In this document: piece after piece, positions 1 to 64,000 of the stretch
How positions within the stretch are numbered: the first letter of the stretch is position 1
Layout: each line of letters opens with the position of its first letter
Assembly: GCA_017547245.1 (NCBI GenBank)
Contig: JAFYQD010000003.1
Coordinates: forward strand, 283,994-347,993
DNA from: Oscillospiraceae bacterium
Lineage (GTDB): Bacteria; Bacillota; Clostridia; Oscillospirales; Ruminococcaceae
DNA: 64,000 bases
Direction: 5' to 3'
The notes under the pieces: generated by a model
Seen by the model: the letters and a program-made list of their open reading frames with translations, nothing else
Told to the model about the DNA's origin: nothing
The model's database searches: none
Translations under genes and position numbers: made by a program

Positions 1-492
1 GGACAGTACCGTCTGGCAGGCCGCTCGGTGGCCCAACTGAGCGACCGAGAGCTTTCTGTTGTGCGCAATCGTGTGGTGGGTTTTATTTTTCAGGGGTTTA
101 ACCTTGTTCAGGATCTTACTGCGCTGGAAAATGTGGAGCTTCCCCTTGTTTATCGGGGATGGCCGAGGGCTAAACGGCGGCAGGCTGCCCAAACAGCGCT
201 GGAGCAGCTTGGTCTGGCCGAACGGATGGACCATCGTCCGGGACAGATGTCGGGCGGCCAGCAGCAGCGGGTGGCCATTGCACGGGCGGTTGCTGCCAAT
301 CCGTCGCTCATTCTGGCCGACGAACCCACCGGCAATCTGGACAGCCGGGCCGGAGAAGAAGTGATGCATCTGCTGACAGGACTGTGGCGTCAGGGCAAAA
401 CCGTGCTGCTGATCACCCACGACCCTGTGGTGGCGGCCTGTGCCCCACGGCGCATCATCATTGACGGCGGAAGGGGAGAAAAAGAGGGTTAA
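1..492 (+). CDS. ABC transporter ATP-binding protein, MacB/LolD type (5' end outside window)
   Basis: This is the C-terminal 163 codons of an ATPase that powers an ABC exporter of the MacB/LolD/FtsE-like class. The reading frame is open from base 1, so the Walker A region lies upstream of the window. Visible motifs are the Q-loop region ([10 protein letters not shown]), the ABC signature ([14 protein letters not shown]), Walker B with D-loop ([12 protein letters not shown]) and the switch histidine (LLITHD). The '[17 protein letters not shown]' stretch is typical of this subfamily, which normally pairs with FtsX-like permeases of the MacB type. The permease is not in the window, so the substrate cannot be named. 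It ends about 40 bp before the promoter of tRNA-Leu. Confidence 0.93.
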
Positions 493-534
493 AATCATAC
501 TAAAAAATTTTTTAATTTTTTTTTGCAAAACTTG

Positions 535-563
535 TTGACAAACCAAGAAACCGATGCTATAAT
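535..563 (+). promoter_or_regulatory. Consensus sigma-A promoter for tRNA-Leu(CAG)
   Basis: A perfect -35 box TTGACA (535-540) and a perfect -10 box TATAAT (558-563) are separated by exactly 17 bp. The tRNA begins 29 bp after the -10 box. Confidence 0.95.
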
Positions 564-591
564 AACGAACGTCGCTTGACGAAGACCACAT

Positions 592-678
592 GCGGATGTG
601 GCGGAATTGGCAGACGCGCTAGATTCAGGTTCTAGTGAGGTTAAATTCGTGCAGGTTCAAGTCCTGTCATCCGCACCA
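592..678 (+). tRNA. tRNA-Leu (anticodon CAG)
   Basis: The acceptor arms GCGGATG (592-598) and CATCCGC (668-674) pair fully and are followed by A and an encoded CCA ending at 678. The anticodon stem CTAGA/TCTAG encloses the loop TTCAGGT, giving anticodon CAG. A long variable arm is present, as expected for a class II tRNA. It reads CUG, the leucine codon that dominates the neighbouring surface-protein genes. Confidence 0.95.
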
Positions 679-952
679 AATAAGAGGCATGCCCAAGAGG
701 GCGTGTCTCTTATTTTTTTGCGCGACAGGACTTGAACCTTAAGAAGGCGTCTGCCGTGAAGAAAAACAGTTCGGGGAACTGTTTTTCAGGCAGGCGGTGC
801 GCAGGCGGGTACCGAATGCGAAGCATTGGGTCGCCAAGCAGTCAGGATCGCGCAGCGAGCCGCGTCCTGTCATCCGCACCAAATAAGAGGCATGCCCAAG
901 AGGGCGTGCCTCTTATTTTTTTGCGCGACAGAACTTGAACCTTAAGAAGGCG
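654..952 (+). repeat. tRNA-Leu tail repeat: duplicated tRNA 3' end plus terminator with inverted T-arm copies
   Basis: An 89-bp segment at 661-749 is repeated at 864-952 (offset 203) with only two differences. Each copy holds the last 18 bases of the tRNA, the terminator, and an inverted copy of the T-arm region. In the first copy GACAGGACTTGAACC (724-738) is a perfect 15-bp reverse complement of tRNA bases 654-668. Between the copies lie a hairpin with an 11-bp stem and GGG loop (762-786) and a second hairpin with a GAA loop (812-830). The T-to-C change at 706/909 turns a G-U pair into G-C in the terminator stem. The same architecture follows tRNA-Gln at 63579-63813. Confidence 0.85.
679..719 (+). 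terminator. Terminator of tRNA-Leu(CAG)
   Basis: A 16-bp stem (679-694 with 699-714, including G-U pairs) closes a loop AAGA and is followed by a T run ending at 719. It starts at the base right after the tRNA CCA. A second copy lies at 882-922. Confidence 0.9.
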
Positions 953-1778
953 GCCGAGGAGCCTGTGTTCAGCAAGCTAAAATCTCTTGCATGCCCCTCC
1001 AAAGGGCCCATGGTTAAGGCTTGGTTGAAAGGAAAAATAGTCAAAATCTGCCCCCAAAAAGGTGCTTTTTAACCGCTGCAACCTCAAAAAATTACCCTGT
1101 TTTTCCAAAAAAACAGAACAAAAACACGGTGAAAAAAGAACAAAAACAGGACAAAAAGACAATGCAGTTTAAGCCTTAAATAAGACATTTCACGCAATAT
1201 TGAGCAATTATTTTCCCCAATATGGTACAATAAATCGAATATAAAAATAGGCTGAAAAGTTCCCGTTTTTTTTCAAAAAAATCCTGTTTTTGGTAAAAAA
1301 CAGCGCATATTTTCCCTCAATTTTATCCAGTTTAAGGAAAAATAAAGTGATAAAAAATTCTTTGTAAAATTGGTGTGCTATTCCCATAAAAAGACGCAAA
1401 ATCTTTACAAATCCTACAATTGTATTATGGCAGAATTTGATGTATTATTATTATAAGTATTATTATGGGTAAGGGGGTAGTACGCCCTGTTGCCTGTAGT
1501 ATACATATAGCCAAAAAGTTGCCCGGTTTGGGCATCTATAAACCTGATCGAGGATGGGCGCACCCTTAAAAAAAAACGGGGTGTATCCGTCCTTATGGGC
1601 GTTTAAATAAAACCCCAAAAAATTTAGACAAGCATAACAACCCCGTTGAAGTCATAGTCTGCATTCAAAGAAGGCTGCGGACATGAAAAAATTTAGAGAT
1701 TGGTCGTAATTACACGTAAGTGTGTTATAGATAAATAATTTTCACCAAAAGTGAAAAGAGAGAAAGGAAGCGCATGAG
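953..1778. other. Long AT-rich intergenic region and leader of the giant surface-protein gene
   Basis: No convincing gene is seen in these 826 bases. The first part (about 1070-1400) is rich in A runs and has no good promoter match by eye. The last 300 bases probably form the leader of the gene at 1779. They contain a small hairpin GCCC/GGGC at about 1521-1533, a stronger one at 1552-1592, and short inverted repeats TTCAC/GTGAA at about 1740-1755. A strong ribosome site (AAAGGAAG) precedes the start codon. Confidence 0.5.
1552..1592 (+). promoter_or_regulatory. Hairpin in the leader of the giant surface-protein gene
   Basis: GGATGGGCGCACCC (1552-1565) pairs with GGGTGTATCCGTCC (1579-1592) in 13 of 14 positions, counting G-U pairs, around an A-rich 13-base loop. 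No T run follows, so it does not look like a simple terminator. It does not match a riboswitch class that I recognise. It lies about 190 bp upstream of the start at 1779. Confidence 0.45.
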
Positions 1779-4700
1779 ATGCAATTGAAAGGATGGAAGC
1801 GCTGTATGGCAGCTCTGCTTGCCGTAATGTGCGTATTTACTTCCGTCAATGTGACTGCATTTGCTGCAACCGGCATCGGAACCAACAATTCCGGTGTGTG
1901 GGGCGTAACCGCCGCACAGTTGGTTGCTTCTCGTTACGATGGTGACGAGGCAGATGTAATCACCAGCCCCGCTATCAACAGCGGTGAAGCCTTTGAAGCA
2001 AGACTGCCCGAAGGCGATCTGGTTTCCGTTAACACCGTTGGTACCGAATGTACCATCACTGCCAACGACTACGTTGCAGGCGGTGAAACCTGGAAGCCCG
2101 ACAGAGTTGAGGTCAAGGACGCCGAAACCGATGCTGTTTTGGGTGTGTCCGAAGATTGGACCTCTAACGCAGGCGTTAACACCGCCGTCGTCACCCTGCC
2201 CGACAATACCGCCAGCTACTATGCTTCGGTAGTATACGTTTGGGATGTGACTCTGGACAGCGCCGAAGAAGAAAGACTGCTGAACGTTGCTGCTCAGTTG
2301 GTTGAAGCCAAGCAGAGCATGGACGCTGTGGTTGAACTGGAATATGACCTGGAAAGCCTGAACAGTGTGTTTGCTACCGTTCAGGGCAAAATCAGTGACC
2401 TTCCCGTAAAGCCCGAAGCAGTACAGAAGCTGAGCAATAAGATTGCAGCAGCCGAAGATGCAGTTGATGTTCTGCTCGGTTGGATTGGCGATTATGCCGA
2501 AACTGATTTTGAAGCCGCCTATCATTGGGAAAACGGTGCAGAAATCAAGGCTGCCGCCAATCAGGCCTGGGAAGACATTGATTCCCTGTACCAGAATGTT
2601 ATCGACAACGAAGACGCTCTGGCTCAGGCAATGGGCAGTGCTGTTATTGGCTCGTTTGTAAGCAACCTGGAAAATCTGGTATATGAAGATCCCGCTAACG
2701 AAAGCGACAACGGCTATCTGACCGAAGTCAAGAATGCCGAATGGAGCTTCCTGGCATTTGACCCCGGCTTTACCGGTACCGTTGATGCCAATCTGGATGC
2801 CATTGTTGCCGGCATGGCCGATGCTGAAGTTGCCGACGCAAAGGGCACCTATACCGTTGCTTCCGAAGTTGTTTCTTACGAAGTAAACGTAACCCGAGTA
2901 TACATCACCCTGAAGGCTACCATCGCTTCCGACGAAGCTGTTGACTTTGAAGCCAAGGAAGATGCTGCTTACGAAACTCTGGATAATCTGACTGCCACCA
3001 TCCTGATGCCTGCAGGCACCGCCAAGGCTGTTGTGGAAGAAAAGATCAACGCCAAGGTTGAAGAACTGATTGCAGCTTGGGAAGATTACGGCATTACCGA
3101 TTCTGCCAAGTTTGATGTAGATGTTGATGGCATCATCCCCGATGTACTTACCGAAGACATCGCCTCCATCGACTGGACTGTTACCTGCACTCCTAAGATG
3201 TTTGACGTTACCTTCGTTGGTGCCACCACCGAAACCAAGGCTTATCCCTACGGCACTTTCGTATATCTGACTGAACATGAAGATCCCGAACAGAGCTGGG
3301 ATTATTCTGACGGCACCTTTGCTTATGCACAGGGCGACAGCATCTTGGTTGATGAAGACGTTGTCATCTCCCGTCAGAAGCTGCCTGCCGTAAAGGATTA
3401 CAGAGTTGCTGACGTTCTGGCCGAAGACACTCAGTACAACCTGAATGACAACGAAAAGGCCATTCTGACCAGCCCCGCTCTGATCAGCGACGGCATGGGT
3501 TATCGTCTGCCCTCTTCCACCAATGCTTCCATCGAGCTGGATGAAGTAGAGCAGAAGTACGTTGTTACCGCCACCACCGCATCCGCCGGCACCAATGTAA
3601 CCGGTGAATGGGAACCCGTAAAGGTTCAGATCATGAACGGCAAGACCGTTATTGGTACCGTTGATCTGGACGACGGTGTGGGTGAATGGTATGTCGACGC
3701 TTACCCCTCCTTTACCAATGTCAATGTTGTTTTTGAATACGCTGCACTGGAAGCCGAAACTGCTCTCTACTACCTGAATCTGCCCTATGAGCTGAAGCAG
3801 AACGTAGAAGTACAGAAGGACCTGCTGGTCAGCGATGATCCCAACGAATGGACTGCCGAAAAGATTTACGGCTACTTTACCGACGATGTCATGGAATTCA
3901 TGACCAAGGAGTATCTGAATACTCTGAAGATGATGTTGGGTAGAGATGCTCAGGCTGCCGTTAACGACATCCTGAACAACGGCTGGTCCGAAGTTGCCAA
4001 CGAACCTGCTGTATACAGCAACCTGAAGGCTGCTGACGGTGAAAACTGGAACTTCAGCAAGTGCGTTGAAAAGGGCTACTACGCAAACATTTGCGATCAG
4101 GTTGGCCTGTTTGCCCGCAACATGGATGCTATCGTAAACGACGGCAACTTCAACGCTATGCTGAAGACTGCCGGTTACGAAGCCAAGCAGGATCAGATTG
4201 ATGATCTGTGCGAAGCTCTGGACGAACTGGACCAGAGAATCCAGGATAACCCCCTGCACGAAGCATTTGATCAGGACAACGGCGCATTTGCTGCTCTGGT
4301 TGATACCATTGACAAGGCAAATGACCTGCATGCCTATGCCACCGCAAACGGCATCAGCGCTTACGCCAAGACCCTGCTGGCCAAGCCCGGCAGCGTGACC
4401 CTGACCATCAATGTTATGGCTGAAAAGCAGGCCGGCAAGTTTGTTTCCAAGCAGGAAAGCATTGTAGTAGAAAAGGGCAATGAAATTTCTGCCGCTACCA
4501 TCAATGCTGAAATTGCTGAACTGGAAGCTGCTCTGGGCCTGACCACTTCTGTTAAGAAGTTCTACGACGCTTCTGCCATTGACGGCTTCACCGGCGGCGC
4601 TATGGTTGCCGATGCCCTTACCGAAAAGGTTTGGACCCTGAAGGAATTCGTTGTAAGCGTTGAAGGTGCTGAAGACAAGGTTCTGAGATATGGCGACAAG

Positions 4701-7700
4701 CTGTATGTTGACCTGCCCCAGTCCATCGATCCCAACTACGCCTACAAGTACTACGTTGGCGGTGTTGAAATCACCGATCCCAGCGGCAAGTACTGGTTTG
4801 AAAACGAAGACCTGCTGACCAAGTTTGTCGACGGCAAGTTTGAAATTACCCGTGAAGTAATCGACAAGAAGGTTGAAACCTTTGAAAGCTTCATTGACTC
4901 CATGAACGATGCTCTGGGCTCCCTGAAGGATTCTTCCGGCAAGCCCATGGCCACCTTCGTTCCCGTAAAGAATGCCGGCGGCGAGTACGAATCTGTTGTA
5001 CTGCGTCTGTCTGCTTCCAAGGATCTGAATACCACTGAAGTTATGAAGGCTGTTGCCGGCACCCTGGTCGGTCTGTCCTACAACTACATCGGTATGGAAA
5101 AGGAACTGGGTGCCCGTTCCAACTTCAAGTATGAAGAAGACGGTGCTGTTAAGATGAATCCTCAGGCTCTGATTGACCTGATCCTTAACGGCGGCGTTTC
5201 CACCGAAAGCCTGCTGAAGCTGATCAAGGCTGATGGTTCGGTCAATGCTATGACCCTGCCCGGCTACGACGGCTATCTGGGCGGCAAGCTGATTGAAAGC
5301 AAGATTTATCTGGGCAACGATGCAGACGACTGCGAAGCTCTGAACTTCTACATCACCCTGAATCCTGCCGACAAGGCTATGCTGAGAGACTTCCGCAAGC
5401 TGCTGGCTAAGAGCGAACAGTACGGCGGCTTTGCAATGGATGGCGGCGCTCTGGAAATCAACGCTACCATTCCTGAAGATGCCTACAAGCTGTACCTGTC
5501 TGTAATGGTTCTGCTGGACCGTGAAGATCTGGATACTTTGGAAGACCGTGAACTGGCTGACGAAGTAGAAGAGATCAAGAACATTCTGGAAGATCTGCTG
5601 GTCAACACCGATACTCCTGTTGACGCCAAGATGCTGCAGAGTGCTCTGAACAAGGCCGGCATGAGCGTTGACCTGATGCAGTACGAAAACTACATCGATG
5701 GTATGCTCAACTCCCTGAAGAACAGCCTGGAAGAAAAGGAAAGCGGCAGCCTGCTGTTTGTTGACGGCGCCGGTTCCGGTGCAGGCTACCACTTCACCAT
5801 GCAGTACGACATGGCCGGCGCTCTGGGCAACTTTGAATTTGACCTGAGCGAAATGTTTGCCACCACCAAGCTGAGCATCCCCGTATATATTAATGTATGG
5901 AACTACAACAGCGACTTCGCTTATGAAGCTCTGGTTGTTGATGTACGCGGCGACGGCGTAAAGGGCAAGCTGAACTATGTTGAAGACCTGAGCGAAGCTT
6001 TGAAGTCTGCCGAAGGTCCTGTATACGCCATCCTGCTGAAGGACATCAACGATGACATTACCGTAAACTGCGCCACCATTCTGGATCTGAATGGCAAGAC
6101 CATCAACGGCAATGTAAAGGCCAACGCTGCCCTGCGCATCGTAAGCCGCATTCTGGATATTGAAACCGCAGGCGGTGTTACCGGTGATGTTACCGGCAGC
6201 GTAGTTGTTACCGCAGGTACCTTTGCTGACGACCTGGGCAGCAAGGTAAAGAGCGGTTACGTACAGGATGCTGAAACCGGCACCGTAAAGAATACCTTCT
6301 ATAATGTACAGGACACCGAAGAAGAAATGATCGTTACCATCAGCCTGGAACAGATTATGGCTGAAGCAAACGGCGGCAACCTGCCCACCGTTGCTCTGGA
6401 AATGGTATCCGACATCTTCCTGAACCTGGATTCTTACGCCAGCATTAAGGTTGACGGCAACACCCTGTACGATGTTGATGTAGACATCATTGAACTGCTG
6501 AGCAACGCCAGCACCGGCGACTTCAAGGCCATTGCAGACCAGATTCTGGATGTAGCAAGCCTGGAAGAACTGAAGGCTTTGGCCAACAATGTGGCTGATG
6601 ACCTGACCGATGTGAAGCAGATTGCCAAGGTGCTGAAGGATGGCGGCGTGCTGTCCAGCTACACCTACGAAGTAGCTCCCTGGAAGATCAAGCCCACCAC
6701 TGAAAATGGCGAATTTAAGGTTTCCATCACCTCCGGCGACGTTAAGACCAAGACCATCACCATGGTTATTGAACCCCTGAGCGCCGAACAGAAGGCAACC
6801 CTGAAGAAGCTGTATGCCGCCATTGACGAAATGGTTAGCGTAACCAACCGTACCTTCGACCTGGGCTCCATCAGCTTTGTTGATGGCGACCTGAAGTGGA
6901 CCGGTAAGGCTGCCGCCACCGTAACCTTTGACCTCAGCGGCAAGGCCGGTGAAGCTTCCGATTATGTAACCGCACTGTCCATCATTTTGGCCAACAACAG
7001 CAATGACAAGGCCAACTTTGTAAGAGACATCAAGCTCTACCACAACAATGAATGGAGCAAGAATCTGGAAGCCAGATACAACGCTCTGACCATTGGTGAT
7101 CTGGTTGAAGCTGTTAACGCCGCCGACGGCAAGTTCCTGGATCAGATGATTCGCGAAGTTGGCCTGACCGGCGAACTGGAAGACGTTGAAGAACTGACCA
7201 GCGCTTACGATGCCGTACTGTACGTAACTTCCAAGCTGGCTGCTGCAGTTGAACGTCTGGCCGGCAACACCGCCTTCTTTGACAAGCCCGTAAACGGCCT
7301 GTTTGATGGCGAAACCGGCACCTACAGCCATATTTCTTTGACTGTAGCCCTCAAGCTGTTCGACAACGACTATGCTTCCAAGGCACAGGCCGTTATCGAC
7401 ATGATCAACTCCCTGCCCGCCGAATTTGACGCAGAAAACTTCGATGAATTCCTGCTTTCTGGCAAGGATTCCTCCATGAGTGACCTGGATCTGCTGAAGC
7501 TGATCGATGCAATCGAAACTGCCTTTGCCGCCCTTAGCGCCGACGCTCAGGAAATCGTAAAGGCTAACTGCGATTACGGTACTGTCGAACGTGTAAGAAT
7601 CTATCTGGAGTACGATCACCGCGCCGCAAGAGTAGTTGCCCGCATGATCGATTCTCTGCCTCACATGTTCAGCGATAGCGAATATGCCGCATTCCTGGCT

Positions 7701-10700
7701 TCCGGCAAGACTCTGGAAGAATGCGAATGCTGCGACCTGAACACCGAAGAAGTAAGAGCTGCTGTTATTGCTGCCAGAGCTGCATTTGATGCCCTGGGCA
7801 GACAGCTGGGCGCTGGCGAACAGGAATGGGTAAAGGCCAACTGTGACTTCAGCAAGCTGATTAACGGTGAAGATTACTTCAACAGACTGGATCTTGCTGA
7901 TCTTATTGCACTGCTGAAGAAACTGAGCACCTACGCCCTGGATATGGACGCTCTCGACATCTTCAGTGCTACCCTGTACGACGAAGTATTTGAAATGACC
8001 GTCAAGGCTGACGTTGCTTACAACGCTCTGTCCGAATCGGCCAAGGCTGCTATCTCCGCTGAACTGGTAGAAGTTCTGGAAAATGCAGTTGCTTACTTCA
8101 CCAAGTGGAATCCTGTACTGCAGAACGTAATCGACCTGATTCTCGCTCTGCCCGCGGTACCTGCTGAAGAACACTATCAGGCTTATCTGGAAGCCAAGAA
8201 CGCTTACGAAGCCCTGTATCCCAACTCCAAGGCTTATGTAGCAATGAAGCTGGCCGGCGAATATGCCAAGATGGAAGAATATGCCCTCTTCTTCAGCGGC
8301 ATCTATGAGCTGATCAAACTGATTGACGCTCTGCCCGTACAGTTTGGTACCGACGAATATGCACTTTACTTCTGCGAAAACTTCGATAAGGTTTGGAACG
8401 ATGTAAAGACTGCTGACGCTCTGTGGGATGTTCTGGGTGTAGACAACAATGACGACTACCTGAACGCTCTGGGTGCAGCCCGCATCACCAAGCTGAACAA
8501 TGCTCGCTGGTACTTCCAGAACACCGCTGTTCTGAAGGTTATCGCCATGATCGAAGCCCTGCCCGAAGAATTCAATGTAGAATACTACGAAGAATTCCTG
8601 GCACGCGGCGGCGAACTGGACGAAGACTTTGAAGAAGTTCTGAATGCTACCGCTAATGCAAACGACGCCTTTGAAGATCTGGTAACCGCTTACCTCAACG
8701 GCAGCGACGCCAAGGATTACATCGAAGGCAAGTACGAAGTATACCAGAAGCTGATGAACGCCCTGGATTACTTTGCAGACCGCATTGGCCTGTGGATTAC
8801 CGAAATCTATGACGAAGACATCCACTATACCGGCAAGGCTATCAAGCCCGCTGTTCGTGTATACGAAGGTGCCAAGCGTCTGGTTGAAAAGGTAGACTAC
8901 ACCGTAAACTACAAGAACAATATCAAGGCATTTGAACTGTCTGACTACGAAGCCGCTCACGAAGCTACCGAAGCTTTCAGAGCACAGGCAAATGCCGACG
9001 GCATTATCGACAAGACCGAACAGAAGACTCTGAAGACTCTTGAAGGTGCCGAAAAGAAGCTGATGAACAAGGTTCCCGCTGTTGTAGTAAACTTCAAGAA
9101 GAACTACGGCGGCAGCGCCTACCGCTTCTTCAACATCCACAAGATCGACCTGGCTAAGGCTTACGAAGATGCCGAATACCGTGCACTGGTTGGCCTGACC
9201 ATGGAAACCGATGTTTACGCCGCAGCCGGCAAGGCCAAGGCAGTAGCTCCCGTTATCACTCAGAACGGCAAGAAGGTCTCCACCAGCGAAATTACCGTAA
9301 CCCTGCAGAAGATGCTGGAAGGCAACTGGGTAGACGTAGTAAAGAACGATACCATGGTTCCCGGCGGTGAATATCGTGTACTGGTAGAAGCCAGGGGTGA
9401 CAAGAGCAACTTCAAGAACGCATACGCTGCTGTACAGCATGTTGATGCAGTTCTGATGAGCAAGGCCACCATCGGCAAGATTGCCGACATGACCTACACC
9501 GGCGAAGAACTGAAGCCCGAAGTTGTTGTTAAGTTCAAGAATCAGGAACTTGTAAAGGGCGTACATTACGAAGTTTCTTATGAAAACAACGTAAATGTAG
9601 GCACTGCCAAGGTCATCATCTCTGGCATTGAAGGCAGCGGCTTTACCGGTACCAAGATTGCCACCTTCAAGATCACCGGCATCAAGCTGACCACCAAGAT
9701 GATCAACATGGGCAAGATTACCCGCATCTATAATGGTGAAGAACAGTTGCTGGAAGCCGGCGTTGACTACACTCTGGCAAATGGTGTTACCTGCGAAGTA
9801 AGCTACACCCATAACATCAACAAGGGTATGGCAAATGCCTTCTTTACCGGTACCGGCAACTATGCAGGCACCATTAAGAAGACCTTCTTGATCAACGCTG
9901 TTGACCTGAACGCCATCGAATTTGACGAAGGCAGCACCTATGATATCTCCAGCGTAGTTTACGAAAAGCTCGGCGTAACTCCCTCCAAGAACATCATGCT
10001 GTCCTACAACGGCAACATGCTGAAGGAAGGCAAGGACTACACCGTAAGCTTTAAGAACAACAAGGCTGCCTACTCTCTGGCCGCCTATGAAGCTGCTGTT
10101 AAGGCTGCTGAAGAATTCAAGGCTCAGGTAAACGCTGACGGCGTAATTACCAGTGCTGAAAAGACCCAGCTGAGAAAGCTTGAAAACGCTGCAGCTACTA
10201 TGCTGCACAAGGCTCCCACCGTGACCATCAAGGGCAAGGGCAACTTTACCGGCACTCTGTTTGATTCCTTTGAAATCAGCAAGGCCAACCTGTCCATCGA
10301 AACTGTTGCAGTTAAGGATGTTCAGTGGAAGGACCGCGCCGGCAACTTCAAGACTGCCGCTTACCTGACCGACATCAACGGTAAGAAGCTGAGCACTGCT
10401 GACTACAGCAAGGCTTACACCTATTACTACGATGCTGATCCTACCGAGGAAGAAAACTGGGTAGCCCTCGACCTGACCAACAAGAATGCTCAGGTTCCCG
10501 CAAGCGTATTTGCAGCCAAGGGTTATGTTGATATGAAGGTTGTGGTTAGCGCCACCGAAAATGGCAACTACACCGGTGAAGTCGAAGGTGCATACCGTCT
10601 GTATGCAAATGCACTCACCAAGGCCAAGATCGACAGAAACACCAAGGTCAAGTTCATTTATGACCGCTACGCTCAGGAATTTGTGGGCGAAGCAGCCATG

Positions 10701-11000
10701 AAGCTGTGGTCTGACAGCAAGAAGACTGAACTGCTGGTACAGTACGATGGTACCAACAAGGCTCAGGCTGACTACGAAATTGTATACGTAAAGAACATTT
10801 TCGTCGGCAGCGCTGTTGCTGAAATCAGAGGTCTGAACGAATTTGGTAACTCCAAGAAGGTTACCTTCAGAATCGAAAAGAATACTGAAGCTGTTGCCGA
10901 TCTGGATAACAGAGTAAACTACTTCAACAACATTGAAGCAGGTCTGCTGAATGTTGATAACCTGGTAGTTTACGAAGCAACCCCCATTTTCGAGTTCTAA
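1779..11000 (+). CDS. Giant secreted surface protein with Ig-like and helical repeats (3073 aa)
   Basis: The product is predicted to be exported: an N-terminal basic stretch, a hydrophobic core and AFAA at about residue 30 form a Sec signal peptide. A module of about 150 residues occurs near residue 39 and again near 541, and the whole N-terminal part is collinear with the next gene. From about 1870 to 2254 there are five copies of a helical motif of the form hxxIxxLPxxFxxxxYxxFL. The C-terminal part (about 2348 onward) has MBG/Ig-like domains with the pattern YTGxxIxPxVxV...DYTVxYxNN. Two of these carry an EF-hand-like insert with NADGxI near residues 2402 and 2782. There is no LPXTG or C-terminal membrane segment, so attachment is unknown. 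Codon choice is extremely biased (AAG, GAA, CTG, AAC), which suggests very high expression. The start at 1779 has AAAGGAAG upstream. Confidence 0.88.
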   Translation: MQLKGWKRCMAALLAVMCVFTSVNVTAFAATGIGTNNSGVWGVTAAQLVASRYDGDEADVITSPAINSGEAFEARLPEGDLVSVNTVGTECTITANDYVAGGETWKPDRVEVKDAETDAVLGVSEDWTSNAGVNTAVVTLPDNTASYYASVVYVWDVTLDSAEEERLLNVAAQLVEAKQSMDAVVELEYDLESLNSVFATVQGKISDLPVKPEAVQKLSNKIAAAEDAVDVLLGWIGDYAETDFEAAYHWENGAEIKAAANQAWEDIDSLYQNVIDNEDALAQAMGSAVIGSFVSNLENLVYEDPANESDNGYLTEVKNAEWSFLAFDPGFTGTVDANLDAIVAGMADAEVADAKGTYTVASEVVSYEVNVTRVYITLKATIASDEAVDFEAKEDAAYETLDNLTATILMPAGTAKAVVEEKINAKVEELIAAWEDYGITDSAKFDVDVDGIIPDVLTEDIASIDWTVTCTPKMFDVTFVGATTETKAYPYGTFVYLTEHEDPEQSWDYSDGTFAYAQGDSILVDEDVVISRQKLPAVKDYRVADVLAEDTQYNLNDNEKAILTSPALISDGMGYRLPSSTNASIELDEVEQKYVVTATTASAGTNVTGEWEPVKVQIMNGKTVIGTVDLDDGVGEWYVDAYPSFTNVNVVFEYAALEAETALYYLNLPYELKQNVEVQKDLLVSDDPNEWTAEKIYGYFTDDVMEFMTKEYLNTLKMMLGRDAQAAVNDILNNGWSEVANEPAVYSNLKAADGENWNFSKCVEKGYYANICDQVGLFARNMDAIVNDGNFNAMLKTAGYEAKQDQIDDLCEALDELDQRIQDNPLHEAFDQDNGAFAALVDTIDKANDLHAYATANGISAYAKTLLAKPGSVTLTINVMAEKQAGKFVSKQESIVVEKGNEISAATINAEIAELEAALGLTTSVKKFYDASAIDGFTGGAMVADALTEKVWTLKEFVVSVEGAEDKVLRYGDKLYVDLPQSIDPNYAYKYYVGGVEITDPSGKYWFENEDLLTKFVDGKFEITREVIDKKVETFESFIDSMNDALGSLKDSSGKPMATFVPVKNAGGEYESVVLRLSASKDLNTTEVMKAVAGTLVGLSYNYIGMEKELGARSNFKYEEDGAVKMNPQALIDLILNGGVSTESLLKLIKADGSVNAMTLPGYDGYLGGKLIESKIYLGNDADDCEALNFYITLNPADKAMLRDFRKLLAKSEQYGGFAMDGGALEINATIPEDAYKLYLSVMVLLDREDLDTLEDRELADEVEEIKNILEDLLVNTDTPVDAKMLQSALNKAGMSVDLMQYENYIDGMLNSLKNSLEEKESGSLLFVDGAGSGAGYHFTMQYDMAGALGNFEFDLSEMFATTKLSIPVYINVWNYNSDFAYEALVVDVRGDGVKGKLNYVEDLSEALKSAEGPVYAILLKDINDDITVNCATILDLNGKTINGNVKANAALRIVSRILDIETAGGVTGDVTGSVVVTAGTFADDLGSKVKSGYVQDAETGTVKNTFYNVQDTEEEMIVTISLEQIMAEANGGNLPTVALEMVSDIFLNLDSYASIKVDGNTLYDVDVDIIELLSNASTGDFKAIADQILDVASLEELKALANNVADDLTDVKQIAKVLKDGGVLSSYTYEVAPWKIKPTTENGEFKVSITSGDVKTKTITMVIEPLSAEQKATLKKLYAAIDEMVSVTNRTFDLGSISFVDGDLKWTGKAAATVTFDLSGKAGEASDYVTALSIILANNSNDKANFVRDIKLYHNNEWSKNLEARYNALTIGDLVEAVNAADGKFLDQMIREVGLTGELEDVEELTSAYDAVLYVTSKLAAAVERLAGNTAFFDKPVNGLFDGETGTYSHISLTVALKLFDNDYASKAQAVIDMINSLPAEFDAENFDEFLLSGKDSSMSDLDLLKLIDAIETAFAALSADAQEIVKANCDYGTVERVRIYLEYDHRAARVVARMIDSLPHMFSDSEYAAFLASGKTLEECECCDLNTEEVRAAVIAARAAFDALGRQLGAGEQEWVKANCDFSKLINGEDYFNRLDLADLIALLKKLSTYALDMDALDIFSATLYDEVFEMTVKADVAYNALSESAKAAISAELVEVLENAVAYFTKWNPVLQNVIDLILALPAVPAEEHYQAYLEAKNAYEALYPNSKAYVAMKLAGEYAKMEEYALFFSGIYELIKLIDALPVQFGTDEYALYFCENFDKVWNDVKTADALWDVLGVDNNDDYLNALGAARITKLNNARWYFQNTAVLKVIAMIEALPEEFNVEYYEEFLARGGELDEDFEEVLNATANANDAFEDLVTAYLNGSDAKDYIEGKYEVYQKLMNALDYFADRIGLWITEIYDEDIHYTGKAIKPAVRVYEGAKRLVEKVDYTVNYKNNIKAFELSDYEAAHEATEAFRAQANADGIIDKTEQKTLKTLEGAEKKLMNKVPAVVVNFKKNYGGSAYRFFNIHKIDLAKAYEDAEYRALVGLTMETDVYAAAGKAKAVAPVITQNGKKVSTSEITVTLQKMLEGNWVDVVKNDTMVPGGEYRVLVEARGDKSNFKNAYAAVQHVDAVLMSKATIGKIADMTYTGEELKPEVVVKFKNQELVKGVHYEVSYENNVNVGTAKVIISGIEGSGFTGTKIATFKITGIKLTTKMINMGKITRIYNGEEQLLEAGVDYTLANGVTCEVSYTHNINKGMANAFFTGTGNYAGTIKKTFLINAVDLNAIEFDEGSTYDISSVVYEKLGVTPSKNIMLSYNGNMLKEGKDYTVSFKNNKAAYSLAAYEAAVKAAEEFKAQVNADGVITSAEKTQLRKLENAAATMLHKAPTVTIKGKGNFTGTLFDSFEISKANLSIETVAVKDVQWKDRAGNFKTAAYLTDINGKKLSTADYSKAYTYYYDADPTEEENWVALDLTNKNAQVPASVFAAKGYVDMKVVVSATENGNYTGEVEGAYRLYANALTKAKIDRNTKVKFIYDRYAQEFVGEAAMKLWSDSKKTELLVQYDGTNKAQADYEIVYVKNIFVGSAVAEIRGLNEFGNSKKVTFRIEKNTEAVADLDNRVNYFNNIEAGLLNVDNLVVYEATPIFEF

Positions 11001-11042
11001 GAAAACAAACGACCTTGACCTGTTTTAATCAGGTAGACGGAT

Positions 11043-11081
11043 GGCGAGGCAGAGGCCCCATTTGGGGCCCTGCCTATCGCC
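11043..11081 (+). promoter_or_regulatory. Strong intercistronic hairpin between the two large surface-protein genes
   Basis: GGCCCC/GGGGCC closes an ATTT loop and is extended by GGCAG/CTGCC and GGCGA/TCGCC with small bulges, making about 16 pairs. No T run follows. It may partly terminate transcription or protect the upstream mRNA end, giving less of the downstream gene. This role is inferred. Confidence 0.6.
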
Positions 11082-11101
11082 GCCTGTCGGGGAGGAACAC
11101 T

Positions 11102-14100
11102 ATGAAAGTATGGAAAAAGTGTATTTCAGCACTTCTTGCTTTTATAATGATTGGTTCTTCCACCAATATCGCATTTGCAGCAGGCAAGCTGGACGGTGAA
11201 ACAAACCTCTGGTCTGCCTCTGCGGCAGATATTGTGGCGGAGCATTACGGATTGGCTTCCAATTCTAAACTGGGGGCTGTTATTTCCAATGGAGCAATTC
11301 GATCCGGCGCAGCATATCAGGCTGCGGCTCCTTATAACAATGGCACTGCCGAAAAACAAGACCTGACTGCAGTAGACTATATTAATAAGGTGTTTTATGC
11401 AGCCAGCTATGAAGCAGATGGATACACCTGGCTGCCTGTAGAGGCAGAAGTGGTGGCAGAAGGGGAAGTACAGGAAAGCTTTGCCCTGGAAGAAAAGGTC
11501 TGCTTTTACAATGATGTAGAATATTATGCCTCTGAGGCATTTACATACGATGGAAACAGTTACACCATCTACGTTACCTATGAGCTTACGGTGGATATTG
11601 ACATCGACGAGCAGCAGCGCATTCTTGAAATTCCTGCCCATTTGGGACAGGCCGTAAAAAACATTGATAAAACGCTGAGCGGCATGTGGTATAACCTGCA
11701 GAGCTTTGGCAATATGGTTCCTTCGCTCTATTCGCTGCTTGGCATGAGTCTTACCGTAGAAAAGACCACCACTACCACCGAAGAGGTGGATGGCGAGATG
11801 GTTGAAACAACCGTGACCGAAACGGTAGAAGAGCCCTTCTTTAACCAGGAAGAGCACGCTGCCGAAATTGCGGCCATCACAGGTCTGTACAACGAATATA
11901 TGCAGACCCCCAGCGACCCCAAACTGGATATGTTTGTGGTTTGTGATGACAGCCTGAACAGCACCGATAGTGGTATTACCTACGCCATGAAAAATGGTGA
12001 AAAGGTAAGAGACACCAGTGCCGAACTGTACGAAAAGCTGGAGGTGCTTTCCAAGAGTACCCGCCTTAACTCCATTTATGCCAAGCTGAAGACCATTGAT
12101 CCCGCACTTTATGCCAGCCTGAAGAACCTTTACCGCCTGCTGAATGGCTTTGTGGGTTCGGCTGCGAAGGAAGGTACCCTTGTTACCCTGAAAAACCCTG
12201 ACAACTGGAGCATTCTGGATCCGGAAGTTCAGGCAAGCATCTTTAAGGAAAACTACGACGAGCAGGATTATGCCCAGCTGGAAGCTTCCTGCTATGGCCT
12301 GCGCAATGTAACCTATAAGGTTCCTGCCGCCAATGATGAAACTTTGGTGGCTGCCAGAGTAGAAACATCCTGCAAAATCACCACCTATGACATTACCGTA
12401 ACGGCCTATGCCAAGGTAACAGGAGAGGGCGCAGAGAATGATTCGCTGGTGGATCTGACCCCCTATACCGATACCATAACCCTGCTGGAAGGTGCCTCTC
12501 CCGAAGAGATGGAAGAGGCCGTTCGTTCTTTGGGGCTGGAAGAATATGCCCTGGAAAAATGGAACGAAGAAAATGCCGACTATCAGATCGGCACCGGCTA
12601 TTACACCCGCAGCAAAACCGTTCTTACCGAAAACCTGAAGAGTGATGTGCCCGATTACATCATTCGTTACGAACCCAATTACTATACGGTTAAAACCGAC
12701 TTTGACGGTAAAATAAAGGTGCCTTTCCGTTACCAGATGGTTTTCCCCGAAAGCACCGACATTGACGGCTGGTACGACTACACCGTGGTTTATGAGGATG
12801 GAAGCAAGGTTTCTTACAACCAGGGTATGGTATTTAAGGTAACCTCCAACATCGAGGTCCTCAGAACCACCGGCGCCGCCAAAACCGAGTACCGTCTGAT
12901 GGACTTTTTGGCAGAGGACAGCCAGTATGGAATGAGTGACGAAGCCCAGAAGGTTCTGCACAGCCCCGCACTGGAAAGCCCTGTGCTGAAAATCCGTGTG
13001 CCCGATGCCACGGTTACCGGCGATATTGTGGATGTGGAAGGCGGCTATTACATTGAAGCTGCCGATTATCCTTCCGGTATGTCGGGTATGACCTGGAAGG
13101 CACGGGATGCCATGCTGGTGGATGGCACAACAAACGTGCAGAAGGTGGACTTCTCGGGTGATCGTGCCAGCTGGTTCACAGCAGGCTTCACCCATGTAAA
13201 TGTTACCTATCAGATGAGTGTAAACCGCGTGAAGGAAGGTTTTGGTTCGCGCAAGCTGAGCGAGGAAGAAATTAACGAGTATGTAAATCTTCCCCATACG
13301 CTTGCAACAGAAGTTTCCGCACAGGATCAGGCCCTGGGCGGCACCAATGGTGTTACCGCCAGAACGGTCTACACTCAGATGAAAAACTATGAAGGGTTGA
13401 TGTCCCTGCTGCCCAGTTTCTATGAAATGATGGAAACCACCGAGGGCAAAAATGCCATCCTGCGCATGCAGGTAAGCGAAGATGAAACCGCAAAGGGCAT
13501 CAATGGCGAAAAACTTGGCTGCGGCGGCTGGAGCTCCACCTCCAACGAGCCTGCCATCTATAAGTACCTGAAGATGTGCGCAGACAGCAACTGGTCTGTG
13601 GCAGCTTACTACCAGCGCGGCTATGAGGACGAAATGTCCGAACAGGCACTGCTGATGGCAGAATGCCTGGATGGCCTTGCCGGTGACCCCGGGTTTATCG
13701 TTTTGCTGAAAACATTTGGCATGCTGGATAAAATAGACGGAATCGAAGCCCTTTCGCCCGCTTTGCGCGAGCTGGCAGGCAATCTTAAGGGGCCTCACAA
13801 GGCTTTGAAGGTAAACGATCCTCAGTTTGAGATTCTGATTCAGGATATCCTCAATGCCAAGGGTAAAACTCAGGCATATCCCGAGGCATCCACCATTTAT
13901 GCCTACACAACCGTTCGCAAAAACGGTGAAAATTCCGGTTCCATTCAGGTGGTATTGCAGGTAGATAACTTTGAAAGAACCTATTCGTTGGGCTATCTGC
14001 TGGATACCGTTGACGGTTCGGAACGTTATCACCTGCTGACCGACGAAGAAGAAGCTGAGTTGGATCAGGCCATTGCCGAAATGAAGGCAGCCTGTGGTGT

Positions 14101-15040
14101 TACCCCGGGAACCGAAAAGTTCTATGACACAACAATTGGTGAAATTCCCCGTGCCGGAGATAAGCTGAAGGGAAGCATCAATGTTTCCATGACCTATATG
14201 GCCAAAACCTTTGTGGTCACCATTGATGACGTACCCACCAAGGAATATATGGTCACCTTCCGTTACGGCAGCGACTATGTAATAGACCTGCCGCCCAAAT
14301 CAAACAAAACCACAGCCAAAACCTATTACCGATATACCTTCCTGGACGAAAACGGAGAAGTGATTGATACCCGTGCCGTAGAAAACGGAACCATCGGCAG
14401 CTTTGCCTTTACCGAAGACCAGCTGCTTACTCTCTTCTCCAATGGCGGATACATTATCTACCGTGAGGAAGTGAAGGTAGAAGGCGCCCCCAAACTGACC
14501 ATTAAGCCTGCATTAAGCAACGAATGGATCCGTGGCGCTGAGGTGGATAATCGCAATGGTTACCTTTTCATGGATGTACATCCTGAAGGAATCACCAGAC
14601 AGCAGTATGTAGAGCAGGTTGCTGCCGTAACACAGAATGCAACCTTGCGCCAGATGGAACTTTATGGTGCCAACGGTCTGCGTCTGAGAGATGATGATCT
14701 GGTAACCACCGGTAGTTTTGTGCGATATGTCATTGAAGATGTATTCAGAAAAACTACGGAATACGAATACCTTATTATCATGATGGGCGACGTAAATGGT
14801 GACGGACGCTGCACAGATGAGGATATTTCGATGATTACCGGTATCTATTTCCTTGAAAAAGATAAAAAGGGTAACTATATCGACGAATTCCCCCTCAGTG
14901 TTATGCAGGCCCTGGCCGCCAACATGAATAACAATAAGGATATTGATTCCAACGATGCTTGGAAGATCCGCAGCAAGGCTCTTTATTGGGATGCGGACAA
15001 AAAGCAAAGTCAGATTGTTTATCGAAGTGTGTTGAAGTGA
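11102..15040 (+). CDS. Secreted surface protein with C-terminal dockerin-like domain
   Basis: The protein is 1312 aa when started at 11102, where ATG follows GGGGAGGAACACT; the open frame extends 29 codons further upstream without a ribosome site. A Sec signal peptide (MKVWKKCISALLAFIMIGS, cleavage after AFAA) is present. The sequence is collinear with the N-terminal third of the preceding giant protein, with the same module near residues 30 and 596. The end differs. Residues from about 1226 carry GDVNGDGRCTDEDI and then NMNNNKDIDSNDAWKI, two calcium-loop repeats with the D-x-N-x-D spacing of a type I dockerin. A dockerin implies docking to a cohesin-like partner, but no clear cohesin is visible in the window. 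Codon use is less biased than in the upstream gene. The next gene begins 10 bp downstream. Confidence 0.88.
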   Translation: MKVWKKCISALLAFIMIGSSTNIAFAAGKLDGETNLWSASAADIVAEHYGLASNSKLGAVISNGAIRSGAAYQAAAPYNNGTAEKQDLTAVDYINKVFYAASYEADGYTWLPVEAEVVAEGEVQESFALEEKVCFYNDVEYYASEAFTYDGNSYTIYVTYELTVDIDIDEQQRILEIPAHLGQAVKNIDKTLSGMWYNLQSFGNMVPSLYSLLGMSLTVEKTTTTTEEVDGEMVETTVTETVEEPFFNQEEHAAEIAAITGLYNEYMQTPSDPKLDMFVVCDDSLNSTDSGITYAMKNGEKVRDTSAELYEKLEVLSKSTRLNSIYAKLKTIDPALYASLKNLYRLLNGFVGSAAKEGTLVTLKNPDNWSILDPEVQASIFKENYDEQDYAQLEASCYGLRNVTYKVPAANDETLVAARVETSCKITTYDITVTAYAKVTGEGAENDSLVDLTPYTDTITLLEGASPEEMEEAVRSLGLEEYALEKWNEENADYQIGTGYYTRSKTVLTENLKSDVPDYIIRYEPNYYTVKTDFDGKIKVPFRYQMVFPESTDIDGWYDYTVVYEDGSKVSYNQGMVFKVTSNIEVLRTTGAAKTEYRLMDFLAEDSQYGMSDEAQKVLHSPALESPVLKIRVPDATVTGDIVDVEGGYYIEAADYPSGMSGMTWKARDAMLVDGTTNVQKVDFSGDRASWFTAGFTHVNVTYQMSVNRVKEGFGSRKLSEEEINEYVNLPHTLATEVSAQDQALGGTNGVTARTVYTQMKNYEGLMSLLPSFYEMMETTEGKNAILRMQVSEDETAKGINGEKLGCGGWSSTSNEPAIYKYLKMCADSNWSVAAYYQRGYEDEMSEQALLMAECLDGLAGDPGFIVLLKTFGMLDKIDGIEALSPALRELAGNLKGPHKALKVNDPQFEILIQDILNAKGKTQAYPEASTIYAYTTVRKNGENSGSIQVVLQVDNFERTYSLGYLLDTVDGSERYHLLTDEEEAELDQAIAEMKAACGVTPGTEKFYDTTIGEIPRAGDKLKGSINVSMTYMAKTFVVTIDDVPTKEYMVTFRYGSDYVIDLPPKSNKTTAKTYYRYTFLDENGEVIDTRAVENGTIGSFAFTEDQLLTLFSNGGYIIYREEVKVEGAPKLTIKPALSNEWIRGAEVDNRNGYLFMDVHPEGITRQQYVEQVAAVTQNATLRQMELYGANGLRLRDDDLVTTGSFVRYVIEDVFRKTTEYEYLIIMMGDVNGDGRCTDEDISMITGIYFLEKDKKGNYIDEFPLSVMQALAANMNNNKDIDSNDAWKIRSKALYWDADKKQSQIVYRSVLK

Positions 15041-15050
15041 GGGTGTGGTT

Positions 15051-16058
15051 ATGTATAAAATGAAAAAACTGCTATCCTTGCTGATTGCGCTGCTGATGCT
15101 GCTGACAATGGTTGTTCCGGCACAGGCAAAGAATGAAGCCTCTGATGTTCAGGTAAAGAGCGGCAGTACTTATGCCAAGGTTGGATTTGTTGTTGAAAAG
15201 GTGCTGGCAATTGAAGGCACCGTATCAACCAACGACAAAACCGGCTTTAAGGTAAAAAGCATCGAGATAACCAAAACCGAAGATGGCTCTATCGTACAGT
15301 TCAGCTCGGAAGGCGATCAGTTTGTCGTTATCGGGCAGAACATTCCCGCCAACCTGAAGCTGACCGTGGAACTGGAAAGCAACAGCCCTATGCAGGATGG
15401 TGTGTACGATGTTACCTTGAGCTACGGCCGCACAGGCACCAATGGACAATATAACTCCAGCAACAGACTGGTGGCAAAAATTTATGTTGGTGTAGAAATG
15501 CCTTCGGGTGACGAAAGCAAGGCCAGAGATAGCTCGGAATCTTCTAATAACACAAGCACCGGTACCACCGTTGTGGAAGAATCTGAAATCATCGCAGACA
15601 ATCCCTTGGTGGAGGAAGAAAGCGAAGACGAAGGTTCCAACCGTGTGGGCATGCTGGGCATGCTGGAAACCTACGAGCTGCGCTCGGCTCTGGAAGAAGC
15701 CAAAAAGCTGAAAGAATACGGCGGACTGACTTCCGGCCAGATGACCAAACTGCAGGATGCCATCGACGCAGGTGAAGAAGCCCTGCTGGATGACCGCCAG
15801 TCGGTGGTTGATGAGGCCGCAGCTAATCTGTATGCTGTCATTGACGAACTGGGCGGCCCTGTGGAAGAACGGGAAGAGAAAAAAACCTCGGACCGTTCGG
15901 GCATAAAACTTTCGCTGCCCATCATTTTGGCAGTAGCGGCTGCACTGGTTGCCATTGCAGCTGTTGTGGCAGGCTATCTGCTTAAAAAGAAAAAGAAAAA
16001 CGGCTACGACGGCGCACCTGATGTGGACTACCACATTGGTGACGACGACGAAGCCTGA
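15051..16058 (+). CDS. Membrane-anchored surface protein with FIVAR-like helical domain
   Basis: This 335-aa protein has an N-terminal signal peptide (cleavage near VPAQA), a beta-rich region of about 110 residues, an acidic Ser/Thr-rich linker, and a helical segment around residues 205-265. That segment contains LEEAKKLKEYGGLTSGQMTK and a DAIDAGEEALLD-like continuation and resembles a FIVAR (PF07554) three-helix domain. A C-terminal membrane helix is followed by KKKKK and an acidic tail, so it is a type I membrane protein. The ATG at 15051 is preferred because GAGGGTG lies six bases upstream; an in-frame GTG at 15045 overlaps the ribosome site. It starts 10 bp after the dockerin protein and could be its membrane partner, although the beta domain is not recognisably a cohesin. 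Confidence 0.75.
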   Translation: MYKMKKLLSLLIALLMLLTMVVPAQAKNEASDVQVKSGSTYAKVGFVVEKVLAIEGTVSTNDKTGFKVKSIEITKTEDGSIVQFSSEGDQFVVIGQNIPANLKLTVELESNSPMQDGVYDVTLSYGRTGTNGQYNSSNRLVAKIYVGVEMPSGDESKARDSSESSNNTSTGTTVVEESEIIADNPLVEEESEDEGSNRVGMLGMLETYELRSALEEAKKLKEYGGLTSGQMTKLQDAIDAGEEALLDDRQSVVDEAAANLYAVIDELGGPVEEREEKKTSDRSGIKLSLPIILAVAAALVAIAAVVAGYLLKKKKKNGYDGAPDVDYHIGDDDEA

Positions 16059-16090
16059 ACCCTTAGTGAATATGGAAGGGGGTGATAGCA

Positions 16091-17416
16091 ATGGGAATTG
16101 GAGACCGGAATCGAAAGAAGTACGGATCGTGGGACGAAGCGTTCCGGGGTCTGATACCCGTAATCAGACAGGAGTCGGTGCGTGTGGCCGACTATACGCA
16201 GGTGTTGTTCAATAAGGCATGTACCATGCCCTGCTACACAAAAGGCTCCGGCCGGCCGGATTTTCTGTTTGAAGAGTACTCAGAGGTGGCCTTTAAGTGT
16301 GGTTTCTACCACCAGATAGGCAAATCGCTGCTGCCGGCAGACCACCAGGTGTGGAACAACAGCTACAGCGATGAAGAACGCAGCCTGTATTACAGCTATA
16401 CCACCGATGGACGTGAACTTGTGGCCCGTCTGCAGGGTGACGCAGAAGACGATGAAGAGCATACCACCCTTTCTTGTCTTATGATACGCGAAGCCTGCGA
16501 ACAGCACATGGAGCGCTGGGACGGTTCGGGCTACCCCAAGGGGCGCGAACGTGACCAAATCAGCCTGATTGCCCAGATTGTTGGCCTGGCCAAGGCTTTG
16601 GATAATCTGGTGTGCGGCACACGGTCGGAAAACCCCTTTGAAGAAGCTCTTGGTGTCCTCAACTATAAACGCGGCACATGGTTTTCGGATAATCTGATTG
16701 ACACCATGAAAGAATGCCGTGTTGAGCTGAAGGAGATCTATAAGAAGTACATCCAGTACACCCAGACGGTGCCCAGAACGGTGCCCCTGGTGGAGATGCG
16801 TGCCGAACGGCCCTTTGGGCTGAAGTACCGCACCGTACTGCTGAATGGTGAACATTCCAACCAGTACGAGGCTGTGCCTTGGTTTAAGGGCGTTGGCGAA
16901 GAAGACGGCCAGCTTGTTACCATGAAGCAGGTGGAAGGCGCCATGGAGCGCACAGGCCTGCTGCGTGACGTAGGTTTTTACCTGCTGTATGAGGCTGCCG
17001 ACACCCTGCTGCGTCTGCACAACTGGGGCGTGGATGGTCACACACTGATCGTGCACATGTTTGCACCCTTTTACCGTGACCCAACCGTGCCCGAAAAGCT
17101 GGAGCAGTTCTTCAAAGATCAGCCAATTGCAAAACGGCGCTTGCGCCTTACCATTTCGGGAAGATTTTTGGAAGAGGCCGCGCCTTTCCAGAAGATGGGG
17201 ATTCCCTTCTTGCTGAATGGCTACCGCCCCGAACAAATTCCTCCCTCGCAGCTGATGGATGCCGGGTTCGATTATGTTCGTATCTCGAAAAAGATAACCG
17301 ACCCCGAAGAACGCGCCCAGCTGGCCGAAGAACTGATGCGCTATGGCGTTACCATCGTGGAAAGCGATGAGACTGAAGTTCAGTTGGCTGAAGAAGACTG
17401 GGTTCACCAGCTGTAA
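16091..17416 (+). CDS. Degenerate HD-GYP / EAL-like protein
   Basis: The 441-aa product is cytosolic, with no signal peptide or membrane helix. The N-terminal half resembles HD-GYP c-di-GMP phosphodiesterases: residues 140-165 give HMERWDGSGYPKGRERDQIS followed by a LIAQIVGLAKALDNL helix, close to the family consensus. The metal-binding HD pair is altered, because the segment equivalent to LHDIGK reads YHQIGK (HQ at 74-75). The C-terminal half looks like a degenerate EAL domain: PPSQLMDAGFDYVRISKKI and YGVTIVESDETE correspond to the late EAL strands, and no EAL motif is seen. It therefore probably binds or senses a nucleotide rather than hydrolysing it. The ATG at 16091 sits seven bases after GGAAGGGGG. 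Its place in the surface operon suggests a regulatory role. Confidence 0.75.
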   Translation: MGIGDRNRKKYGSWDEAFRGLIPVIRQESVRVADYTQVLFNKACTMPCYTKGSGRPDFLFEEYSEVAFKCGFYHQIGKSLLPADHQVWNNSYSDEERSLYYSYTTDGRELVARLQGDAEDDEEHTTLSCLMIREACEQHMERWDGSGYPKGRERDQISLIAQIVGLAKALDNLVCGTRSENPFEEALGVLNYKRGTWFSDNLIDTMKECRVELKEIYKKYIQYTQTVPRTVPLVEMRAERPFGLKYRTVLLNGEHSNQYEAVPWFKGVGEEDGQLVTMKQVEGAMERTGLLRDVGFYLLYEAADTLLRLHNWGVDGHTLIVHMFAPFYRDPTVPEKLEQFFKDQPIAKRRLRLTISGRFLEEAAPFQKMGIPFLLNGYRPEQIPPSQLMDAGFDYVRISKKITDPEERAQLAEELMRYGVTIVESDETEVQLAEEDWVHQL

Positions 17417-17435
17417 GCGAAGGAGGCGATAAGAT

Positions 17436-18518
17436 ATGGCTCCTTCAAAGAAAAAAGCCCCGGAATTTCCGGAAGGAGAACACCCCCAGCGTCGGTTCTT
17501 GTTCAAAAAGAAGCGCGCCGGCGTGGAACTTAGCCGCGAGCAGGTTTCGGCCATAAAAGCCGGGCGCAAAAAACTCCGCAAAGAGATGCGCGCCCGTGGC
17601 CTGAAAAGCAAACGGGATTTTGAAGCCACAGCGGCCAGCCTTGGCCTGTATTTTGACAAAGCCCGCGGTTTGTGGGCATGGCTGTGGCGGCATGGTCTTG
17701 GGCTTCTGCTTGGCGCATTCCTGCTGATGCTGCTGGTGCTGTTTATCCTTTCGTTGGTTCAGTATATGCGCGGCCGCTTCACGGTTCATCTTTCGGACGA
17801 AATGTTCAAAGAAGGCTTTACCCTAAGCGAAACGGCCGACTTTGCAAACCCAACCACCGTGCTGTTTGCCGTTCCGGCAGAAGACGTTCCCTGTATTTCG
17901 GTTGCACAGATTGGCCCCGAGGTTGATATGATAGACGGCGAACATAACGAAAATTATTTCGCCTATACCTTTTATATCCGCAACGAGGGCGAAAACACCG
18001 TTGATTATAAATGGGAACTTTCAATCAACCAGGAAACGCAAAATCTTTCTTCGGCAACGTGGGTTGCGCTTTATGAAGATGGCAACCTTATCCTGTATGC
18101 CGAAGAGAACAAAGAAACCGGTGACATTGAAGCTCTTCCGCCTTTTTATGACGACACCCGCGGCTATATGGCTGTGCCCCTTTTGGAGCAGGACAACCCC
18201 GACCAGCTGGAAGTTGTGGCAACCCAGGGAAGATTTACCTACTACCGCATTTTGCCCGAAGCCTTTGCATCTGAGAATGTTGTAACCCGACGGGAGATGC
18301 AGGAGGTTGACCCCATGGAGGCACACAAGTACACCGTGGTAATGTGGATAGAGGGCGACGACCCCGACTGCACCGACGACCTGATTGACGGCACCATGGG
18401 TGTTCAGATGGACTTCCGCCTGACCCACGAAGAACAGGAGGAAGAAGAAGGACACGGCTTTGGCGTACGCTGGAAGAAATTCTGGGACCGAGTAAGAGAC
18501 AACATGGATTTTGTTTAA
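17436..18518 (+). CDS. Membrane-anchored TasA-like surface protein with WxEGxDxDC motif
   Basis: This 360-aa protein starts with a basic cytosolic segment of about 80 residues, followed by one membrane helix at about 83-110 and an extracellular beta-rich domain. Near its end it has VVMWIEGDDPDCTDD, the same signature as IWLEGQDVDC in the protein at 23611 and IWLEGQDADC in the one at 28885. This places it in the same family as the SipW-processed subunits, although it lacks a SYAWF-type signal and probably stays anchored. It may act as a base or membrane anchor for the surface structure. The ribosome site is AAGGAGGCGATAAG before the ATG. The C-terminal tail is Glu-rich and then basic. Confidence 0.65.
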   Translation: MAPSKKKAPEFPEGEHPQRRFLFKKKRAGVELSREQVSAIKAGRKKLRKEMRARGLKSKRDFEATAASLGLYFDKARGLWAWLWRHGLGLLLGAFLLMLLVLFILSLVQYMRGRFTVHLSDEMFKEGFTLSETADFANPTTVLFAVPAEDVPCISVAQIGPEVDMIDGEHNENYFAYTFYIRNEGENTVDYKWELSINQETQNLSSATWVALYEDGNLILYAEENKETGDIEALPPFYDDTRGYMAVPLLEQDNPDQLEVVATQGRFTYYRILPEAFASENVVTRREMQEVDPMEAHKYTVVMWIEGDDPDCTDDLIDGTMGVQMDFRLTHEEQEEEEGHGFGVRWKKFWDRVRDNMDFV

Positions 18519-18678
18519 CCCACGGGATAAACAAACAGGCAAGACCCCTAAAACAATCTTTGGCGAAAGATAATAACGCGATGTAATGCCCCAACATATA
18601 TATAGCAAGTCCCCAGCAAAACCCCGTTTAAACAAAGCACAAACCAAGCACATTCCATTAAAAAGGAGAGAAACACAA

Positions 18679-20976
18679 ATGGACGCACAAGTTAAAAAAG
18701 TCCAGATGCCTATGGGCATTCGGAAAAAGATGATGGCTGCCATCAGCATGCTGCTGGTTGCCTCCATCATGCTGGTCAGCTCGTCCTACGCCTGGTTCAC
18801 CCTGTCTACCGCACCCGAAATCACCGGTATTACCACCAGTGTAGGTGCCAACGGCAACCTGGAAGTAGCCCTGCTGCCTGCTGATGGCAACGTAGAAAAG
18901 ATCACCTCTTCCACCGGTGACTCTATGGCCGTGCAGACTGCTGACAAGGCCAACGTTACCTGGGGTAACCTGGTTGACCTGAGCGACTCGGCTTTCTATG
19001 GTATGGATAAGATTACCCTTTATCCCTCTGCCCTGAATGCCTTCTCCGGCTCTGTAGGCACCAATCCCCTCAGCATTCCCGAATATGGCGCAGACGGCCG
19101 TGTAGCCGAACTGGTAACCACCACCGCCACCGCCGGCTATAATGCTGAAAAAGACAGCTTTACTGTCGATGACACCTCCCCCATTTATGGCGTACGTGCT
19201 GTTGGTACTTCTTCCAACATCTCGGCCCGTCAGCTGACCTTTAAGTCTGCCAAGGGTACCTACAACGCCAAGATTTCCGGTCTGGCCACTCCCACCAAAA
19301 ACGGCATCAACAAGAACATTACTGAATTCCTGACCCTGGCTATGGCCGGCGGCGCTCCCTCTGAATTTAGTTATAAGCAGATGCAGGCTCTGGTGAATAT
19401 GGGCAATGGCATCCAGACTTCGCTGAAGAACGCAGTTAATGCCTATGCCAATGCAGGCATCGCCATTGCTGCCGCAAAGGATGCCGCCACCGTAAGCGAT
19501 GACGCTATTGCCATGCTGAGCGCTGCTATTTCCGGCGAAACCAGCGCTGCCAACCTGAAGACCACCCTGAACACTGTCGGTGTTCACGACTTTGACAGTG
19601 TACTGGGTGACCTGGCCGATGAACAGGATAGTGTTGATGATGCTCTTTCTGAAGCTGCAGCTCTGATGGCAGGCAAGGGCGAAGGTAATACCTTTGACAC
19701 GGATGTTGTACAGGAGAAGATTGCCAAACCCCTGATGGGTACTTCTGGCGACATTAAGGCCTACAATGCCGCAGGCAATCAGGATGGTGTAGAACTTTCC
19801 AAGATTGACACCTTTAAGACCATCCATCTGGGCGGCGGCGGCATTGGCGCTGTTGCCAAGTATGCAGGTGTCTTTAAGATCACCACTCAGCTGGAAAAGG
19901 ATCTGTACGGCGGTGCCAAGGGTACCACCAGTGCATTTACTGCTGTAACCGAACAGGTTAATGGCCTGACTGCCCCCGGCGGCGAAGGCGAAACCAACCT
20001 GACCGACTTCTACGGCTACATCATCGACTTTGCATTCCGCACCAACGCTGCCGACTCTTATCTGCAGCTGCAGTCCGATGCTGCTAACCGTGTTTACAGC
20101 GACGCCACCGGCGAAAACCTGGCCACCATGGGCAGCGGCAGCACCGGCGTCTTTACCTACACTGAAAACAGCGGTGTTACCGCCGAAATGGGCAAAAAGC
20201 TGATGGAAGCCATGCGTGTTGCCTTCTTTGACACCGACACCGGCGTTCTGCTGAAGGTTGCCAAGTTTGCCGACCCCGTTGCCGACAGCACTTCCGCCAC
20301 CGGCAAGCTGACCCTGTTTGATCAGACTGTTACTAATCTAGTAAAGGTATTGCTGGGCAAGGATGCCTATGAAGCCACCGCAACCACCACCTATGCTCTG
20401 GTCGACACCACCAAGTACACCAAGGATAATTGTACCAACTATCCTGTTGACGGTGAAGGCAATCTGAGAGCTCTGACCGAAACAGAATATAAGAATCTGG
20501 AAAAAGCCAAGACCGAATCCGTTGCTACCGGTGACAGCTGGACCCACACCCTGGGCAAGGATGCCTTTAAGGGCACCACTGCTCATGCCATCAAGCAGAG
20601 CATTACCATTGGCGGCAACACCTTTGACATTGTTGAGGACGGCTGCTGGAATTATGCAGCAACCGTTACCCCCGCAGAATACGCCCTGCTGGCCGAAACT
20701 TCTTCCAACAAGACCGAGTACACCGCTACTCTGAACCCTGCTGCCGATGCCAAGCTCACCTCCCTTGTTCAGAACACTGCCAAGAAGATCTCTGTTCTGG
20801 TTTACATGGATGGCGCCACCATTGACAACTCTGCCGTTGGCAATGCCCTCAGCTCCGGTACTCTGGATCTGAACCTGCAGTTCTCCAGCAGTGCAACTCT
20901 GGTTCCCATGCAGAACAACACTTTGAAGAACATGGAAAAGACCGCAGCCGCCGCAGCAGCTGTTGAAGAACCCTAA
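18679..20976 (+). CDS. TasA-like structural protein with SipW-type signal peptide (paralogue 1)
   Basis: The 765-aa product begins with a SipW-type signal peptide: a long hydrophobic segment followed by SSYAWFTLSTAPEITG, the pattern cleaved by SipW-family peptidases. The start at 18679 follows AAAAAGGAGAG; the open frame upstream to 18586 has no ribosome site. Shared landmarks with the proteins at 21234 and 35480 are WGNLVDLSD, YGVRAVGT, DFAFRTNAADSYLQL, and near the end VYMDGATIDNS with LNLQFSSSATLVPM. These mark a conserved two-part subunit. The middle region is Ala/Asp-rich and predicted helical. It is likely a major polymerising subunit of a surface fibre, inferred from family and context. 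The 160 bp upstream hold only a short hairpin (ATCTTT/AAAGAT). Confidence 0.82.
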   Translation: MDAQVKKVQMPMGIRKKMMAAISMLLVASIMLVSSSYAWFTLSTAPEITGITTSVGANGNLEVALLPADGNVEKITSSTGDSMAVQTADKANVTWGNLVDLSDSAFYGMDKITLYPSALNAFSGSVGTNPLSIPEYGADGRVAELVTTTATAGYNAEKDSFTVDDTSPIYGVRAVGTSSNISARQLTFKSAKGTYNAKISGLATPTKNGINKNITEFLTLAMAGGAPSEFSYKQMQALVNMGNGIQTSLKNAVNAYANAGIAIAAAKDAATVSDDAIAMLSAAISGETSAANLKTTLNTVGVHDFDSVLGDLADEQDSVDDALSEAAALMAGKGEGNTFDTDVVQEKIAKPLMGTSGDIKAYNAAGNQDGVELSKIDTFKTIHLGGGGIGAVAKYAGVFKITTQLEKDLYGGAKGTTSAFTAVTEQVNGLTAPGGEGETNLTDFYGYIIDFAFRTNAADSYLQLQSDAANRVYSDATGENLATMGSGSTGVFTYTENSGVTAEMGKKLMEAMRVAFFDTDTGVLLKVAKFADPVADSTSATGKLTLFDQTVTNLVKVLLGKDAYEATATTTYALVDTTKYTKDNCTNYPVDGEGNLRALTETEYKNLEKAKTESVATGDSWTHTLGKDAFKGTTAHAIKQSITIGGNTFDIVEDGCWNYAATVTPAEYALLAETSSNKTEYTATLNPAADAKLTSLVQNTAKKISVLVYMDGATIDNSAVGNALSSGTLDLNLQFSSSATLVPMQNNTLKNMEKTAAAAAAVEEP

Positions 20977-21029
20977 CCTCCAAAACAAACCCGTTAGTAC
21001 ATAACGTGTTTCAGCAAAACAAGCCCAAT

Positions 21030-21055
21030 ATACCCCGGCCTTTGGGCCGGGGTAT
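21030..21055 (+). terminator. Hairpin after the first TasA-like subunit (attenuator or partial terminator)
   Basis: ATACCCCGGCC (21030-21040) and GGCCGGGGTAT (21045-21055) form a perfect 11-bp stem with a TTTG loop. The following sequence is GCGGGCAGTTTTGG, a poor T run, so termination may be only partial. Confidence 0.6.
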
Positions 21056-21081
21056 GCGGGCAGTTTTGGACAGGCTGACAC

Positions 21082-21182
21082 AAAGCCTGTTTTCAGGGAA
21101 AAGTCCTGACCGCTTTACCCTGTAAAGCTGCCTGGAGTCTTCCCTGAGAAGGCTTTGATGGAGGGGCGCTGCTTCTTCCATC
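21082..21182 (+). promoter_or_regulatory. Structured leader RNA upstream of the second TasA-like subunit
   Basis: Nested helices are visible: AAAGCC (21082-21087) with GGCTTT (21151-21156), CAGGGAA (21094-21100) with TTCCCTG (21140-21146), and GCTTTA (21112-21117) with TAAAGC (21123-21128). A separate hairpin GATGGA (21157-21162) with TCCATC (21177-21182) follows, then TTTT and a C run. It does not match a riboswitch class that I recognise. Confidence 0.45.
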
Positions 21183-21233
21183 GTTTTCCCCCGAACAAAC
21201 AACATTCTTTTAACGATAAATGGAGGATGTGTA

Positions 21234-23579
21234 ATGAAAAACAAAACCGAAAAGGCTGTTAGCTTGTCTGCATTACGCAAAAAGCTATACTCTGCCGTGG
21301 CAATGCTGCTGGTGGCCAGCATCATGATGGTAAGCTCGTCTTACGCATGGCTGGTTCTTTCCACCGCGCCCGAAATTACGGGCATCAGCACCCAGATTGG
21401 TGCCAACGGCAGCTTGGAAATTGCCCTGTTGAACACCGAAAGCTACAACGACATCACTAAGATTGTCAATGCGGACATTGACGAAAGTGATGCCAACTTT
21501 GGAACAGTGCCTGCGCTTTCTACCTCCAACCTTTCTTGGGGCAACCTTGTAAGTTTGGGCGACAGCAGCTATGGCCTGAACAAAATTACCCTTAATCCCG
21601 GCCGTCTCAATATTTCGACCGCCAACGAAGACGGTGATATGTTCCAGATTGGCCAAAACCTGATTAAGGCCCCCATCTACAACGCCGACGGCCGTATTAT
21701 TGGCCTGAACGTGGATGATGTTATTTCGGCCACCTACAGCACAGACAGCGAAGGCTTCTCTGTTGCCAACCAGCTGGACTATGGTGTACGTGCCGTGGGC
21801 ACCACCGCTTCGATGACTGCTGCCCAGCAGGGTATCAACGCTGCACGTTCGGCCCTTACTGCCAACAAAAACGAAGCAACCAAAATTGCCCGCAGCACCC
21901 TGAAAACCAACGGTAATGCTTTGGGCAACGTTGCAATGGGCATTGCCACCAAGGGCGAAGACGCTACCTTTAGCATTGACGATGTAAAGGCTTTGCAGTC
22001 GTTGGCACAGGGTCTGGGCCGTTCGCTGGGTTACCTTGATGCAGCCGTGCGCCAGCTTTATGTGGCCTATCTGCACAGCGAACTGGTTGCCTTTGCAGAT
22101 GACACAGAGAAAAATGCAGCCATTGATGTGGTGGTTGACCCCAACACCGCTCTGGCTGATATTCAGGCTGCCTATCCCCTCGTGGCCCTGCCCGCAGTGC
22201 GTGATGGCGAAACTGCCGAAGACATCATCGCCCTGTTGGAAAAAGACGAAGGCATTGTGGCTGCTGCCATCGCCGATTGTAAGGATCTGATTGAAGAGGC
22301 AAAGGCTGCCTATGAGTTGAATGAGGTTATTGCGGTTATGAGGCCTTTGGTTGACCACACCAAGATGTCCTTGAACGGCACCCCCATCGACCAGTTAAGC
22401 TCCAATATAGAAGCTCTGCTGAACTCGGTAATTGGCGGCGGCGGTGTAAATATAACGGTTCCCAGCGGCAGCGGCATTCTTTCCGACATTGCTGACTACG
22501 CAGACAACTATGACGCCGAAATTCTTATGGAAGACGTCACCTATAACAACATGGGACCAATGGACCTTAAGGCCCGCATGACAACCGTAACCTCGGTAAA
22601 GCCTGTTTACCTGCAGGCATGTGCCAACACCTTGAACAGCTATAACGCCGGCAGCGGCGACGCCAGCCAGGCTGTCATTGCCGACTTCTACGGATATGCA
22701 CTTGACCTTGCTTTCCGCACCAACGTGTCTGATTCTGAACTGCAGCTGCAGACTGCCCCCAGACAAAGAATCTATGACACCGGCGAAGCTTCCACACTTA
22801 CCCAGGGCGGCGGTAGCTATATGCAGTTCCGCTCCAGCGCAAACATTTCGGCAAGCAAGATGCTCAAGCTGATGAGCGCACTGCGTGTGGTATTTGTTGA
22901 CAAGGATCAGATGGTTCTTTCCATTGCCGCCCTTGACACCAAGCCCGGTCAGGATGCCTATATCCTGCTGGAAGATGATGACACCAAAAAGACAGAAGGC
23001 AAACATGCCAAGCTTAATGTAGCCGATGTACAGAACTCCGACTACATTACTCTGGATGAATACAACGAACTGCCCGAAACCTCTGAAGTGGAAATCAGTG
23101 CAGACGGCACCATCAAGGCTCCGCTGTACCTCCACTCCTTTGCCATGACGGTAAGCACCAAGAACAGCACTGCCGAAGAAACCAAGTATACCGGCGGCAT
23201 TACCCTTGGTGAAAAGCTTGACAGCAGCGCTATCACCGCTTTGGAAGAAAGCGTAGCCAAGCAGATTACAGCCATTGTTTATCTGGACGGCTCCTTTGTA
23301 GACAACTCGATGGTAGCCGCAAACGGCAGCCAGTCCATGACCGGCACCCTGAACCTGCAGTTCTCCAGCAGTGTAGAACTGATACCCATGGAAAACCAGG
23401 GCCTTAGAGATATGAAGGCAGAAGATGAGGGAGACGAAACCGAGCCTCCCGCCGATGACGAAGAAGGCGGCGAAGATCTTGGCGGCGGTGCAGACGACGG
23501 CGATGGAGAAGACCCCGCTCCCGATGAGAATGGTGATGACACTCCCACCGATGACCCCGAACAGACCGAAGGGACTTGA
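21234..23579 (+). CDS. TasA-like structural protein with SipW-type signal peptide (paralogue 2)
   Basis: This 781-aa protein is a paralogue of the one at 18679. Its N-terminus carries the same SipW-type signal (SSYAWLVLSTAPEITGIS), and the landmarks WGNLVSLGD, YGVRAVGT, DLAFRTNVSDSELQL, VYLDGSFVDNS and LNLQFSSSVELIPM occur in the same order. It differs by a strongly acidic Asp/Glu/Gly/Pro tail of about 55 residues at the C-terminus, which may bind cations or the cell wall. The ribosome site GGAGG lies seven to ten bases before the ATG. It is separated from the upstream paralogue by 257 bp containing two structured elements, so expression of the two subunits may be set separately. Confidence 0.82.
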   Translation: MKNKTEKAVSLSALRKKLYSAVAMLLVASIMMVSSSYAWLVLSTAPEITGISTQIGANGSLEIALLNTESYNDITKIVNADIDESDANFGTVPALSTSNLSWGNLVSLGDSSYGLNKITLNPGRLNISTANEDGDMFQIGQNLIKAPIYNADGRIIGLNVDDVISATYSTDSEGFSVANQLDYGVRAVGTTASMTAAQQGINAARSALTANKNEATKIARSTLKTNGNALGNVAMGIATKGEDATFSIDDVKALQSLAQGLGRSLGYLDAAVRQLYVAYLHSELVAFADDTEKNAAIDVVVDPNTALADIQAAYPLVALPAVRDGETAEDIIALLEKDEGIVAAAIADCKDLIEEAKAAYELNEVIAVMRPLVDHTKMSLNGTPIDQLSSNIEALLNSVIGGGGVNITVPSGSGILSDIADYADNYDAEILMEDVTYNNMGPMDLKARMTTVTSVKPVYLQACANTLNSYNAGSGDASQAVIADFYGYALDLAFRTNVSDSELQLQTAPRQRIYDTGEASTLTQGGGSYMQFRSSANISASKMLKLMSALRVVFVDKDQMVLSIAALDTKPGQDAYILLEDDDTKKTEGKHAKLNVADVQNSDYITLDEYNELPETSEVEISADGTIKAPLYLHSFAMTVSTKNSTAEETKYTGGITLGEKLDSSAITALEESVAKQITAIVYLDGSFVDNSMVAANGSQSMTGTLNLQFSSSVELIPMENQGLRDMKAEDEGDETEPPADDEEGGEDLGGGADDGDGEDPAPDENGDDTPTDDPEQTEGT

Positions 23580-23610
23580 CGCAACATACCCCTAAAGGAG
23601 GACCTGAAGG

Positions 23611-24630
23611 TTGAAACAACTAACAGCTGAACAGAAACGACGGCGAAGAACGATCCTGTACCTATACGTTCTGCTGGCGCTGCTGATTTTGCTGGTAACA
23701 GCCAGCTATACCTGGTTTGCCCTAACCCAGACCCCTCGTGTCAGTGACATGGCGGTACACGTAAACACCACCTCAGGCATTGAGCTGGCAACCACCTACA
23801 ACGCCCCGGATGAAGAGTGGGGCCAGAACATCGACTTTTTGGATCTTGTAAGTGAGACCGAACCATTAAAGCCGGTTACCTGGTCAGAGCAGAACAAAGC
23901 CTTTTACACCATCATCTACGGGTGGGATGGCCGTATGGCCGGCAAGTGGCAGGAGCTTTCGGATGCAGAAAACTCTAACCGCACAGACGGTGATGGCTAC
24001 TATGTTGTAGGTACGGTTTATGCCCGCAGCGGCGAACCCTGCGAGGTTTCGCTGATGGATGCTGTGGAACTGAACAGCGGCGAAGACGGCGCCGGAACCT
24101 TTGTAATCGGTACACCCGTATGGAACAGCGAAAGCATCCTGCACGACAATGGCGGCAGCGGCGCTGAAACTGCCATACGCATAGGTTTTAAGATTACCGC
24201 AGTGGACGGCGAAACAGGACAGGCGTTGGGCCAGTCGGACTTCTTTATTTATGAACCCAACTGTGATATGCACATTGACGGATCTGTGGGATATGTGGAT
24301 ACCCCCAGCATTGACGGCACCGAAACACTTGGCAGCCGTATGATACTGCAGACCGCTTCGGAATGGAGCGAAGCTTATCCCGTGGAACGCAATGTTACCA
24401 TTAAGTCTTTGGGCGAATTTATGACAGACACCATGCTTTTTGAACTTGATGTCGACAAGGTTGTGCGCATCGATTTTTATATCTGGCTGGAAGGTCAGGA
24501 CGTCGACTGCACCAACATGATTGATGAAGCTCAGATTTTTGCAAATGTACAATTCTATGCTGATTATAGCGGACAATCCGGATTGGTTGATATTCCGGGC
24601 CGCGCTAATCATAGAGACAGAAGGCACTAA
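23611..24630 (+). CDS. TasA-like protein with SipW-type signal and WLEGxDxDC motif
   Basis: The 339-aa protein starts at a TTG codon, chosen because AAAGGAGG (23595-23602) lies eight bases upstream. A basic N-terminus (KRRRR) and a hydrophobic helix end in TASYTWFALTQTP, a SipW-type cleavage region. The mature part is beta-rich and ends with FYIWLEGQDVDCTNMIDEA, matching the C-terminal signature of the proteins at 17436 and 28885. It lies directly before the first SipW gene, with a 21-bp gap, so it is a likely substrate. It is shorter than the paralogues at 18679 and 21234 and could be a minor or adaptor subunit. Confidence 0.78.
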   Translation: MKQLTAEQKRRRRTILYLYVLLALLILLVTASYTWFALTQTPRVSDMAVHVNTTSGIELATTYNAPDEEWGQNIDFLDLVSETEPLKPVTWSEQNKAFYTIIYGWDGRMAGKWQELSDAENSNRTDGDGYYVVGTVYARSGEPCEVSLMDAVELNSGEDGAGTFVIGTPVWNSESILHDNGGSGAETAIRIGFKITAVDGETGQALGQSDFFIYEPNCDMHIDGSVGYVDTPSIDGTETLGSRMILQTASEWSEAYPVERNVTIKSLGEFMTDTMLFELDVDKVVRIDFYIWLEGQDVDCTNMIDEAQIFANVQFYADYSGQSGLVDIPGRANHRDRRH

Positions 24631-24651
24631 TTTCTTGAAGGGAGAACATCC

Positions 24652-25596
24652 ATGAAGAATAAAAATGCAGCTCAGGAAATCGCGGTGAACAACACAGACG
24701 ATATGATGCCGCAGGAAAGCCGCGGCAAAAAGATCGCCAATACAGTGATTAACGTGATTCTGGTTATTTCTATTATCCTTGCGGCAGTGTGTACCTACGT
24801 TTCCTTTGTAAGTACCTCCGGCAACGGCGTACCCAGTGTTTTGGGTGCAAGAGTATTCTCTATTCAGACCGAATCTATGTACCCCACTTTGGAACCCGGT
24901 GATCTGATTCTTGATAAGGGGATCAAGGATACCGCAGATTTAGAAGTAGGCGACATTATCACCTACTGGACCGTAATCAACGGCGAACGTGTTCTGAATA
25001 CCCATAGAATCGTTGAAATTTATGATGGCGGTGGCCACCTGATTTTCGAGACTCAGGGTGATAACAATACCGTATCTGACCCTCTTACCGTTCATGAATC
25101 GGAAGTGGTTGGTCAGTACACCGGCAAGAAGATCGATGGCCTGGGCAAGGTGTTTGACTACCTGCAGACCAGCACCGGCTTCCTGATTGTAGTTGTTATT
25201 CCCGTAGCCATTTTCTTCCTCTACCATCTGGTACAGTTCTTCCGCGTATTGTTTGAATACAACAACGTAAAGAACAAGCTTCTGTACGAAATTGAACGCG
25301 GCAAGGCTGAAGAAGTTGTGGCCGAAGACAAGAAAAAGAAGGACGAAACCCGCAAGAAAGAACGGGAACGTCTGGAAAAAGAACTGCGTGACAAGCTGAA
25401 GGCTGAATTGCTGGCTGCCAAGGCCGAAGAAGCCGCAGCTCCCGTAGAAGAAACCGAGCCCGAAGTGCCCGAAAAGACCGCAGAAGAAATTGCTGCCGAG
25501 GCACGTGCTGCTCTGGAAGCTGAAATTCGTGCACAGGTTCGTGCCGAAATGGAAGCAGAAGCAAAGGCAAAAGCGGAGGCAGACGCCAACGCATAA
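24652..25596 (+). CDS. sipW: SipW-family signal peptidase I with long charged C-terminal tail
   Basis: This 314-aa membrane protease removes signal peptides from the SYAWF-type precursors around it. It has an N-terminal membrane helix at about 29-52, the catalytic serine at residue 75 in QTESMYPTLEPGD, and histidine 118 in LNTHRIVEI where bacterial-type enzymes have lysine. That Ser-His arrangement is the ER/SipW type (S26B). A second helix lies at about 185-205. Unlike typical SipW proteins of about 190 residues, it continues with a tail of about 100 residues rich in Lys, Glu and Ala, probably a cytosolic coiled coil. The AAA+ ATPase gene starts 18 bp downstream, so the tail may contact that machinery; this is inference. 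Confidence 0.9.
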   Translation: MKNKNAAQEIAVNNTDDMMPQESRGKKIANTVINVILVISIILAAVCTYVSFVSTSGNGVPSVLGARVFSIQTESMYPTLEPGDLILDKGIKDTADLEVGDIITYWTVINGERVLNTHRIVEIYDGGGHLIFETQGDNNTVSDPLTVHESEVVGQYTGKKIDGLGKVFDYLQTSTGFLIVVVIPVAIFFLYHLVQFFRVLFEYNNVKNKLLYEIERGKAEEVVAEDKKKKDETRKKERERLEKELRDKLKAELLAAKAEEAAAPVEETEPEVPEKTAEEIAAEARAALEAEIRAQVRAEMEAEAKAKAEADANA

Positions 25597-25613
25597 AACC
25601 TGAGGGTTAAAAC

Positions 25614-27191
25614 ATGGATAACTTTTTCAAGTATTTTTATCAGGATATTGGACGGGTATTTCGTGCCTTGATGGACATTGTCAGCTCCTTCTTTAATTTC
25701 ATGAACTACCTGTTCAACTTCCCCATGCGTATGCAGATCATACAGGAATATGATGACAGCTTTACCACCGGCGAATGGATTATGCTGGTAATCACCGAAA
25801 TTGTGGTGATTGTTCTTTGTGTTGTTATCATTTACTTTATTCTCAAGCTGCTTCGCAAGGTGTTCCGCTTCCGTGTTTCGGTCAAAAAGCATGACGAACT
25901 GGTAAAGCAGTATAAATCTTTGCAGAAGGATCTGATTCGTGCCAACTATGAAAAAGACCGTCTGCTGCAGATGCGCGTTGCCGAAATTGGTGTGCCTGCC
26001 GATGAATTGGAAGCTGCACTGAATGGGGAAGGCGGAGAGAAGAAGGAAGAAGAGTTTGTTCCAGATTCCAATCGAAACACCATGCAGTCGCCCTGCCTCG
26101 ATCCTTCCGAAAGCCGTTTCTTCCGTTTGACCAGCGTGGATAATTTCTACAAAACCGAATATCAGGCTCCTGCCTACAACAACGACATTACTCTGCCCGA
26201 GTTCTGTGAAAAATTCAGACTGTTTTCGGCATCCCGCCTGCGTCTGTATTACGATCTGGACATGATGCGTTACTTTGTGGCCTCGATGGGTACCGCAAGA
26301 ATCATCATTCTGCAGGGTATTTCGGGTACCGGTAAAACTTCGCTGCCCTACGCTTTCGGCAAGTTTGTTCAGTTGGACACCACCGTGGTTTCGGTACAGC
26401 CTTCCTGGCGTGAACGTACCGAGCTGTACGGCTATTACAACGAATTTACCAAGAAGTATACCGAAACCGACTTCCTGCGTGCCATTTACGAGGGTAACTT
26501 CTACCGCGATCCTCACATCGTCATCCTGGACGAAATGAACATCGCCCGTGTAGAATATTACTTCGCCGAAATGCTGTCCATTCTGGAACTTCCCCGAAAG
26601 GACGAGCAGAAGGTTGACGTTGTAACCGCTGTTTGGGATAACGACCCTGTTCTGATCGAAGGCGGCACCATTCCCATTCCCGATAACGTCTGGTTTGTCG
26701 GCACCATCAACAACGACGACTCGACCTTTGCCGTAGCCGATAAGGTGTACGACCGTGCTATTCCCATCGACCTTGACAGCCGAGCAGATGCCTTTGAATG
26801 TGAAGATACCGAACCGGTGTTTGTTTCGACCGACCGTCTGAACGAGCTGTTTGATGAGGCAAAGGCCACCTATAAAGTTTCGGCCGAAAATATGGCAAAG
26901 TTGGAACTGCTCAACAGGTTCCTGATTGCAAACTTCCATTTGGCTTTCGGTAACCGTATTATGAAGCAGATTGGCGATTTTGTGCCTTGTTTTATGGGGT
27001 GCGGTGGCACCGAGCTGCACGCCATCGACTTCATCGTGGCCAAAAAGGTTCTGCGTAAGTTTGAATCGCTGTCCCTCGGCTTTATGAAGGACGAACTGAC
27101 CCAGTTTAATGACTATCTGGACGAATTGTTTGGCCGTGACAGCATGCCTATCTGTAAGGGTTATGTAGAATACCTGAAAAAGAATAACTAA
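25614..27191 (+). CDS. Membrane-anchored McrB-like AAA+ ATPase
   Basis: The 525-aa protein has one membrane helix near residues 53-80 and a basic region, then a soluble part with an AAA+ domain of the McrB/AAA_5 class. Walker A is QGISGTGKTS at about 233-242. VQPSWRERTELYGYYN and Walker B with its partner motif, VILDEMNIARVEYYFAEML (about 303-320), are hallmark McrB-type sequences. Sensor 1 is VGTINNDDSTFAVADKVYDR near 361. McrB proteins normally drive a nuclease (McrC) in modification-dependent restriction. Here there is no methyl-DNA-binding N-terminal domain, and a membrane anchor takes its place. The neighbours are signal peptidases and pilin-like subunits. An assembly or export role is therefore more likely than restriction, but this is inferred. 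Confidence 0.82.
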   Translation: MDNFFKYFYQDIGRVFRALMDIVSSFFNFMNYLFNFPMRMQIIQEYDDSFTTGEWIMLVITEIVVIVLCVVIIYFILKLLRKVFRFRVSVKKHDELVKQYKSLQKDLIRANYEKDRLLQMRVAEIGVPADELEAALNGEGGEKKEEEFVPDSNRNTMQSPCLDPSESRFFRLTSVDNFYKTEYQAPAYNNDITLPEFCEKFRLFSASRLRLYYDLDMMRYFVASMGTARIIILQGISGTGKTSLPYAFGKFVQLDTTVVSVQPSWRERTELYGYYNEFTKKYTETDFLRAIYEGNFYRDPHIVILDEMNIARVEYYFAEMLSILELPRKDEQKVDVVTAVWDNDPVLIEGGTIPIPDNVWFVGTINNDDSTFAVADKVYDRAIPIDLDSRADAFECEDTEPVFVSTDRLNELFDEAKATYKVSAENMAKLELLNRFLIANFHLAFGNRIMKQIGDFVPCFMGCGGTELHAIDFIVAKKVLRKFESLSLGFMKDELTQFNDYLDELFGRDSMPICKGYVEYLKKNN

Positions 27192-27225
27192 TTAAAACAT
27201 ATCAACGAGGAAGGAGGTGCTGAAG

Positions 27226-28881
27226 ATGGCAAATGATGCTTTGAAGGTTGCTGAAAAAGTTTTGGCAGAAGATACCGGCGCAGAATCTTTGATAGACCCT
27301 ATCTATCAAAAATTTGTGCGCAGCGTTACCCGTGCCATAGGCAGCACCGAGTTCTATCAATATTTTATGAATGCACTTTCGGGTGCCGATAACGAACTGC
27401 AGTTTTCCAACCGCAAGGTGGTTAAAACAGTAGATACCGTATGGGTAGACGCCGTGGAAGGCGCACTTGAGTCTTTCCAGAAAATTGTTGCTGCCCCCCG
27501 AAATGTTATTCAGGAAGAAGAACTGATTGTAAATGTAGCCAACGCCAAAAAAGCCAGGTCTGAGACGGTTCGCCATCTGGCCCAGCATGCGGCTTTGGTA
27601 GAAGACTTTAACGATGAAACGGGCGATGTGCGCCCCAGCAAACTGATGCAGCGCTATCGCGAAGACTCCATTGGTCAGTACGAAAACCGTCTGGTTTTCA
27701 CCACCATGGAAATTGCCCACCGCTTTGTGCAGATTCGTTATGACGCACTGATGGAGCAAATGGGTGACGAATACGGTGCCAAGCTGAAGATTCGGTCGGA
27801 TATGGAGAGTGCCACCGAGCATGTCCATATGGATATGTTTATGCACATCAAAGAGATTGACAGTGCACTGGATACCGACCGCAAGCACAACGATGTGTTC
27901 AACCGCATTTCCCGCACAAACCGTGTACTTACAATGCTGATGAACACCGACTTTGCACAGCAGCTTTCCAAGCTGCCCCGTGTAAAGGGTACCATTAACA
28001 AGACCAACGTTCTGAAAAGAAATAAAAGCTACCATCAGGTCATGCTGCTGTATGAATTCCTGAAGAGCTACAGCGAGGTTGGCTACTCCATCGATATTGT
28101 GGAACAGGCCCCTGAAATTGATGAGCGTTTTGAAGAGGACATTTATCGCAATATTCTTTTCAATTATCTTGTGCTCAAGGGTTATCTGCAGGATGAAGAG
28201 GACCGCATGGTTCCTGTGGAGGCCGAGGAAAAGAAACAGAGCCTCCATCCCAAGTTTATCAAGGAGATTATTGAAGAACTGACCGAAGATTACGATCTGA
28301 CCGATGTGGAAATTCGCAAGGTTCTAATTGAGGAACTGACCCGTGAACAGCTGATGCAGGAAGAGGCTGCCGAACGCCTGCGTTTGGTGGAAGAAAAGGA
28401 AGCCCAAATGACCGAAGAGGAGCGCATTGCCGAATTCCAGCGCAAACTGGAACAGGAAATGCAGCGCCAGAAGGACGAACGCTATCGCGAACGTTATATT
28501 TTGGAACTGGATTACTTCCGGGAGCATCTGCAGGAACGCCTGATGATGCGCCGCCGGGAAGAAGAAGCCAGCGGTCTGGGCAATCCCAAGGAAGACTTTG
28601 CCGATGCGGCCTTGCTGCTTGAGGCTGCCGAAAAGCAAAGGCATGAGGCAGAGATAGAAGCCCTCCGTCAGGTCGAATTGGCTGCCTATAAGTCCTATAT
28701 GGAAGAAATATCGTATTTCTGGGCACATTTAGAAGTGTTCAAGGAACAGCGTGAACAGGAAGAAGAAGAGCAGCGGCACGCCGAAGAGCTGCGCCAGCTG
28801 GCTCGCCAGGAACGTATGCAGGAACTTCAGTCCAAGAAACAATCGCTTGGAAGCAGTTTGCTGAAGTGGAGGAGAGGTTAA
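27226..28881 (+). CDS. McrC/DUF2357-like partner protein with C-terminal coiled coil
   Basis: The 551-aa product starts at ATG 27226, eight bases after AAGGAGG; an in-frame GTG at 27217 overlaps that site. Residues about 110-310 resemble the DUF2357 family that accompanies McrB-type ATPases: VRHLAQHAALVEDF, then DVRPSKLMQRYREDSIGQYE followed by NRLVFTTMEIAHRF, and later SYHQVMLLYEFLKSY. In that family a PD-(D/E)XK nuclease domain is common, but none is seen here. Instead residues from about 380 to the end are dominated by charged helices rich in Glu, Arg, Gln and Leu, a long coiled coil. It starts 34 bp after the ATPase gene and almost certainly works with it. The loss of the nuclease supports a structural or assembly role. 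Confidence 0.7.
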   Translation: MANDALKVAEKVLAEDTGAESLIDPIYQKFVRSVTRAIGSTEFYQYFMNALSGADNELQFSNRKVVKTVDTVWVDAVEGALESFQKIVAAPRNVIQEEELIVNVANAKKARSETVRHLAQHAALVEDFNDETGDVRPSKLMQRYREDSIGQYENRLVFTTMEIAHRFVQIRYDALMEQMGDEYGAKLKIRSDMESATEHVHMDMFMHIKEIDSALDTDRKHNDVFNRISRTNRVLTMLMNTDFAQQLSKLPRVKGTINKTNVLKRNKSYHQVMLLYEFLKSYSEVGYSIDIVEQAPEIDERFEEDIYRNILFNYLVLKGYLQDEEDRMVPVEAEEKKQSLHPKFIKEIIEELTEDYDLTDVEIRKVLIEELTREQLMQEEAAERLRLVEEKEAQMTEEERIAEFQRKLEQEMQRQKDERYRERYILELDYFREHLQERLMMRRREEEASGLGNPKEDFADAALLLEAAEKQRHEAEIEALRQVELAAYKSYMEEISYFWAHLEVFKEQREQEEEEQRHAEELRQLARQERMQELQSKKQSLGSSLLKWRRG

Positions 28882-28884
28882 GCA

Positions 28885-30207
28885 TTGCGGAAGATTTATA
28901 TAAAGCTTGCGTCTTCGCTATTGTCGGTGCTTATGGCTTTGGTTATGGTTGCCGGTGCATCTTATGCATGGATGACCATTTCCGAAAGTCCTGCGGTTAA
29001 CGGCATCAATGTCAGCATTGGCGGTGGCAACACCATTCTGCTGGCGCCCGACCTGACCGAAAAACTGACCGATCAAAACGGAAATGAAGTAATTCTTCAC
29101 TATCCGGGCACATTTGACGAAAAACTGAATCTTTCTCAATACGATACATATTCCTATCTGGAAAATCTGGCTGGTCTTAGCCCGGTTTCTACCGCTGATG
29201 GGGTTCATTGGATATTGCCTTCCTATGACCCCAACACCGGAAAACTTTTGGATACTGACGATTTTACCGTAGACTACACCCTTTCTGCGGGCAACAGCAC
29301 CGAAGGTGAAAATGGTTCCTATGTCTATCTGGATTTTTGGGTAGTATCGCCGGGTGCCGAATATGTTCTGCGTGTTGCTACCGATGTCAAAACCGACCAG
29401 GGCAGCTTTTTGGTGGAGCTTCCCGAGGCGCAGAAGAACAAGGATGGAAGCTTTGAACTGACCGAACCCTCGGGGCAGATTGCCTCGGTGGCACGTGTAG
29501 GGTTTTTGGTTAACCATCAGACAGGCAGCACCGCCGAAATGGAGCTTTACAGCAGAAGCAGCGGATATAACTCGCGTTATAAAAAACTGCAGGGGGTTTA
29601 TCCCGAAGCCGGAGATGAAGCAAATATTCAGGGAGCTCAGCAGTTTACCATTTATGAGCCCAACGCCACCCTGCATCCCTCTATCCCCGACCAGCAGGGG
29701 GGCTATATTGTAACAAAACCGCTTACCCTTGATCAGGAAACACAAACCATTACCGAGGCCGATGTTTCCTCCATTCTGACAGCCCAACGCAGCGGAAGCT
29801 GGCGAAATTTGGGCGAGGATGTTTGGCTGGAAGATCTTTTTAAGGCATCGGTTGCAGGCAAAGGCAATATGAGTGCACAGGAAGCCACCTCTAATTTCTA
29901 TCAGGAATACCTTGAGGGGCTGATCAATCCCTATATAGCTGCCGGCAGATTTTTTGACCGTACAGCAGAGTTGTACCAAAAAGCAGAACAAAACGGCGGC
30001 AAGGTAACGGCCCAGGTGCTCGACGACCAGCTGGTCAGCGCAGGCGCCACCAAAGATGTGGACATTACCACGCTGCATCGCAACATACCCCAGCGCATAC
30101 GCATGTTTATATGGTTGGAAGGCCAGGATGCCGACTGCGTTAACACTCAATCGGTAGAGGCAGCCAACTTCTCGCTGGGAATTGAATTATCCGGAGCAAC
30201 AAAATGA
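28885..30207 (+). CDS. TasA-like protein with SipW-type signal and WLEGxDxDC motif
   Basis: The 440-aa protein begins at TTG 28885, three bases after the previous stop and seven bases after GGAGAGG. Its signal peptide ends in GASYAWMTISESPAVNGI, the SipW type. The mature protein is beta-rich and finishes with MFIWLEGQDADCVNTQSVEA, the signature shared with the proteins at 17436 and 23611. Its stop codon overlaps the start of the second SipW gene by four bases (ATGA), which indicates translational coupling and suggests this is that peptidase's dedicated substrate. Confidence 0.82.
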   Translation: MRKIYIKLASSLLSVLMALVMVAGASYAWMTISESPAVNGINVSIGGGNTILLAPDLTEKLTDQNGNEVILHYPGTFDEKLNLSQYDTYSYLENLAGLSPVSTADGVHWILPSYDPNTGKLLDTDDFTVDYTLSAGNSTEGENGSYVYLDFWVVSPGAEYVLRVATDVKTDQGSFLVELPEAQKNKDGSFELTEPSGQIASVARVGFLVNHQTGSTAEMELYSRSSGYNSRYKKLQGVYPEAGDEANIQGAQQFTIYEPNATLHPSIPDQQGGYIVTKPLTLDQETQTITEADVSSILTAQRSGSWRNLGEDVWLEDLFKASVAGKGNMSAQEATSNFYQEYLEGLINPYIAAGRFFDRTAELYQKAEQNGGKVTAQVLDDQLVSAGATKDVDITTLHRNIPQRIRMFIWLEGQDADCVNTQSVEAANFSLGIELSGATK

Positions 30208-30959
30208 TAAAAGAAAAAGAAGAACGTCGCTCGGGAATGTATATCTTTTCTTCGATATTCCTGGTGGCAGTGGTTCTGCTGTGTTTGTTCATTTCGATGC
30301 AGGTGCTGACCAACGGATACGCCAGCTTTGGCGGCTACAGCGTATTTCGGGTGGTTACCGGCAGTATGGAGCCCACCATTCCAACCGGGTGCATTTTGCT
30401 CAATAAAAAAACCGAAATTGAAGAAATACAGATAAACGATATCGTTTGTTTTAAGGCCAGAGTGGCTGAAATACGTGGCTCGGTAGTTACCCATCGTGTA
30501 ACCAAGGTGTTGACCGACCAGTCGGGAAACATCCTTCTGGAGACCAGAGGTGATGCCAATGTGGCCACAGACCCCTATTATGTGGATGAAACAAATTTGA
30601 TCGGCCGGATTATCTGGCAAAGCGGAAAGGAGAACGTGCTGACCAATATGCTCTCTTTTTTAAGCGGAAAGTTTGGATTCTTTGCATGCATTGTGTTCCC
30701 GCTGCTGCTGGTGTCGGGGCTTATTCTGCAAGGGGCAGTAAGAAACATGAAAAAGGACATCTATTCGCTGCGCGAAGAGATGTTGAGAGTACCGGAAGAT
30801 GATGAGGACGATTCTTCTGTTGAGGAAGAGGAGACTCTGCTGCCGGGATATACGACATTGACACAGGAAGACTATCAGGCTGTTTACGAAACACTGAAAC
30901 GAGAGTTAACAGAGGATTTATATGGATTGGTGGAAGAATCTGATTCAAAAACCGAATAA
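30204..30959 (+). CDS. Second SipW-family signal peptidase I
   Basis: This 251-aa enzyme is a second S26B-type signal peptidase. An N-terminal membrane helix (about 12-35) is followed by the catalytic serine 54 in VTGSMEPTIPTG and histidine 97 in VVTHRVTKV. A Box E-like segment reads ETRGDANVATDP. A second helix lies at about 158-178 and the tail is acidic. The gene overlaps both neighbours, by 4 bp upstream and 38 bp downstream, so three genes are tightly coupled. It differs clearly in sequence from the peptidase at 24652, which suggests division of substrates. Confidence 0.9.
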   Translation: MIKEKEERRSGMYIFSSIFLVAVVLLCLFISMQVLTNGYASFGGYSVFRVVTGSMEPTIPTGCILLNKKTEIEEIQINDIVCFKARVAEIRGSVVTHRVTKVLTDQSGNILLETRGDANVATDPYYVDETNLIGRIIWQSGKENVLTNMLSFLSGKFGFFACIVFPLLLVSGLILQGAVRNMKKDIYSLREEMLRVPEDDEDDSSVEEEETLLPGYTTLTQEDYQAVYETLKRELTEDLYGLVEESDSKTE

Positions 30960-33189
30960 GTCCGAACCACAAGAGTACGATGCGGTTGCTGTTTTGAAGA
31001 AAAGAGTAAGAATGCAGGCGGTTGCGGCCATTTCTGCCATTGCGCTTATTTTGGTGCTGGTGTTTTCTATGACCGCCGCATGGTATACCAATGTGGCAAA
31101 AACCAGCGATCTTACCTTCAAGGCTGAAACCTGGGGCTACGATTCCGACAAAATTACTGTGGGAGATGTCACCATTGCTGTAGCACCGGGCAGCGAGGGC
31201 TTTATTCCGCTGTCTGTCGACAACAGCGATTCTACCGAAAAGTTGGAGATTGGTCTTACCATTTCTCAGATAGAAGCTGACGAGGATTGGGAAGAAGAAC
31301 TGCGCAAGAGAATATTCTTCTTTGCAGACACCGGAAAAACCTTTGAGTTTTCTGCCGATGAAGACGTTCTTACCGCATTGGAGAACGCTTCTGAAGAAGA
31401 GACTCCACCGATTGAGGAAGTAGACCCCTTTGATGAACCGGAAGATTCCGAAACGGAAGAGCCTGTTGTTCCTCAAACCGATGCAACCGATCCTTACAGC
31501 GAGGAAGAAAATACTACATATCAGGAAACCGTATCCCGTATCTATATCGGCGCCACCGAAGAAAACGGTTATCACTATTCCATTTTGCCGGGCCACAAGC
31601 TGTTGCTGGATGCAAACCACTACAACGATGTTCCTGTCAAGTGGATGTGGGTGTACGATATGCTGGGTTACTACTTCCGCGGCAGCGTTATCCCAAAAAA
31701 TCCGGAGGTTGTAAACGCTTCGGATGCTTTGAGTGTGGAAGAATATCTGCGTCCCATCGAGTTCAGCTATGCTGACGCAGTGTACAATACCGCTCAATAC
31801 CAGACTGACGAGAATGGACAGGTTACCGGGGACAGTAATCAGGAATATGGCCAGCTTGACAGCATCGATGGCCTTACCCGTGCTGAATTTCTGCATAAGA
31901 TCTCGCTGGCAGACGGCTATCAGGGTATTATCGATGCGGATTCCGCAGTGGTAATTTTCAACAACCAAACCAGCCAGACCGAATATTACTATCCCGTTGA
32001 CGTGGACGAAACAGGCTATGGTATTTGGGCCTATTTGTGTACCGGCAGCGAGGCGGAAAAAGGCATCGCCTTTGATAATGAAATTGCCACGGCAGAAAAC
32101 GGTGTTTCTATGAAGGCCACCCTCTATCTGACCGCAGTAACCCTTCCCACCGTTACACACGAGGCTAACTCGGTGGAAGCTCTTGCTGCTGCGCTGGCCG
32201 ACCAGGATGTAGAAGTTGTTACACTTACCTCTGACCTTGAACTGGAAGAACCGTTGGCCATGACCGATGGCTCATCTAAGGCGATAAACCTTAACAACTG
32301 CAACCTTGCCTATACCGGTACAGGAAGCATGTTCAAGCTTAATGAAGGCGCAGCCGTGACCGTGATGAACGGTACTTTGGATTGTAAGAGCGAAGATGTA
32401 TTTGCATTTGAAGCGGCAGGTGCCGAGGTTACCCTAAGCGGTGTAACATTGACCGGCTTTAAGAGAGCCGTTGAAGTTAATGACAGCGCAGCAGGGGCAA
32501 CACAGAATTCCACCGTACGCCTCAGCGGATGTGTCGTTGATACCGATGATGTTTGTGTTATGGTAAGAGGCAACGGTGATGCCGATGAAAGCACAACCAA
32601 GGTTATTGTAGAAAACAGCCGCCTGACCAGTGACTATATTGCACTGTGCGGACAGGGTAACCCTGAAAACTGGGGTACCGAAATGGTGATCCTTGGAAGC
32701 AATGTGTCCGGCAAATGGGGCGCATTTTACCAGCCTCAGGGCAATTCCACCACCCTTATCAGTGACTCGGTTCTTACCGGCTATACCGGCATTGCCGTCA
32801 AGGGCGGCAAGGTTACTGTCATTGACAGCACCATTTCCGGTACAGGTGAACGGGCTGAACCTGCAGCTGCAGGCAGCGGTTATACCGACACCGGCGACGG
32901 CGTTTATGTAGAAGCCGTTTATAACTGGAGTGCCACCGTAATCATCAAGGGTGAAAATACTAGAATTACCAGCAAAAACGCCTATGCGGTCGACCTGTAC
33001 GGCGAATCAGGCAAGGGCCCGGGCCGGGTTCTTGTTTATGACGGAACCTTTGTTGGTGAAACCGAAAAGGAAGAAACCGGCGGCAGCATTCTGTGGAACG
33101 GCATTGGCACTTTTGAAATCCATGGTGGTCAGTTCCCGGATGCAATCAACTGTCCCGAAGAGACCCCGATCATACGCTATGACCGATAA
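30922..33189 (+). CDS. Surface protein with atypical SipW-type signal and right-handed beta-helix
   Basis: The 755-aa product starts inside the preceding gene. Its N-terminal hydrophobic segment ends in SMTAAWYTNVAKTSD, a variant of the SYAWF cleavage region. A beta-rich domain and an acidic low-complexity stretch (about 155-200) follow. From about residue 445 to the end, short repeats of the kind GAEVTLSGVTLTGFKRAVEV, KVIVENSRLTSDYIAL and TTLISDSVLTGYTGIAV form the rungs of a parallel beta-helix like those of pectate lyases and adhesins. No catalytic motif of a lyase was recognised. It is likely a tip or adhesin subunit, by inference. Confidence 0.75.
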   Translation: MDWWKNLIQKPNKSEPQEYDAVAVLKKRVRMQAVAAISAIALILVLVFSMTAAWYTNVAKTSDLTFKAETWGYDSDKITVGDVTIAVAPGSEGFIPLSVDNSDSTEKLEIGLTISQIEADEDWEEELRKRIFFFADTGKTFEFSADEDVLTALENASEEETPPIEEVDPFDEPEDSETEEPVVPQTDATDPYSEEENTTYQETVSRIYIGATEENGYHYSILPGHKLLLDANHYNDVPVKWMWVYDMLGYYFRGSVIPKNPEVVNASDALSVEEYLRPIEFSYADAVYNTAQYQTDENGQVTGDSNQEYGQLDSIDGLTRAEFLHKISLADGYQGIIDADSAVVIFNNQTSQTEYYYPVDVDETGYGIWAYLCTGSEAEKGIAFDNEIATAENGVSMKATLYLTAVTLPTVTHEANSVEALAAALADQDVEVVTLTSDLELEEPLAMTDGSSKAINLNNCNLAYTGTGSMFKLNEGAAVTVMNGTLDCKSEDVFAFEAAGAEVTLSGVTLTGFKRAVEVNDSAAGATQNSTVRLSGCVVDTDDVCVMVRGNGDADESTTKVIVENSRLTSDYIALCGQGNPENWGTEMVILGSNVSGKWGAFYQPQGNSTTLISDSVLTGYTGIAVKGGKVTVIDSTISGTGERAEPAAAGSGYTDTGDGVYVEAVYNWSATVIIKGENTRITSKNAYAVDLYGESGKGPGRVLVYDGTFVGETEKEETGGSILWNGIGTFEIHGGQFPDAINCPEETPIIRYDR

Positions 33190-33211
33190 CCCTTAAAGCA
33201 GGAGAATCACC

Positions 33212-33865
33212 ATGAGAACAGAAAAAACATATCCGAAATATTGGCTGTTTCTTCTGTTGGCGGCAGCAACAGCGGTACTTGTGCTGGTTTTGTTTACAGG
33301 ACCGGTACGGGCGCATTATGAAGCCGCATACAGCGGCGATGTTACCCTGCATTATAACGGCAACGACAATCAGATCTATCTGCTTAGTGCCGAAAGGAAT
33401 GAGGACGGAGACCTGATTACCAGTGGAAGCGGATATGTTTCCGATGAAATCAACTGGGTGGCCCCGCAAGACGAACAGGGGATAATCATTCCTGACACTT
33501 ATTCCATAAACTTTTTGTTGGCAAACACCAACAACGCCCGAATATTGGCTGCCCAACAGCAGACCGCAAAATTGGCTTTGGTTGCCACGGTCGGCATTGC
33601 TGACCCCGAGGCTTTGGTGGTTGTTCTGGATAGCGGAGGAACCTCCTATACCGGCATACCCGCCGAAATAAAGGAAGGCAGCAGCTGGTATAACGAATTT
33701 GGTCAGGGCTGGGTTTACCGCTTTTACAACGCAGCCGGCGAAGAGCTTTCCTGGATTTTGCGAGGCGGTGTTTTTGCCTATCACGAAATGAATCTGACCG
33801 TTGTTGGTTCCAGCCAGGCGGCCGCCGCACTAACCCTGATTGCCACAGCAGAAACATCCGACTGA
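33212..33865 (+). CDS. Small secreted or anchored protein of unknown function
   Basis: The 217-aa protein has an N-terminal hydrophobic segment (about 10-34) ending in GPVRA, either a signal peptide or an anchor. The rest is predicted beta-rich and neutral. It has no SYAWF motif, no WLEG signature and no family I recognise. The ribosome site is AGCAGGAG before ATG. It lies 22 bp after the beta-helix protein and 43 bp before the next gene, so it belongs to the same transcription unit and may be a minor subunit. Confidence 0.65.
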   Translation: MRTEKTYPKYWLFLLLAAATAVLVLVLFTGPVRAHYEAAYSGDVTLHYNGNDNQIYLLSAERNEDGDLITSGSGYVSDEINWVAPQDEQGIIIPDTYSINFLLANTNNARILAAQQQTAKLALVATVGIADPEALVVVLDSGGTSYTGIPAEIKEGSSWYNEFGQGWVYRFYNAAGEELSWILRGGVFAYHEMNLTVVGSSQAAAALTLIATAETSD

Positions 33866-33908
33866 TTACAATATTTCAACCTAAATTTTTACCGGAAAGG
33901 AGGAACCC

Positions 33909-35465
33909 ATGATGAAAAAAACTTGTCTTAAAACGCTTGGTCAAATTGGATTGGCCGGGCTGATGGCGGTTACTTCGGTATTGGCTATTCCTACATCCGG
34001 CAGCGCCCATGTGGTGCGTAAAGATAGTTGGACCATGCAGCTTCCTCCTGCGGTTGCTCCGCTCAGCAGCGAACTGCTGACCGAGGAAGGGCAGAATGTA
34101 CGAATCAGCAATACAAGTAATTCTTACCGTATTGAGATTCCGATTAAGAACCAGCAGAAAGAAAACTGGTACATGACGGTGTATAACCGGTCCCCCGAGT
34201 ATATGAACGCCAGTCTTACTACCGACGATTTCTTCTGGAACAAAGAAACCTCCTATATCTACTATTACCATAATAAAAACAGCGTGGTGGTAGATGGGGA
34301 AGAGGATGACGGTACACAAATCATTTATCTCAACCTAAGCAAAGTGGGATGGGAGCCCTCTACCGAAACTCCCGACAATACCAACCAGCCCACCCAAGGT
34401 GACGAACAGACCGGTGCTGCAACCGATCCCGTTCAGGGTGACGCCGGAACCGAAACACTTTCCCTCTATCAAGCCGAAGAGGGAAGCGGAACGGAAGAAG
34501 GCGGTTCTTCCGAAAACGGTGCCGAAGGTGAAAATGGTTCAACCTCTGAGGGCGGCTCCGAATCGGAAGGGGACACCACAACCGATGGCGGAACTTCTTC
34601 CGGAACAACAGGTTCTGGTTCTACTACGCCCAGTTCTGTATATATCAAGGTGACCCTGACCTATGGTATGGATATGACCGATTACGGTGAATTCGAGGAA
34701 GGAACGGGTAAAACAATTTCGGCAACATTCTATGTTCCGCTTAAGAAAAGCGAACAGGAAGAAATGACCGGCACCTTGAAAAACTGTCCCAGTCAGTACA
34801 ATCCCGAAGCAGCCATTCCTTTGCTGACCGGGGATAAAGGCTGTGAAGTCAAACTGAATCAAGCAGAGAATAAGGAATTTCCAGCAATGACCCGATATAC
34901 CATCGGCAATGGCCGACCCTGGATTCTTTATGATGGCGGAACCATTCGGGTGCCCGGAAAAACAGCCTTTGCGGTGGATCTTTCTCTGACAGAACTCAAC
35001 CCCAATCATATCCATCAACAGGAGGATGAGTTTGAAGAGGATGGCAATATAACACTCTTGGAAAATTCTCAGACAGCTGAGGAAGAAAAACCAAAGCTGG
35101 AACTCAAGGCAGGCAGCAATACTCATAACCTTGAGTATGTGGAAGTGCCCACAGCCAACGCTGCCGGAACTCCCTTTGTTATGACCGATGAATATGTTGT
35201 CCTTCAGTTGCCCTATCGGTGGGGCAATGCCCTTCCCACTGCTGAAGTGGAACAACTGAAGCTGCAGGACGGCAAGCTTGAATGGGTTTCGGTCAATGAA
35301 TTGTTTAAGATTGAATCTATTGCAGTAAGCAACGAAATAAAAGTATCAAAGATTGGCGAGGCTGATGCCGGAACCTATCGAATTACGTTTTCCTGGACCC
35401 AAAACGGATTGGTACTTTATAGCCTGGAAACCGCTTTCTATCTGCGAAGCGGTAAGAAAGGTTAA
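33909..35465 (+). CDS. Secreted protein with acidic Ser/Gly-rich linker, unknown function
   Basis: This 518-aa protein has a Sec signal peptide ending near TSGSA. A first beta-rich domain reaches about residue 155, a linker of about 85 residues rich in Glu, Gly, Ser and Thr follows, and a second beta-rich domain covers about 245-510. No known catalytic motif was recognised. The ribosome site AAAGGAGG precedes tandem ATG codons at 33909 and 33912. It stands directly before the 1902-aa subunit with a 14-bp gap, suggesting a related role in the surface structure. Confidence 0.65.
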   Translation: MMKKTCLKTLGQIGLAGLMAVTSVLAIPTSGSAHVVRKDSWTMQLPPAVAPLSSELLTEEGQNVRISNTSNSYRIEIPIKNQQKENWYMTVYNRSPEYMNASLTTDDFFWNKETSYIYYYHNKNSVVVDGEEDDGTQIIYLNLSKVGWEPSTETPDNTNQPTQGDEQTGAATDPVQGDAGTETLSLYQAEEGSGTEEGGSSENGAEGENGSTSEGGSESEGDTTTDGGTSSGTTGSGSTTPSSVYIKVTLTYGMDMTDYGEFEEGTGKTISATFYVPLKKSEQEEMTGTLKNCPSQYNPEAAIPLLTGDKGCEVKLNQAENKEFPAMTRYTIGNGRPWILYDGGTIRVPGKTAFAVDLSLTELNPNHIHQQEDEFEEDGNITLLENSQTAEEEKPKLELKAGSNTHNLEYVEVPTANAAGTPFVMTDEYVVLQLPYRWGNALPTAEVEQLKLQDGKLEWVSVNELFKIESIAVSNEIKVSKIGEADAGTYRITFSWTQNGLVLYSLETAFYLRSGKKG

Positions 35466-35479
35466 GGAGGTGGAAGAGT

Positions 35480-38400
35480 ATGCAAAAACATACCAGAAAA
35501 CGAATTGCATATTATCAGGAGGCTCTTCCGGGACTGAAGTCTAAGATTGCCGGCGCAGGATTGATGCTGGCGATTGCTGTCATCATCTCGGTAATGACCA
35601 CCTATGCATGGGTAACTCTTTCTATTGCTCCTGTAGTCAGCAGCGTCAATACCACCGTAAGCTCCAATGGTACGTTGGAAATTGCGCTGGCACCCAATGA
35701 TGGCGCGTTGCCTCAGGAATTTGATGTGGATGAATCTGGGATTGCCAGCACTGATGTTACGGTTTCTAACCTGCAGTGGGGCAACCTGATTAATCTGTCA
35801 GATGCTTCTTATGGTCTTGATAAGCTGGTTCTGCGCCCTGCTGAGCTTAGCAACAAACTGGATACAAAGCCCCTGAAGGGTGCTGTATACGGCTCGGATG
35901 GACGTATTGAAACAACAAGCGATAATTTTGCGTATGCAAAATGGGATGCAGGCAAATCGGCTTTTATTACGCCTGCAGCCGGCACCAATGACTATGGTGT
36001 GCGTGCCATCGGTACCTATAAAATGGTTGTTACCGGTGAAGAACAGCTGGAAAGACAGCAAAGAGCCAGTGTTGTTGAAAACGCACACAACAGAGTAAAT
36101 ACTGCCTATAGTAAGGTTCCCGGTGGTTTGTCCAACATCAATAGCCTGCTGACCACCTATGTTGAAGGTATGGTAGGCGACGAAAAGGTGTTCTCGGCTA
36201 CCCAGATTGAATCGGCCGCTAAATTGTACGGTATTTTGCTGGAAGCCATGGAGCGTCATTTGGTGGCACAGGTTGAGCATGCAAATTTCCAGAATTATGT
36301 GGCCGGTAAGGGCGATGTTGTTCTGACCGCACAGGATCTGGAAAATAACCCCAGACTTTATGACGCAGCAACCGCAGACGGTACTTCTGCAGTAAAGTTG
36401 ACCGGTCTGACCACTTTTATATCTGACCTTAAAACAACCAGACAGGATGAGCAGCTGCTGAAAGATTATGCTGCTGCAATAAGACGCAAAGAAATAGATG
36501 TAACTTGGAGCAAGATATACGAAAAGGGTACCACTACCGCTGCCGCCGGTTATCCAAGAAAGCTTGCTACAATTGTGGCAGCCATGCTGGACTATAACAC
36601 CATGCTGGTTACCCTTGAAGATGGAAAAACCACGGTAAGTTTCCAGGAACTGGAAAACAACACCTCGGGGCACCTGCAGGACCTTTTGGGTGTAAATGAC
36701 AAGGGCTATACCGATATAATCATTCAAAACGGCATTATGAAACGTTTTGAAGAGTTTGCCGTTGATGATTCGTACCGTCTGCAGGGTGACAAACCTTCGG
36801 ACGAAAGATATCATGCCGTTGTTCATCTGAAAGGTAAAGTAACATATATCGTGTCAGTTGACCTGAATATCAAGGGCTATGCCTATACCACAGCTTCGGG
36901 TGATTGTTACTTTACTCAGGACTTTACTGTTTCCAAGGGCGCTGAACAGGTTCCCACCAACTCGGCACTGGAAGATACCTATGGCATGGCCGTAGACTTC
37001 TGGCTGCGTACCAATGCGGAAGAAACCTATCTGACTCTGGAAGGTGCTACAACAGCCAATGAAAAAGGCGACATTATCAGCTATGATGGTGTAAACCGTG
37101 TATGGGGTTCCACCGGTGAGTCGCTGACAACCACCAACAGCACCACACAGGGCAGCGGTTCCTGCTATATTTACTATGTTGATACACCCGAAGACTATGC
37201 ACGTTCGCTTGACCTGCTGCGCAGCCTTAAGGTTGCCTTTGTAGGTGAAGATGGCCAGCGTTTGGGCATTGCTTCGATGGATACCAACAACGATTATCCG
37301 GTTAACGGTCGTGTTACCGTTCCCATGGTTCTTGATGATTGCGAGACCACTTATACCTATACCGATGATCTTGGTGAAGAAGTAACCGCTCTGGCCATAT
37401 CCCAGATGAACTATGATCAGGCAACCCGTATTACTGCCATTGTTTACCTGGACGGCGTAAACCTTTCCAACACCAATGTTTTGTCGGCTTCGGACATTGA
37501 AGGCCAGCTGAATATTCAGTTTGGTTCTTCCGAAGATCTTTCTACCCTTGGCGACAGCAAGCTGGAAGCCGAGGAACGTTATGTAACTGTAAAGTCGATA
37601 ACCCCCAATGTTATGGACTTTAAGGACAGCGACAGAACCGCCACCATTACCGTAGAGGTAAAGGGCGATGAACCTCAGAACATGAGTGCGTTCTTCCTGC
37701 GTGCCATCAATGCTACCCAGGGCGAACGTCAGGATCCCATGACATTCTATAACCAGGGCGAAGGCATTTGGGTTGCCCAGTATGAATTTACGGCTCCCGG
37801 TACCTACTATCTCCGTCACATTCGCATGGATGGCGTAGACTACGCTGTTAATGTACAAGAGGGAGATGAAGCCCCCAAGGTTGTAGTAGAAGGCTTTGAT
37901 ATTGCCGATATCGAATCGGAATCCTTTGGCCTTAATAAGGAAATAACGGTATATTCCCCCGATAACTTCTTTGAAGAAGACATTGCGGTAACCTTTGGCA
38001 GCACTTCGGCAGATGATATGCCCACAGCCCTTACCGCTCGTTATGAACGTGAGGATGGCAATACCGTTTCGGTACAGATGACTGCCGATAACAGAGGTGT
38101 ATGGCACGGAACCGGCATTTTCCAGACTTCCGGCAGTTATACACTGAAGAATCTGTACATGAAGGTTGGCAATAAGAACATCAGCGTTGCGGTTCCCGAA
38201 GAATATATGTACAAACTGAATCTGTTCATCGGTTTGCGCGTAGAAGTATTCAATGAGGGCGGCGCTGAAACAGAAGAATATGATAAGAACGTTGATGTAT
38301 ATCCCAGAGATGTAAGTGTTAAGATTTTGGATAACGCAAGCAACGAACTGGGCGAATTGCAGAATGCTGTACTTAAGTTCTCCCGCAACGGTTCCAGAGC

Positions 38401-41188
38401 TGATACGGTAGATACCAACTTGGTTTGGAATGTTTCGGAAGGCGTTTACAAGGGCAGCCTTGCAATTACATCTCCCGGCAGCTACAGCTTCCTGAGTGTT
38501 TCCTTTGAGGGCGCAGAAGGCTCGTTGACCAAGGCTGCAGGAGCACCGCCTACTTATGTAATTCTTAACCCCGATCCCCCCAGCTATGTATATTCCACTG
38601 CGGCAAACCCTGTTCAGTATGAATTGCTGCTTTCCAAGAACGATGATGTCACTTCTGCTGAAATTGGCCCCATCGTGATTGAAAACGCTGGTATTGGTAA
38701 AACGGTAAAGCTGCACAACAGCATTTCGGGTGATGACTACACCATTACCAACAGTGCTGCAGCTACCAATATATACGAAAAGGGCGACAACCAGTGGTAT
38801 GTTTCGATACCCAAGTATCCTGTAACCGAGGGTAATACAACCACCTACTCTATGGAAGGTGTTTGGTCGGTTGTTGAAATTACCCAGTGGGATTGCTACA
38901 ACCAAGACGGTCAATACTGTGACATAGAGAACCCGATTGTATGGTCTGCTACTGATCGTGCCTACAACTTCGGCGGTTTGGATACCGATGTGCGTTGTGC
39001 TGTAAATGTAGAAATGGTTGATCCCGGCGATACCACGCTTGGCAGTGCCGATGCCGAATTTATGGCCGACAATTATGTCAAGGATATCGGTATGCAGGTT
39101 CAGATTACCGACCGTGCTGGCGACAACATTCCTGCAAGTGCCTTCTCCGCCACCGGTGGTGTAGAAATGGCCGTAAGATATAGCGGAAATACCGATAGCA
39201 AGTATGGCTATACCGTAACCGGCGCTACCAGCCCTGATGCTGTTTCTTTTGAACAGCAGGAGAATGGCTTGTGGCAGGTGGGTGCAGACTGCACAGACAG
39301 CTGGCAGTATGTTGGTGAATATACCGTCACCGGTTTGACCATCAAAACAAAGACAAGCCGTACCGAAACCATACTGCCCGGTACAGAAAGCGGTATTCCT
39401 GCCATGTACACCGTTACCTCTGCGGCTCCCAAGGCAGAAAACCTGCTTGTTAAGGTGGTAAGCCAGAACCCAACCGTATTTGGCAAAAACACCCTTACCG
39501 GAGAAGTAACCGGGGCATTCCTGGATTTGATCAGCCCCAATGTTGTGGTGGATATGCAGCTGCAGTACACCGACAATGCCGGTAAGACCAAGGTTGCGGA
39601 TAAGGCTCAGCTTAGTGGCCTGAATGCCTATGTGGAAGCAACCTATGTTGAAAACAGCAATAGCGGCAACAAATACGCCAGCTATACCATCTCCGGTACC
39701 AGTGCGCACAAGACCCTTACTGTTGCCAATGGTACAGCGCTGACCATGAGTAACCAGACCGGCGGCAACCGTTATACCTCCGGCAGCTCTGCAATGCTGC
39801 CCGGTCAGTATAATCTTGCTCTTAATGTACAGGTAAATGGCGAAAAGTGTACCAATATTGATTACTCCAGTGTTAGCAGCAACGGACAGCTGAAGCCCAT
39901 CGAGATATACGCCAAGCTGCCGACCCTTACGGTAACCGGTACCGACCGCGCCAAGGGAGAGGAATTCGAGACAAATCTGGTTGCCCGTGACGCGAACAAC
40001 GCATGGAATCCTAACAATGGTATTTGGGCAACGGTTCAGAATTATCACGATACCTATTCGGCCAATATTTATATCGAAGCTCGTAAGATAACCGATGGTT
40101 ATCCGGGTGAGATTGTAGCCTACACACTGCCCAAGGTTGAACTTACACTGAGTGATTTTGGCAGCGGAATGTCGACAGCAACTGCTGTAATCAGCGGTAA
40201 TGCTGATGGTACAGCCTATACCAACCAGTTTGCCTTCACACCAAGCAGTCCTTCGTACAGCGCTGCAATAGGGTATCTTGGCAAGGGTTCGTTTACCTAC
40301 GAAGTCAAGGACGATTCCCTTTTAGGTGGTATTTTGGGTAGTACAGAAACCAAAACACAGGAATATGACACCAAGTACTGGATTGGGGAACAGAGCATTA
40401 GTTCTGTTCAGATAATAGCCAGCGGCGATTCTGCTGTTTTCACGCTGAATGTGACCCAACCTATCACCATTCGAGAAGTAAACGAGGCAATGCCCACCAT
40501 TACCTACGATTACGTTGATGGTTACAACACTCCTGAGGCAGTAACCAGCCCTAACGGCGGTTCCTTCATGGTAACTTTGCCTGCTTCCATCGGTACGGTC
40601 AACAAGGAATACAAAGAAACAGATGAAAATATTCCATGGACCACAAGTGATAATGTTAAGGGTGTTGCCAATTTTGTAAACTATACCAATACTTCCAACC
40701 CGGAACAAAAAAATGGATGTAATGGCATGACTTATGGTGCCCAAGCAGACTTTGTTTATCACTTGTATGAACGAACCGAAACCACAAAGACCAAGGTTTC
40801 TCCCACCAATTATTATCTGGCGGACCATGGTCTGGTGGCTTGGTTGATCAACGGTGTGGAATATGCGCCGGGTGCCGAATATGAAGTAACCGGTACGGTT
40901 ACCGCTATTCCAGTCATTGGCGTACTGGGCAGTGCAGACGATTGGACTCTTACCAAAACAGAGACTGCAACCATTAAGGAAGTATGGGTAATAGACGTCG
41001 ATTTGGGCACTCAAAGCGTAGAAAAAGTTACTACTCCCACTTCGGATTATTCAAGCCCTACTGCGGCAGATGAGGCTCTTTATACTGAAGAAAATTATAT
41101 TGACTACATCCCCAGCGGCTATGAGTTTATCGATGCTACCAATATCACCGGCGGTAAGGTATACCTCGTATCTACCCAGATTTTCTAA
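35480..41188 (+). CDS. Giant TasA-like surface protein with C-terminal Ig-like extension (1902 aa)
   Basis: The first 700 residues or so are a third paralogue of the proteins at 18679 and 21234. The SipW-type signal reads MTTYAWVTLSIAPVVSSV, and the landmarks WGNLINLSD, YGVRAIGT, DFWLRTNAEETYLTL, VYLDGVNLSN and LNIQFGSSEDLSTL follow in order. After this come about 1200 residues of repeated beta-sandwich-like segments with no recognised enzyme motif. There is no LPXTG or terminal membrane helix. The ribosome site AAGGAGGTGG lies before ATG 35480. The extension suggests a cap, tip or surface-linking version of the subunit; this is inferred. Codon use is less biased than in the gene at 1779. Confidence 0.82.
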   Translation: MQKHTRKRIAYYQEALPGLKSKIAGAGLMLAIAVIISVMTTYAWVTLSIAPVVSSVNTTVSSNGTLEIALAPNDGALPQEFDVDESGIASTDVTVSNLQWGNLINLSDASYGLDKLVLRPAELSNKLDTKPLKGAVYGSDGRIETTSDNFAYAKWDAGKSAFITPAAGTNDYGVRAIGTYKMVVTGEEQLERQQRASVVENAHNRVNTAYSKVPGGLSNINSLLTTYVEGMVGDEKVFSATQIESAAKLYGILLEAMERHLVAQVEHANFQNYVAGKGDVVLTAQDLENNPRLYDAATADGTSAVKLTGLTTFISDLKTTRQDEQLLKDYAAAIRRKEIDVTWSKIYEKGTTTAAAGYPRKLATIVAAMLDYNTMLVTLEDGKTTVSFQELENNTSGHLQDLLGVNDKGYTDIIIQNGIMKRFEEFAVDDSYRLQGDKPSDERYHAVVHLKGKVTYIVSVDLNIKGYAYTTASGDCYFTQDFTVSKGAEQVPTNSALEDTYGMAVDFWLRTNAEETYLTLEGATTANEKGDIISYDGVNRVWGSTGESLTTTNSTTQGSGSCYIYYVDTPEDYARSLDLLRSLKVAFVGEDGQRLGIASMDTNNDYPVNGRVTVPMVLDDCETTYTYTDDLGEEVTALAISQMNYDQATRITAIVYLDGVNLSNTNVLSASDIEGQLNIQFGSSEDLSTLGDSKLEAEERYVTVKSITPNVMDFKDSDRTATITVEVKGDEPQNMSAFFLRAINATQGERQDPMTFYNQGEGIWVAQYEFTAPGTYYLRHIRMDGVDYAVNVQEGDEAPKVVVEGFDIADIESESFGLNKEITVYSPDNFFEEDIAVTFGSTSADDMPTALTARYEREDGNTVSVQMTADNRGVWHGTGIFQTSGSYTLKNLYMKVGNKNISVAVPEEYMYKLNLFIGLRVEVFNEGGAETEEYDKNVDVYPRDVSVKILDNASNELGELQNAVLKFSRNGSRADTVDTNLVWNVSEGVYKGSLAITSPGSYSFLSVSFEGAEGSLTKAAGAPPTYVILNPDPPSYVYSTAANPVQYELLLSKNDDVTSAEIGPIVIENAGIGKTVKLHNSISGDDYTITNSAAATNIYEKGDNQWYVSIPKYPVTEGNTTTYSMEGVWSVVEITQWDCYNQDGQYCDIENPIVWSATDRAYNFGGLDTDVRCAVNVEMVDPGDTTLGSADAEFMADNYVKDIGMQVQITDRAGDNIPASAFSATGGVEMAVRYSGNTDSKYGYTVTGATSPDAVSFEQQENGLWQVGADCTDSWQYVGEYTVTGLTIKTKTSRTETILPGTESGIPAMYTVTSAAPKAENLLVKVVSQNPTVFGKNTLTGEVTGAFLDLISPNVVVDMQLQYTDNAGKTKVADKAQLSGLNAYVEATYVENSNSGNKYASYTISGTSAHKTLTVANGTALTMSNQTGGNRYTSGSSAMLPGQYNLALNVQVNGEKCTNIDYSSVSSNGQLKPIEIYAKLPTLTVTGTDRAKGEEFETNLVARDANNAWNPNNGIWATVQNYHDTYSANIYIEARKITDGYPGEIVAYTLPKVELTLSDFGSGMSTATAVISGNADGTAYTNQFAFTPSSPSYSAAIGYLGKGSFTYEVKDDSLLGGILGSTETKTQEYDTKYWIGEQSISSVQIIASGDSAVFTLNVTQPITIREVNEAMPTITYDYVDGYNTPEAVTSPNGGSFMVTLPASIGTVNKEYKETDENIPWTTSDNVKGVANFVNYTNTSNPEQKNGCNGMTYGAQADFVYHLYERTETTKTKVSPTNYYLADHGLVAWLINGVEYAPGAEYEVTGTVTAIPVIGVLGSADDWTLTKTETATIKEVWVIDVDLGTQSVEKVTTPTSDYSSPTAADEALYTEENYIDYIPSGYEFIDATNITGGKVYLVSTQIF

Positions 41189-41194
41189 AACAAT

Positions 41195-41226
41195 AGCTCC
41201 TGCGGTTTCACAAAACCGCAGGAGCT
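41195..41226 (+). terminator. Hairpin after the 1902-aa surface protein
   Basis: AGCTCCTGCGGTTT (41195-41208) and AAACCGCAGGAGCT (41213-41226) form a perfect 14-bp stem with a CACA loop. The T run is poor (TGTCTCCCC), so readthrough into the next gene is possible. Confidence 0.7.
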
Positions 41227-41300
41227 GTCTCCCCATAGCTTTATTCTCTTAAAAACGCGGTTGGCGCAGGGTCTGCCTGCCTAACCGGGAGGAACACAAT

Positions 41301-43253
41301 ATGTACAATTCAAGTTTCAAACTGCATAGCGTCCGCCGTTTGGCTGCGCTGGTGCTGGCCCTTATGCTTGCTGCCGGGGTGGCTATGCCTGTTTTGGCAG
41401 ATGGCTCGGGCAGCTGCGGCGATGGGGTCAGCTGGTCGCTTTCTGATGGTCAGCTTACCATCAGCGGAAAGGGAGCAATGACTGATTTTTCCGAAGAAAA
41501 CATGCCCCCTTGGTTTGAGTCGGCCGCAGAAATTACCAGCATAAAGGTAGGGGAAGGCGTTACCCACATTGGTGCGCAGGCTTTTTATGGCTTCCGCAAC
41601 CTTAGTTCAGTTTCGCTGCCGTCTACGGTCAGGGTCATTGGCGAGCGTGCTTTCAAGGAATGTACTTCTTTGGGCCATATAAAGCTGCCTGCAGGGCTTT
41701 CCTCCATACGCGCTTCGGCCTTTGAATCCTGCAAAGCGCTTAACAGTGTTCATTTGCCGGATGGCCTTAGAAGCATTGGTGATGCGGCGTTCTATCGCTG
41801 CTATGCGCTGGCTTCCATTTCTATCCCTGCCAGTGTAGAACACCTGGGCAGTGTGGTTTTTGCTTATTGCAGCAACCTGGTGCAGGCTACCATCAAGTGT
41901 CCTTTGGGGCGCCTTCCCGATTGGACCTTTTATGGCTGTAAAAAACTGAACGCAGTTGTTTTGCCCGAAACGGTTTCTTCTGCCGGCGAGTATGCATTCT
42001 ATGAATGCGAGCAATTGGAAGATATTTATTATACCGGTGTTTCGCAGAAAGAACTTTCGGATAATATTCAAAACGGTGGAAATTCGGCCGGCTTTGTTTC
42101 CGGTGAGTACAATGGCGCAGGTTCTGCCTCTGAAAACTATTTTGATGAAAGCGGCAGCGTAAACACCAACGAATCCACCACCATTGTGGAAACCGATAAT
42201 TCGTTGGTTTTGAAAGAAGTGACCACCGAAACTTCCTATGAAGTCAATGGCGAGAAAATTTCGGTAGAAGAGCTTTCTCAAACCGAGTCCGGTGAAGAGG
42301 TTATCATTGATACCCATTCCAAAACCAATGTTTCCATCGAATCTTCCGTAAACAATTCCGAAGGCTGGGATGAACTGGCCCAAGAGGTTGACAAAACCCT
42401 TGTGGAATTGAAGGAAGAAGAAAACAAACAGGTTGAGATAACCGTTTTTGTTCCCGAAGCTGCAGTAGGCGGCGCTGACCTGTCCAAGGTTATTGAAAAG
42501 GGTGTGGTCGTAAACATTTCCACTCCGGAGAATGTTTTGTGGCGTCTGGACGGCGATTATGTTTCGGCCAAGGATGTGGCAAAAAAAGACTACAACTTTT
42601 CGGTAACGGTAACCGAGGCCAAGGTCGGCAAAATTGACAGTGACGTTGTTTACAAGGTTAAATTTGCCGAGGACGCAGCCTTCCCTGTAACGGTAGGCAT
42701 TCGTGTAGGACATGCCTATCAGCTGGCTACGTTGTATATGAAAAACGGCTTTTCTTATGATGAAATGCACACAGTCATCATTGATGGCAACGGGATGGCT
42801 TGGATTACCTTGCCTGAGGTGCAGAAAAAAGCGACCTATTATATAGGCGTTGATGTAGAAGGCAAAACCCAACAGGATGCGGTTATACCAGCTTCTCTTT
42901 ACGAAAAATATGGCTTGACCGAAGAAACCGTGGCAACCCTTACCGACTCCCATGGTAACTATTATGAGGTTGGTGAGCGTACCTCTGCCTGGGGTATAAC
43001 CGCCGGAGAGTTTGCCCTATACATTGGCATTGCCTTGGGTGTTATTATACTGATTGTTTCTTTGGCCATGTTTACCTTGAACAAGATACGCAAGGATAAA
43101 GAGAAATATCAGGTTGAAAAACCCAAGCAAGAAGAGAACTATGACGATGATGACGATGACGACGATGATCTCTTGGATGAGGACGAACTGCGTATGCAGA
43201 TCATGCGTGAACTGCTGGAAGAAGCCCAAAACGGTGGCTTGAAAGATGACTAA
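41301..43253 (+). CDS. BspA-like leucine-rich repeat surface protein with C-terminal membrane anchor
   Basis: The 650-aa product has a Sec signal peptide (cleavage near PVLA) and the common BspA lead-in GVSWSLSDGQLTISGKGAM. Six or so LRR_5 repeats follow to about residue 250, for example LPSTVRVIGERAFKECTSLG and LPDGLRSIGDAAFYRCYAL. A long region of unknown fold follows, then a membrane helix at about 565-590, a basic stop-transfer and a tail with ten or more consecutive Asp residues. Such proteins are surface adhesins or scaffold proteins in gut and oral Firmicutes. It is separated from the 1902-aa gene by a hairpin and has its own ribosome site (GGGAGGAACAC). It closes the surface locus. 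Confidence 0.85.
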   Translation: MYNSSFKLHSVRRLAALVLALMLAAGVAMPVLADGSGSCGDGVSWSLSDGQLTISGKGAMTDFSEENMPPWFESAAEITSIKVGEGVTHIGAQAFYGFRNLSSVSLPSTVRVIGERAFKECTSLGHIKLPAGLSSIRASAFESCKALNSVHLPDGLRSIGDAAFYRCYALASISIPASVEHLGSVVFAYCSNLVQATIKCPLGRLPDWTFYGCKKLNAVVLPETVSSAGEYAFYECEQLEDIYYTGVSQKELSDNIQNGGNSAGFVSGEYNGAGSASENYFDESGSVNTNESTTIVETDNSLVLKEVTTETSYEVNGEKISVEELSQTESGEEVIIDTHSKTNVSIESSVNNSEGWDELAQEVDKTLVELKEEENKQVEITVFVPEAAVGGADLSKVIEKGVVVNISTPENVLWRLDGDYVSAKDVAKKDYNFSVTVTEAKVGKIDSDVVYKVKFAEDAAFPVTVGIRVGHAYQLATLYMKNGFSYDEMHTVIIDGNGMAWITLPEVQKKATYYIGVDVEGKTQQDAVIPASLYEKYGLTEETVATLTDSHGNYYEVGERTSAWGITAGEFALYIGIALGVIILIVSLAMFTLNKIRKDKEKYQVEKPKQEENYDDDDDDDDDLLDEDELRMQIMRELLEEAQNGGLKDD

Positions 43254-43297
43254 AAGGTACATTTTTCAGGCTTAATATAGTTCTTGAAGCAAACAGC

Positions 43298-43341
43298 CCC
43301 CCAATTGCTGCAGCATAAATTACGCTGCCAGCAATTGGGGG
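43298..43341 (+). terminator. Probable terminator of the surface locus
   Basis: CCCCCAATTGCTG (43298-43310) pairs with CAGCAATTGGGGG (43329-43341). The loop region adds a CAGC/GCTG helix, making one long stem. The downstream T content is modest (AACTTGTTG). Confidence 0.65.
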
Positions 43342-43410
43342 AACTTGTTGTCTATATGATGGCAATTTTATCTTGATTTGGCACGAGCCATCACCGATCG
43401 ATCAATAAAT

Positions 43411-43444
43411 AAAAAACGCCGCCGCTTGAAAAAGCGGTGGCGTT
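43411..43444 (-). terminator. Terminator of the Lgt-like gene
   Basis: On the - strand AACGCCACCGCTT and AAGCGGCGGCGTT pair around a short loop and are followed by a run of T (the A run at 43411-43416 on the + strand). Confidence 0.9.
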
Positions 43445-43482
43445 CAATATTCTTTGGGTTAGGGATAAAAATCTGCAGGATG

Positions 43483-44214
43483 TCAGGCCTCAACAGCAGC
43501 AGCCTTATTGTTGTGCTTTTTAATGACTATGTACATAATAAGACCGACAATGCTCATAAACAGTGCGTGGAATGCCAAAGAGGAGCAATTCATCCAGATT
43601 TTTTCATTATCCCGGAAGAATTCCCAAATAAAACGGGTGGAACCAAACAGCATCAGCATTATAGGCATGGACAACCCATCCACTTTGTGGTTGTTCTTTT
43701 TCTCTCGCCACAGAATAAAAATAATGATGAATATGGCGGTTAAGGCTTCCAGCGGCTGGGAGGGAAAGCAGAAGTTCTTTGTTCTGGGATTATATAAGCC
43801 CCAGGAAGTCACATAACCATGGCAGCACCCGGCAAAAACACATCCCCAGTGGGAAACACCATGTACCACGCAGGTGGCGGGAGCAAGCATATCGCAGGCT
43901 TGCATCCAGGTAAGTTTGAGCATTTTGGCTGCAGGAATTGCAAACAGCGGCATATACACAAAAACTCGAACAATGTTGTTTCCGCCAAAGGTTCCGGTTT
44001 CAATCCAATACAGAATCATCATCCACAGAACGACCGAGGGGTATACAATGGCAACCAGCAAAACCGACTTGATGGGCTTTACACCAAAGTATTTTCCACG
44101 CCACAGAAAGAAGAAAAATACTGCAACAAACCCCAAGGCGAAAAACAAATCGTATAAAAAACCGTTGTAGATAAACTCAGATGCACTAACAATAAAATCT
44201 TGCATATTCATCAC
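43483..44214 (-). CDS. Divergent prolipoprotein diacylglyceryl transferase-like membrane protein
   Basis: This 243-aa polytopic protein resembles Lgt (PF01790), which transfers diacylglycerol to the lipobox cysteine. GCVFAGCCHG, SQPLEAL and GSTRFIWEFFRDN match conserved Lgt segments. It diverges at a key place: the arginine of the usual GRIGCF motif is missing, because the segment reads VSHWGCVFAGCC, and the upstream HGG motif was not found. It could be a divergent functional enzyme or a paralogue with another role. The gene is transcribed alone, with a promoter at 44273-44301 and its own terminator. Tandem ATG codons occur at 44214 and 44211. Confidence 0.75.
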   Translation of the reverse strand: MMNMQDFIVSASEFIYNGFLYDLFFALGFVAVFFFFLWRGKYFGVKPIKSVLLVAIVYPSVVLWMMILYWIETGTFGGNNIVRVFVYMPLFAIPAAKMLKLTWMQACDMLAPATCVVHGVSHWGCVFAGCCHGYVTSWGLYNPRTKNFCFPSQPLEALTAIFIIIFILWREKKNNHKVDGLSMPIMLMLFGSTRFIWEFFRDNEKIWMNCSSLAFHALFMSIVGLIMYIVIKKHNNKAAAVEA

Positions 44215-44272
44215 CTTTCTGATTTGTCACATGTTTTAAGCCGCCGTATATGACGGTTAAGATTTCAAAAAT

Positions 44273-44301
44273 ATTATATCCTCAATAAAAAGGATGCACA
44301 A
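44273..44301 (-). promoter_or_regulatory. Promoter of the Lgt-like gene
   Basis: On the - strand TATAAT (44278-44273) lies 17 bp after TTGTGC (44301-44296). The -35 box matches the consensus in only three positions. The rest of the 353-bp gap between this gene and the tRNA holds no gene. Confidence 0.6.
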
Positions 44302-44499
44302 GGGTTAATTTTTACAGGGCTGAGAATTTGTCCCACAAAAAGCAGTGCATAGTGTCTTGGGTTATTGGCTTTGGGCATTGCCTGCAGTAAATTGATCGGA
44401 TACATTGGCATTCCCCGGGCTGTTTGATGAGGAGTGCCGATATGGCCTTGGTTTTATGGGTGATATTTACAAATCTTCCGGGAATCCTATAAGTTTTCC

Positions 44500-44528
44500 T
44501 TGACGATTGCCTGTTTATTTGATATAAT
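44500..44528 (+). promoter_or_regulatory. Sigma-A promoter for tRNA-Leu(GAG)
   Basis: TTGACG (44500-44505) and TATAAT (44523-44528) are spaced by 17 bp. The tRNA starts 40 bp after the -10 box. Confidence 0.92.
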
Positions 44529-44567
44529 TACAAAGCTATCCGTCCAAAAGGGCGGTTATATTGATGT

Positions 44568-44651
44568 GCGGCAGTGCTGGAACAGGCAGACAGGCACGTT
44601 TGAGGGGCGTGTGTCTTCGACGTACGGGTTCAAGTCCCGTTTGCCGCACCA
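44568..44651 (+). tRNA. tRNA-Leu (anticodon GAG)
   Basis: GCGGCAG (44568-44574) pairs with TTGCCGC (44641-44647), with one G-U pair, and is followed by A and an encoded CCA. The anticodon stem CACGT/GCGTG encloses TTGAGGG, giving GAG. The long variable arm fits a class II tRNA. Unlike tRNA-Leu(CAG) and tRNA-Gln, it has no duplicated tail downstream. Confidence 0.93.
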
Positions 44652-44658
44652 GGAAATA

Positions 44659-44688
44659 GGAAGTACCCAGAAGGGTGCTTCCTTTTTT
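44659..44688 (+). terminator. Terminator of tRNA-Leu(GAG)
   Basis: GGAAGTACCC (44659-44668) and GGGTGCTTCC (44673-44682) pair around AGAA and are followed by six T. Confidence 0.92.
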
Positions 44689-44842
44689 CTTTTAAATCAA
44701 TCGAAGTTACCCCCATGGTTTTGCCGACGCATCGGGCAACGCAAATCCTTGGCTGCTCCATTTGACGCACCAAATCAAGAAACCATAACAGATAACTGCT
44801 ATGGCCTCATGATTTTTATGTATATTTTTAGGAGGACTGGAA

Positions 44843-45175
44843 TTAGGAATTATTTTTGTGTTCCATGTGTTTCATTTCAAAATGGATCAGGAAGGACAGA
44901 AGTGCTCGCAAAATGATTACAGCGCCAAGAACGGTCAGTTCCTCGAAATCACGAATCAGAACGGTCTTCAAAATTTCCGCAGCCATCTTGAATTCAAGGC
45001 TCAGCGCAAGGCCGTTGGCAAGCTCAAATTTGACGTTGTAAGGCGTATGGGTAATCAGACCGCGTACATATTTCCAAAATGAGCTCAGGGCAGACACGGC
45101 AACAATGCAGATACCCATCATCTCACATATGGGAATTAAAATTTTCAGAAAAGTTTCTACAATATGTTCCAGCAT
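44843..45175 (-). CDS. DUF1622 family membrane protein
   Basis: The 110-aa protein has membrane helices near both ends and the pattern of DUF1622 (PF07784), including FELANGLALSLEFKMAAEIL and LGAVIILRALLSFLIHFEM. The function of the family is unknown. A ribosome site (GGAGAAG) lies before the ATG at 45175. It is separated from the upstream response regulator by that gene's terminator, so it is probably transcribed on its own. The stretch 44689-44842 between the tRNA terminator and this gene's 3' end shows nothing. Confidence 0.85.
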   Translation of the reverse strand: MLEHIVETFLKILIPICEMMGICIVAVSALSSFWKYVRGLITHTPYNVKFELANGLALSLEFKMAAEILKTVLIRDFEELTVLGAVIILRALLSFLIHFEMKHMEHKNNS

Positions 45176-45285
45176 ATTACTTCTCCTTGAGCGGCTTCGG
45201 CAAAGAAACCGTTTTTCTATACTTAAAATTTACAACCTGAACCTTAAAGAGTAATATACAGAAACTTAATTTTTATTAAGACTTG

Positions 45286-45316
45286 AAAAAAACAGGAGTG
45301 CCTTAGGGCACTCCTG
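45286..45316 (-). terminator. Terminator of the response regulator gene
   Basis: On the - strand CAGGAGTGCC and GGCACTCCTG form a perfect 10-bp stem with a four-base loop followed by seven T. Confidence 0.95.
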
Positions 45317-45331
45317 CTGAACCATTTTATA

Positions 45332-46024
45332 TCAAACAACAAACCGGTAACCCAAACCGCGAACGGTTTGAATATAGGTGGGCTTGGAAGGATCGTCCTC
45401 GATTTTTTGGCGAAGGCGATTGATGTATACCATAATGGCATTTTCATCGATAATGGATTCGCCCCAAATCATTTCATAAATCATTTCCTTGGGGAAAATG
45501 CGGTTGATATTGTCAATAAACAGCTTGATCATCGCATTTTCTTTGGAGGACAGAATGATTTCATCGCCGTTTTTATAGAGACGTAAGGTTTGGGTGTCAT
45601 AGCGGAAGGGCCCTGCCGAAATAACCGTTTCGTTGTTGGCAGAGTTGCTCTTGCTTCTGCGGATCAAAGCTTTTACCTTGGCACCCAATATAACGGGATT
45701 GAAGGGCTTGGTCACATAATCATCGGCACCAATATCCAGCCCGTAAAGGGTATCGTAGTCTTCCTGGCGTCCGCTGACAATGATGATGGGGATTTGAATG
45801 CCGCGCTCGCGCAGGACACGGATGACTTCAAAGCCATCAATGCCATGCATGTTGATATCCAGCAGGATCAGATCAAAGTGGTTGCCGGAAACCAACTCTA
45901 GGGCCTGTTCGCCGCTGGAGGCAACCTTTGCATCAAAACCGTTGCTGCATATAACTTTATAGAGTACAGACTGGACAGCCTGATCATCGTCTACAATCAG
46001 AACGATATCTTTGCTTTCTGCCAT
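45332..46024 (-). CDS. OmpR/PhoB-family response regulator
   Basis: The 230-aa protein has a receiver domain with the acidic pocket D12-D14, the phosphoacceptor D56 (LILLDINMHG) and a TKPF lysine. A winged-helix DNA-binding domain ends in YIQTVRGLGYRFVV. It is a phosphorylation-controlled transcription factor. It is transcribed divergently from the histidine kinase at 46111 across an 86-bp gap, and the pair probably forms one two-component system. The target genes are not shown by the sequence. Confidence 0.93.
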   Translation of the reverse strand: MAESKDIVLIVDDDQAVQSVLYKVICSNGFDAKVASSGEQALELVSGNHFDLILLDINMHGIDGFEVIRVLRERGIQIPIIIVSGRQEDYDTLYGLDIGADDYVTKPFNPVILGAKVKALIRRSKSNSANNETVISAGPFRYDTQTLRLYKNGDEIILSSKENAMIKLFIDNINRIFPKEMIYEMIWGESIIDENAIMVYINRLRQKIEDDPSKPTYIQTVRGLGYRFVV

Positions 46025-46110
46025 TTCGATTCCCCTTTACAAGATCACAGGAAATTTATACAATTATAATAGAATAGATTCCAAAAATTTTCAAGAGAGG
46101 AGGGGCTTGC

Positions 46111-47796
46111 GTGGTAGTGCGTCGAACAATATGTGTGCTGTTGGCGGTGTTGTTGATTGTTGCTGGTTTGTTTATGGCTTACCGTGCGCTGATGCAGATG
46201 CGTGGAAGCATTATTTCTCAGCATGCCGAAAAACTGACCGATGTGGTCAATTCAATCGACCGTTCGGCAGAAAGCATTTTTCATATTTACCGTGAAAGTT
46301 TGCAATATGTGGCTGAACGACGGGGATTTATTGCGGCAGAAAACACCTGGAAAGAAACCGGCGACAGTGAAGATTTGATGTTTCGCATGAAAGAAAGCCT
46401 GTTGACCAGAGAACTGAAAATCAAAACAGTTTTGGCAATAGACCGGGGAACGGTTCTGCTTTCGACAGATGGCAATACAGAATACAAACTGCCAGACCTG
46501 CTGCCGGAAGTTTTTGTTTGCCGGGACAATGAGCAGGGGTATTATCTCGGTATATCTTATTCCCGCAAGCCGCTTACGTATGCGGTGCTGGTGGATATGA
46601 GCGTTTTGTGTGATTATCTGGCCGAAAGCAGCGCTGTCAACGAAGCAGACCGAATGCTGCTGATTGACTATGATGGAGAGTTGATGATCTGCCGCCGTGA
46701 GGGAACAACCGTGGTGCAGCCTTTGACCGAAGAACTTATTGCAAAATCTCCGGCACGAAAGCTGGCCAAAGAGGCCGTGGGCACCGATAACTGCAAGGTG
46801 GACCTTTTTCAGGCAGAAGAAAAAGATGGGGCCGAAACGGTGGGGTATGCCCTGATTGGCAACGAAGGTTCCCGCAATGGCTTTTTTACCATCTGCGTTT
46901 TAGACGAATACGACCCACATCTGCGGGCCCTGAAAGAAGATTCTTTGCGGTTGGTGGTGTGGTGCGGTTTCATTCTTTTGGGTTTGGCTGCACTGATCTT
47001 TTATGTCAGTTCGGTATCCCACAAAACCCAAAGAGCGGAAAAAGAGGTTGCTCGTTTGAAAGAACAACAGGCAGCGCTGGAAAAAATCAACGAGCAGACC
47101 CAGCAGCTTGCCCACCATCAAAGGCTGGAGACCATTGGTACCCTTACATCCAGCATCTCGCACGAGTTCAACAACCTGCTTACGCCCATTATGAGCTACA
47201 GCCTGCTGACGCTGGAAAAGCTTCCGTCAGAAGAAGTTGAGCTCTACGACAATGTTTTGGAAATTTACAATGCCTCGCAGAAGGCGAAGGTCATCATTTC
47301 GCGCTTGTCAGACCTTTCCAGAAAGAATTCTCCCAAGACTTTCCGCCAGGTTTCGGTAGATGAACTGGTGAAAAAGGCTTTGGATATTGCAATGCCTGCA
47401 AAACCCGAAGGGGGGGAGGTAAAACTGAACCTCAATTGCAGGAATCTGCGGATTACAGCCAACGAGATACAGATTTGCCAGATGCTGCTGAATCTGATTC
47501 TTAACGCCTTCCAGGCAATGGAAGAAGGCGGTGTGCTGAAAATTGACACGAACCCTGATGATGACTGCATTCAGCTGCATATCACCGACACAGGCGCCGG
47601 CATCCCCGAAGAAATTCGAAAGAAGATCTTCGACCCCTTCTTTACAACCAAAGAATCCGGCAAGGGCACCGGCTTGGGTTTGGCAATTGTTGCCCAGGTG
47701 GTGGAAGACCACAAGGGCACAATTGAAGTATCTGATGCGGAGGGCGGCGGAACCTGCTTTGAGGTAAGGCTTCCCCGTCAAACGGAAGTAAGGTAA
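46111..47796 (+). CDS. NtrB-like sensor histidine kinase
   Basis: The 561-aa kinase has an N-terminal membrane helix, an extracellular sensing region of about 240 residues, a second helix at about 285-305 and a coiled-coil linker. The H-box is SSISHEFNNLLTPIMSY with the histidine near residue 350. The ATPase domain shows the N-box MLLNLILNAFQAM, the G1 box DTGAGIP, the F-box FDPFFTTK and the G2 box GKGTGLGLAI. The HEFNNLL form is typical of NtrB/type 4 kinases, whose usual partners are not OmpR-type, so the pairing with the divergent regulator is slightly unusual. The start is GTG 46111, seven bases after AGGAGG. Confidence 0.9.
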   Translation: MVVRRTICVLLAVLLIVAGLFMAYRALMQMRGSIISQHAEKLTDVVNSIDRSAESIFHIYRESLQYVAERRGFIAAENTWKETGDSEDLMFRMKESLLTRELKIKTVLAIDRGTVLLSTDGNTEYKLPDLLPEVFVCRDNEQGYYLGISYSRKPLTYAVLVDMSVLCDYLAESSAVNEADRMLLIDYDGELMICRREGTTVVQPLTEELIAKSPARKLAKEAVGTDNCKVDLFQAEEKDGAETVGYALIGNEGSRNGFFTICVLDEYDPHLRALKEDSLRLVVWCGFILLGLAALIFYVSSVSHKTQRAEKEVARLKEQQAALEKINEQTQQLAHHQRLETIGTLTSSISHEFNNLLTPIMSYSLLTLEKLPSEEVELYDNVLEIYNASQKAKVIISRLSDLSRKNSPKTFRQVSVDELVKKALDIAMPAKPEGGEVKLNLNCRNLRITANEIQICQMLLNLILNAFQAMEEGGVLKIDTNPDDDCIQLHITDTGAGIPEEIRKKIFDPFFTTKESGKGTGLGLAIVAQVVEDHKGTIEVSDAEGGGTCFEVRLPRQTEVR

Positions 47797-47809
47797 AATC
47801 AAACCTTTG

Positions 47810-47846
47810 ATCCGTGCGGCGACGGGGAAAAACCGCACGGATTTTT
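47810..47846 (+). terminator. Terminator of the histidine kinase gene
   Basis: ATCCGTGCGG (47810-47819) and CCGCACGGAT (47833-47842) form a perfect 10-bp stem followed by TTTT. Confidence 0.88.
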
Positions 47847-47903
47847 GTTACCTTAACAGATTTTAAGAAATCCGTTATGTTGGATTAAGGGGAAATTGAT
47901 AAG

Positions 47904-48314
47904 ATGATAACGAAAAAAGGGGTGGAGTCTAAAATGCATAGTGTCAGATTGCGGTTTCAAAAAGGCGATGCCTTTGCAATCGCAGCAGTACTGCTTTTGG
48001 CTGTGATGGTTTTTGTGGCTTTTATCCCCTCTGATAACGGTTCTGCGGCCTATGCGGAAATATACCTTGACGGAGAGATTGTCCGCACCGTTTCTTTGGC
48101 CGAAGAACAGGAATTTACCCTGGCATCCGACTATAACAATACCATCACCGTGGCAGACGGAAAGATTGCCGTTACCGCATCCGATTGTCCCGGTACAGAC
48201 TGCGTTGGCTGCGGTTGGATTGGCTCAAGCGGAAGAAGCGTTGTTTGCCTGCCCAACGGTATGGAAATCCGGGTCATTGCCCAGGATGGCGATGTCGATT
48301 TTGTGGTGGGGTGA
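47904..48314 (+). CDS. NusG domain II-containing membrane protein (EetA-like)
   Basis: The 136-aa protein has one N-terminal membrane helix and an extracellular NusG_II domain (PF07009). Its marks are AEIYLDGEIVRTVSL, then SDCPGTDCVGCGWI and GRSVVCLPNGMEIRV with conserved cysteines. Proteins of this kind sit next to Gx transporters and flavinylated lipoproteins in extracellular-electron-transfer loci, where the counterpart is called EetA. The next gene starts 2 bp after its stop. The exact biochemical role is not known. Confidence 0.85.
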   Translation: MITKKGVESKMHSVRLRFQKGDAFAIAAVLLLAVMVFVAFIPSDNGSAAYAEIYLDGEIVRTVSLAEEQEFTLASDYNNTITVADGKIAVTASDCPGTDCVGCGWIGSSGRSVVCLPNGMEIRVIAQDGDVDFVVG

Positions 48315-48315
48315 A

Positions 48316-48846
48316 ATGATGGGTAAAACAAAACAAATTGCCATTTGCGCCATGCTGATTGCGCTGGCGCTGGCCCTTTCTTATACCGAACGGTTTATAC
48401 CGCTTCAGATGATTTTTCCTTTGCCGGGCATCAAGCTTGGCCTTGCAAATATTGTAACTCTGGTTGCGTTGTATCTGCTGAAAACAAGACATGCTTTTAT
48501 GATTTTGATTCCTCGCTGCGTTTTTGGTGCGCTTTTTGGCGGCGGAATCACCGCCCTTATGTTTTCGCTGTGCGGCGGCATTCTGGCCTTGAGTGTTATG
48601 GCGTTCGCAAAAAAAATCCCAGCCTTTTCCATTTATGGGGTCAGCATTTTGGGCGCGGCAGCCCATAATGTGGGCCAGATTTTGGCGGCGATGGTGTTGA
48701 TGCGGTCAATCTTTATTGGTGCATACCTGCCTTATTTGCTGCTTATTGCCATTCTTACCGGCTTTCTTACCGGTTCCATCAGCGCAGGAATTCTGCGCGC
48801 AGTACCGTATGCTCACATTTCTCTTCCAGCAGAAATGAGTAAATAA
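48316..48846 (+). CDS. Gx transporter family membrane protein (EetB-like)
   Basis: The 176-aa protein has about five hydrophobic segments and the Gx_transp (PF07456) pattern, including FPLPGIKLGLANIVTLVALY and RCVFGALFGGG. It has often been annotated as heptaprenyl diphosphate synthase component I, but it looks like a membrane transport or scaffold component rather than an enzyme. It follows the NusG_II gene directly, as eetB follows eetA. Tandem ATG codons occur at 48316 and 48319. The open frame extends upstream inside the previous gene without a ribosome site. Confidence 0.85.
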   Translation: MMGKTKQIAICAMLIALALALSYTERFIPLQMIFPLPGIKLGLANIVTLVALYLLKTRHAFMILIPRCVFGALFGGGITALMFSLCGGILALSVMAFAKKIPAFSIYGVSILGAAAHNVGQILAAMVLMRSIFIGAYLPYLLLIAILTGFLTGSISAGILRAVPYAHISLPAEMSK

Positions 48847-48872
48847 AAAAACATATTCTGGAGGTTATGAAT

Positions 48873-50015
48873 ATGAAAAGAACTCTTACTTTTATGCTTG
48901 CAGTTCTGATGGCAGTTTCGCTGCTGACCGGCTGCATTGGCACCACCGTTGTTGTGGATAAGGACCAGACCAACGAAAGTGTTGACGCAGAAGCTGAAGC
49001 CACCGCCGAAGCTACTGCTGAAACTACTGTTGAAGCTGATGCAGAAACCGAAGCCACTGCCGATGCCGAAAGTTCTGCTACCGAAGAACTTGCCGAAGGC
49101 GAACTGAAGCTGGGTCTGGCCATTGCTCCCAGCATTTCCGGCAGCAAGAGCGCCACTGCCGAAGAAAACGGCAAGGCTGACTTTGACGTAACCGTAGTTG
49201 CCGTTCTGGTAGATGGCAAGGGCATCATCCGTGACTGCATCATCGACTCGGTTGGCGCCAGCGCCAATTTTGATGCAACCGGCAAGCCTGTAGACTTCGA
49301 CCCCGAAAAGGCCATTCTGACCAAGAATGAACTGGGCGAAAACTATGGCATGAAGGCTTATGCCGGTGCCAAGTATGAATGGAATGAACAGGCTGCTGCT
49401 CTGGCCGACTTTGCCGTAGGCAAGACCACCCAGGAACTGAAGACCGGTGCCGTTAACGAAGCCGGCAAGGCTGCCGATGCCGATCTGGCCTCGGTTGCTA
49501 CCATCTACATCGGTTCCTATGTTTCTACCATCGAAAAGGCTGTTGCCAACGCCAAGAAGCTGGGCGCTGCCGATGGCGATGAACTGAAGCTGGCCGTAAT
49601 CAACGCCATGAGCGCTGCTGCCGTTGGCGAAAAGGATGGCTCCGTTGAACTGACCGTAGACGCTGCCGCTGTTTCCATGAACGGTGAAACCATCACTTCC
49701 TGCTACATCGATGCCCTGCAGGCAAAGGTAAGCTTTGACGCTGCCGGTAACATCACCAACGATGTATCTGCTGCCCCCCAGACCAAGAATGAACTGGGCG
49801 AAGGCTATGGCATGAAGGCTTATGCCGGTGCCAAGTACGAATGGAACGAACAGGCTGCAAACTTTGCTTCCTACATCACCGGCAAGACTGCTGCCGATGT
49901 TGCAGGCATTGCCATTACCGAAACCACCAAGCCTGCTGACGGCACCGATCTGGCTGCTTCCGTCACCATCACCATCGGCGGTTTCCAGGCACTGATTGCA
50001 AAGATCGCACAGTAA
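48873..50015 (+). CDS. PplA-like lipoprotein with two flavinylation-type repeats
   Basis: The 380-aa lipoprotein has a lipobox SLLTGC with the cysteine at residue 21, then an Ala/Glu/Thr-rich linker and two repeats of about 150 residues. Each repeat has TKNELGExYGMKAYAGAKYE and WNEQAA, followed by a DL..TI segment (ADLASVATIYIG and TDLAASVTITIG). In PplA-type proteins the matching threonine is the site where ApbE attaches FMN. Here the usual SGAT core is changed to SVAT and ASVT, but the threonine is kept. ApbE is encoded 1 bp downstream, which supports flavinylation. A role in extracellular electron transfer is likely. ATG 48873 is preferred over 48867 because GGAGG at 48860-48864 is too close to the latter. 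Codon use is strongly biased, suggesting high expression. Confidence 0.83.
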   Translation: MKRTLTFMLAVLMAVSLLTGCIGTTVVVDKDQTNESVDAEAEATAEATAETTVEADAETEATADAESSATEELAEGELKLGLAIAPSISGSKSATAEENGKADFDVTVVAVLVDGKGIIRDCIIDSVGASANFDATGKPVDFDPEKAILTKNELGENYGMKAYAGAKYEWNEQAAALADFAVGKTTQELKTGAVNEAGKAADADLASVATIYIGSYVSTIEKAVANAKKLGAADGDELKLAVINAMSAAAVGEKDGSVELTVDAAAVSMNGETITSCYIDALQAKVSFDAAGNITNDVSAAPQTKNELGEGYGMKAYAGAKYEWNEQAANFASYITGKTAADVAGIAITETTKPADGTDLAASVTITIGGFQALIAKIAQ

Positions 50016-50016
50016 G

Positions 50017-51045
50017 ATGATCCGCAGAATTCTTGCAGTGGTACTGTCGCTGTGCCTTTTGGCCGGCTGCGGTGCCACTGCGGCAAGCAGTAACCTTACC
50101 ATTTATGAAGCAAGTTTTCTGACCCTCTTTGATACGGTTACCACCATCAAAGGTGAGGCAGAAAGCAAAGAAGCCTTTGAAGAAACCGTAAAGCAGATTC
50201 ATGATGATCTTGAATATTACCATCGGTTGTTTGATATTTACAACGACTATGAGGGCATAAACAATATCAAGACCATCAATGACCGGGCAGGTGTTTCTCC
50301 CGTTGAGGTAGATCCCGATATTATTGCTCTGCTGAAAGATTGCTGCCGTTACTATGAAATTACCGGCGGAAAAACAAACGTTGCCATGGGCAGCGTTTTG
50401 CGGCTGTGGCACGATGCACGCAGTGAGGGCATCGATGATCCGGCCAATGCCAGCCTTCCCAACCGACAGAAGCTGGAAGAAGCGGCAGAGCATACAGACA
50501 TTGGCAGCCTTGTTATTGACGAGGCGGCCTCTACCGTCTTTTTGACCGATCCCGAAGCACGTCTGGATGTGGGTGCTGTGGCGAAGGGCTGGGCTTCCCA
50601 GCGTGTGGCCGAAAAGCTGCCTTCCGGAATGCTGCTTAGCGTGGGCGGAAATGTTTGCGCCACAGGAACCAAACACACCGGTGAACCTTGGGTCATCGGC
50701 ATACGCAATCCGTCAGACGGCTCCGGCGAATATCTTCATACCCTGTATGTAAAGGGCGGTGCGGTGGTTACCAGCGGTGACTATCAGCGCACCTATATGG
50801 TGGATGGTGAAATGTATCATCACATCATTGACCCGGAAACGTTGATGCCCTCTTCTTATTGGCGGTCGGTAAGCGTGATCTGTGAAGATTCGGGACTGGC
50901 AGACGCTTTGTCCACTGCGTTGTTCCTGCTTCCCTTGGAAGAGGGACGTGCCCTTGCCGAAGAATGCGGAGTGCAGGTTTTGTGGTCGAATGCCTCGGGA
51001 GAAGAATTTATGACACCCGGTTTTCAGGAAATGATCAGAACATAA
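50017..51045 (+). CDS. apbE: FAD:protein FMN transferase ApbE, lipoprotein
   Basis: The 342-aa enzyme moves FMN from FAD onto a threonine of target proteins outside the membrane. It has a lipobox LLAGC (Cys 18) and the family motifs RLDVGAVAKGWASQRV, LLSVGGNVCATG, VVTSGDYQRTY, HHIIDPETLMPS and SGLADALSTALFLLP, including the metal-binding Asp-Ala-Leu-Ser-Thr region. Length fits the family. The ATG is 1 bp after the stop of the PplA-like gene and lacks a clear ribosome site, so translation is probably coupled. The likely substrate is that lipoprotein; no other flavinylated protein is seen nearby. Confidence 0.95.
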   Translation: MIRRILAVVLSLCLLAGCGATAASSNLTIYEASFLTLFDTVTTIKGEAESKEAFEETVKQIHDDLEYYHRLFDIYNDYEGINNIKTINDRAGVSPVEVDPDIIALLKDCCRYYEITGGKTNVAMGSVLRLWHDARSEGIDDPANASLPNRQKLEEAAEHTDIGSLVIDEAASTVFLTDPEARLDVGAVAKGWASQRVAEKLPSGMLLSVGGNVCATGTKHTGEPWVIGIRNPSDGSGEYLHTLYVKGGAVVTSGDYQRTYMVDGEMYHHIIDPETLMPSSYWRSVSVICEDSGLADALSTALFLLPLEEGRALAEECGVQVLWSNASGEEFMTPGFQEMIRT

Positions 51046-51154
51046 CGAGGCGGAATATGAACAGCTTGTTTTGGGCGGAATCCATCCCCGATACAACAAG
51101 AAGATGTCTGCCGCTTTCCTGATACAAAACACAACATCGAAATAAAATGTGATA

Positions 51155-51185
51155 GGGAGGGCCCGAAAGGGCCCTCCCCCTTTTT
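51155..51185 (+). terminator. Terminator of the eet-like operon
   Basis: GGGAGGGCCC (51155-51164) and GGGCCCTCCC (51169-51178) pair around GAAA and are followed by CC and five T. Confidence 0.95.
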
Positions 51186-51623
51186 ATAGGATTTTGTTAT
51201 GGAATAAGGGCTGCTTGGAATAATTTTTACAGCTTTAGAGAAATTAAATGTGTTTTATGTAACAAGCGGTAAAAAGATCATTTGTCAAGAACCGATTTTG
51301 GATTATACAAAAAGTAACCGGTTGAAAGGCTATGTTAAAAACACAGAGCTTTTCAACATCCCGTGAAAAGGTTTTTCTTGATTTTATACGGTTTTAACCC
51401 CTTCGCAGCGGTTTTTTGGTGGAAAAACCGGTTGAAAGTGTTGAATACAATGGGTATACTCGGTTTCCGGCTGTTGAAAAGTTAAAAAAAGTTTGTGCAA
51501 AACGACCAATCCCAATCCATTGGGAAAGCGGCAATAATTCGACTTCCATTGCGGACGGGAATGATGTATAATAACGATATATGACGAAAAACAAAAGGCC
51601 TTTGTGGCCAGAGGAGATAAAAA
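51186..51623. promoter_or_regulatory. Intergenic region with repeated AACCGGTTGAAAG sites
   Basis: No gene is seen in these 438 bases. The 13-mer AACCGGTTGAAAG occurs at 51316-51328 and 51426-51438, with the palindrome AACCGGTT at its core, and a related CCGGCTGTTGAAA lies at about 51468. A -10 box TATAAT is at 51567-51572, about 50 bp before the next start, with a weak -35. The repeats may be operators for the downstream gene. Confidence 0.4.
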
Positions 51624-52532
51624 ATGGCAGCTCAGCGTGTGCGTCGCCACAGACGGCGCAAAAGCGGCAATGCAATCCTTTTTCTTGTATTGCTTGTTGT
51701 AATTGCTCTGATTTCGTTTGTTGGAGCAAGCGTCTGGCAGAAAAGCTCAGACAAGAAAAAAGAAGAATTTTCGCATGGGGTTGTCTCTTCCCAGCCGGAA
51801 GCAATTCCGGAACAGGAACCGGATGAACCCTCTTCCCAGACCGAAGAGCCCGAGCAGGAATCCTCTCTGCCCGAACCCTCCAATCCTGAAAATCCCGATT
51901 CTCCCTTTACGGATCTGGAGGATGTGGTCGTTCCCAAGGGCGATTGGGTAAAATCGGAATATTTTGACGATGCCATGTTTGTTGGTGACTCCATCACCTA
52001 CGGCATGAAGGTCTATAACACCATGACCAATGCCACCGTCGTCGCACACACCGGCATCAATCCCCAGACTATTCTGAACAAGGCCGTAATTCAGGAAGAT
52101 GGCGAGATGCTTACCATCCTGCAGGCCATGAACAAGCACGACCCCGGCAAGATTTATATCATGCTGGGTGCAAACGGTGTGGCCTTCCTTGCCGAAGAGG
52201 ATATGATGAAGTTCTATGGCGAGTTTATTGATGCCGTGGCTGCCCAGCATCCCGATGCTGTGATTTATGTTCAGTCCATTCTGCCGGTAACGGCCGAAAA
52301 AAGCGAGGATGAACGCTATTCCAACGACCGCATTGACCAGTACAATATCAGCCTGATGAACCTGTGTAAGGAAAAGGGCGTGTACTATCTGAATGTGGCC
52401 GAAGCCTTTAAGGACGAACAGGGTAACCTGCCCAGCGAGGCCAGCCCCAAGGATGGCATGCACTTTGGCTCCACCTATTACATGAAGTGGTTTGACTATC
52501 TGAAGTGCCATGCTGTTCAGCCCCAGGAATGA
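51624..52532 (+). CDS. Membrane-anchored SGNH/GDSL-type hydrolase
   Basis: The 302-aa protein has a basic start, one membrane helix (about 16-38) and a Pro/Glu/Ser-rich linker. An SGNH-type domain runs from about 110, with the nucleophile motif FVGDSITYG, an IMLGANG block and the C-terminal DGMHFGSTYYMKW pair that supplies the catalytic Asp and His. Such domains deacylate or hydrolyse esters, often on cell-wall polymers. The substrate cannot be told. The ribosome site GAGGAG precedes ATG 51624. The next gene begins 28 bp downstream. Confidence 0.87.
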   Translation: MAAQRVRRHRRRKSGNAILFLVLLVVIALISFVGASVWQKSSDKKKEEFSHGVVSSQPEAIPEQEPDEPSSQTEEPEQESSLPEPSNPENPDSPFTDLEDVVVPKGDWVKSEYFDDAMFVGDSITYGMKVYNTMTNATVVAHTGINPQTILNKAVIQEDGEMLTILQAMNKHDPGKIYIMLGANGVAFLAEEDMMKFYGEFIDAVAAQHPDAVIYVQSILPVTAEKSEDERYSNDRIDQYNISLMNLCKEKGVYYLNVAEAFKDEQGNLPSEASPKDGMHFGSTYYMKWFDYLKCHAVQPQE

Positions 52533-52560
52533 TTTGAAAACCGAAACGGAGGAAATATCT

Positions 52561-53037
52561 ATGAAGCTGTTTAAGAATGCATTGATCGTAATTTTGGCGG
52601 TTGTTATGCTGTGCGCCTGTGGCGGCGGCAAAACTGCCGAACTGCCCGAACCCGATGTAGCCCAGCTGGCCGAGAATATGTTCGCCGCCGTGGAACTGGA
52701 AGATGAACTGATGTCCATTGATACCGCCATCATGGGCAACCTGTACGAATATGATTCCGAAAGCATTGCCGCAGCCGCTGTATACACCAGCAGCACCATG
52801 AGCACCCCCGAAGAAATTGCTGTCTTTAAGGCTGCCAATGCAGATTCGGTAGAATATGTGGAAGAAATGGTAAAGCTTCGCCTGCAGAATCTGACATTCT
52901 CTTATGAAGATTATCAGCCTCTGGAAATGCCCAAGATCGACAATGCCAAGATTATAACCAAGGGCCTGTACACCGCTTTTATTGTTTGTGCCGACCCTGC
53001 TCCCGCACAGGAAGTGTTTGAAAAGGCATTTTCTTGA
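52561..53037 (+). CDS. DUF4358 family lipoprotein
   Basis: The 158-aa protein has a lipobox LCAC near residue 20 and the features of DUF4358, including the C-terminal NAKIITKGLYTAFIVCAD segment. The function of the family is unknown. The ribosome site is GGAGG before ATG 52561. It lies 28 bp downstream of the hydrolase gene and 23 bp upstream of a small membrane protein gene, so the three probably form one operon. Confidence 0.85.
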   Translation: MKLFKNALIVILAVVMLCACGGGKTAELPEPDVAQLAENMFAAVELEDELMSIDTAIMGNLYEYDSESIAAAAVYTSSTMSTPEEIAVFKAANADSVEYVEEMVKLRLQNLTFSYEDYQPLEMPKIDNAKIITKGLYTAFIVCADPAPAQEVFEKAFS

Positions 53038-53060
53038 CCTCTGAAAGGAAGCGATGAATC

Positions 53061-53417
53061 ATGACAGCAGAATGTGCTGCAATCGTCGTTATTATTTTGC
53101 TGACAGCCGGCATTATGGCTCGTGAAGGAAAAACCGGCCTTGCGCTGGCGGTTCTTCCCATGACTCTTACCCCTGCGTTTTATCTTATCAGCAGCTTTGT
53201 GGCTAACTTTATCAACCGCTGGCAGGAGCCTGATATTTATCTGGTAGCCCGTGCTGCCATCGTGGTGGGTGGGTCGCTGTTGGGCTGTCTGATTATGGGC
53301 TTTTTGGCTACCCGTCTGCGCAACAAAACCGCCCGTCAGGTTTATTTTCTGCTGTGCGGTGGGTTCAATCTGATTCTTACTGTGATCATTCTGGTCAAAA
53401 TTCTCCCTTGGGGATAA
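53061..53417 (+). CDS. Small membrane protein of unknown function
   Basis: The 118-aa protein has three to four hydrophobic segments with short loops and no recognised family. It starts 23 bp after the DUF4358 gene, with AAAGGAAGCGATGAATC upstream of ATG 53061, and is followed by a terminator. It is therefore the last gene of the hydrolase operon. Confidence 0.7.
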   Translation: MTAECAAIVVIILLTAGIMAREGKTGLALAVLPMTLTPAFYLISSFVANFINRWQEPDIYLVARAAIVVGGSLLGCLIMGFLATRLRNKTARQVYFLLCGGFNLILTVIILVKILPWG

Positions 53418-53424
53418 AAGCAAG

Positions 53425-53450
53425 CCGCCCATTCTTTGGATGGGCGGTTT
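53425..53450 (+). terminator. Terminator of the hydrolase operon
   Basis: CCGCCCAT (53425-53432) and ATGGGCGG (53440-53447) pair and are followed by TTT. The T run is short. Confidence 0.7.
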
Positions 53451-53474
53451 CAAATATAGAAAGGTGTGACATTT

Positions 53475-54356
53475 GTGAAAGCAACATTGTCGGATAAGGC
53501 GCTTGCAATTGTAAAAAAGATGCAGCAAAACGAACTGACCGAAAGCTATATTTACGAAGCCGTTGCCGGGTTTGCCAAAGGGGAAGAAAATAAAAAGACC
53601 CTTCTGCGCCTTGCTGCGGAAGAACGCTCTCATTACGAAATCTGGAAAGAATACTCCGGCTTTGAAATGAAGCCCCAGAAGATGAAGGTTTTGAAATATA
53701 AGATTCTGGCCCGTATTTTTGGCTTTACCTTTGCCGTAAAGCTGATGGAAAACGGGGAAGAGGCTGCCCAGGAGGAATATGATCTGCTGGCGCAGGAGGT
53801 GGAAGAAAGCATTCAGATCAAACAGGACGAGGAAGAACACGAAAGAGCCCTGTTGGATATGCTGGACGAAGAACGTCTGCAGTATGTGGGCAGTATGGTG
53901 CTTGGCCTGAACGATGCACTGGTGGAACTGACCGGTTCGCTGGCCGGCTTTACCTTTGCAATGCAGAATACCAACCTGATTGCCCTTTCGGGGTTGATCA
54001 TCGGCATTTCGGCCACTTTCTCCATGGCTTCCAGCGAGTTTTTGGCCGCCCGCAGCGAGGGCCGAACCGATGCCCTCAAGTCCTGCAGCTATACAGGTGT
54101 TGCCTATTTGATCACAGTGGTGCTGCTTATTCTGCCCTATCTTCTGTTTGAAAGCAGCCAGTTTATTTTGGCATTGTTCTGTATGCTGGCCATCGTCATT
54201 CTTATCATTGCCGTGTTTACATACTACACTTCGGTGGCACAGGACCAGCCTTTCAAGTCCCGCTTCTGGGAAATGGCACTTATCAGCGTTGGCGTTGCCG
54301 TTGTTTCGTTTGTGGTGGGCGTACTTGCAAAGAAATTCCTTGGTTTGGATCTGTAA
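53475..54356 (+). CDS. Ferritin-like/VIT1 family iron or manganese transporter
   Basis: The 293-aa protein combines an N-terminal ferritin-like helical bundle with a C-terminal VIT1/CCC1 membrane domain. The bundle (about 1-135) has paired Glu motifs such as AAEERSHYEIW and DEEEHERALLDML that could bind a di-iron centre. The membrane domain has GLNDALVELTGSLAGFTFAM and five helices. Such fusions export iron or manganese from the cytosol. GTG 53475 is the preferred start, because an in-frame GTG at 53466 overlaps AAAGG. The gene stands between two terminators and is probably transcribed alone. Confidence 0.88.
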   Translation: MKATLSDKALAIVKKMQQNELTESYIYEAVAGFAKGEENKKTLLRLAAEERSHYEIWKEYSGFEMKPQKMKVLKYKILARIFGFTFAVKLMENGEEAAQEEYDLLAQEVEESIQIKQDEEEHERALLDMLDEERLQYVGSMVLGLNDALVELTGSLAGFTFAMQNTNLIALSGLIIGISATFSMASSEFLAARSEGRTDALKSCSYTGVAYLITVVLLILPYLLFESSQFILALFCMLAIVILIIAVFTYYTSVAQDQPFKSRFWEMALISVGVAVVSFVVGVLAKKFLGLDL

Positions 54357-54360
54357 CATA

Positions 54361-54396
54361 AAAAGCAACCCGACGGTTTTCCGTCGGGTTGCTTTT
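54361..54396. terminator. Bidirectional terminator
   Basis: AAAAGCAACCCGACGG (54361-54376) and CCGTCGGGTTGCTTTT (54381-54396) form a perfect 16-bp stem around TTTT. It ends the transporter gene on + and the rlmD operon on -. Confidence 0.96.
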
Positions 54397-54397
54397 G

Positions 54398-54712
54398 TTA
54401 TTCGGTTGTTTCGGCCGATTGGTCAAGGATGATTTGCAGAGCGTTCAGCTTTCCCAGCAGGTCATATAACCCATCCTGACTCAGCACACCCCTTTTCAGG
54501 TCATGGGGGAGAAGTCCAGCTTCATCGGCCTCATAGTCGGCAAGCCACAATCCACCGGAATAGTATTCTCCCAGTTCTTCCAGCAGGGGAAGAGCGGCGT
54601 TGTATGCTTCCATGGCCTTCAGCAATTGGTCAGCAGCGCGGGACAGTCGGTCAAACTTATCTTCCATAAGCTTGACACGCTCAATGCGTTCCATTTGTTT
54701 TTCCTTATCCAT
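54398..54712 (-). CDS. DUF4298 family protein
   Basis: The 104-aa cytosolic protein is largely helical and carries the DUF4298 signature: LEELGEYYSGGLWLADYEAD followed by EAGLLPHDLKRGVLSQDGLY. The function is unknown. It begins 4 bp after the stop of the upstream DUF6440 gene and is the last gene of the rlmD operon. Confidence 0.85.
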   Translation of the reverse strand: MDKEKQMERIERVKLMEDKFDRLSRAADQLLKAMEAYNAALPLLEELGEYYSGGLWLADYEADEAGLLPHDLKRGVLSQDGLYDLLGKLNALQIILDQSAETTE

Positions 54713-54716
54713 AGTC

Positions 54717-54899
54717 TCAATCCCTTACAATGGGCGAAACCACAGGTTTGCCGTCCCTGCCCAGCAGGGGAGTAAGCCCTCCGGCGTTTCCGCAGGCATG
54801 GAAAACATAGTTTACGCCTGTTTCTTTGTCCACCCAGATTTCGGTGGTGTTAAGGGCACCCTGAGAATACACCTTTTCAAATCTTTCGTTTTTGGCCAT
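54717..54899 (-). CDS. Small DUF6440-like protein
   Basis: The 60-aa protein contains TTEIWVDKETGVNYVFHACG and GGLTPLLGRDGKPVV, matching the DUF6440-type pattern. It is cytosolic and of unknown function. The start at 54899 follows AAAGGAGGAGTCACC. It lies 14 bp after rlmD in the same operon. Confidence 0.8.
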   Translation of the reverse strand: MAKNERFEKVYSQGALNTTEIWVDKETGVNYVFHACGNAGGLTPLLGRDGKPVVSPIVRD

Positions 54900-54913
54900 G
54901 GTGACTCCTCCTT

Positions 54914-56281
54914 TTATTTGCTGCCTTTTTTGGTTAAAAGAATCACTGCCTCCACGTTGGCGGTGCGGGGGAACATATCCACCGCACGGGCCTGTGCGGC
55001 TTTATAGCCGCGCTGGGCAAACAGTTCCACATCACGGGCGGCGGTGGCGCTGTTGCAGCTTACCATTACCACACGCTGGGGGGCCATGGCGCAGATGGCT
55101 TCAATGGTTTCCAAACTGCAGCCCTTGCGGGGCGGGTCTACCAGTACCACGTCGGGGCGCAGGCCTTCCTCGGCCAGACGGGCAGCAGCCTGCCCGGCGT
55201 CGGCGCACATAAAGCGTGCATTGGTTACACCGTTGGCGGCAGCGTTGGTCTTGGCGTTTTCAATGGCCTGCGGAACAATTTCCACACCAATCAGTTCTCT
55301 GACCTGGCCGGCCATGGAAAGACCAATGGTGCCTGCGCCGCAATAGAGATCCAACAGCAGCTCGTTTCCGCTCAGTCCGGCCATGCGTGCGGCTTCCTGA
55401 TACAACAGCTGGGCACCCTGGCGGTTGACCTGATAGAAGGCAAGGGGAGAGATGTTCAGTTTTACACCGCACAGCACATCCGAAATAACCTCGCTGCCCC
55501 AAAGCAGCTTGGTGTCGGTACCCATAATCACATTGGTGACGGCATCGTTGCGGTTCAGCAGTACGCCCGAAACCTGTGCACAGGCGGTGCGCACCTTTTC
55601 AACCAGCAGGTCGGTGCGGGGCAAACCGAATTTTGTCACCACCAGCACCACCATAATTTGGCCTGTAGCTTCGGCTTTGCGCAAAAAGATATGGCGCAGT
55701 GTTCCGGTGTGCTTTTCTTCATCATAGGGGGCAACACCGCATTGCTCGGCATATTCCAGCACGGCGGCGGTGATGGGGGCAAACTCTTCGGGCTGCAGCA
55801 AACAGTCGGCACAGGGCAGCACACGGTGGCTGCGTGGGGCATAAAATCCCGAAACGGCACGGCCATCCTTGCCCACGGCCACGGGGATAAGTGCCTTGTT
55901 GCGGTAGCGGTCGGCATTGGGCGAAGGGATGATGGGCAGCATGTTTGGCTCACACTTGCCGATGCGGCGCAGGTCCTGACGCACCCAGTCCTCCTTGATG
56001 GAAAGCTCGGCCTCATAGCTGAGGGAACGCAGGGCGCAGCCGCCGCATTTGCCAAACACGGGGCAGACCGGATCCACACGCAGGTTGGAAGGCCGTGTCA
56101 TCCGCTCGGCAATGGCATAGGCATAGCTTTTATTAACCTTTACAACCTTTGCCATCAACTGGTCGCCGGGAACGGTATAGGGAACAAACACCGCCATGCC
56201 GTCGCAGCGGCCGATGCCGTTGCCTTCGCTGGTAACACCGCTGATGGAAAGGGAGATAATCTGATTTTTTTGAAGAGCCAT
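54914..56281 (-). CDS. rlmD: 23S rRNA (uracil-C5)-methyltransferase, RlmD/RumA type
   Basis: The 455-aa enzyme methylates a uracil in 23S rRNA using SAM. It has an N-terminal TRAM domain (ISGVTSEGNGIGRCDGMAVF), iron-sulfur cysteines in CPVFGKCGGC and VLPCADC, the SAM site LLLDLYCGAGTIGLS and the catalytic cysteine in VMVSCNSATAARD. ATG at 56281 is chosen because GGAGGATC lies just upstream; the frame extends 22 codons further without a ribosome site. The Gram-positive homologue may modify more than one position (RlmCD type), which sequence alone does not decide. Confidence 0.93.
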   Translation of the reverse strand: MALQKNQIISLSISGVTSEGNGIGRCDGMAVFVPYTVPGDQLMAKVVKVNKSYAYAIAERMTRPSNLRVDPVCPVFGKCGGCALRSLSYEAELSIKEDWVRQDLRRIGKCEPNMLPIIPSPNADRYRNKALIPVAVGKDGRAVSGFYAPRSHRVLPCADCLLQPEEFAPITAAVLEYAEQCGVAPYDEEKHTGTLRHIFLRKAEATGQIMVVLVVTKFGLPRTDLLVEKVRTACAQVSGVLLNRNDAVTNVIMGTDTKLLWGSEVISDVLCGVKLNISPLAFYQVNRQGAQLLYQEAARMAGLSGNELLLDLYCGAGTIGLSMAGQVRELIGVEIVPQAIENAKTNAAANGVTNARFMCADAGQAAARLAEEGLRPDVVLVDPPRKGCSLETIEAICAMAPQRVVMVSCNSATAARDVELFAQRGYKAAQARAVDMFPRTANVEAVILLTKKGSK

Positions 56282-56455
56282 AACGGATCCTCCTATGTTT
56301 TTCTGACATAAAATTATACCACATTCAAGGCGGATAGAAAAGAACAAGACCGAGGCTTTGTCCCAGGTCTTTTTATTTTTCGTTCGTTGTACTTTTTTGA
56401 CAAATATGGTAACATTAATTGTTAGAACAACTTTTTAGAAAGCGAGCACACACCT

Positions 56456-58369
56456 ATGCTGGTTTCGTTGGAAAATGCGGCCAAGTCCTTTGGCGCAGAA
56501 GAAATATTTTTTGGCGTTACCGCTTCGGTAGAGCCGGGCGACCGCATTGGCCTTATTGGCGCAAACGGTGCAGGCAAAACCACCCTTTTGGGGGTGCTTA
56601 CCGGTGAACTGGAGGCCGACGAAGGCAGCGTAAGCCGCCAGCGCGGCATCACCATCGGCTATTTGAAGCAGAACAGCGGCCTTGATTATTCCAACAGCAT
56701 CCGCGAAGAAATGCGTTCGGTTTTTGCCGAAACGCTGGCGCTGGAAGCACGCATGAACGACCTGACCGCACAGCTTGGTGCAGGCGGACTTTCGCCCCGG
56801 CAGCAGGAAGAACTGGCCAAGGAATACGCCCATGTGCAGGAACTGTTCGAGGTGGGCGAAGGCTACCAGATTGATGTGAAAATCAATACCATCCTAAGCG
56901 GTATGGGCTTTGCCGGCGAGGATATGACCAAAAGCGTGGAATTCCTCAGCGGCGGTGAAAAGACCCGTCTGGCCATCTGCAAGCTTTTGCTGGAAGACCC
57001 CGACCTGCTTATTTTGGACGAACCGACCAACCATCTGGACTTCCGCACCCTGTTGTGGCTGGAAGAATATCTGACCGGCTATCGTGGGGCATTGCTGATT
57101 GTTTCCCACGACCGCTATTTCCTCGACCGTCTGGTCAACAAGGTATGGGAAATTGAAAATACCCGTTTTTACACCTATAAGGGCAACTATACCAAGTATG
57201 TTGCCCTGAAGGAAGAACGGGTTACCCGACAGATGAAGGAATATGAACTGCAGCAGCAGGAAATTGCCGCCATGCAGGATTATGTGGACCGCAACATTGT
57301 GCGTGCCACCACCTCCACCCGTGCCAAAAGCCGCCTGAAGGCGCTGCAGCGCATGGAGCGTGTAGAGCGTCCCACCCTGCCGCCCACCCCCATGAAGCTC
57401 CGCTTTGACACCGAGCGTGACCCTGTTAAGGATGTGCTTACCACCAATGGGCTGGAACTGGCCGTTGGGGAAGGTGCGGGACGCAAGGTTTTGGCGCAGA
57501 ATGTGGAACTGGAGATAAAACGGGGCGAAAAGGTGGCCATTGTCGGCACCAACGGCACCGGCAAAACCACCCTGCTCAAGGCCGTTCAAAGTATGATTCC
57601 CTCGGTCGGGCGTGTCACATGGGGCAAAGGAACCCGTCTGGCCTATTTTGACCAGGGAACCGACAGCCTGAACGAAAAAAATATCGTTCTGGAAGAGATT
57701 CACAGTGCCTATCCTGCCAGCTATGAACAGCAGGTGCGCACCGTGCTGGGCTGGGTCGGCCTTAGCGGTGAAGATGCCTTTAAGCTGGTGGGACAGCTTT
57801 CGGGCGGTGAGTGTGCCCGACTTAAGTTTGCCATTATGATGATGCGCAAAGGCAATGTGCTGATTCTGGACGAACCGACCAACCACCTTGACCTTTCGGC
57901 CAAGGAAGTGCTGGACCGTGCCCTGCGCGATTTTGAGGGGACCATTATCATGGTATCCCATGACCGCTATCTGCTGGACCGTGTGCCCACACGGATCATT
58001 GAAATGTCCGGCAGCCGTCTGCTCAGCTATAAGGGCGGCTTCAGCAACTATATGGAATATGCAGACCTGAAGCCCCGCAAGGAACAGCCTGCCCAGACCG
58101 AAAAGAAAGAGGGCAAGGGCGCAAAGGAATATACCCGTGGCAAAGAGGCCCGCAAAGCCGAGGCCAAACGCCGCAAAGCCCTGGCCGAGAATGAGCAGGC
58201 CATCCAGGAGACCGAGGCCCTTATTGCACAGCTGGAAGAAGAACTGGCCACACCCGAGGTTCAAAGCGATTTTGTTCGTTTGGATGAAATCTGTTCTCTG
58301 TTGGATCGGTCTAAAAATGATCTTTCCGAACTGATGGATCAGTGGGTGGAACTTCAGGACGAAGGCTGA
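56456..58369 (+). CDS. ABC-F family ATPase (Uup/YdiF-like)
   Basis: The 637-aa protein has two ABC domains without membrane segments, the mark of ABC-F factors that act on the ribosome. The first has Walker A GANGAGKTT, signature LSGGEKTRLA and LDEPTNHLDF. The second has GTNGTGKTT near residue 364, LSGGECARLK and LDEPTNHLDL. Between them lies the linker RATTSTRAKSRLKALQRMER. The C-terminal tail is a charged coiled coil, as in Uup/YdiF. A TTGACA box at 56397-56402 may be the -35, but the -10 is poor. Nothing points to antibiotic resistance. Confidence 0.92.
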   Translation: MLVSLENAAKSFGAEEIFFGVTASVEPGDRIGLIGANGAGKTTLLGVLTGELEADEGSVSRQRGITIGYLKQNSGLDYSNSIREEMRSVFAETLALEARMNDLTAQLGAGGLSPRQQEELAKEYAHVQELFEVGEGYQIDVKINTILSGMGFAGEDMTKSVEFLSGGEKTRLAICKLLLEDPDLLILDEPTNHLDFRTLLWLEEYLTGYRGALLIVSHDRYFLDRLVNKVWEIENTRFYTYKGNYTKYVALKEERVTRQMKEYELQQQEIAAMQDYVDRNIVRATTSTRAKSRLKALQRMERVERPTLPPTPMKLRFDTERDPVKDVLTTNGLELAVGEGAGRKVLAQNVELEIKRGEKVAIVGTNGTGKTTLLKAVQSMIPSVGRVTWGKGTRLAYFDQGTDSLNEKNIVLEEIHSAYPASYEQQVRTVLGWVGLSGEDAFKLVGQLSGGECARLKFAIMMMRKGNVLILDEPTNHLDLSAKEVLDRALRDFEGTIIMVSHDRYLLDRVPTRIIEMSGSRLLSYKGGFSNYMEYADLKPRKEQPAQTEKKEGKGAKEYTRGKEARKAEAKRRKALAENEQAIQETEALIAQLEEELATPEVQSDFVRLDEICSLLDRSKNDLSELMDQWVELQDEG

Positions 58370-58450
58370 CAGTTTTATAGACAAAATGCTGGATTTTAGT
58401 TCCACAGCGGTCTATAATAAAGATAAGCAAAAAAGAATGGAGGAAAAAGC

Positions 58451-59623
58451 ATGAAAGTGGAATGGAACAGGAAATATACCACCATTGCCATCTATGCGGT
58501 ATGTGTAATTCTGATTGGGTTGCTGGCGGCAGTTTTTCTGTTCCGCTTTACCGAAATTACCCATAAGCTGAAAGAAATTACCGCTGTGCTGCTGCCGTTT
58601 ACCATTGCCATCTTGGTGGCGGTTCTGCTCAATCCTCTGCTTAATCTGATAGAAAAAAAGCTGCTGAAAAACATTGCCAAGCGCAGCACAAAACGCAAAC
58701 TGGGCATTCTGCTTACCTATATTCTGGTGCTGGCATTGGTTGGCTGGGGCGTGTGGTATCTTATCCCCCGCACGCTGGAAAGCATCATGTCCATCTATAA
58801 CGCCATACCGTCTTATATAAATGATGTTGGCGGATTGCTTACCTCTATTATTGAAAAACTGCCCGGCGGGATGCTTCCTGACGAAATGGCTGATATGCTG
58901 CAGGAGGCCGCCCAAAGCATTTACACCTGGCTGCGCGGTATTCTGCCAACCGTTATGATGGGCATTACACGTGTCACTTCGGGCCTGCTTAACTTTGTGG
59001 TGGGCATCATTCTTTCGGTTTACCTTCTTTACGAAAAGGAACTCTTTTTCGCCCAGGGCAAAAAGATTGTATATGCCTTTTTGCCTGAACGCACAGCCGA
59101 TGTAGTGGTTTCCACCCTGCGTGACGGCGGCCAGAAAATTGGCGGCTTCATTTCGGGCAAGGTTCTGGATTCCCTTATCATTGGTGTTATGTGCTTCATC
59201 GGCATGATCATTATGGATATCCCTTATGTGGTGCTGGTAAGCGTGGTGGTGGGTGTCACCAACATCATCCCTTATTTTGGCCCTTTCATTGGTGCCATTC
59301 CGTCCATCCTGTTTATTCTGACCGCCGACCCTGTTAAGGCTTTGTGGTTTGCCATATTCATTCTGGCATTGCAGCAGTTTGACGGCAACATTCTTGGCCC
59401 CCGCATTCTGGGTGAAAGCACCGGTCTTTCGGCCATATGGGTCATCTTCGCCATCCTGTTCTTTGGCAAGCATCTTGGTTTTGTGGGCATGGTATTCGGC
59501 GTTCCGCTGTTTGCCATCATCTATGCACTGCTTAAGGGTTTGGTGCAGTATTGCCTGTGGAAAAAGGGCAAGCCTCTGGATACTCGGGAATATGTTTCGG
59601 AGCGGCATCCTTTGCTCAAATAA
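58451..59623 (+). CDS. AI-2E family transporter (PerM/YdbI-like permease)
   Basis: The 390-aa membrane protein has about eight helices and the AI-2E_transport pattern: TAVLLPFTIAILVAVLLNPL, LSVYLLYEKELF, NIIPYFGPFIGAIPS and ILGPRILGESTGLSAIWVI. Substrates of this family are poorly defined and range from autoinducer-2 to sodium/proton exchange. TATAAT at 58413-58418 suggests its own promoter. GGAGG precedes ATG 58451. Confidence 0.93.
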   Translation: MKVEWNRKYTTIAIYAVCVILIGLLAAVFLFRFTEITHKLKEITAVLLPFTIAILVAVLLNPLLNLIEKKLLKNIAKRSTKRKLGILLTYILVLALVGWGVWYLIPRTLESIMSIYNAIPSYINDVGGLLTSIIEKLPGGMLPDEMADMLQEAAQSIYTWLRGILPTVMMGITRVTSGLLNFVVGIILSVYLLYEKELFFAQGKKIVYAFLPERTADVVVSTLRDGGQKIGGFISGKVLDSLIIGVMCFIGMIIMDIPYVVLVSVVVGVTNIIPYFGPFIGAIPSILFILTADPVKALWFAIFILALQQFDGNILGPRILGESTGLSAIWVIFAILFFGKHLGFVGMVFGVPLFAIIYALLKGLVQYCLWKKGKPLDTREYVSERHPLLK

Positions 59624-59638
59624 AAATCAATCATTCAT

Positions 59639-59668
59639 ACGGGGGCGGTCTTCCGTCCCCGTGTTCTT
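59639..59668 (+). terminator. Terminator of the AI-2E transporter gene
   Basis: ACGGGGGCGG (59639-59648) pairs with CCGTCCCCGT (59653-59662) with one mismatch-type bulge and is followed by a T-rich run. Confidence 0.85.
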
Positions 59669-59680
59669 TTTCAGGTTGTT

Positions 59681-61756
59681 ATGGATATTTTCAAAATCTT
59701 GGAACAACAGAATATCTTTTTGACCGACTGCCAGAAAAAAGCGGTAACATCCCGTGAAAAGGCAGTGCTGCTGTTGGCTGTGCCGGGTGCCGGCAAAACC
59801 ACTACTTTGGCCGCCCGTGCCGCATGGCTGATGGCCGAGGGTCTCTGTGCCCCCGACCGGATGCTCAACCTTACCTTTAACCGTGAGGCAGCTGCCGATA
59901 TGCAGCGCAGGTTTGACCGATTGTTTGGTCATGTTTGGCCGACAGATCAGCAACCTCGGTTTTCGACCATACACAGTTTCTGCTATCGCCTTTTGGGGGA
60001 CTATGCCGCCGACCGCGGCACCGAGGTTCCCAAACTTCTGGCCGAAGGGCAGCAGCGCAGCATGGTGCTGAACATCTATCGTGAAAAAACAGGGGAGTAC
60101 CTGACCGAAGAAGGGCTGGATCAGCTGATCAATGCCATAGGCTTGTGCGCAAACCTGATGTATGACCAACAGGAGTGCCGCCGTCTGGAACGTGAGGTGC
60201 ATGGGCTGGGCGATGTTCGTCAGGCTTATAAAACCTATAAGCTGGAACACCACCTGATGGATTTTGACGATATGCTCAGCTATGCTTTGCAGGTGCTGCG
60301 CCGTCAGCCTGACCGTGCTGCCCGACTGCGCCTGCAATACCCTTATCTTCATCTTGACGAAGCACAGGATACCTCGCTGCTGCAGCACAGCATCATCGAG
60401 GCGCTTGACCCTGCCAATGTCTTTTTTGTTGGGGATGAAGATCAAAGCATCTATGGCTTCCGTGGGGCGTTCCCCGACGCACTGCTGGAGTTTGAAAAGC
60501 GTCACAGGGGCGGCGTTGTGCTTAAAATGGAAGACAATTTCCGCTCGGCAGACAGCATTGTGGAGGGGGCCAATGCCTTTGTGGCAGGCAACCGCCACCG
60601 TTACCCAAAGAATATGCATCCCTTCCGCAGCAAGGTTGGTGGGATACACACCCTTGTGGTCAAAGAGGCCGACAGACAGTACGCAAAGGTGGCGGAAGAA
60701 CTGAAGAATCTTCCCCAAAACCAAACAGCGGCCGTTCTTTACCGCGGAGGTCTTACTGCGGCGGCCATGGCAGATGTTCTGCTTAGGCAAAACATACCCT
60801 TTGCGCTGCGTGCCAAGCGTTATCCGCTGCTGCAGGATGGCGTTGTGCGTGATGTGCTGTCCATGCTGCGGCTGGCCCTTGACCCTTCCGACGGGCAGGC
60901 TTTTTTGCAGGTTTACTATAAATTGGGCTGTTATATCAACCGGGAGATGGCCCAGCGTGTGGTCGGCGCCAAACCGCATGACCTGTGGGAATATCTGGCC
61001 GAAGAGGTGGATTTCCCGGGGAAAAGCACCGCACGAATCTCCTTCCTTCAGTCATTCTTCCGCAGGATGCGTGGATGGACCGCCCAGCGTGCCATCGACC
61101 GCGTTGTGTACGAACTGGAGTATATTGACCGGGTGGAAAAACGAGGGGAATCGGGCTATGCCGGGGAGCTGGCGGCCCAACGGCTGGCGGTGCTTCACTC
61201 CATTGCCGGCGGCTGCGGCGGCATTGCCGAATTTGCCGACCGTCTGGCCGAACTGGACGAGCAGATAGACCGCAGCGCAGACCCACAGGCTGCCGTCACC
61301 CTTTCCACCGTTCATTCGGCCAAGGGACGAGAGTTTGACCGTGTGTGGATCATCGACCTGATTGAGGGCGTTTTCCCCAGCGGACAGGCGGTGGAAGAGA
61401 ACCTGACCGGAAACGATATGTCGATGGAGGAAGAAGCCCGCATGTTCTATGTGGCAGCCACCCGAGCCAAAGACAGCCTGACCCTGTGCACCGTCGAAGA
61501 GTTTTGTGGATACGAGCTGCTTTCCTCCCGTTTTGTTCCTCGCATTCTGCAATCCGGACAGGCCGGGGAGAGTCAGGAAATTTTGGAACTGGGGCTGCGC
61601 CGCGGCGTGCGGCTCTCTCATAAAACCTTTGGCTTTGGTACAGTGGAGGACATCGATATTACCCGTGGAATATTTGCTGTGCGCTTTGCCAAACTGGGGG
61701 TAAAAACCTTTTCTGTCGCATCTATGCAGCAGGGGGATATTTTCCGCATTCTGTAA
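59681..61756 (+). CDS. UvrD/PcrA-like superfamily 1 helicase
   Basis: The 691-aa helicase unwinds DNA using ATP. Walker A is AVPGAGKTTT (about 33-42). Further SF1A motifs are STIHSFCYR, LHLDEAQDTS, VGDEDQSIYGFRGA, MEDNFRS, TVHSAKGREFDRVWIIDL (about 542) and FYVAATRAKDSLTL. It is somewhat shorter than PcrA, which is about 730 residues, but has a PcrA-like C-terminal segment (SHKTFGFGTVEDID). It may be an accessory paralogue rather than the main PcrA. The ribosome site is weak. Confidence 0.9.
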   Translation: MDIFKILEQQNIFLTDCQKKAVTSREKAVLLLAVPGAGKTTTLAARAAWLMAEGLCAPDRMLNLTFNREAAADMQRRFDRLFGHVWPTDQQPRFSTIHSFCYRLLGDYAADRGTEVPKLLAEGQQRSMVLNIYREKTGEYLTEEGLDQLINAIGLCANLMYDQQECRRLEREVHGLGDVRQAYKTYKLEHHLMDFDDMLSYALQVLRRQPDRAARLRLQYPYLHLDEAQDTSLLQHSIIEALDPANVFFVGDEDQSIYGFRGAFPDALLEFEKRHRGGVVLKMEDNFRSADSIVEGANAFVAGNRHRYPKNMHPFRSKVGGIHTLVVKEADRQYAKVAEELKNLPQNQTAAVLYRGGLTAAAMADVLLRQNIPFALRAKRYPLLQDGVVRDVLSMLRLALDPSDGQAFLQVYYKLGCYINREMAQRVVGAKPHDLWEYLAEEVDFPGKSTARISFLQSFFRRMRGWTAQRAIDRVVYELEYIDRVEKRGESGYAGELAAQRLAVLHSIAGGCGGIAEFADRLAELDEQIDRSADPQAAVTLSTVHSAKGREFDRVWIIDLIEGVFPSGQAVEENLTGNDMSMEEEARMFYVAATRAKDSLTLCTVEEFCGYELLSSRFVPRILQSGQAGESQEILELGLRRGVRLSHKTFGFGTVEDIDITRGIFAVRFAKLGVKTFSVASMQQGDIFRIL

Positions 61757-61876
61757 TGCCGTTTGTGAACAGCCCGTGAATTTTGTGTCAATTCAAAGGA
61801 GTCACCGTTCCTTTCGCTTTCGGGATGTGATATGCTTGTACCATGCAAGGGCGCTTTGGCGCAAAGGAGGATCATT

Positions 61877-63538
61877 TTGAAACTCAATATCAACTGGAGA
61901 AAAAGTAAAGTTATCATTTATGGGGGCATTACGCTGGCGCTGGCCATTTATGTCTTTGTTCAGTCGCTCAACATCAGTCCCATGTATCTGGAAGGCGCCA
62001 CCTTCTGGTGCTTTGCCCTTACGGCGTATGTTGTTGCAGGCGTGTTTCTGCATTACGGCAGCATTTTTGTCGAACGCATCAACCCCAACCCCGAGCAGGA
62101 GGGACCCTATCGTGTGGTGCCTCAGCTCAAGCTGCCCAAATGGGCTGTCTGGGTTATTGTAATTCCCTGGGGGTTTCTGCTGCTGATGAACATCATTATG
62201 TCGCCGCTGCTCAGCTATCCGGCCTATCGTGACCAGCTGGGTGTGCCCGAAGTGCGGGAGTTTACCAGCGATGTTCAGGTGATGGATCTTGATCAGCTGC
62301 CTGTTGTGGACAAGGAACTGGCCGCAAAGCTGGCGGATAAAAAGCTGGGTGAACGTCCCAGCCTGGGCAGCCAGGTATATCTGGGCGAACCCACGGTGCA
62401 GCAGGTGAAGGGCGAGTTGGTGTGGGTTGTTCCGCTGCAGCATTCCGGATTTTTCAAGTGGCTGACCAACATGGAAGGCACCCCGGGTTATATCGTGGTT
62501 TCGGCCACCAACCCCAATAACGTGGAATATGTGGAAGATTACCTGATTAAGATACAGCCCAACAGTTACCTGATGCATGACCTTGCAAGGCATACCCGTT
62601 TTGGCGGTGCGTTGTTCAAGGGCATCACCGACTATTCCTTTGAACTGGACAACAACGGACAGCCTTTCTGGGTGGTTTCGACCTATAAAAACCGTCGCGG
62701 CTTTGCTCTGCCCGAAGCCACCGGTGCCATCCTTGTAAATGCCGGCACAGGTGAATGTGCGGACTATGGCATCAATGATCTGCCTTCCTGGGTAGACCGT
62801 GTTCAGCCCGAAGATTTTGTTATGAACCAGATCAACAATCAGGGCGAATATGTCCATGGCATTTTCAACTTTGCCAACAAGGATAAGTTCCAGACCTCGG
62901 AAGGCGAAATGATCATCTACAACGATGGCCGCTGCTATATGTTCACCGGCCTTACCAGCGTAGGCCGTGACGAAAGTGCCATCGGCTTTATGATGGTGGA
63001 TATGGTTACCAAGGAAAGCATCCGTTACCAGATCAGCGGCGCCACCGAATGGTCTGCCCAGAAGTCGGCCGAAGGCAAGGTGCAGAACCTTCGTTATGAG
63101 GCTTCCTTCCCCCTGATTTTGAATGTGGATGGTGTTCCCACCTACTTTATGACCCTGAAGGATGCCGAAGGCCTGATCAAACAGTATGCCTTTGTTTCGG
63201 TAGAAAACTATTCCATTGTTGGCACCGGCGAAACCATCCGTGAGGCCAATGGCGACTATATTCAGAATCTGCGTGCCAGTGGCAGCAATGTGATGACCGA
63301 TGCTGAGACCCAACAGACCAAAACAGGGGCAGTCGACCGCATCGCCTCCGAGTTTGACGGTATTCAGACCGTTTATCGCCTTACGCTTCAGGGGCAGGGC
63401 GGAGTTATCTATGAAGTGGCCGCCTCGGTCAGCGACCAGCTGGCACTTACCCAAACGGGTGACCGTGTGGAACTGGTTTACAACGAAGGAGAGGGAACAC
63501 TGCATTGCAGCCGTTTCTCCAATCTTTCCCTGAAATAA
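61877..63538 (+). CDS. Large membrane-anchored protein of unknown function
   Basis: The 553-aa protein starts at TTG 61877, six bases after AAAGGAGG; the frame to 61832 lacks a ribosome site. Three hydrophobic segments occur in the first 120 residues. A domain of about 430 residues follows and is probably extracellular, mostly beta-rich, with no motif I recognise. It has no signal peptide of the usual kind. It stands alone between the helicase gene and a strong terminator. Confidence 0.75.
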   Translation: MKLNINWRKSKVIIYGGITLALAIYVFVQSLNISPMYLEGATFWCFALTAYVVAGVFLHYGSIFVERINPNPEQEGPYRVVPQLKLPKWAVWVIVIPWGFLLLMNIIMSPLLSYPAYRDQLGVPEVREFTSDVQVMDLDQLPVVDKELAAKLADKKLGERPSLGSQVYLGEPTVQQVKGELVWVVPLQHSGFFKWLTNMEGTPGYIVVSATNPNNVEYVEDYLIKIQPNSYLMHDLARHTRFGGALFKGITDYSFELDNNGQPFWVVSTYKNRRGFALPEATGAILVNAGTGECADYGINDLPSWVDRVQPEDFVMNQINNQGEYVHGIFNFANKDKFQTSEGEMIIYNDGRCYMFTGLTSVGRDESAIGFMMVDMVTKESIRYQISGATEWSAQKSAEGKVQNLRYEASFPLILNVDGVPTYFMTLKDAEGLIKQYAFVSVENYSIVGTGETIREANGDYIQNLRASGSNVMTDAETQQTKTGAVDRIASEFDGIQTVYRLTLQGQGGVIYEVAASVSDQLALTQTGDRVELVYNEGEGTLHCSRFSNLSLK

Positions 63539-63545
63539 AAGCAAG

Positions 63546-63578
63546 CAGCAGCACACATTGCGGTGCTGCTGTTTTTTT
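63546..63578 (+). terminator. Terminator after the large membrane protein gene
   Basis: CAGCAGCAC (63546-63554) and GTGCTGCTG (63563-63571) pair and are followed by seven T. It lies directly beside the tRNA-Gln repeat of the opposite strand. Confidence 0.94.
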
Positions 63579-63813
63579 CAAATCGCGCTTTTAAAACAAC
63601 AAAACCACCCCGAAAGGGATGGTTTTGTTGTTGGTTGGGCCGGCGCGATGTTGACGGGCATCATTTTGCTTTGCAAAATAAAGGATGCGGCGAGCCTGCG
63701 GCTGCCGCCCAACAGCCCCCCGGGCTGTTGGATTAAGACTATCAAATCGCGCTTTAAAAACAATAAACCCATCCCGAAAGGGATGGGTTTATTGTTGGTT
63801 GGGCCGGCGCGAT
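63579..63813 (-). repeat. tRNA-Gln tail repeat: duplicated tRNA 3' end plus terminator with inverted T-arm copies
   Basis: A 71-bp segment at 63743-63813 recurs at 63579-63649 (offset 164) with six differences. Each copy contains the tRNA-Gln 3' end with CCA, a terminator, and the inverted T-arm fragment CAAATCGCGC. Two pairs of differences are compensatory in the terminator stem (T-A to C-G and C-G to A-T). Between the copies are a 10-bp hairpin with a GGG loop on the - strand (63709-63731) and a hairpin with an AAA loop (63663-63679). The order matches the element behind tRNA-Leu at 654-952. The 63632-63649 copy is a truncated tRNA tail, not a gene. Confidence 0.85.
63754..63796 (-). terminator. 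Terminator of tRNA-Gln
   Basis: AACAATAAACCCATCCC (63759-63775) and GGGATGGGTTTATTGTT (63780-63796) form a perfect 17-bp stem around GAAA (+ strand). On the - strand it is followed by a T run. A second copy is at 63595-63632. Confidence 0.92.
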
Positions 63814-63870
63814 TTGAACGCGCGAGTGCAGGAGTCAAAGTCCTGTGCCTTACCGCTTGGCGACGGCCCA
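63796..63870 (-). tRNA. tRNA-Gln (anticodon TTG)
   Basis: On the - strand TGGGCCG pairs with CGGCCCA and is followed by A and an encoded CCA. The anticodon stem AGGAC/TCCT encloses the loop with TTG. It lies 48 bp downstream of tRNA-His on the same strand. Confidence 0.94.
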
Positions 63871-63875
63871 AAATG

Positions 63876-63916
63876 AAAATATCACCCGCTCCGCTTGGCG
63901 GGCCGGGTGATATTTT
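63876..63916 (-). terminator. Hairpin between tRNA-His and tRNA-Gln
   Basis: AAAATATCACCCG (63876-63888) and CGGGTGATATTTT (63904-63916) form a perfect 13-bp stem with an inner CCGC/GCGG helix. On the - strand it is followed by CATTTT. It may terminate or process the tRNA-His transcript. Confidence 0.8.
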
Positions 63917-63918
63917 GT

Positions 63919-63996
<78 letters not shown>

Positions 63997-64000
63997 ATAA

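Follow-up and report, generated by a model that had tools for sequence, protein, structure and literature searches.

The tightly packed run of plus-strand genes between positions 16082 and 43253 of the window, the 64-kb stretch of DNA from an Oscillospiraceae bacterium that was analysed here as a whole, is on balance likely to encode a system of the CoCoPALM type, in which a membrane-anchored NTPase derived from McrBC is dedicated to the biogenesis of a SipW-dependent surface polymer. This class was named in a few sentences by Bell et al. (eLife 2024; PMC11090510), which describe a McrB-like NTPase with a transmembrane segment (TM) and a putative coiled coil, a coiled-coil McrC homologue, and linked genes of the signal peptidase family. 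The same sentences give a variant of the signature motif, NxD usually followed by E or D, and an FtsB-like N-terminal TM and coiled coil fused to the GTPase (PMC11090510). An earlier note on this DNA had stated that an ATPase pair in a SipW locus was not something recognised; this does not hold, given that Bell et al. had already named such systems (PMC11090510). As in their short description, a McrB-like AAA+ domain is found in the window (AAA_5 above its cut-off), and signal peptidase family genes are linked to it both here and in 77 of the 80 best relatives, being fused in three. The window departs from that description in that the peptidase is SipW-like, a homologous surface family with SYAWF-type signals and an HD/EAL gene are present, and McrC-SipW fusions occur among the relatives.

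The run starts with a gene for a protein of the c-di-GMP type, with HD_5 and a weak EAL match by Pfam (16082-17416), which is followed by four surface protein genes. Surface protein A (17436-18518), assigned by HHalign, is membrane-anchored (TM 90-108), has no AWF motif and carries WIEGDDPDC at its C-terminus; B (18586-20976) has a SYAWF signal and is homologous by HHalign to the family of gene 23611; C (21234-23579), with a SYAWL signal, clusters with B; and D (23611-24630) has a SYTWF signal and, from its alignment, a C-terminal W-x-E-G-x-D. Next are the first SipW-like signal peptidase (24652-25596; TIGR02228), with TM 35-53 and 167-185 and a charged C-terminal tail, the membrane-anchored McrB-like AAA+ NTPase (25614-27191; Pfam and PDB profile), with TM 58-76 and a putative coiled coil, and the McrC-like partner (27217-28881; Pfam and AlphaFold2), with DUF2357 in its N-terminal half and a helical tail. 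They are followed by surface protein E (28885-30207; SYAWM signal), a homologue of D by HHalign, the second SipW-like signal peptidase (30204-30959; TIGR02228), surface protein F (30922-33189; AAWY signal), assigned by motif, clustering and HHalign and taken in the earlier note as a putative beta-helix protein, the small secreted or membrane protein G (33212-33865; TM scan and clustering), the secreted protein H (33909-35465; open reading frame and clustering), and surface protein I (35480-41188; motif, clustering and HHalign), which has 1902 residues, a YAWV signal and a single-linkage cluster shared with B. The gene for a BspA-type leucine-rich-repeat protein (41301-43253; Pfam LRR_5, 143.2 bits; C-terminal TM 575-593) is probably the end of the run, its membership being uncertain. 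Among the 81 loci compared (the best 80 relatives and the window), the cluster of protein G has members in 13 and that of protein H in three.

The packed plus-strand run with overlapping genes, as described in the earlier note, is confirmed: 28885-30207 overlaps 30204-30959, which in turn overlaps 30922-33189, with start codons taken as putative. Open reading frames open at or near all the gene positions given earlier, the McrC-like partner starting at 27217 instead of 27226. Upstream of the run, two giant secreted-looking proteins are encoded at 1779-11000 (3073 residues) and 11015-15040 (1341 residues), for which a Pfam search gave no family above cut-off; a dockerin-like GDVNGDG stretch was seen by eye near the end of the latter. 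Immediately past the locus, on the minus strand, lies a gene of the LGT (prolipoprotein diacylglyceryl transferase) family (43483-44214).

The presence of two SipW-type peptidases was also borne out. Both score above the cut-off of the NCBIfam signal peptidase I family TIGR02228 (100.4 bits for 24652-25596 and 75.8 bits for 30204-30959; cut-off 51.85) and below that of the stricter Bacillus SipW equivalog NF046067 (107.8 and 70.8 bits, respectively; cut-off 190). A strict Ser/His/Asp motif pattern is fitted in full by 78 of the 123 SipW-like open reading frames, and some of the others may be inactive. The genome of the window holds two further SipW-like matches on the same contig, about 300 kb away (G000:C7:4085-7357).

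The ATPase (25614-27191) matches AAA_5 with 24.5 bits (cut-off 22), and McrB chains were its sole matches at E ≤ 0.01 in a PDB profile search (best E 1.6e-6). Its strong TM segment at 58-76 is followed by a charged stretch, judged by eye, and then by the AAA+ domain, in which the motifs GISGTGKTS, LDEMN and NNDD were identified; the motifs of this domain are invariant across 18 aligned ATPase sequences. By the Kyte-Doolittle scale, a TM segment lies within the first 130 residues of all 79 ATPase open reading frames longer than 480 residues, with one N-terminal segment in 63 of them and two in 16. NNDD was found in 80 of 82 ATPase open reading frames, the other two having no match to the pattern, and it can be read as NxD followed by D or as NxxD; the HMMER alignment to NTAD of McrB is free of gaps. 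With AAA_5 in the ATPase, DUF2357 in the partner and McrB chains as the nearest solved structures by sequence, the designation of the two as McrBC-like is upheld.

The partner (27217-28881) matches DUF2357, the N-terminal domain of McrC, with 24.5 bits against a cut-off of 23.3, which is weak alone; DUF2357 is found at E ≤ 0.01 in 21 of 34 aligned McrC-like members, with a best E of 2.2e-14. The alignment (A2) kept 33 of 75 unfused McrC-like open reading frames together with that of the window. In the AlphaFold2 model (pLDDT 77.8, pTM 0.46) residues 345-553 are almost entirely helix and no alpha/beta domain follows DUF2357. Pfam assigned a nuclease family to none of the 34 McrC-like proteins, and literal PD-(D/E)xK-like motifs occur at chance level across 79 McrC-like open reading frames (13 frames versus a shuffle mean of 13.6). 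Given these three observations, the nuclease of McrC looks lost and the activator part kept. Tails of more than 40 residues are present in 77 of the 79 open reading frames, with a median of 70% E/K/R/Q/A/L/D, and several of the 34 members match Pfam coiled-coil families; these Pfam matches and this composition, together with the model, indicate that coiled coils are predicted features of the McrC homologue. When the McrC-like alignment was searched as a profile against the PDB, 28 sequences matched its helical part at E ≤ 1, many of them named as coiled coils and none as McrC. The structural look-up of the model returned long-helix proteins and no McrC, a result that is dominated by long helices and proves nothing. 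Likeness to E. coli McrBC is therefore seen in the McrB-type AAA+ domain and the DUF2357 activator domain, whereas the pair of the window differs from it in having no recognised nuclease, in being membrane-anchored and in being linked to SipW.

McrBC relatives are restriction systems, and the ATPase matches the PADLOC defence candidate PDC-M26A (E 2.3e-42), so a membrane-bound anti-phage system of the McrBC or CoCoNuT type, whose only tie to the surface genes would be a common operon, has to be weighed. Its patchy spread, with 30 carriers among the 295 order genomes and none among the two same-genus genomes searched, would suit such a system. However, the 34 McrC-like proteins have no Pfam nuclease and their PD-(D/E)xK-like motifs are at chance, Pfam gave no DNA-binding domain on the ATPase of the window, and the SipW linkage is fixed (77 of the best 80 relatives). 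Moreover, the 62 stretches with the ATPase pattern and the two with the McrC-like pattern that were found in viral contigs encode no relative by tblastn, and none of the 265 plasmid records and two phage records that match the ATPase covers 80% of the protein. The defence reading is set lower because no nuclease was found and the link to SipW is fixed, and we regard it as very unlikely. An assignment to McrBC type IV restriction is disfavoured, the nuclease domain of McrC being found neither by Pfam in the 34 members nor in the AlphaFold2 model.

The conservation of the locus was evaluated in the best 80 of at least 571 confirmed relatives in named genomes, picked by similarity to the ATPase of the window; the SipW, McrC and surface-family profiles were built from these same loci. 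A McrC-like gene lies directly downstream of the ATPase in 78 of the 80, and in the two others (L068 and L102) the locus ends at the ATPase or within about 170 bases of it. SipW-like genes were found in 77 loci; among the three misses, one locus starts 40 bases before the ATPase (L085), one is 6.5 kb long (L100), and one is a true miss, SipW being absent on re-checking from its 21.6 kb (L092). SipW-like genes are found on both sides in 42 loci. The next SipW-like gene after the McrC-like one is adjacent in 27 loci, follows one gene in 16 and four genes in nine, and is fused in three; 23 loci have none downstream (eight of them with less than 1 kb left) and two have no McrC-like gene. Within 8 kb, 759 of the 814 picked open reading frames of at least 150 residues are on the same strand. 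Given that it recurs in 77 to 78 of the best 80 related loci, this arrangement is not due to chance. Across many Clostridia the ATPase pair stays linked to SipW and to SYAWF-type genes, and the neighbourhood analysis that the earlier note had named as able to refute its proposal did not do so.

Across genomes, the ATPase is full-length or nearly so in five of 61 (that of the window and 60 relatives), with partial, weaker matches in seven more. With a threshold of E ≤ 1e-30, the order sample (295 genomes) gave 30 carriers, the class sample (291) gave 15 and the phylum sample (398) gave one, the genome of the window itself. The ATPase was found in neither of two genomes from the same genus. The McrC-like partner (E ≤ 1e-8) is present in 28 of the 295 order genomes, all of them among the 30 with the ATPase (Fisher p 3.5e-37, uncorrected for kinship). 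SipW is commoner, being present at E ≤ 1e-10 in 18 of the 61 genomes, which are all five carriers of the ATPase and 13 of the 56 others; its presence in these 13 relatives that have no full-length ATPase counts against a dedicated role. In eight control regions around weaker McrB-type hits, of which three are about 6 kb or shorter and five matched the ATPase profile, a search for SipW gave no match at E ≤ 1e-3.

In three of the best 80 loci (L105, L106 and L082) a single open frame, of 973, 984 and 1026 residues, respectively, covers both the McrC-like protein and SipW, with the McrC part in approximately the first 330 residues and the SipW part at approximately 760-970. By Pfam cut-offs, DUF2357 and Peptidase_S26 are found in L105, the peptidase only in L106 and DUF2357 only in L082, and profiles built in this analysis gave strong scores for both parts in all three. 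The fusions share 53-74% mutual identity and may, for this reason, derive from one event. SipW has an N-in topology, and the order of the fusion, with the McrC-like part first, is consistent with it. The fusion, to which 27 more loci with the two genes side by side can be added, is the best evidence that the McrBC-like pair would act with the peptidase.

The limits of the association were explored in eight hand-picked regions around weaker or shorter ATPase hits. SipW is present in two of them (L155 and L156) and was not found at E ≤ 1e-3 in the other six (L150, L151, L152, L153, L154 and L157). All six keep the membrane ATPase and five keep a McrC-like gene: the order is ATPase-McrC-ATPase at L150:2533-11138 and L154:3265-12603, the same at L157:1-3754, which is cut by the start of the contig, and ATPase-McrC in L152 and L153, while L151:9562-15640 has one ATPase and no McrC-like match. 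Transglut_core was found in a large nearby surface protein in all three loci tested (L150, L154 and L151; 73-83 bits, cut-off 23). In a tree of 94 rows, with several long branches and deep joins that are unsure, the rows that have no SipW form two groups, of seven rows (support 100/100) and two rows (99/91). The link to SipW is thus apparently tight in the main family and, given these six of eight regions, not universal for membrane McrBC. The same six regions would suit a pair that is simply carried along in the operon, with no role together with SipW or the surface proteins; the linkage kept in 78 (McrC-like) and 77 (SipW) of the best 80 loci and the protein fusion speak so strongly against such a bystander that we hold it to be extremely improbable.

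Six genes of the region (18586, 21234, 23611, 28885, 30922 and 35480) encode an N-terminal hydrophobic stretch followed by [YFLAVW][AGST]W[FLVYMI], in a scan that covered the genes retained by the picker of open reading frames, and so the earlier count of at least six proteins with SYAWF-type or variant signals stands. The SipW-dependent signal family TIGR04088, run on ten window proteins encoded before position 33212, gave one match, to 30922-33189, at 13.0 bits and below the cut-off of 19, and no match at E ≤ 0.1 for the other nine; the family matches of 28 proteins in the 23611 family do not include it either. HHalign relates the 23611 family (D) to that of 28885 (E) with a probability of 99.9, to that of 18586 (B) with 99.5, to the C-terminal part of 17436 with 97.7, and to 28 short relatives of the B cluster with 99.4. 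The surface profile had been seeded with 17436 and drifted to take in the 23611 and 28885 types; the alignments kept 27 of 74 upstream surface open reading frames plus that of the window (A3) and 28 of 33 short ones (A4). The shared marks are the AWF-type signal, except in 17436, and a C-terminal motif resembling W-x-E-G-x-D, which for D is invariant in 28 sequences. As judged from these profile comparisons, the surface proteins, which are the putative cargo, are one homologous family that has no Pfam name. Indeed, Pfam gave no family above cut-off for window proteins A to I and scattered matches in one or two members for the 28 short relatives (best E 0.0022), and among solved structures the 23611 family had no PDB match at E ≤ 1 and the second surface set a best E of 0.013, to an endoglucanase.

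The earlier description of the locus as TasA-like is not supported, given that the TasA/camelysin family (Peptidase_M73, PF12389) has no match at E ≤ 0.001 in this genome, which is estimated to be 56% complete, while the B. subtilis control was positive. TasA/camelysin matches were found in five of the 31 genomes searched, including one carrier (G039), in which none of them lies on the ATPase contig. In the TasA-TapA-SipW system of B. subtilis, a dedicated SipW-type peptidase adjoins its surface-protein substrates, and to our knowledge no ATPase pair belongs to this fibre system. Both systems have a SipW-type peptidase beside surface proteins, whereas the genome of the window has no TasA/camelysin match and does have the ATPase pair. 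The nearest studied clostridial SipW polymer met in the literature search is that of C. perfringens, where the filament protein BsaA depends on a SipW both to be secreted and to polymerise (PMC7395162). The sipW-bsaABCRSD operon resembles the locus of the window in combining SipW with a secreted protein, which in C. perfringens polymerises; it is governed by a two-component pair, and no ATPase is among the genes named in that report (PMC7395162). That such SipW fibre systems are not known to need a comparable ATPase also counts against the proposed role of the pair.

The protein at the head of the run (16082-17416) matches HD_5 with 58.2 bits (cut-off 27.2) and EAL with 23.4 bits, below the cut-off of 31.3. 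The HD/EAL single-linkage cluster has 44 members in the loci of 42 of the 80 best relatives; not every member is certain, and many loci are truncated on their upstream side. Of three members tested, one has HD_5 and a weak EAL (L050), one HD_5 alone (L090) and one EAL (L104). The gene of the window falls outside its own cluster, apparently because a longer antisense open reading frame was preferred by the picker, and its Pfam matches are the same as those of L050. Its catalytic motifs (HQIGK and QHMERWDGSGYP) are, in our reading, degenerate, which suggests sensing and not breakdown, and the gene suggests a possible control of the locus by c-di-GMP.

Such control would also fit a regulatory or chaperone role, in which the AAA+ pair works as a switch, MoxR-like or McrBC-like, for the maturation, insertion or gating of the peptidase/surface complex on a cue from the HD/EAL protein, and is not a motor of polymerisation. 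Besides the HD/EAL-type cluster in 42 of the best 80 loci, the McrC-SipW fusion suggests that the peptidase itself is what is controlled, and in three sister loci the ATPase has a transglutaminase surface protein as its partner, as might be expected of a maturation factor of general use. The likeness of the pair to MoxR is, nonetheless, our assumption. The solved structures closest to the ATPase in sequence are those of McrB, and the present data fit a switch and a motor alike; this role is considered unlikely.

Within a CoCoPALM-type system, the AAA domains would assemble into a ring at the cytosolic side of the membrane, and the McrC-like protein would be inserted in it as a stalk and stimulate hydrolysis as in E. 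coli McrBC, while its helical tail would grip SipW. Nucleotide hydrolysis would then gate the peptidase, or pull the membrane-held subunits and hand them over during cleavage and polymerisation, and the HD/EAL protein would couple the machine to c-di-GMP. That the NTPase performs this specific motor step is rather doubtful. Somewhat better placed, and still tentative and short of an even chance, is the reading that a stalk motor of restriction-type AAA+ and McrC parts, moved to the membrane and physically tied to a signal peptidase, drives the cleavage, extraction and polymerisation of a new family of fibre subunits, with a wider envelope role for membrane McrBC, given that a transglutaminase surface protein takes the place of SipW in some sister loci.

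If this is true, a restriction-type motor has become an envelope machine, and in many Clostridia of the gut and rumen it would supply SipW-dependent polymers with energy of their own; no such dedicated source is part of the TasA and BsaA systems as described. The few sentences that announced CoCoPALM in 2024 give neither cargo nor mechanism (PMC11090510). New with respect to those sentences are the SipW-like identity of the peptidase, a cargo that appears to be one protein family with no Pfam name, HD/EAL in many loci, the McrC-SipW fusions, and some sister loci in which SipW is missing and a transglutaminase surface protein is found. A literature search of openly available papers on SipW and on McrBC relatives gave no further description among the matches listed beyond Bell et al. 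and the preprint of that paper.

Four of the best 80 loci bear strain names and not the titles of metagenome-assembled genomes, which makes the question look testable: Anaerosporobacter faecicola KCTC 15857 (L076), Lachnospiraceae bacterium 1XD21-87 (L077), Lachnospiraceae bacterium 10-1 (L090) and Ruminococcus sp. FC2018 (L127). In a further locus, a single open reading frame of 889 residues (L131:9704-12370) combines an ATPase match with a weak McrC-like match and is possibly a fusion of another kind, between McrB and McrC.
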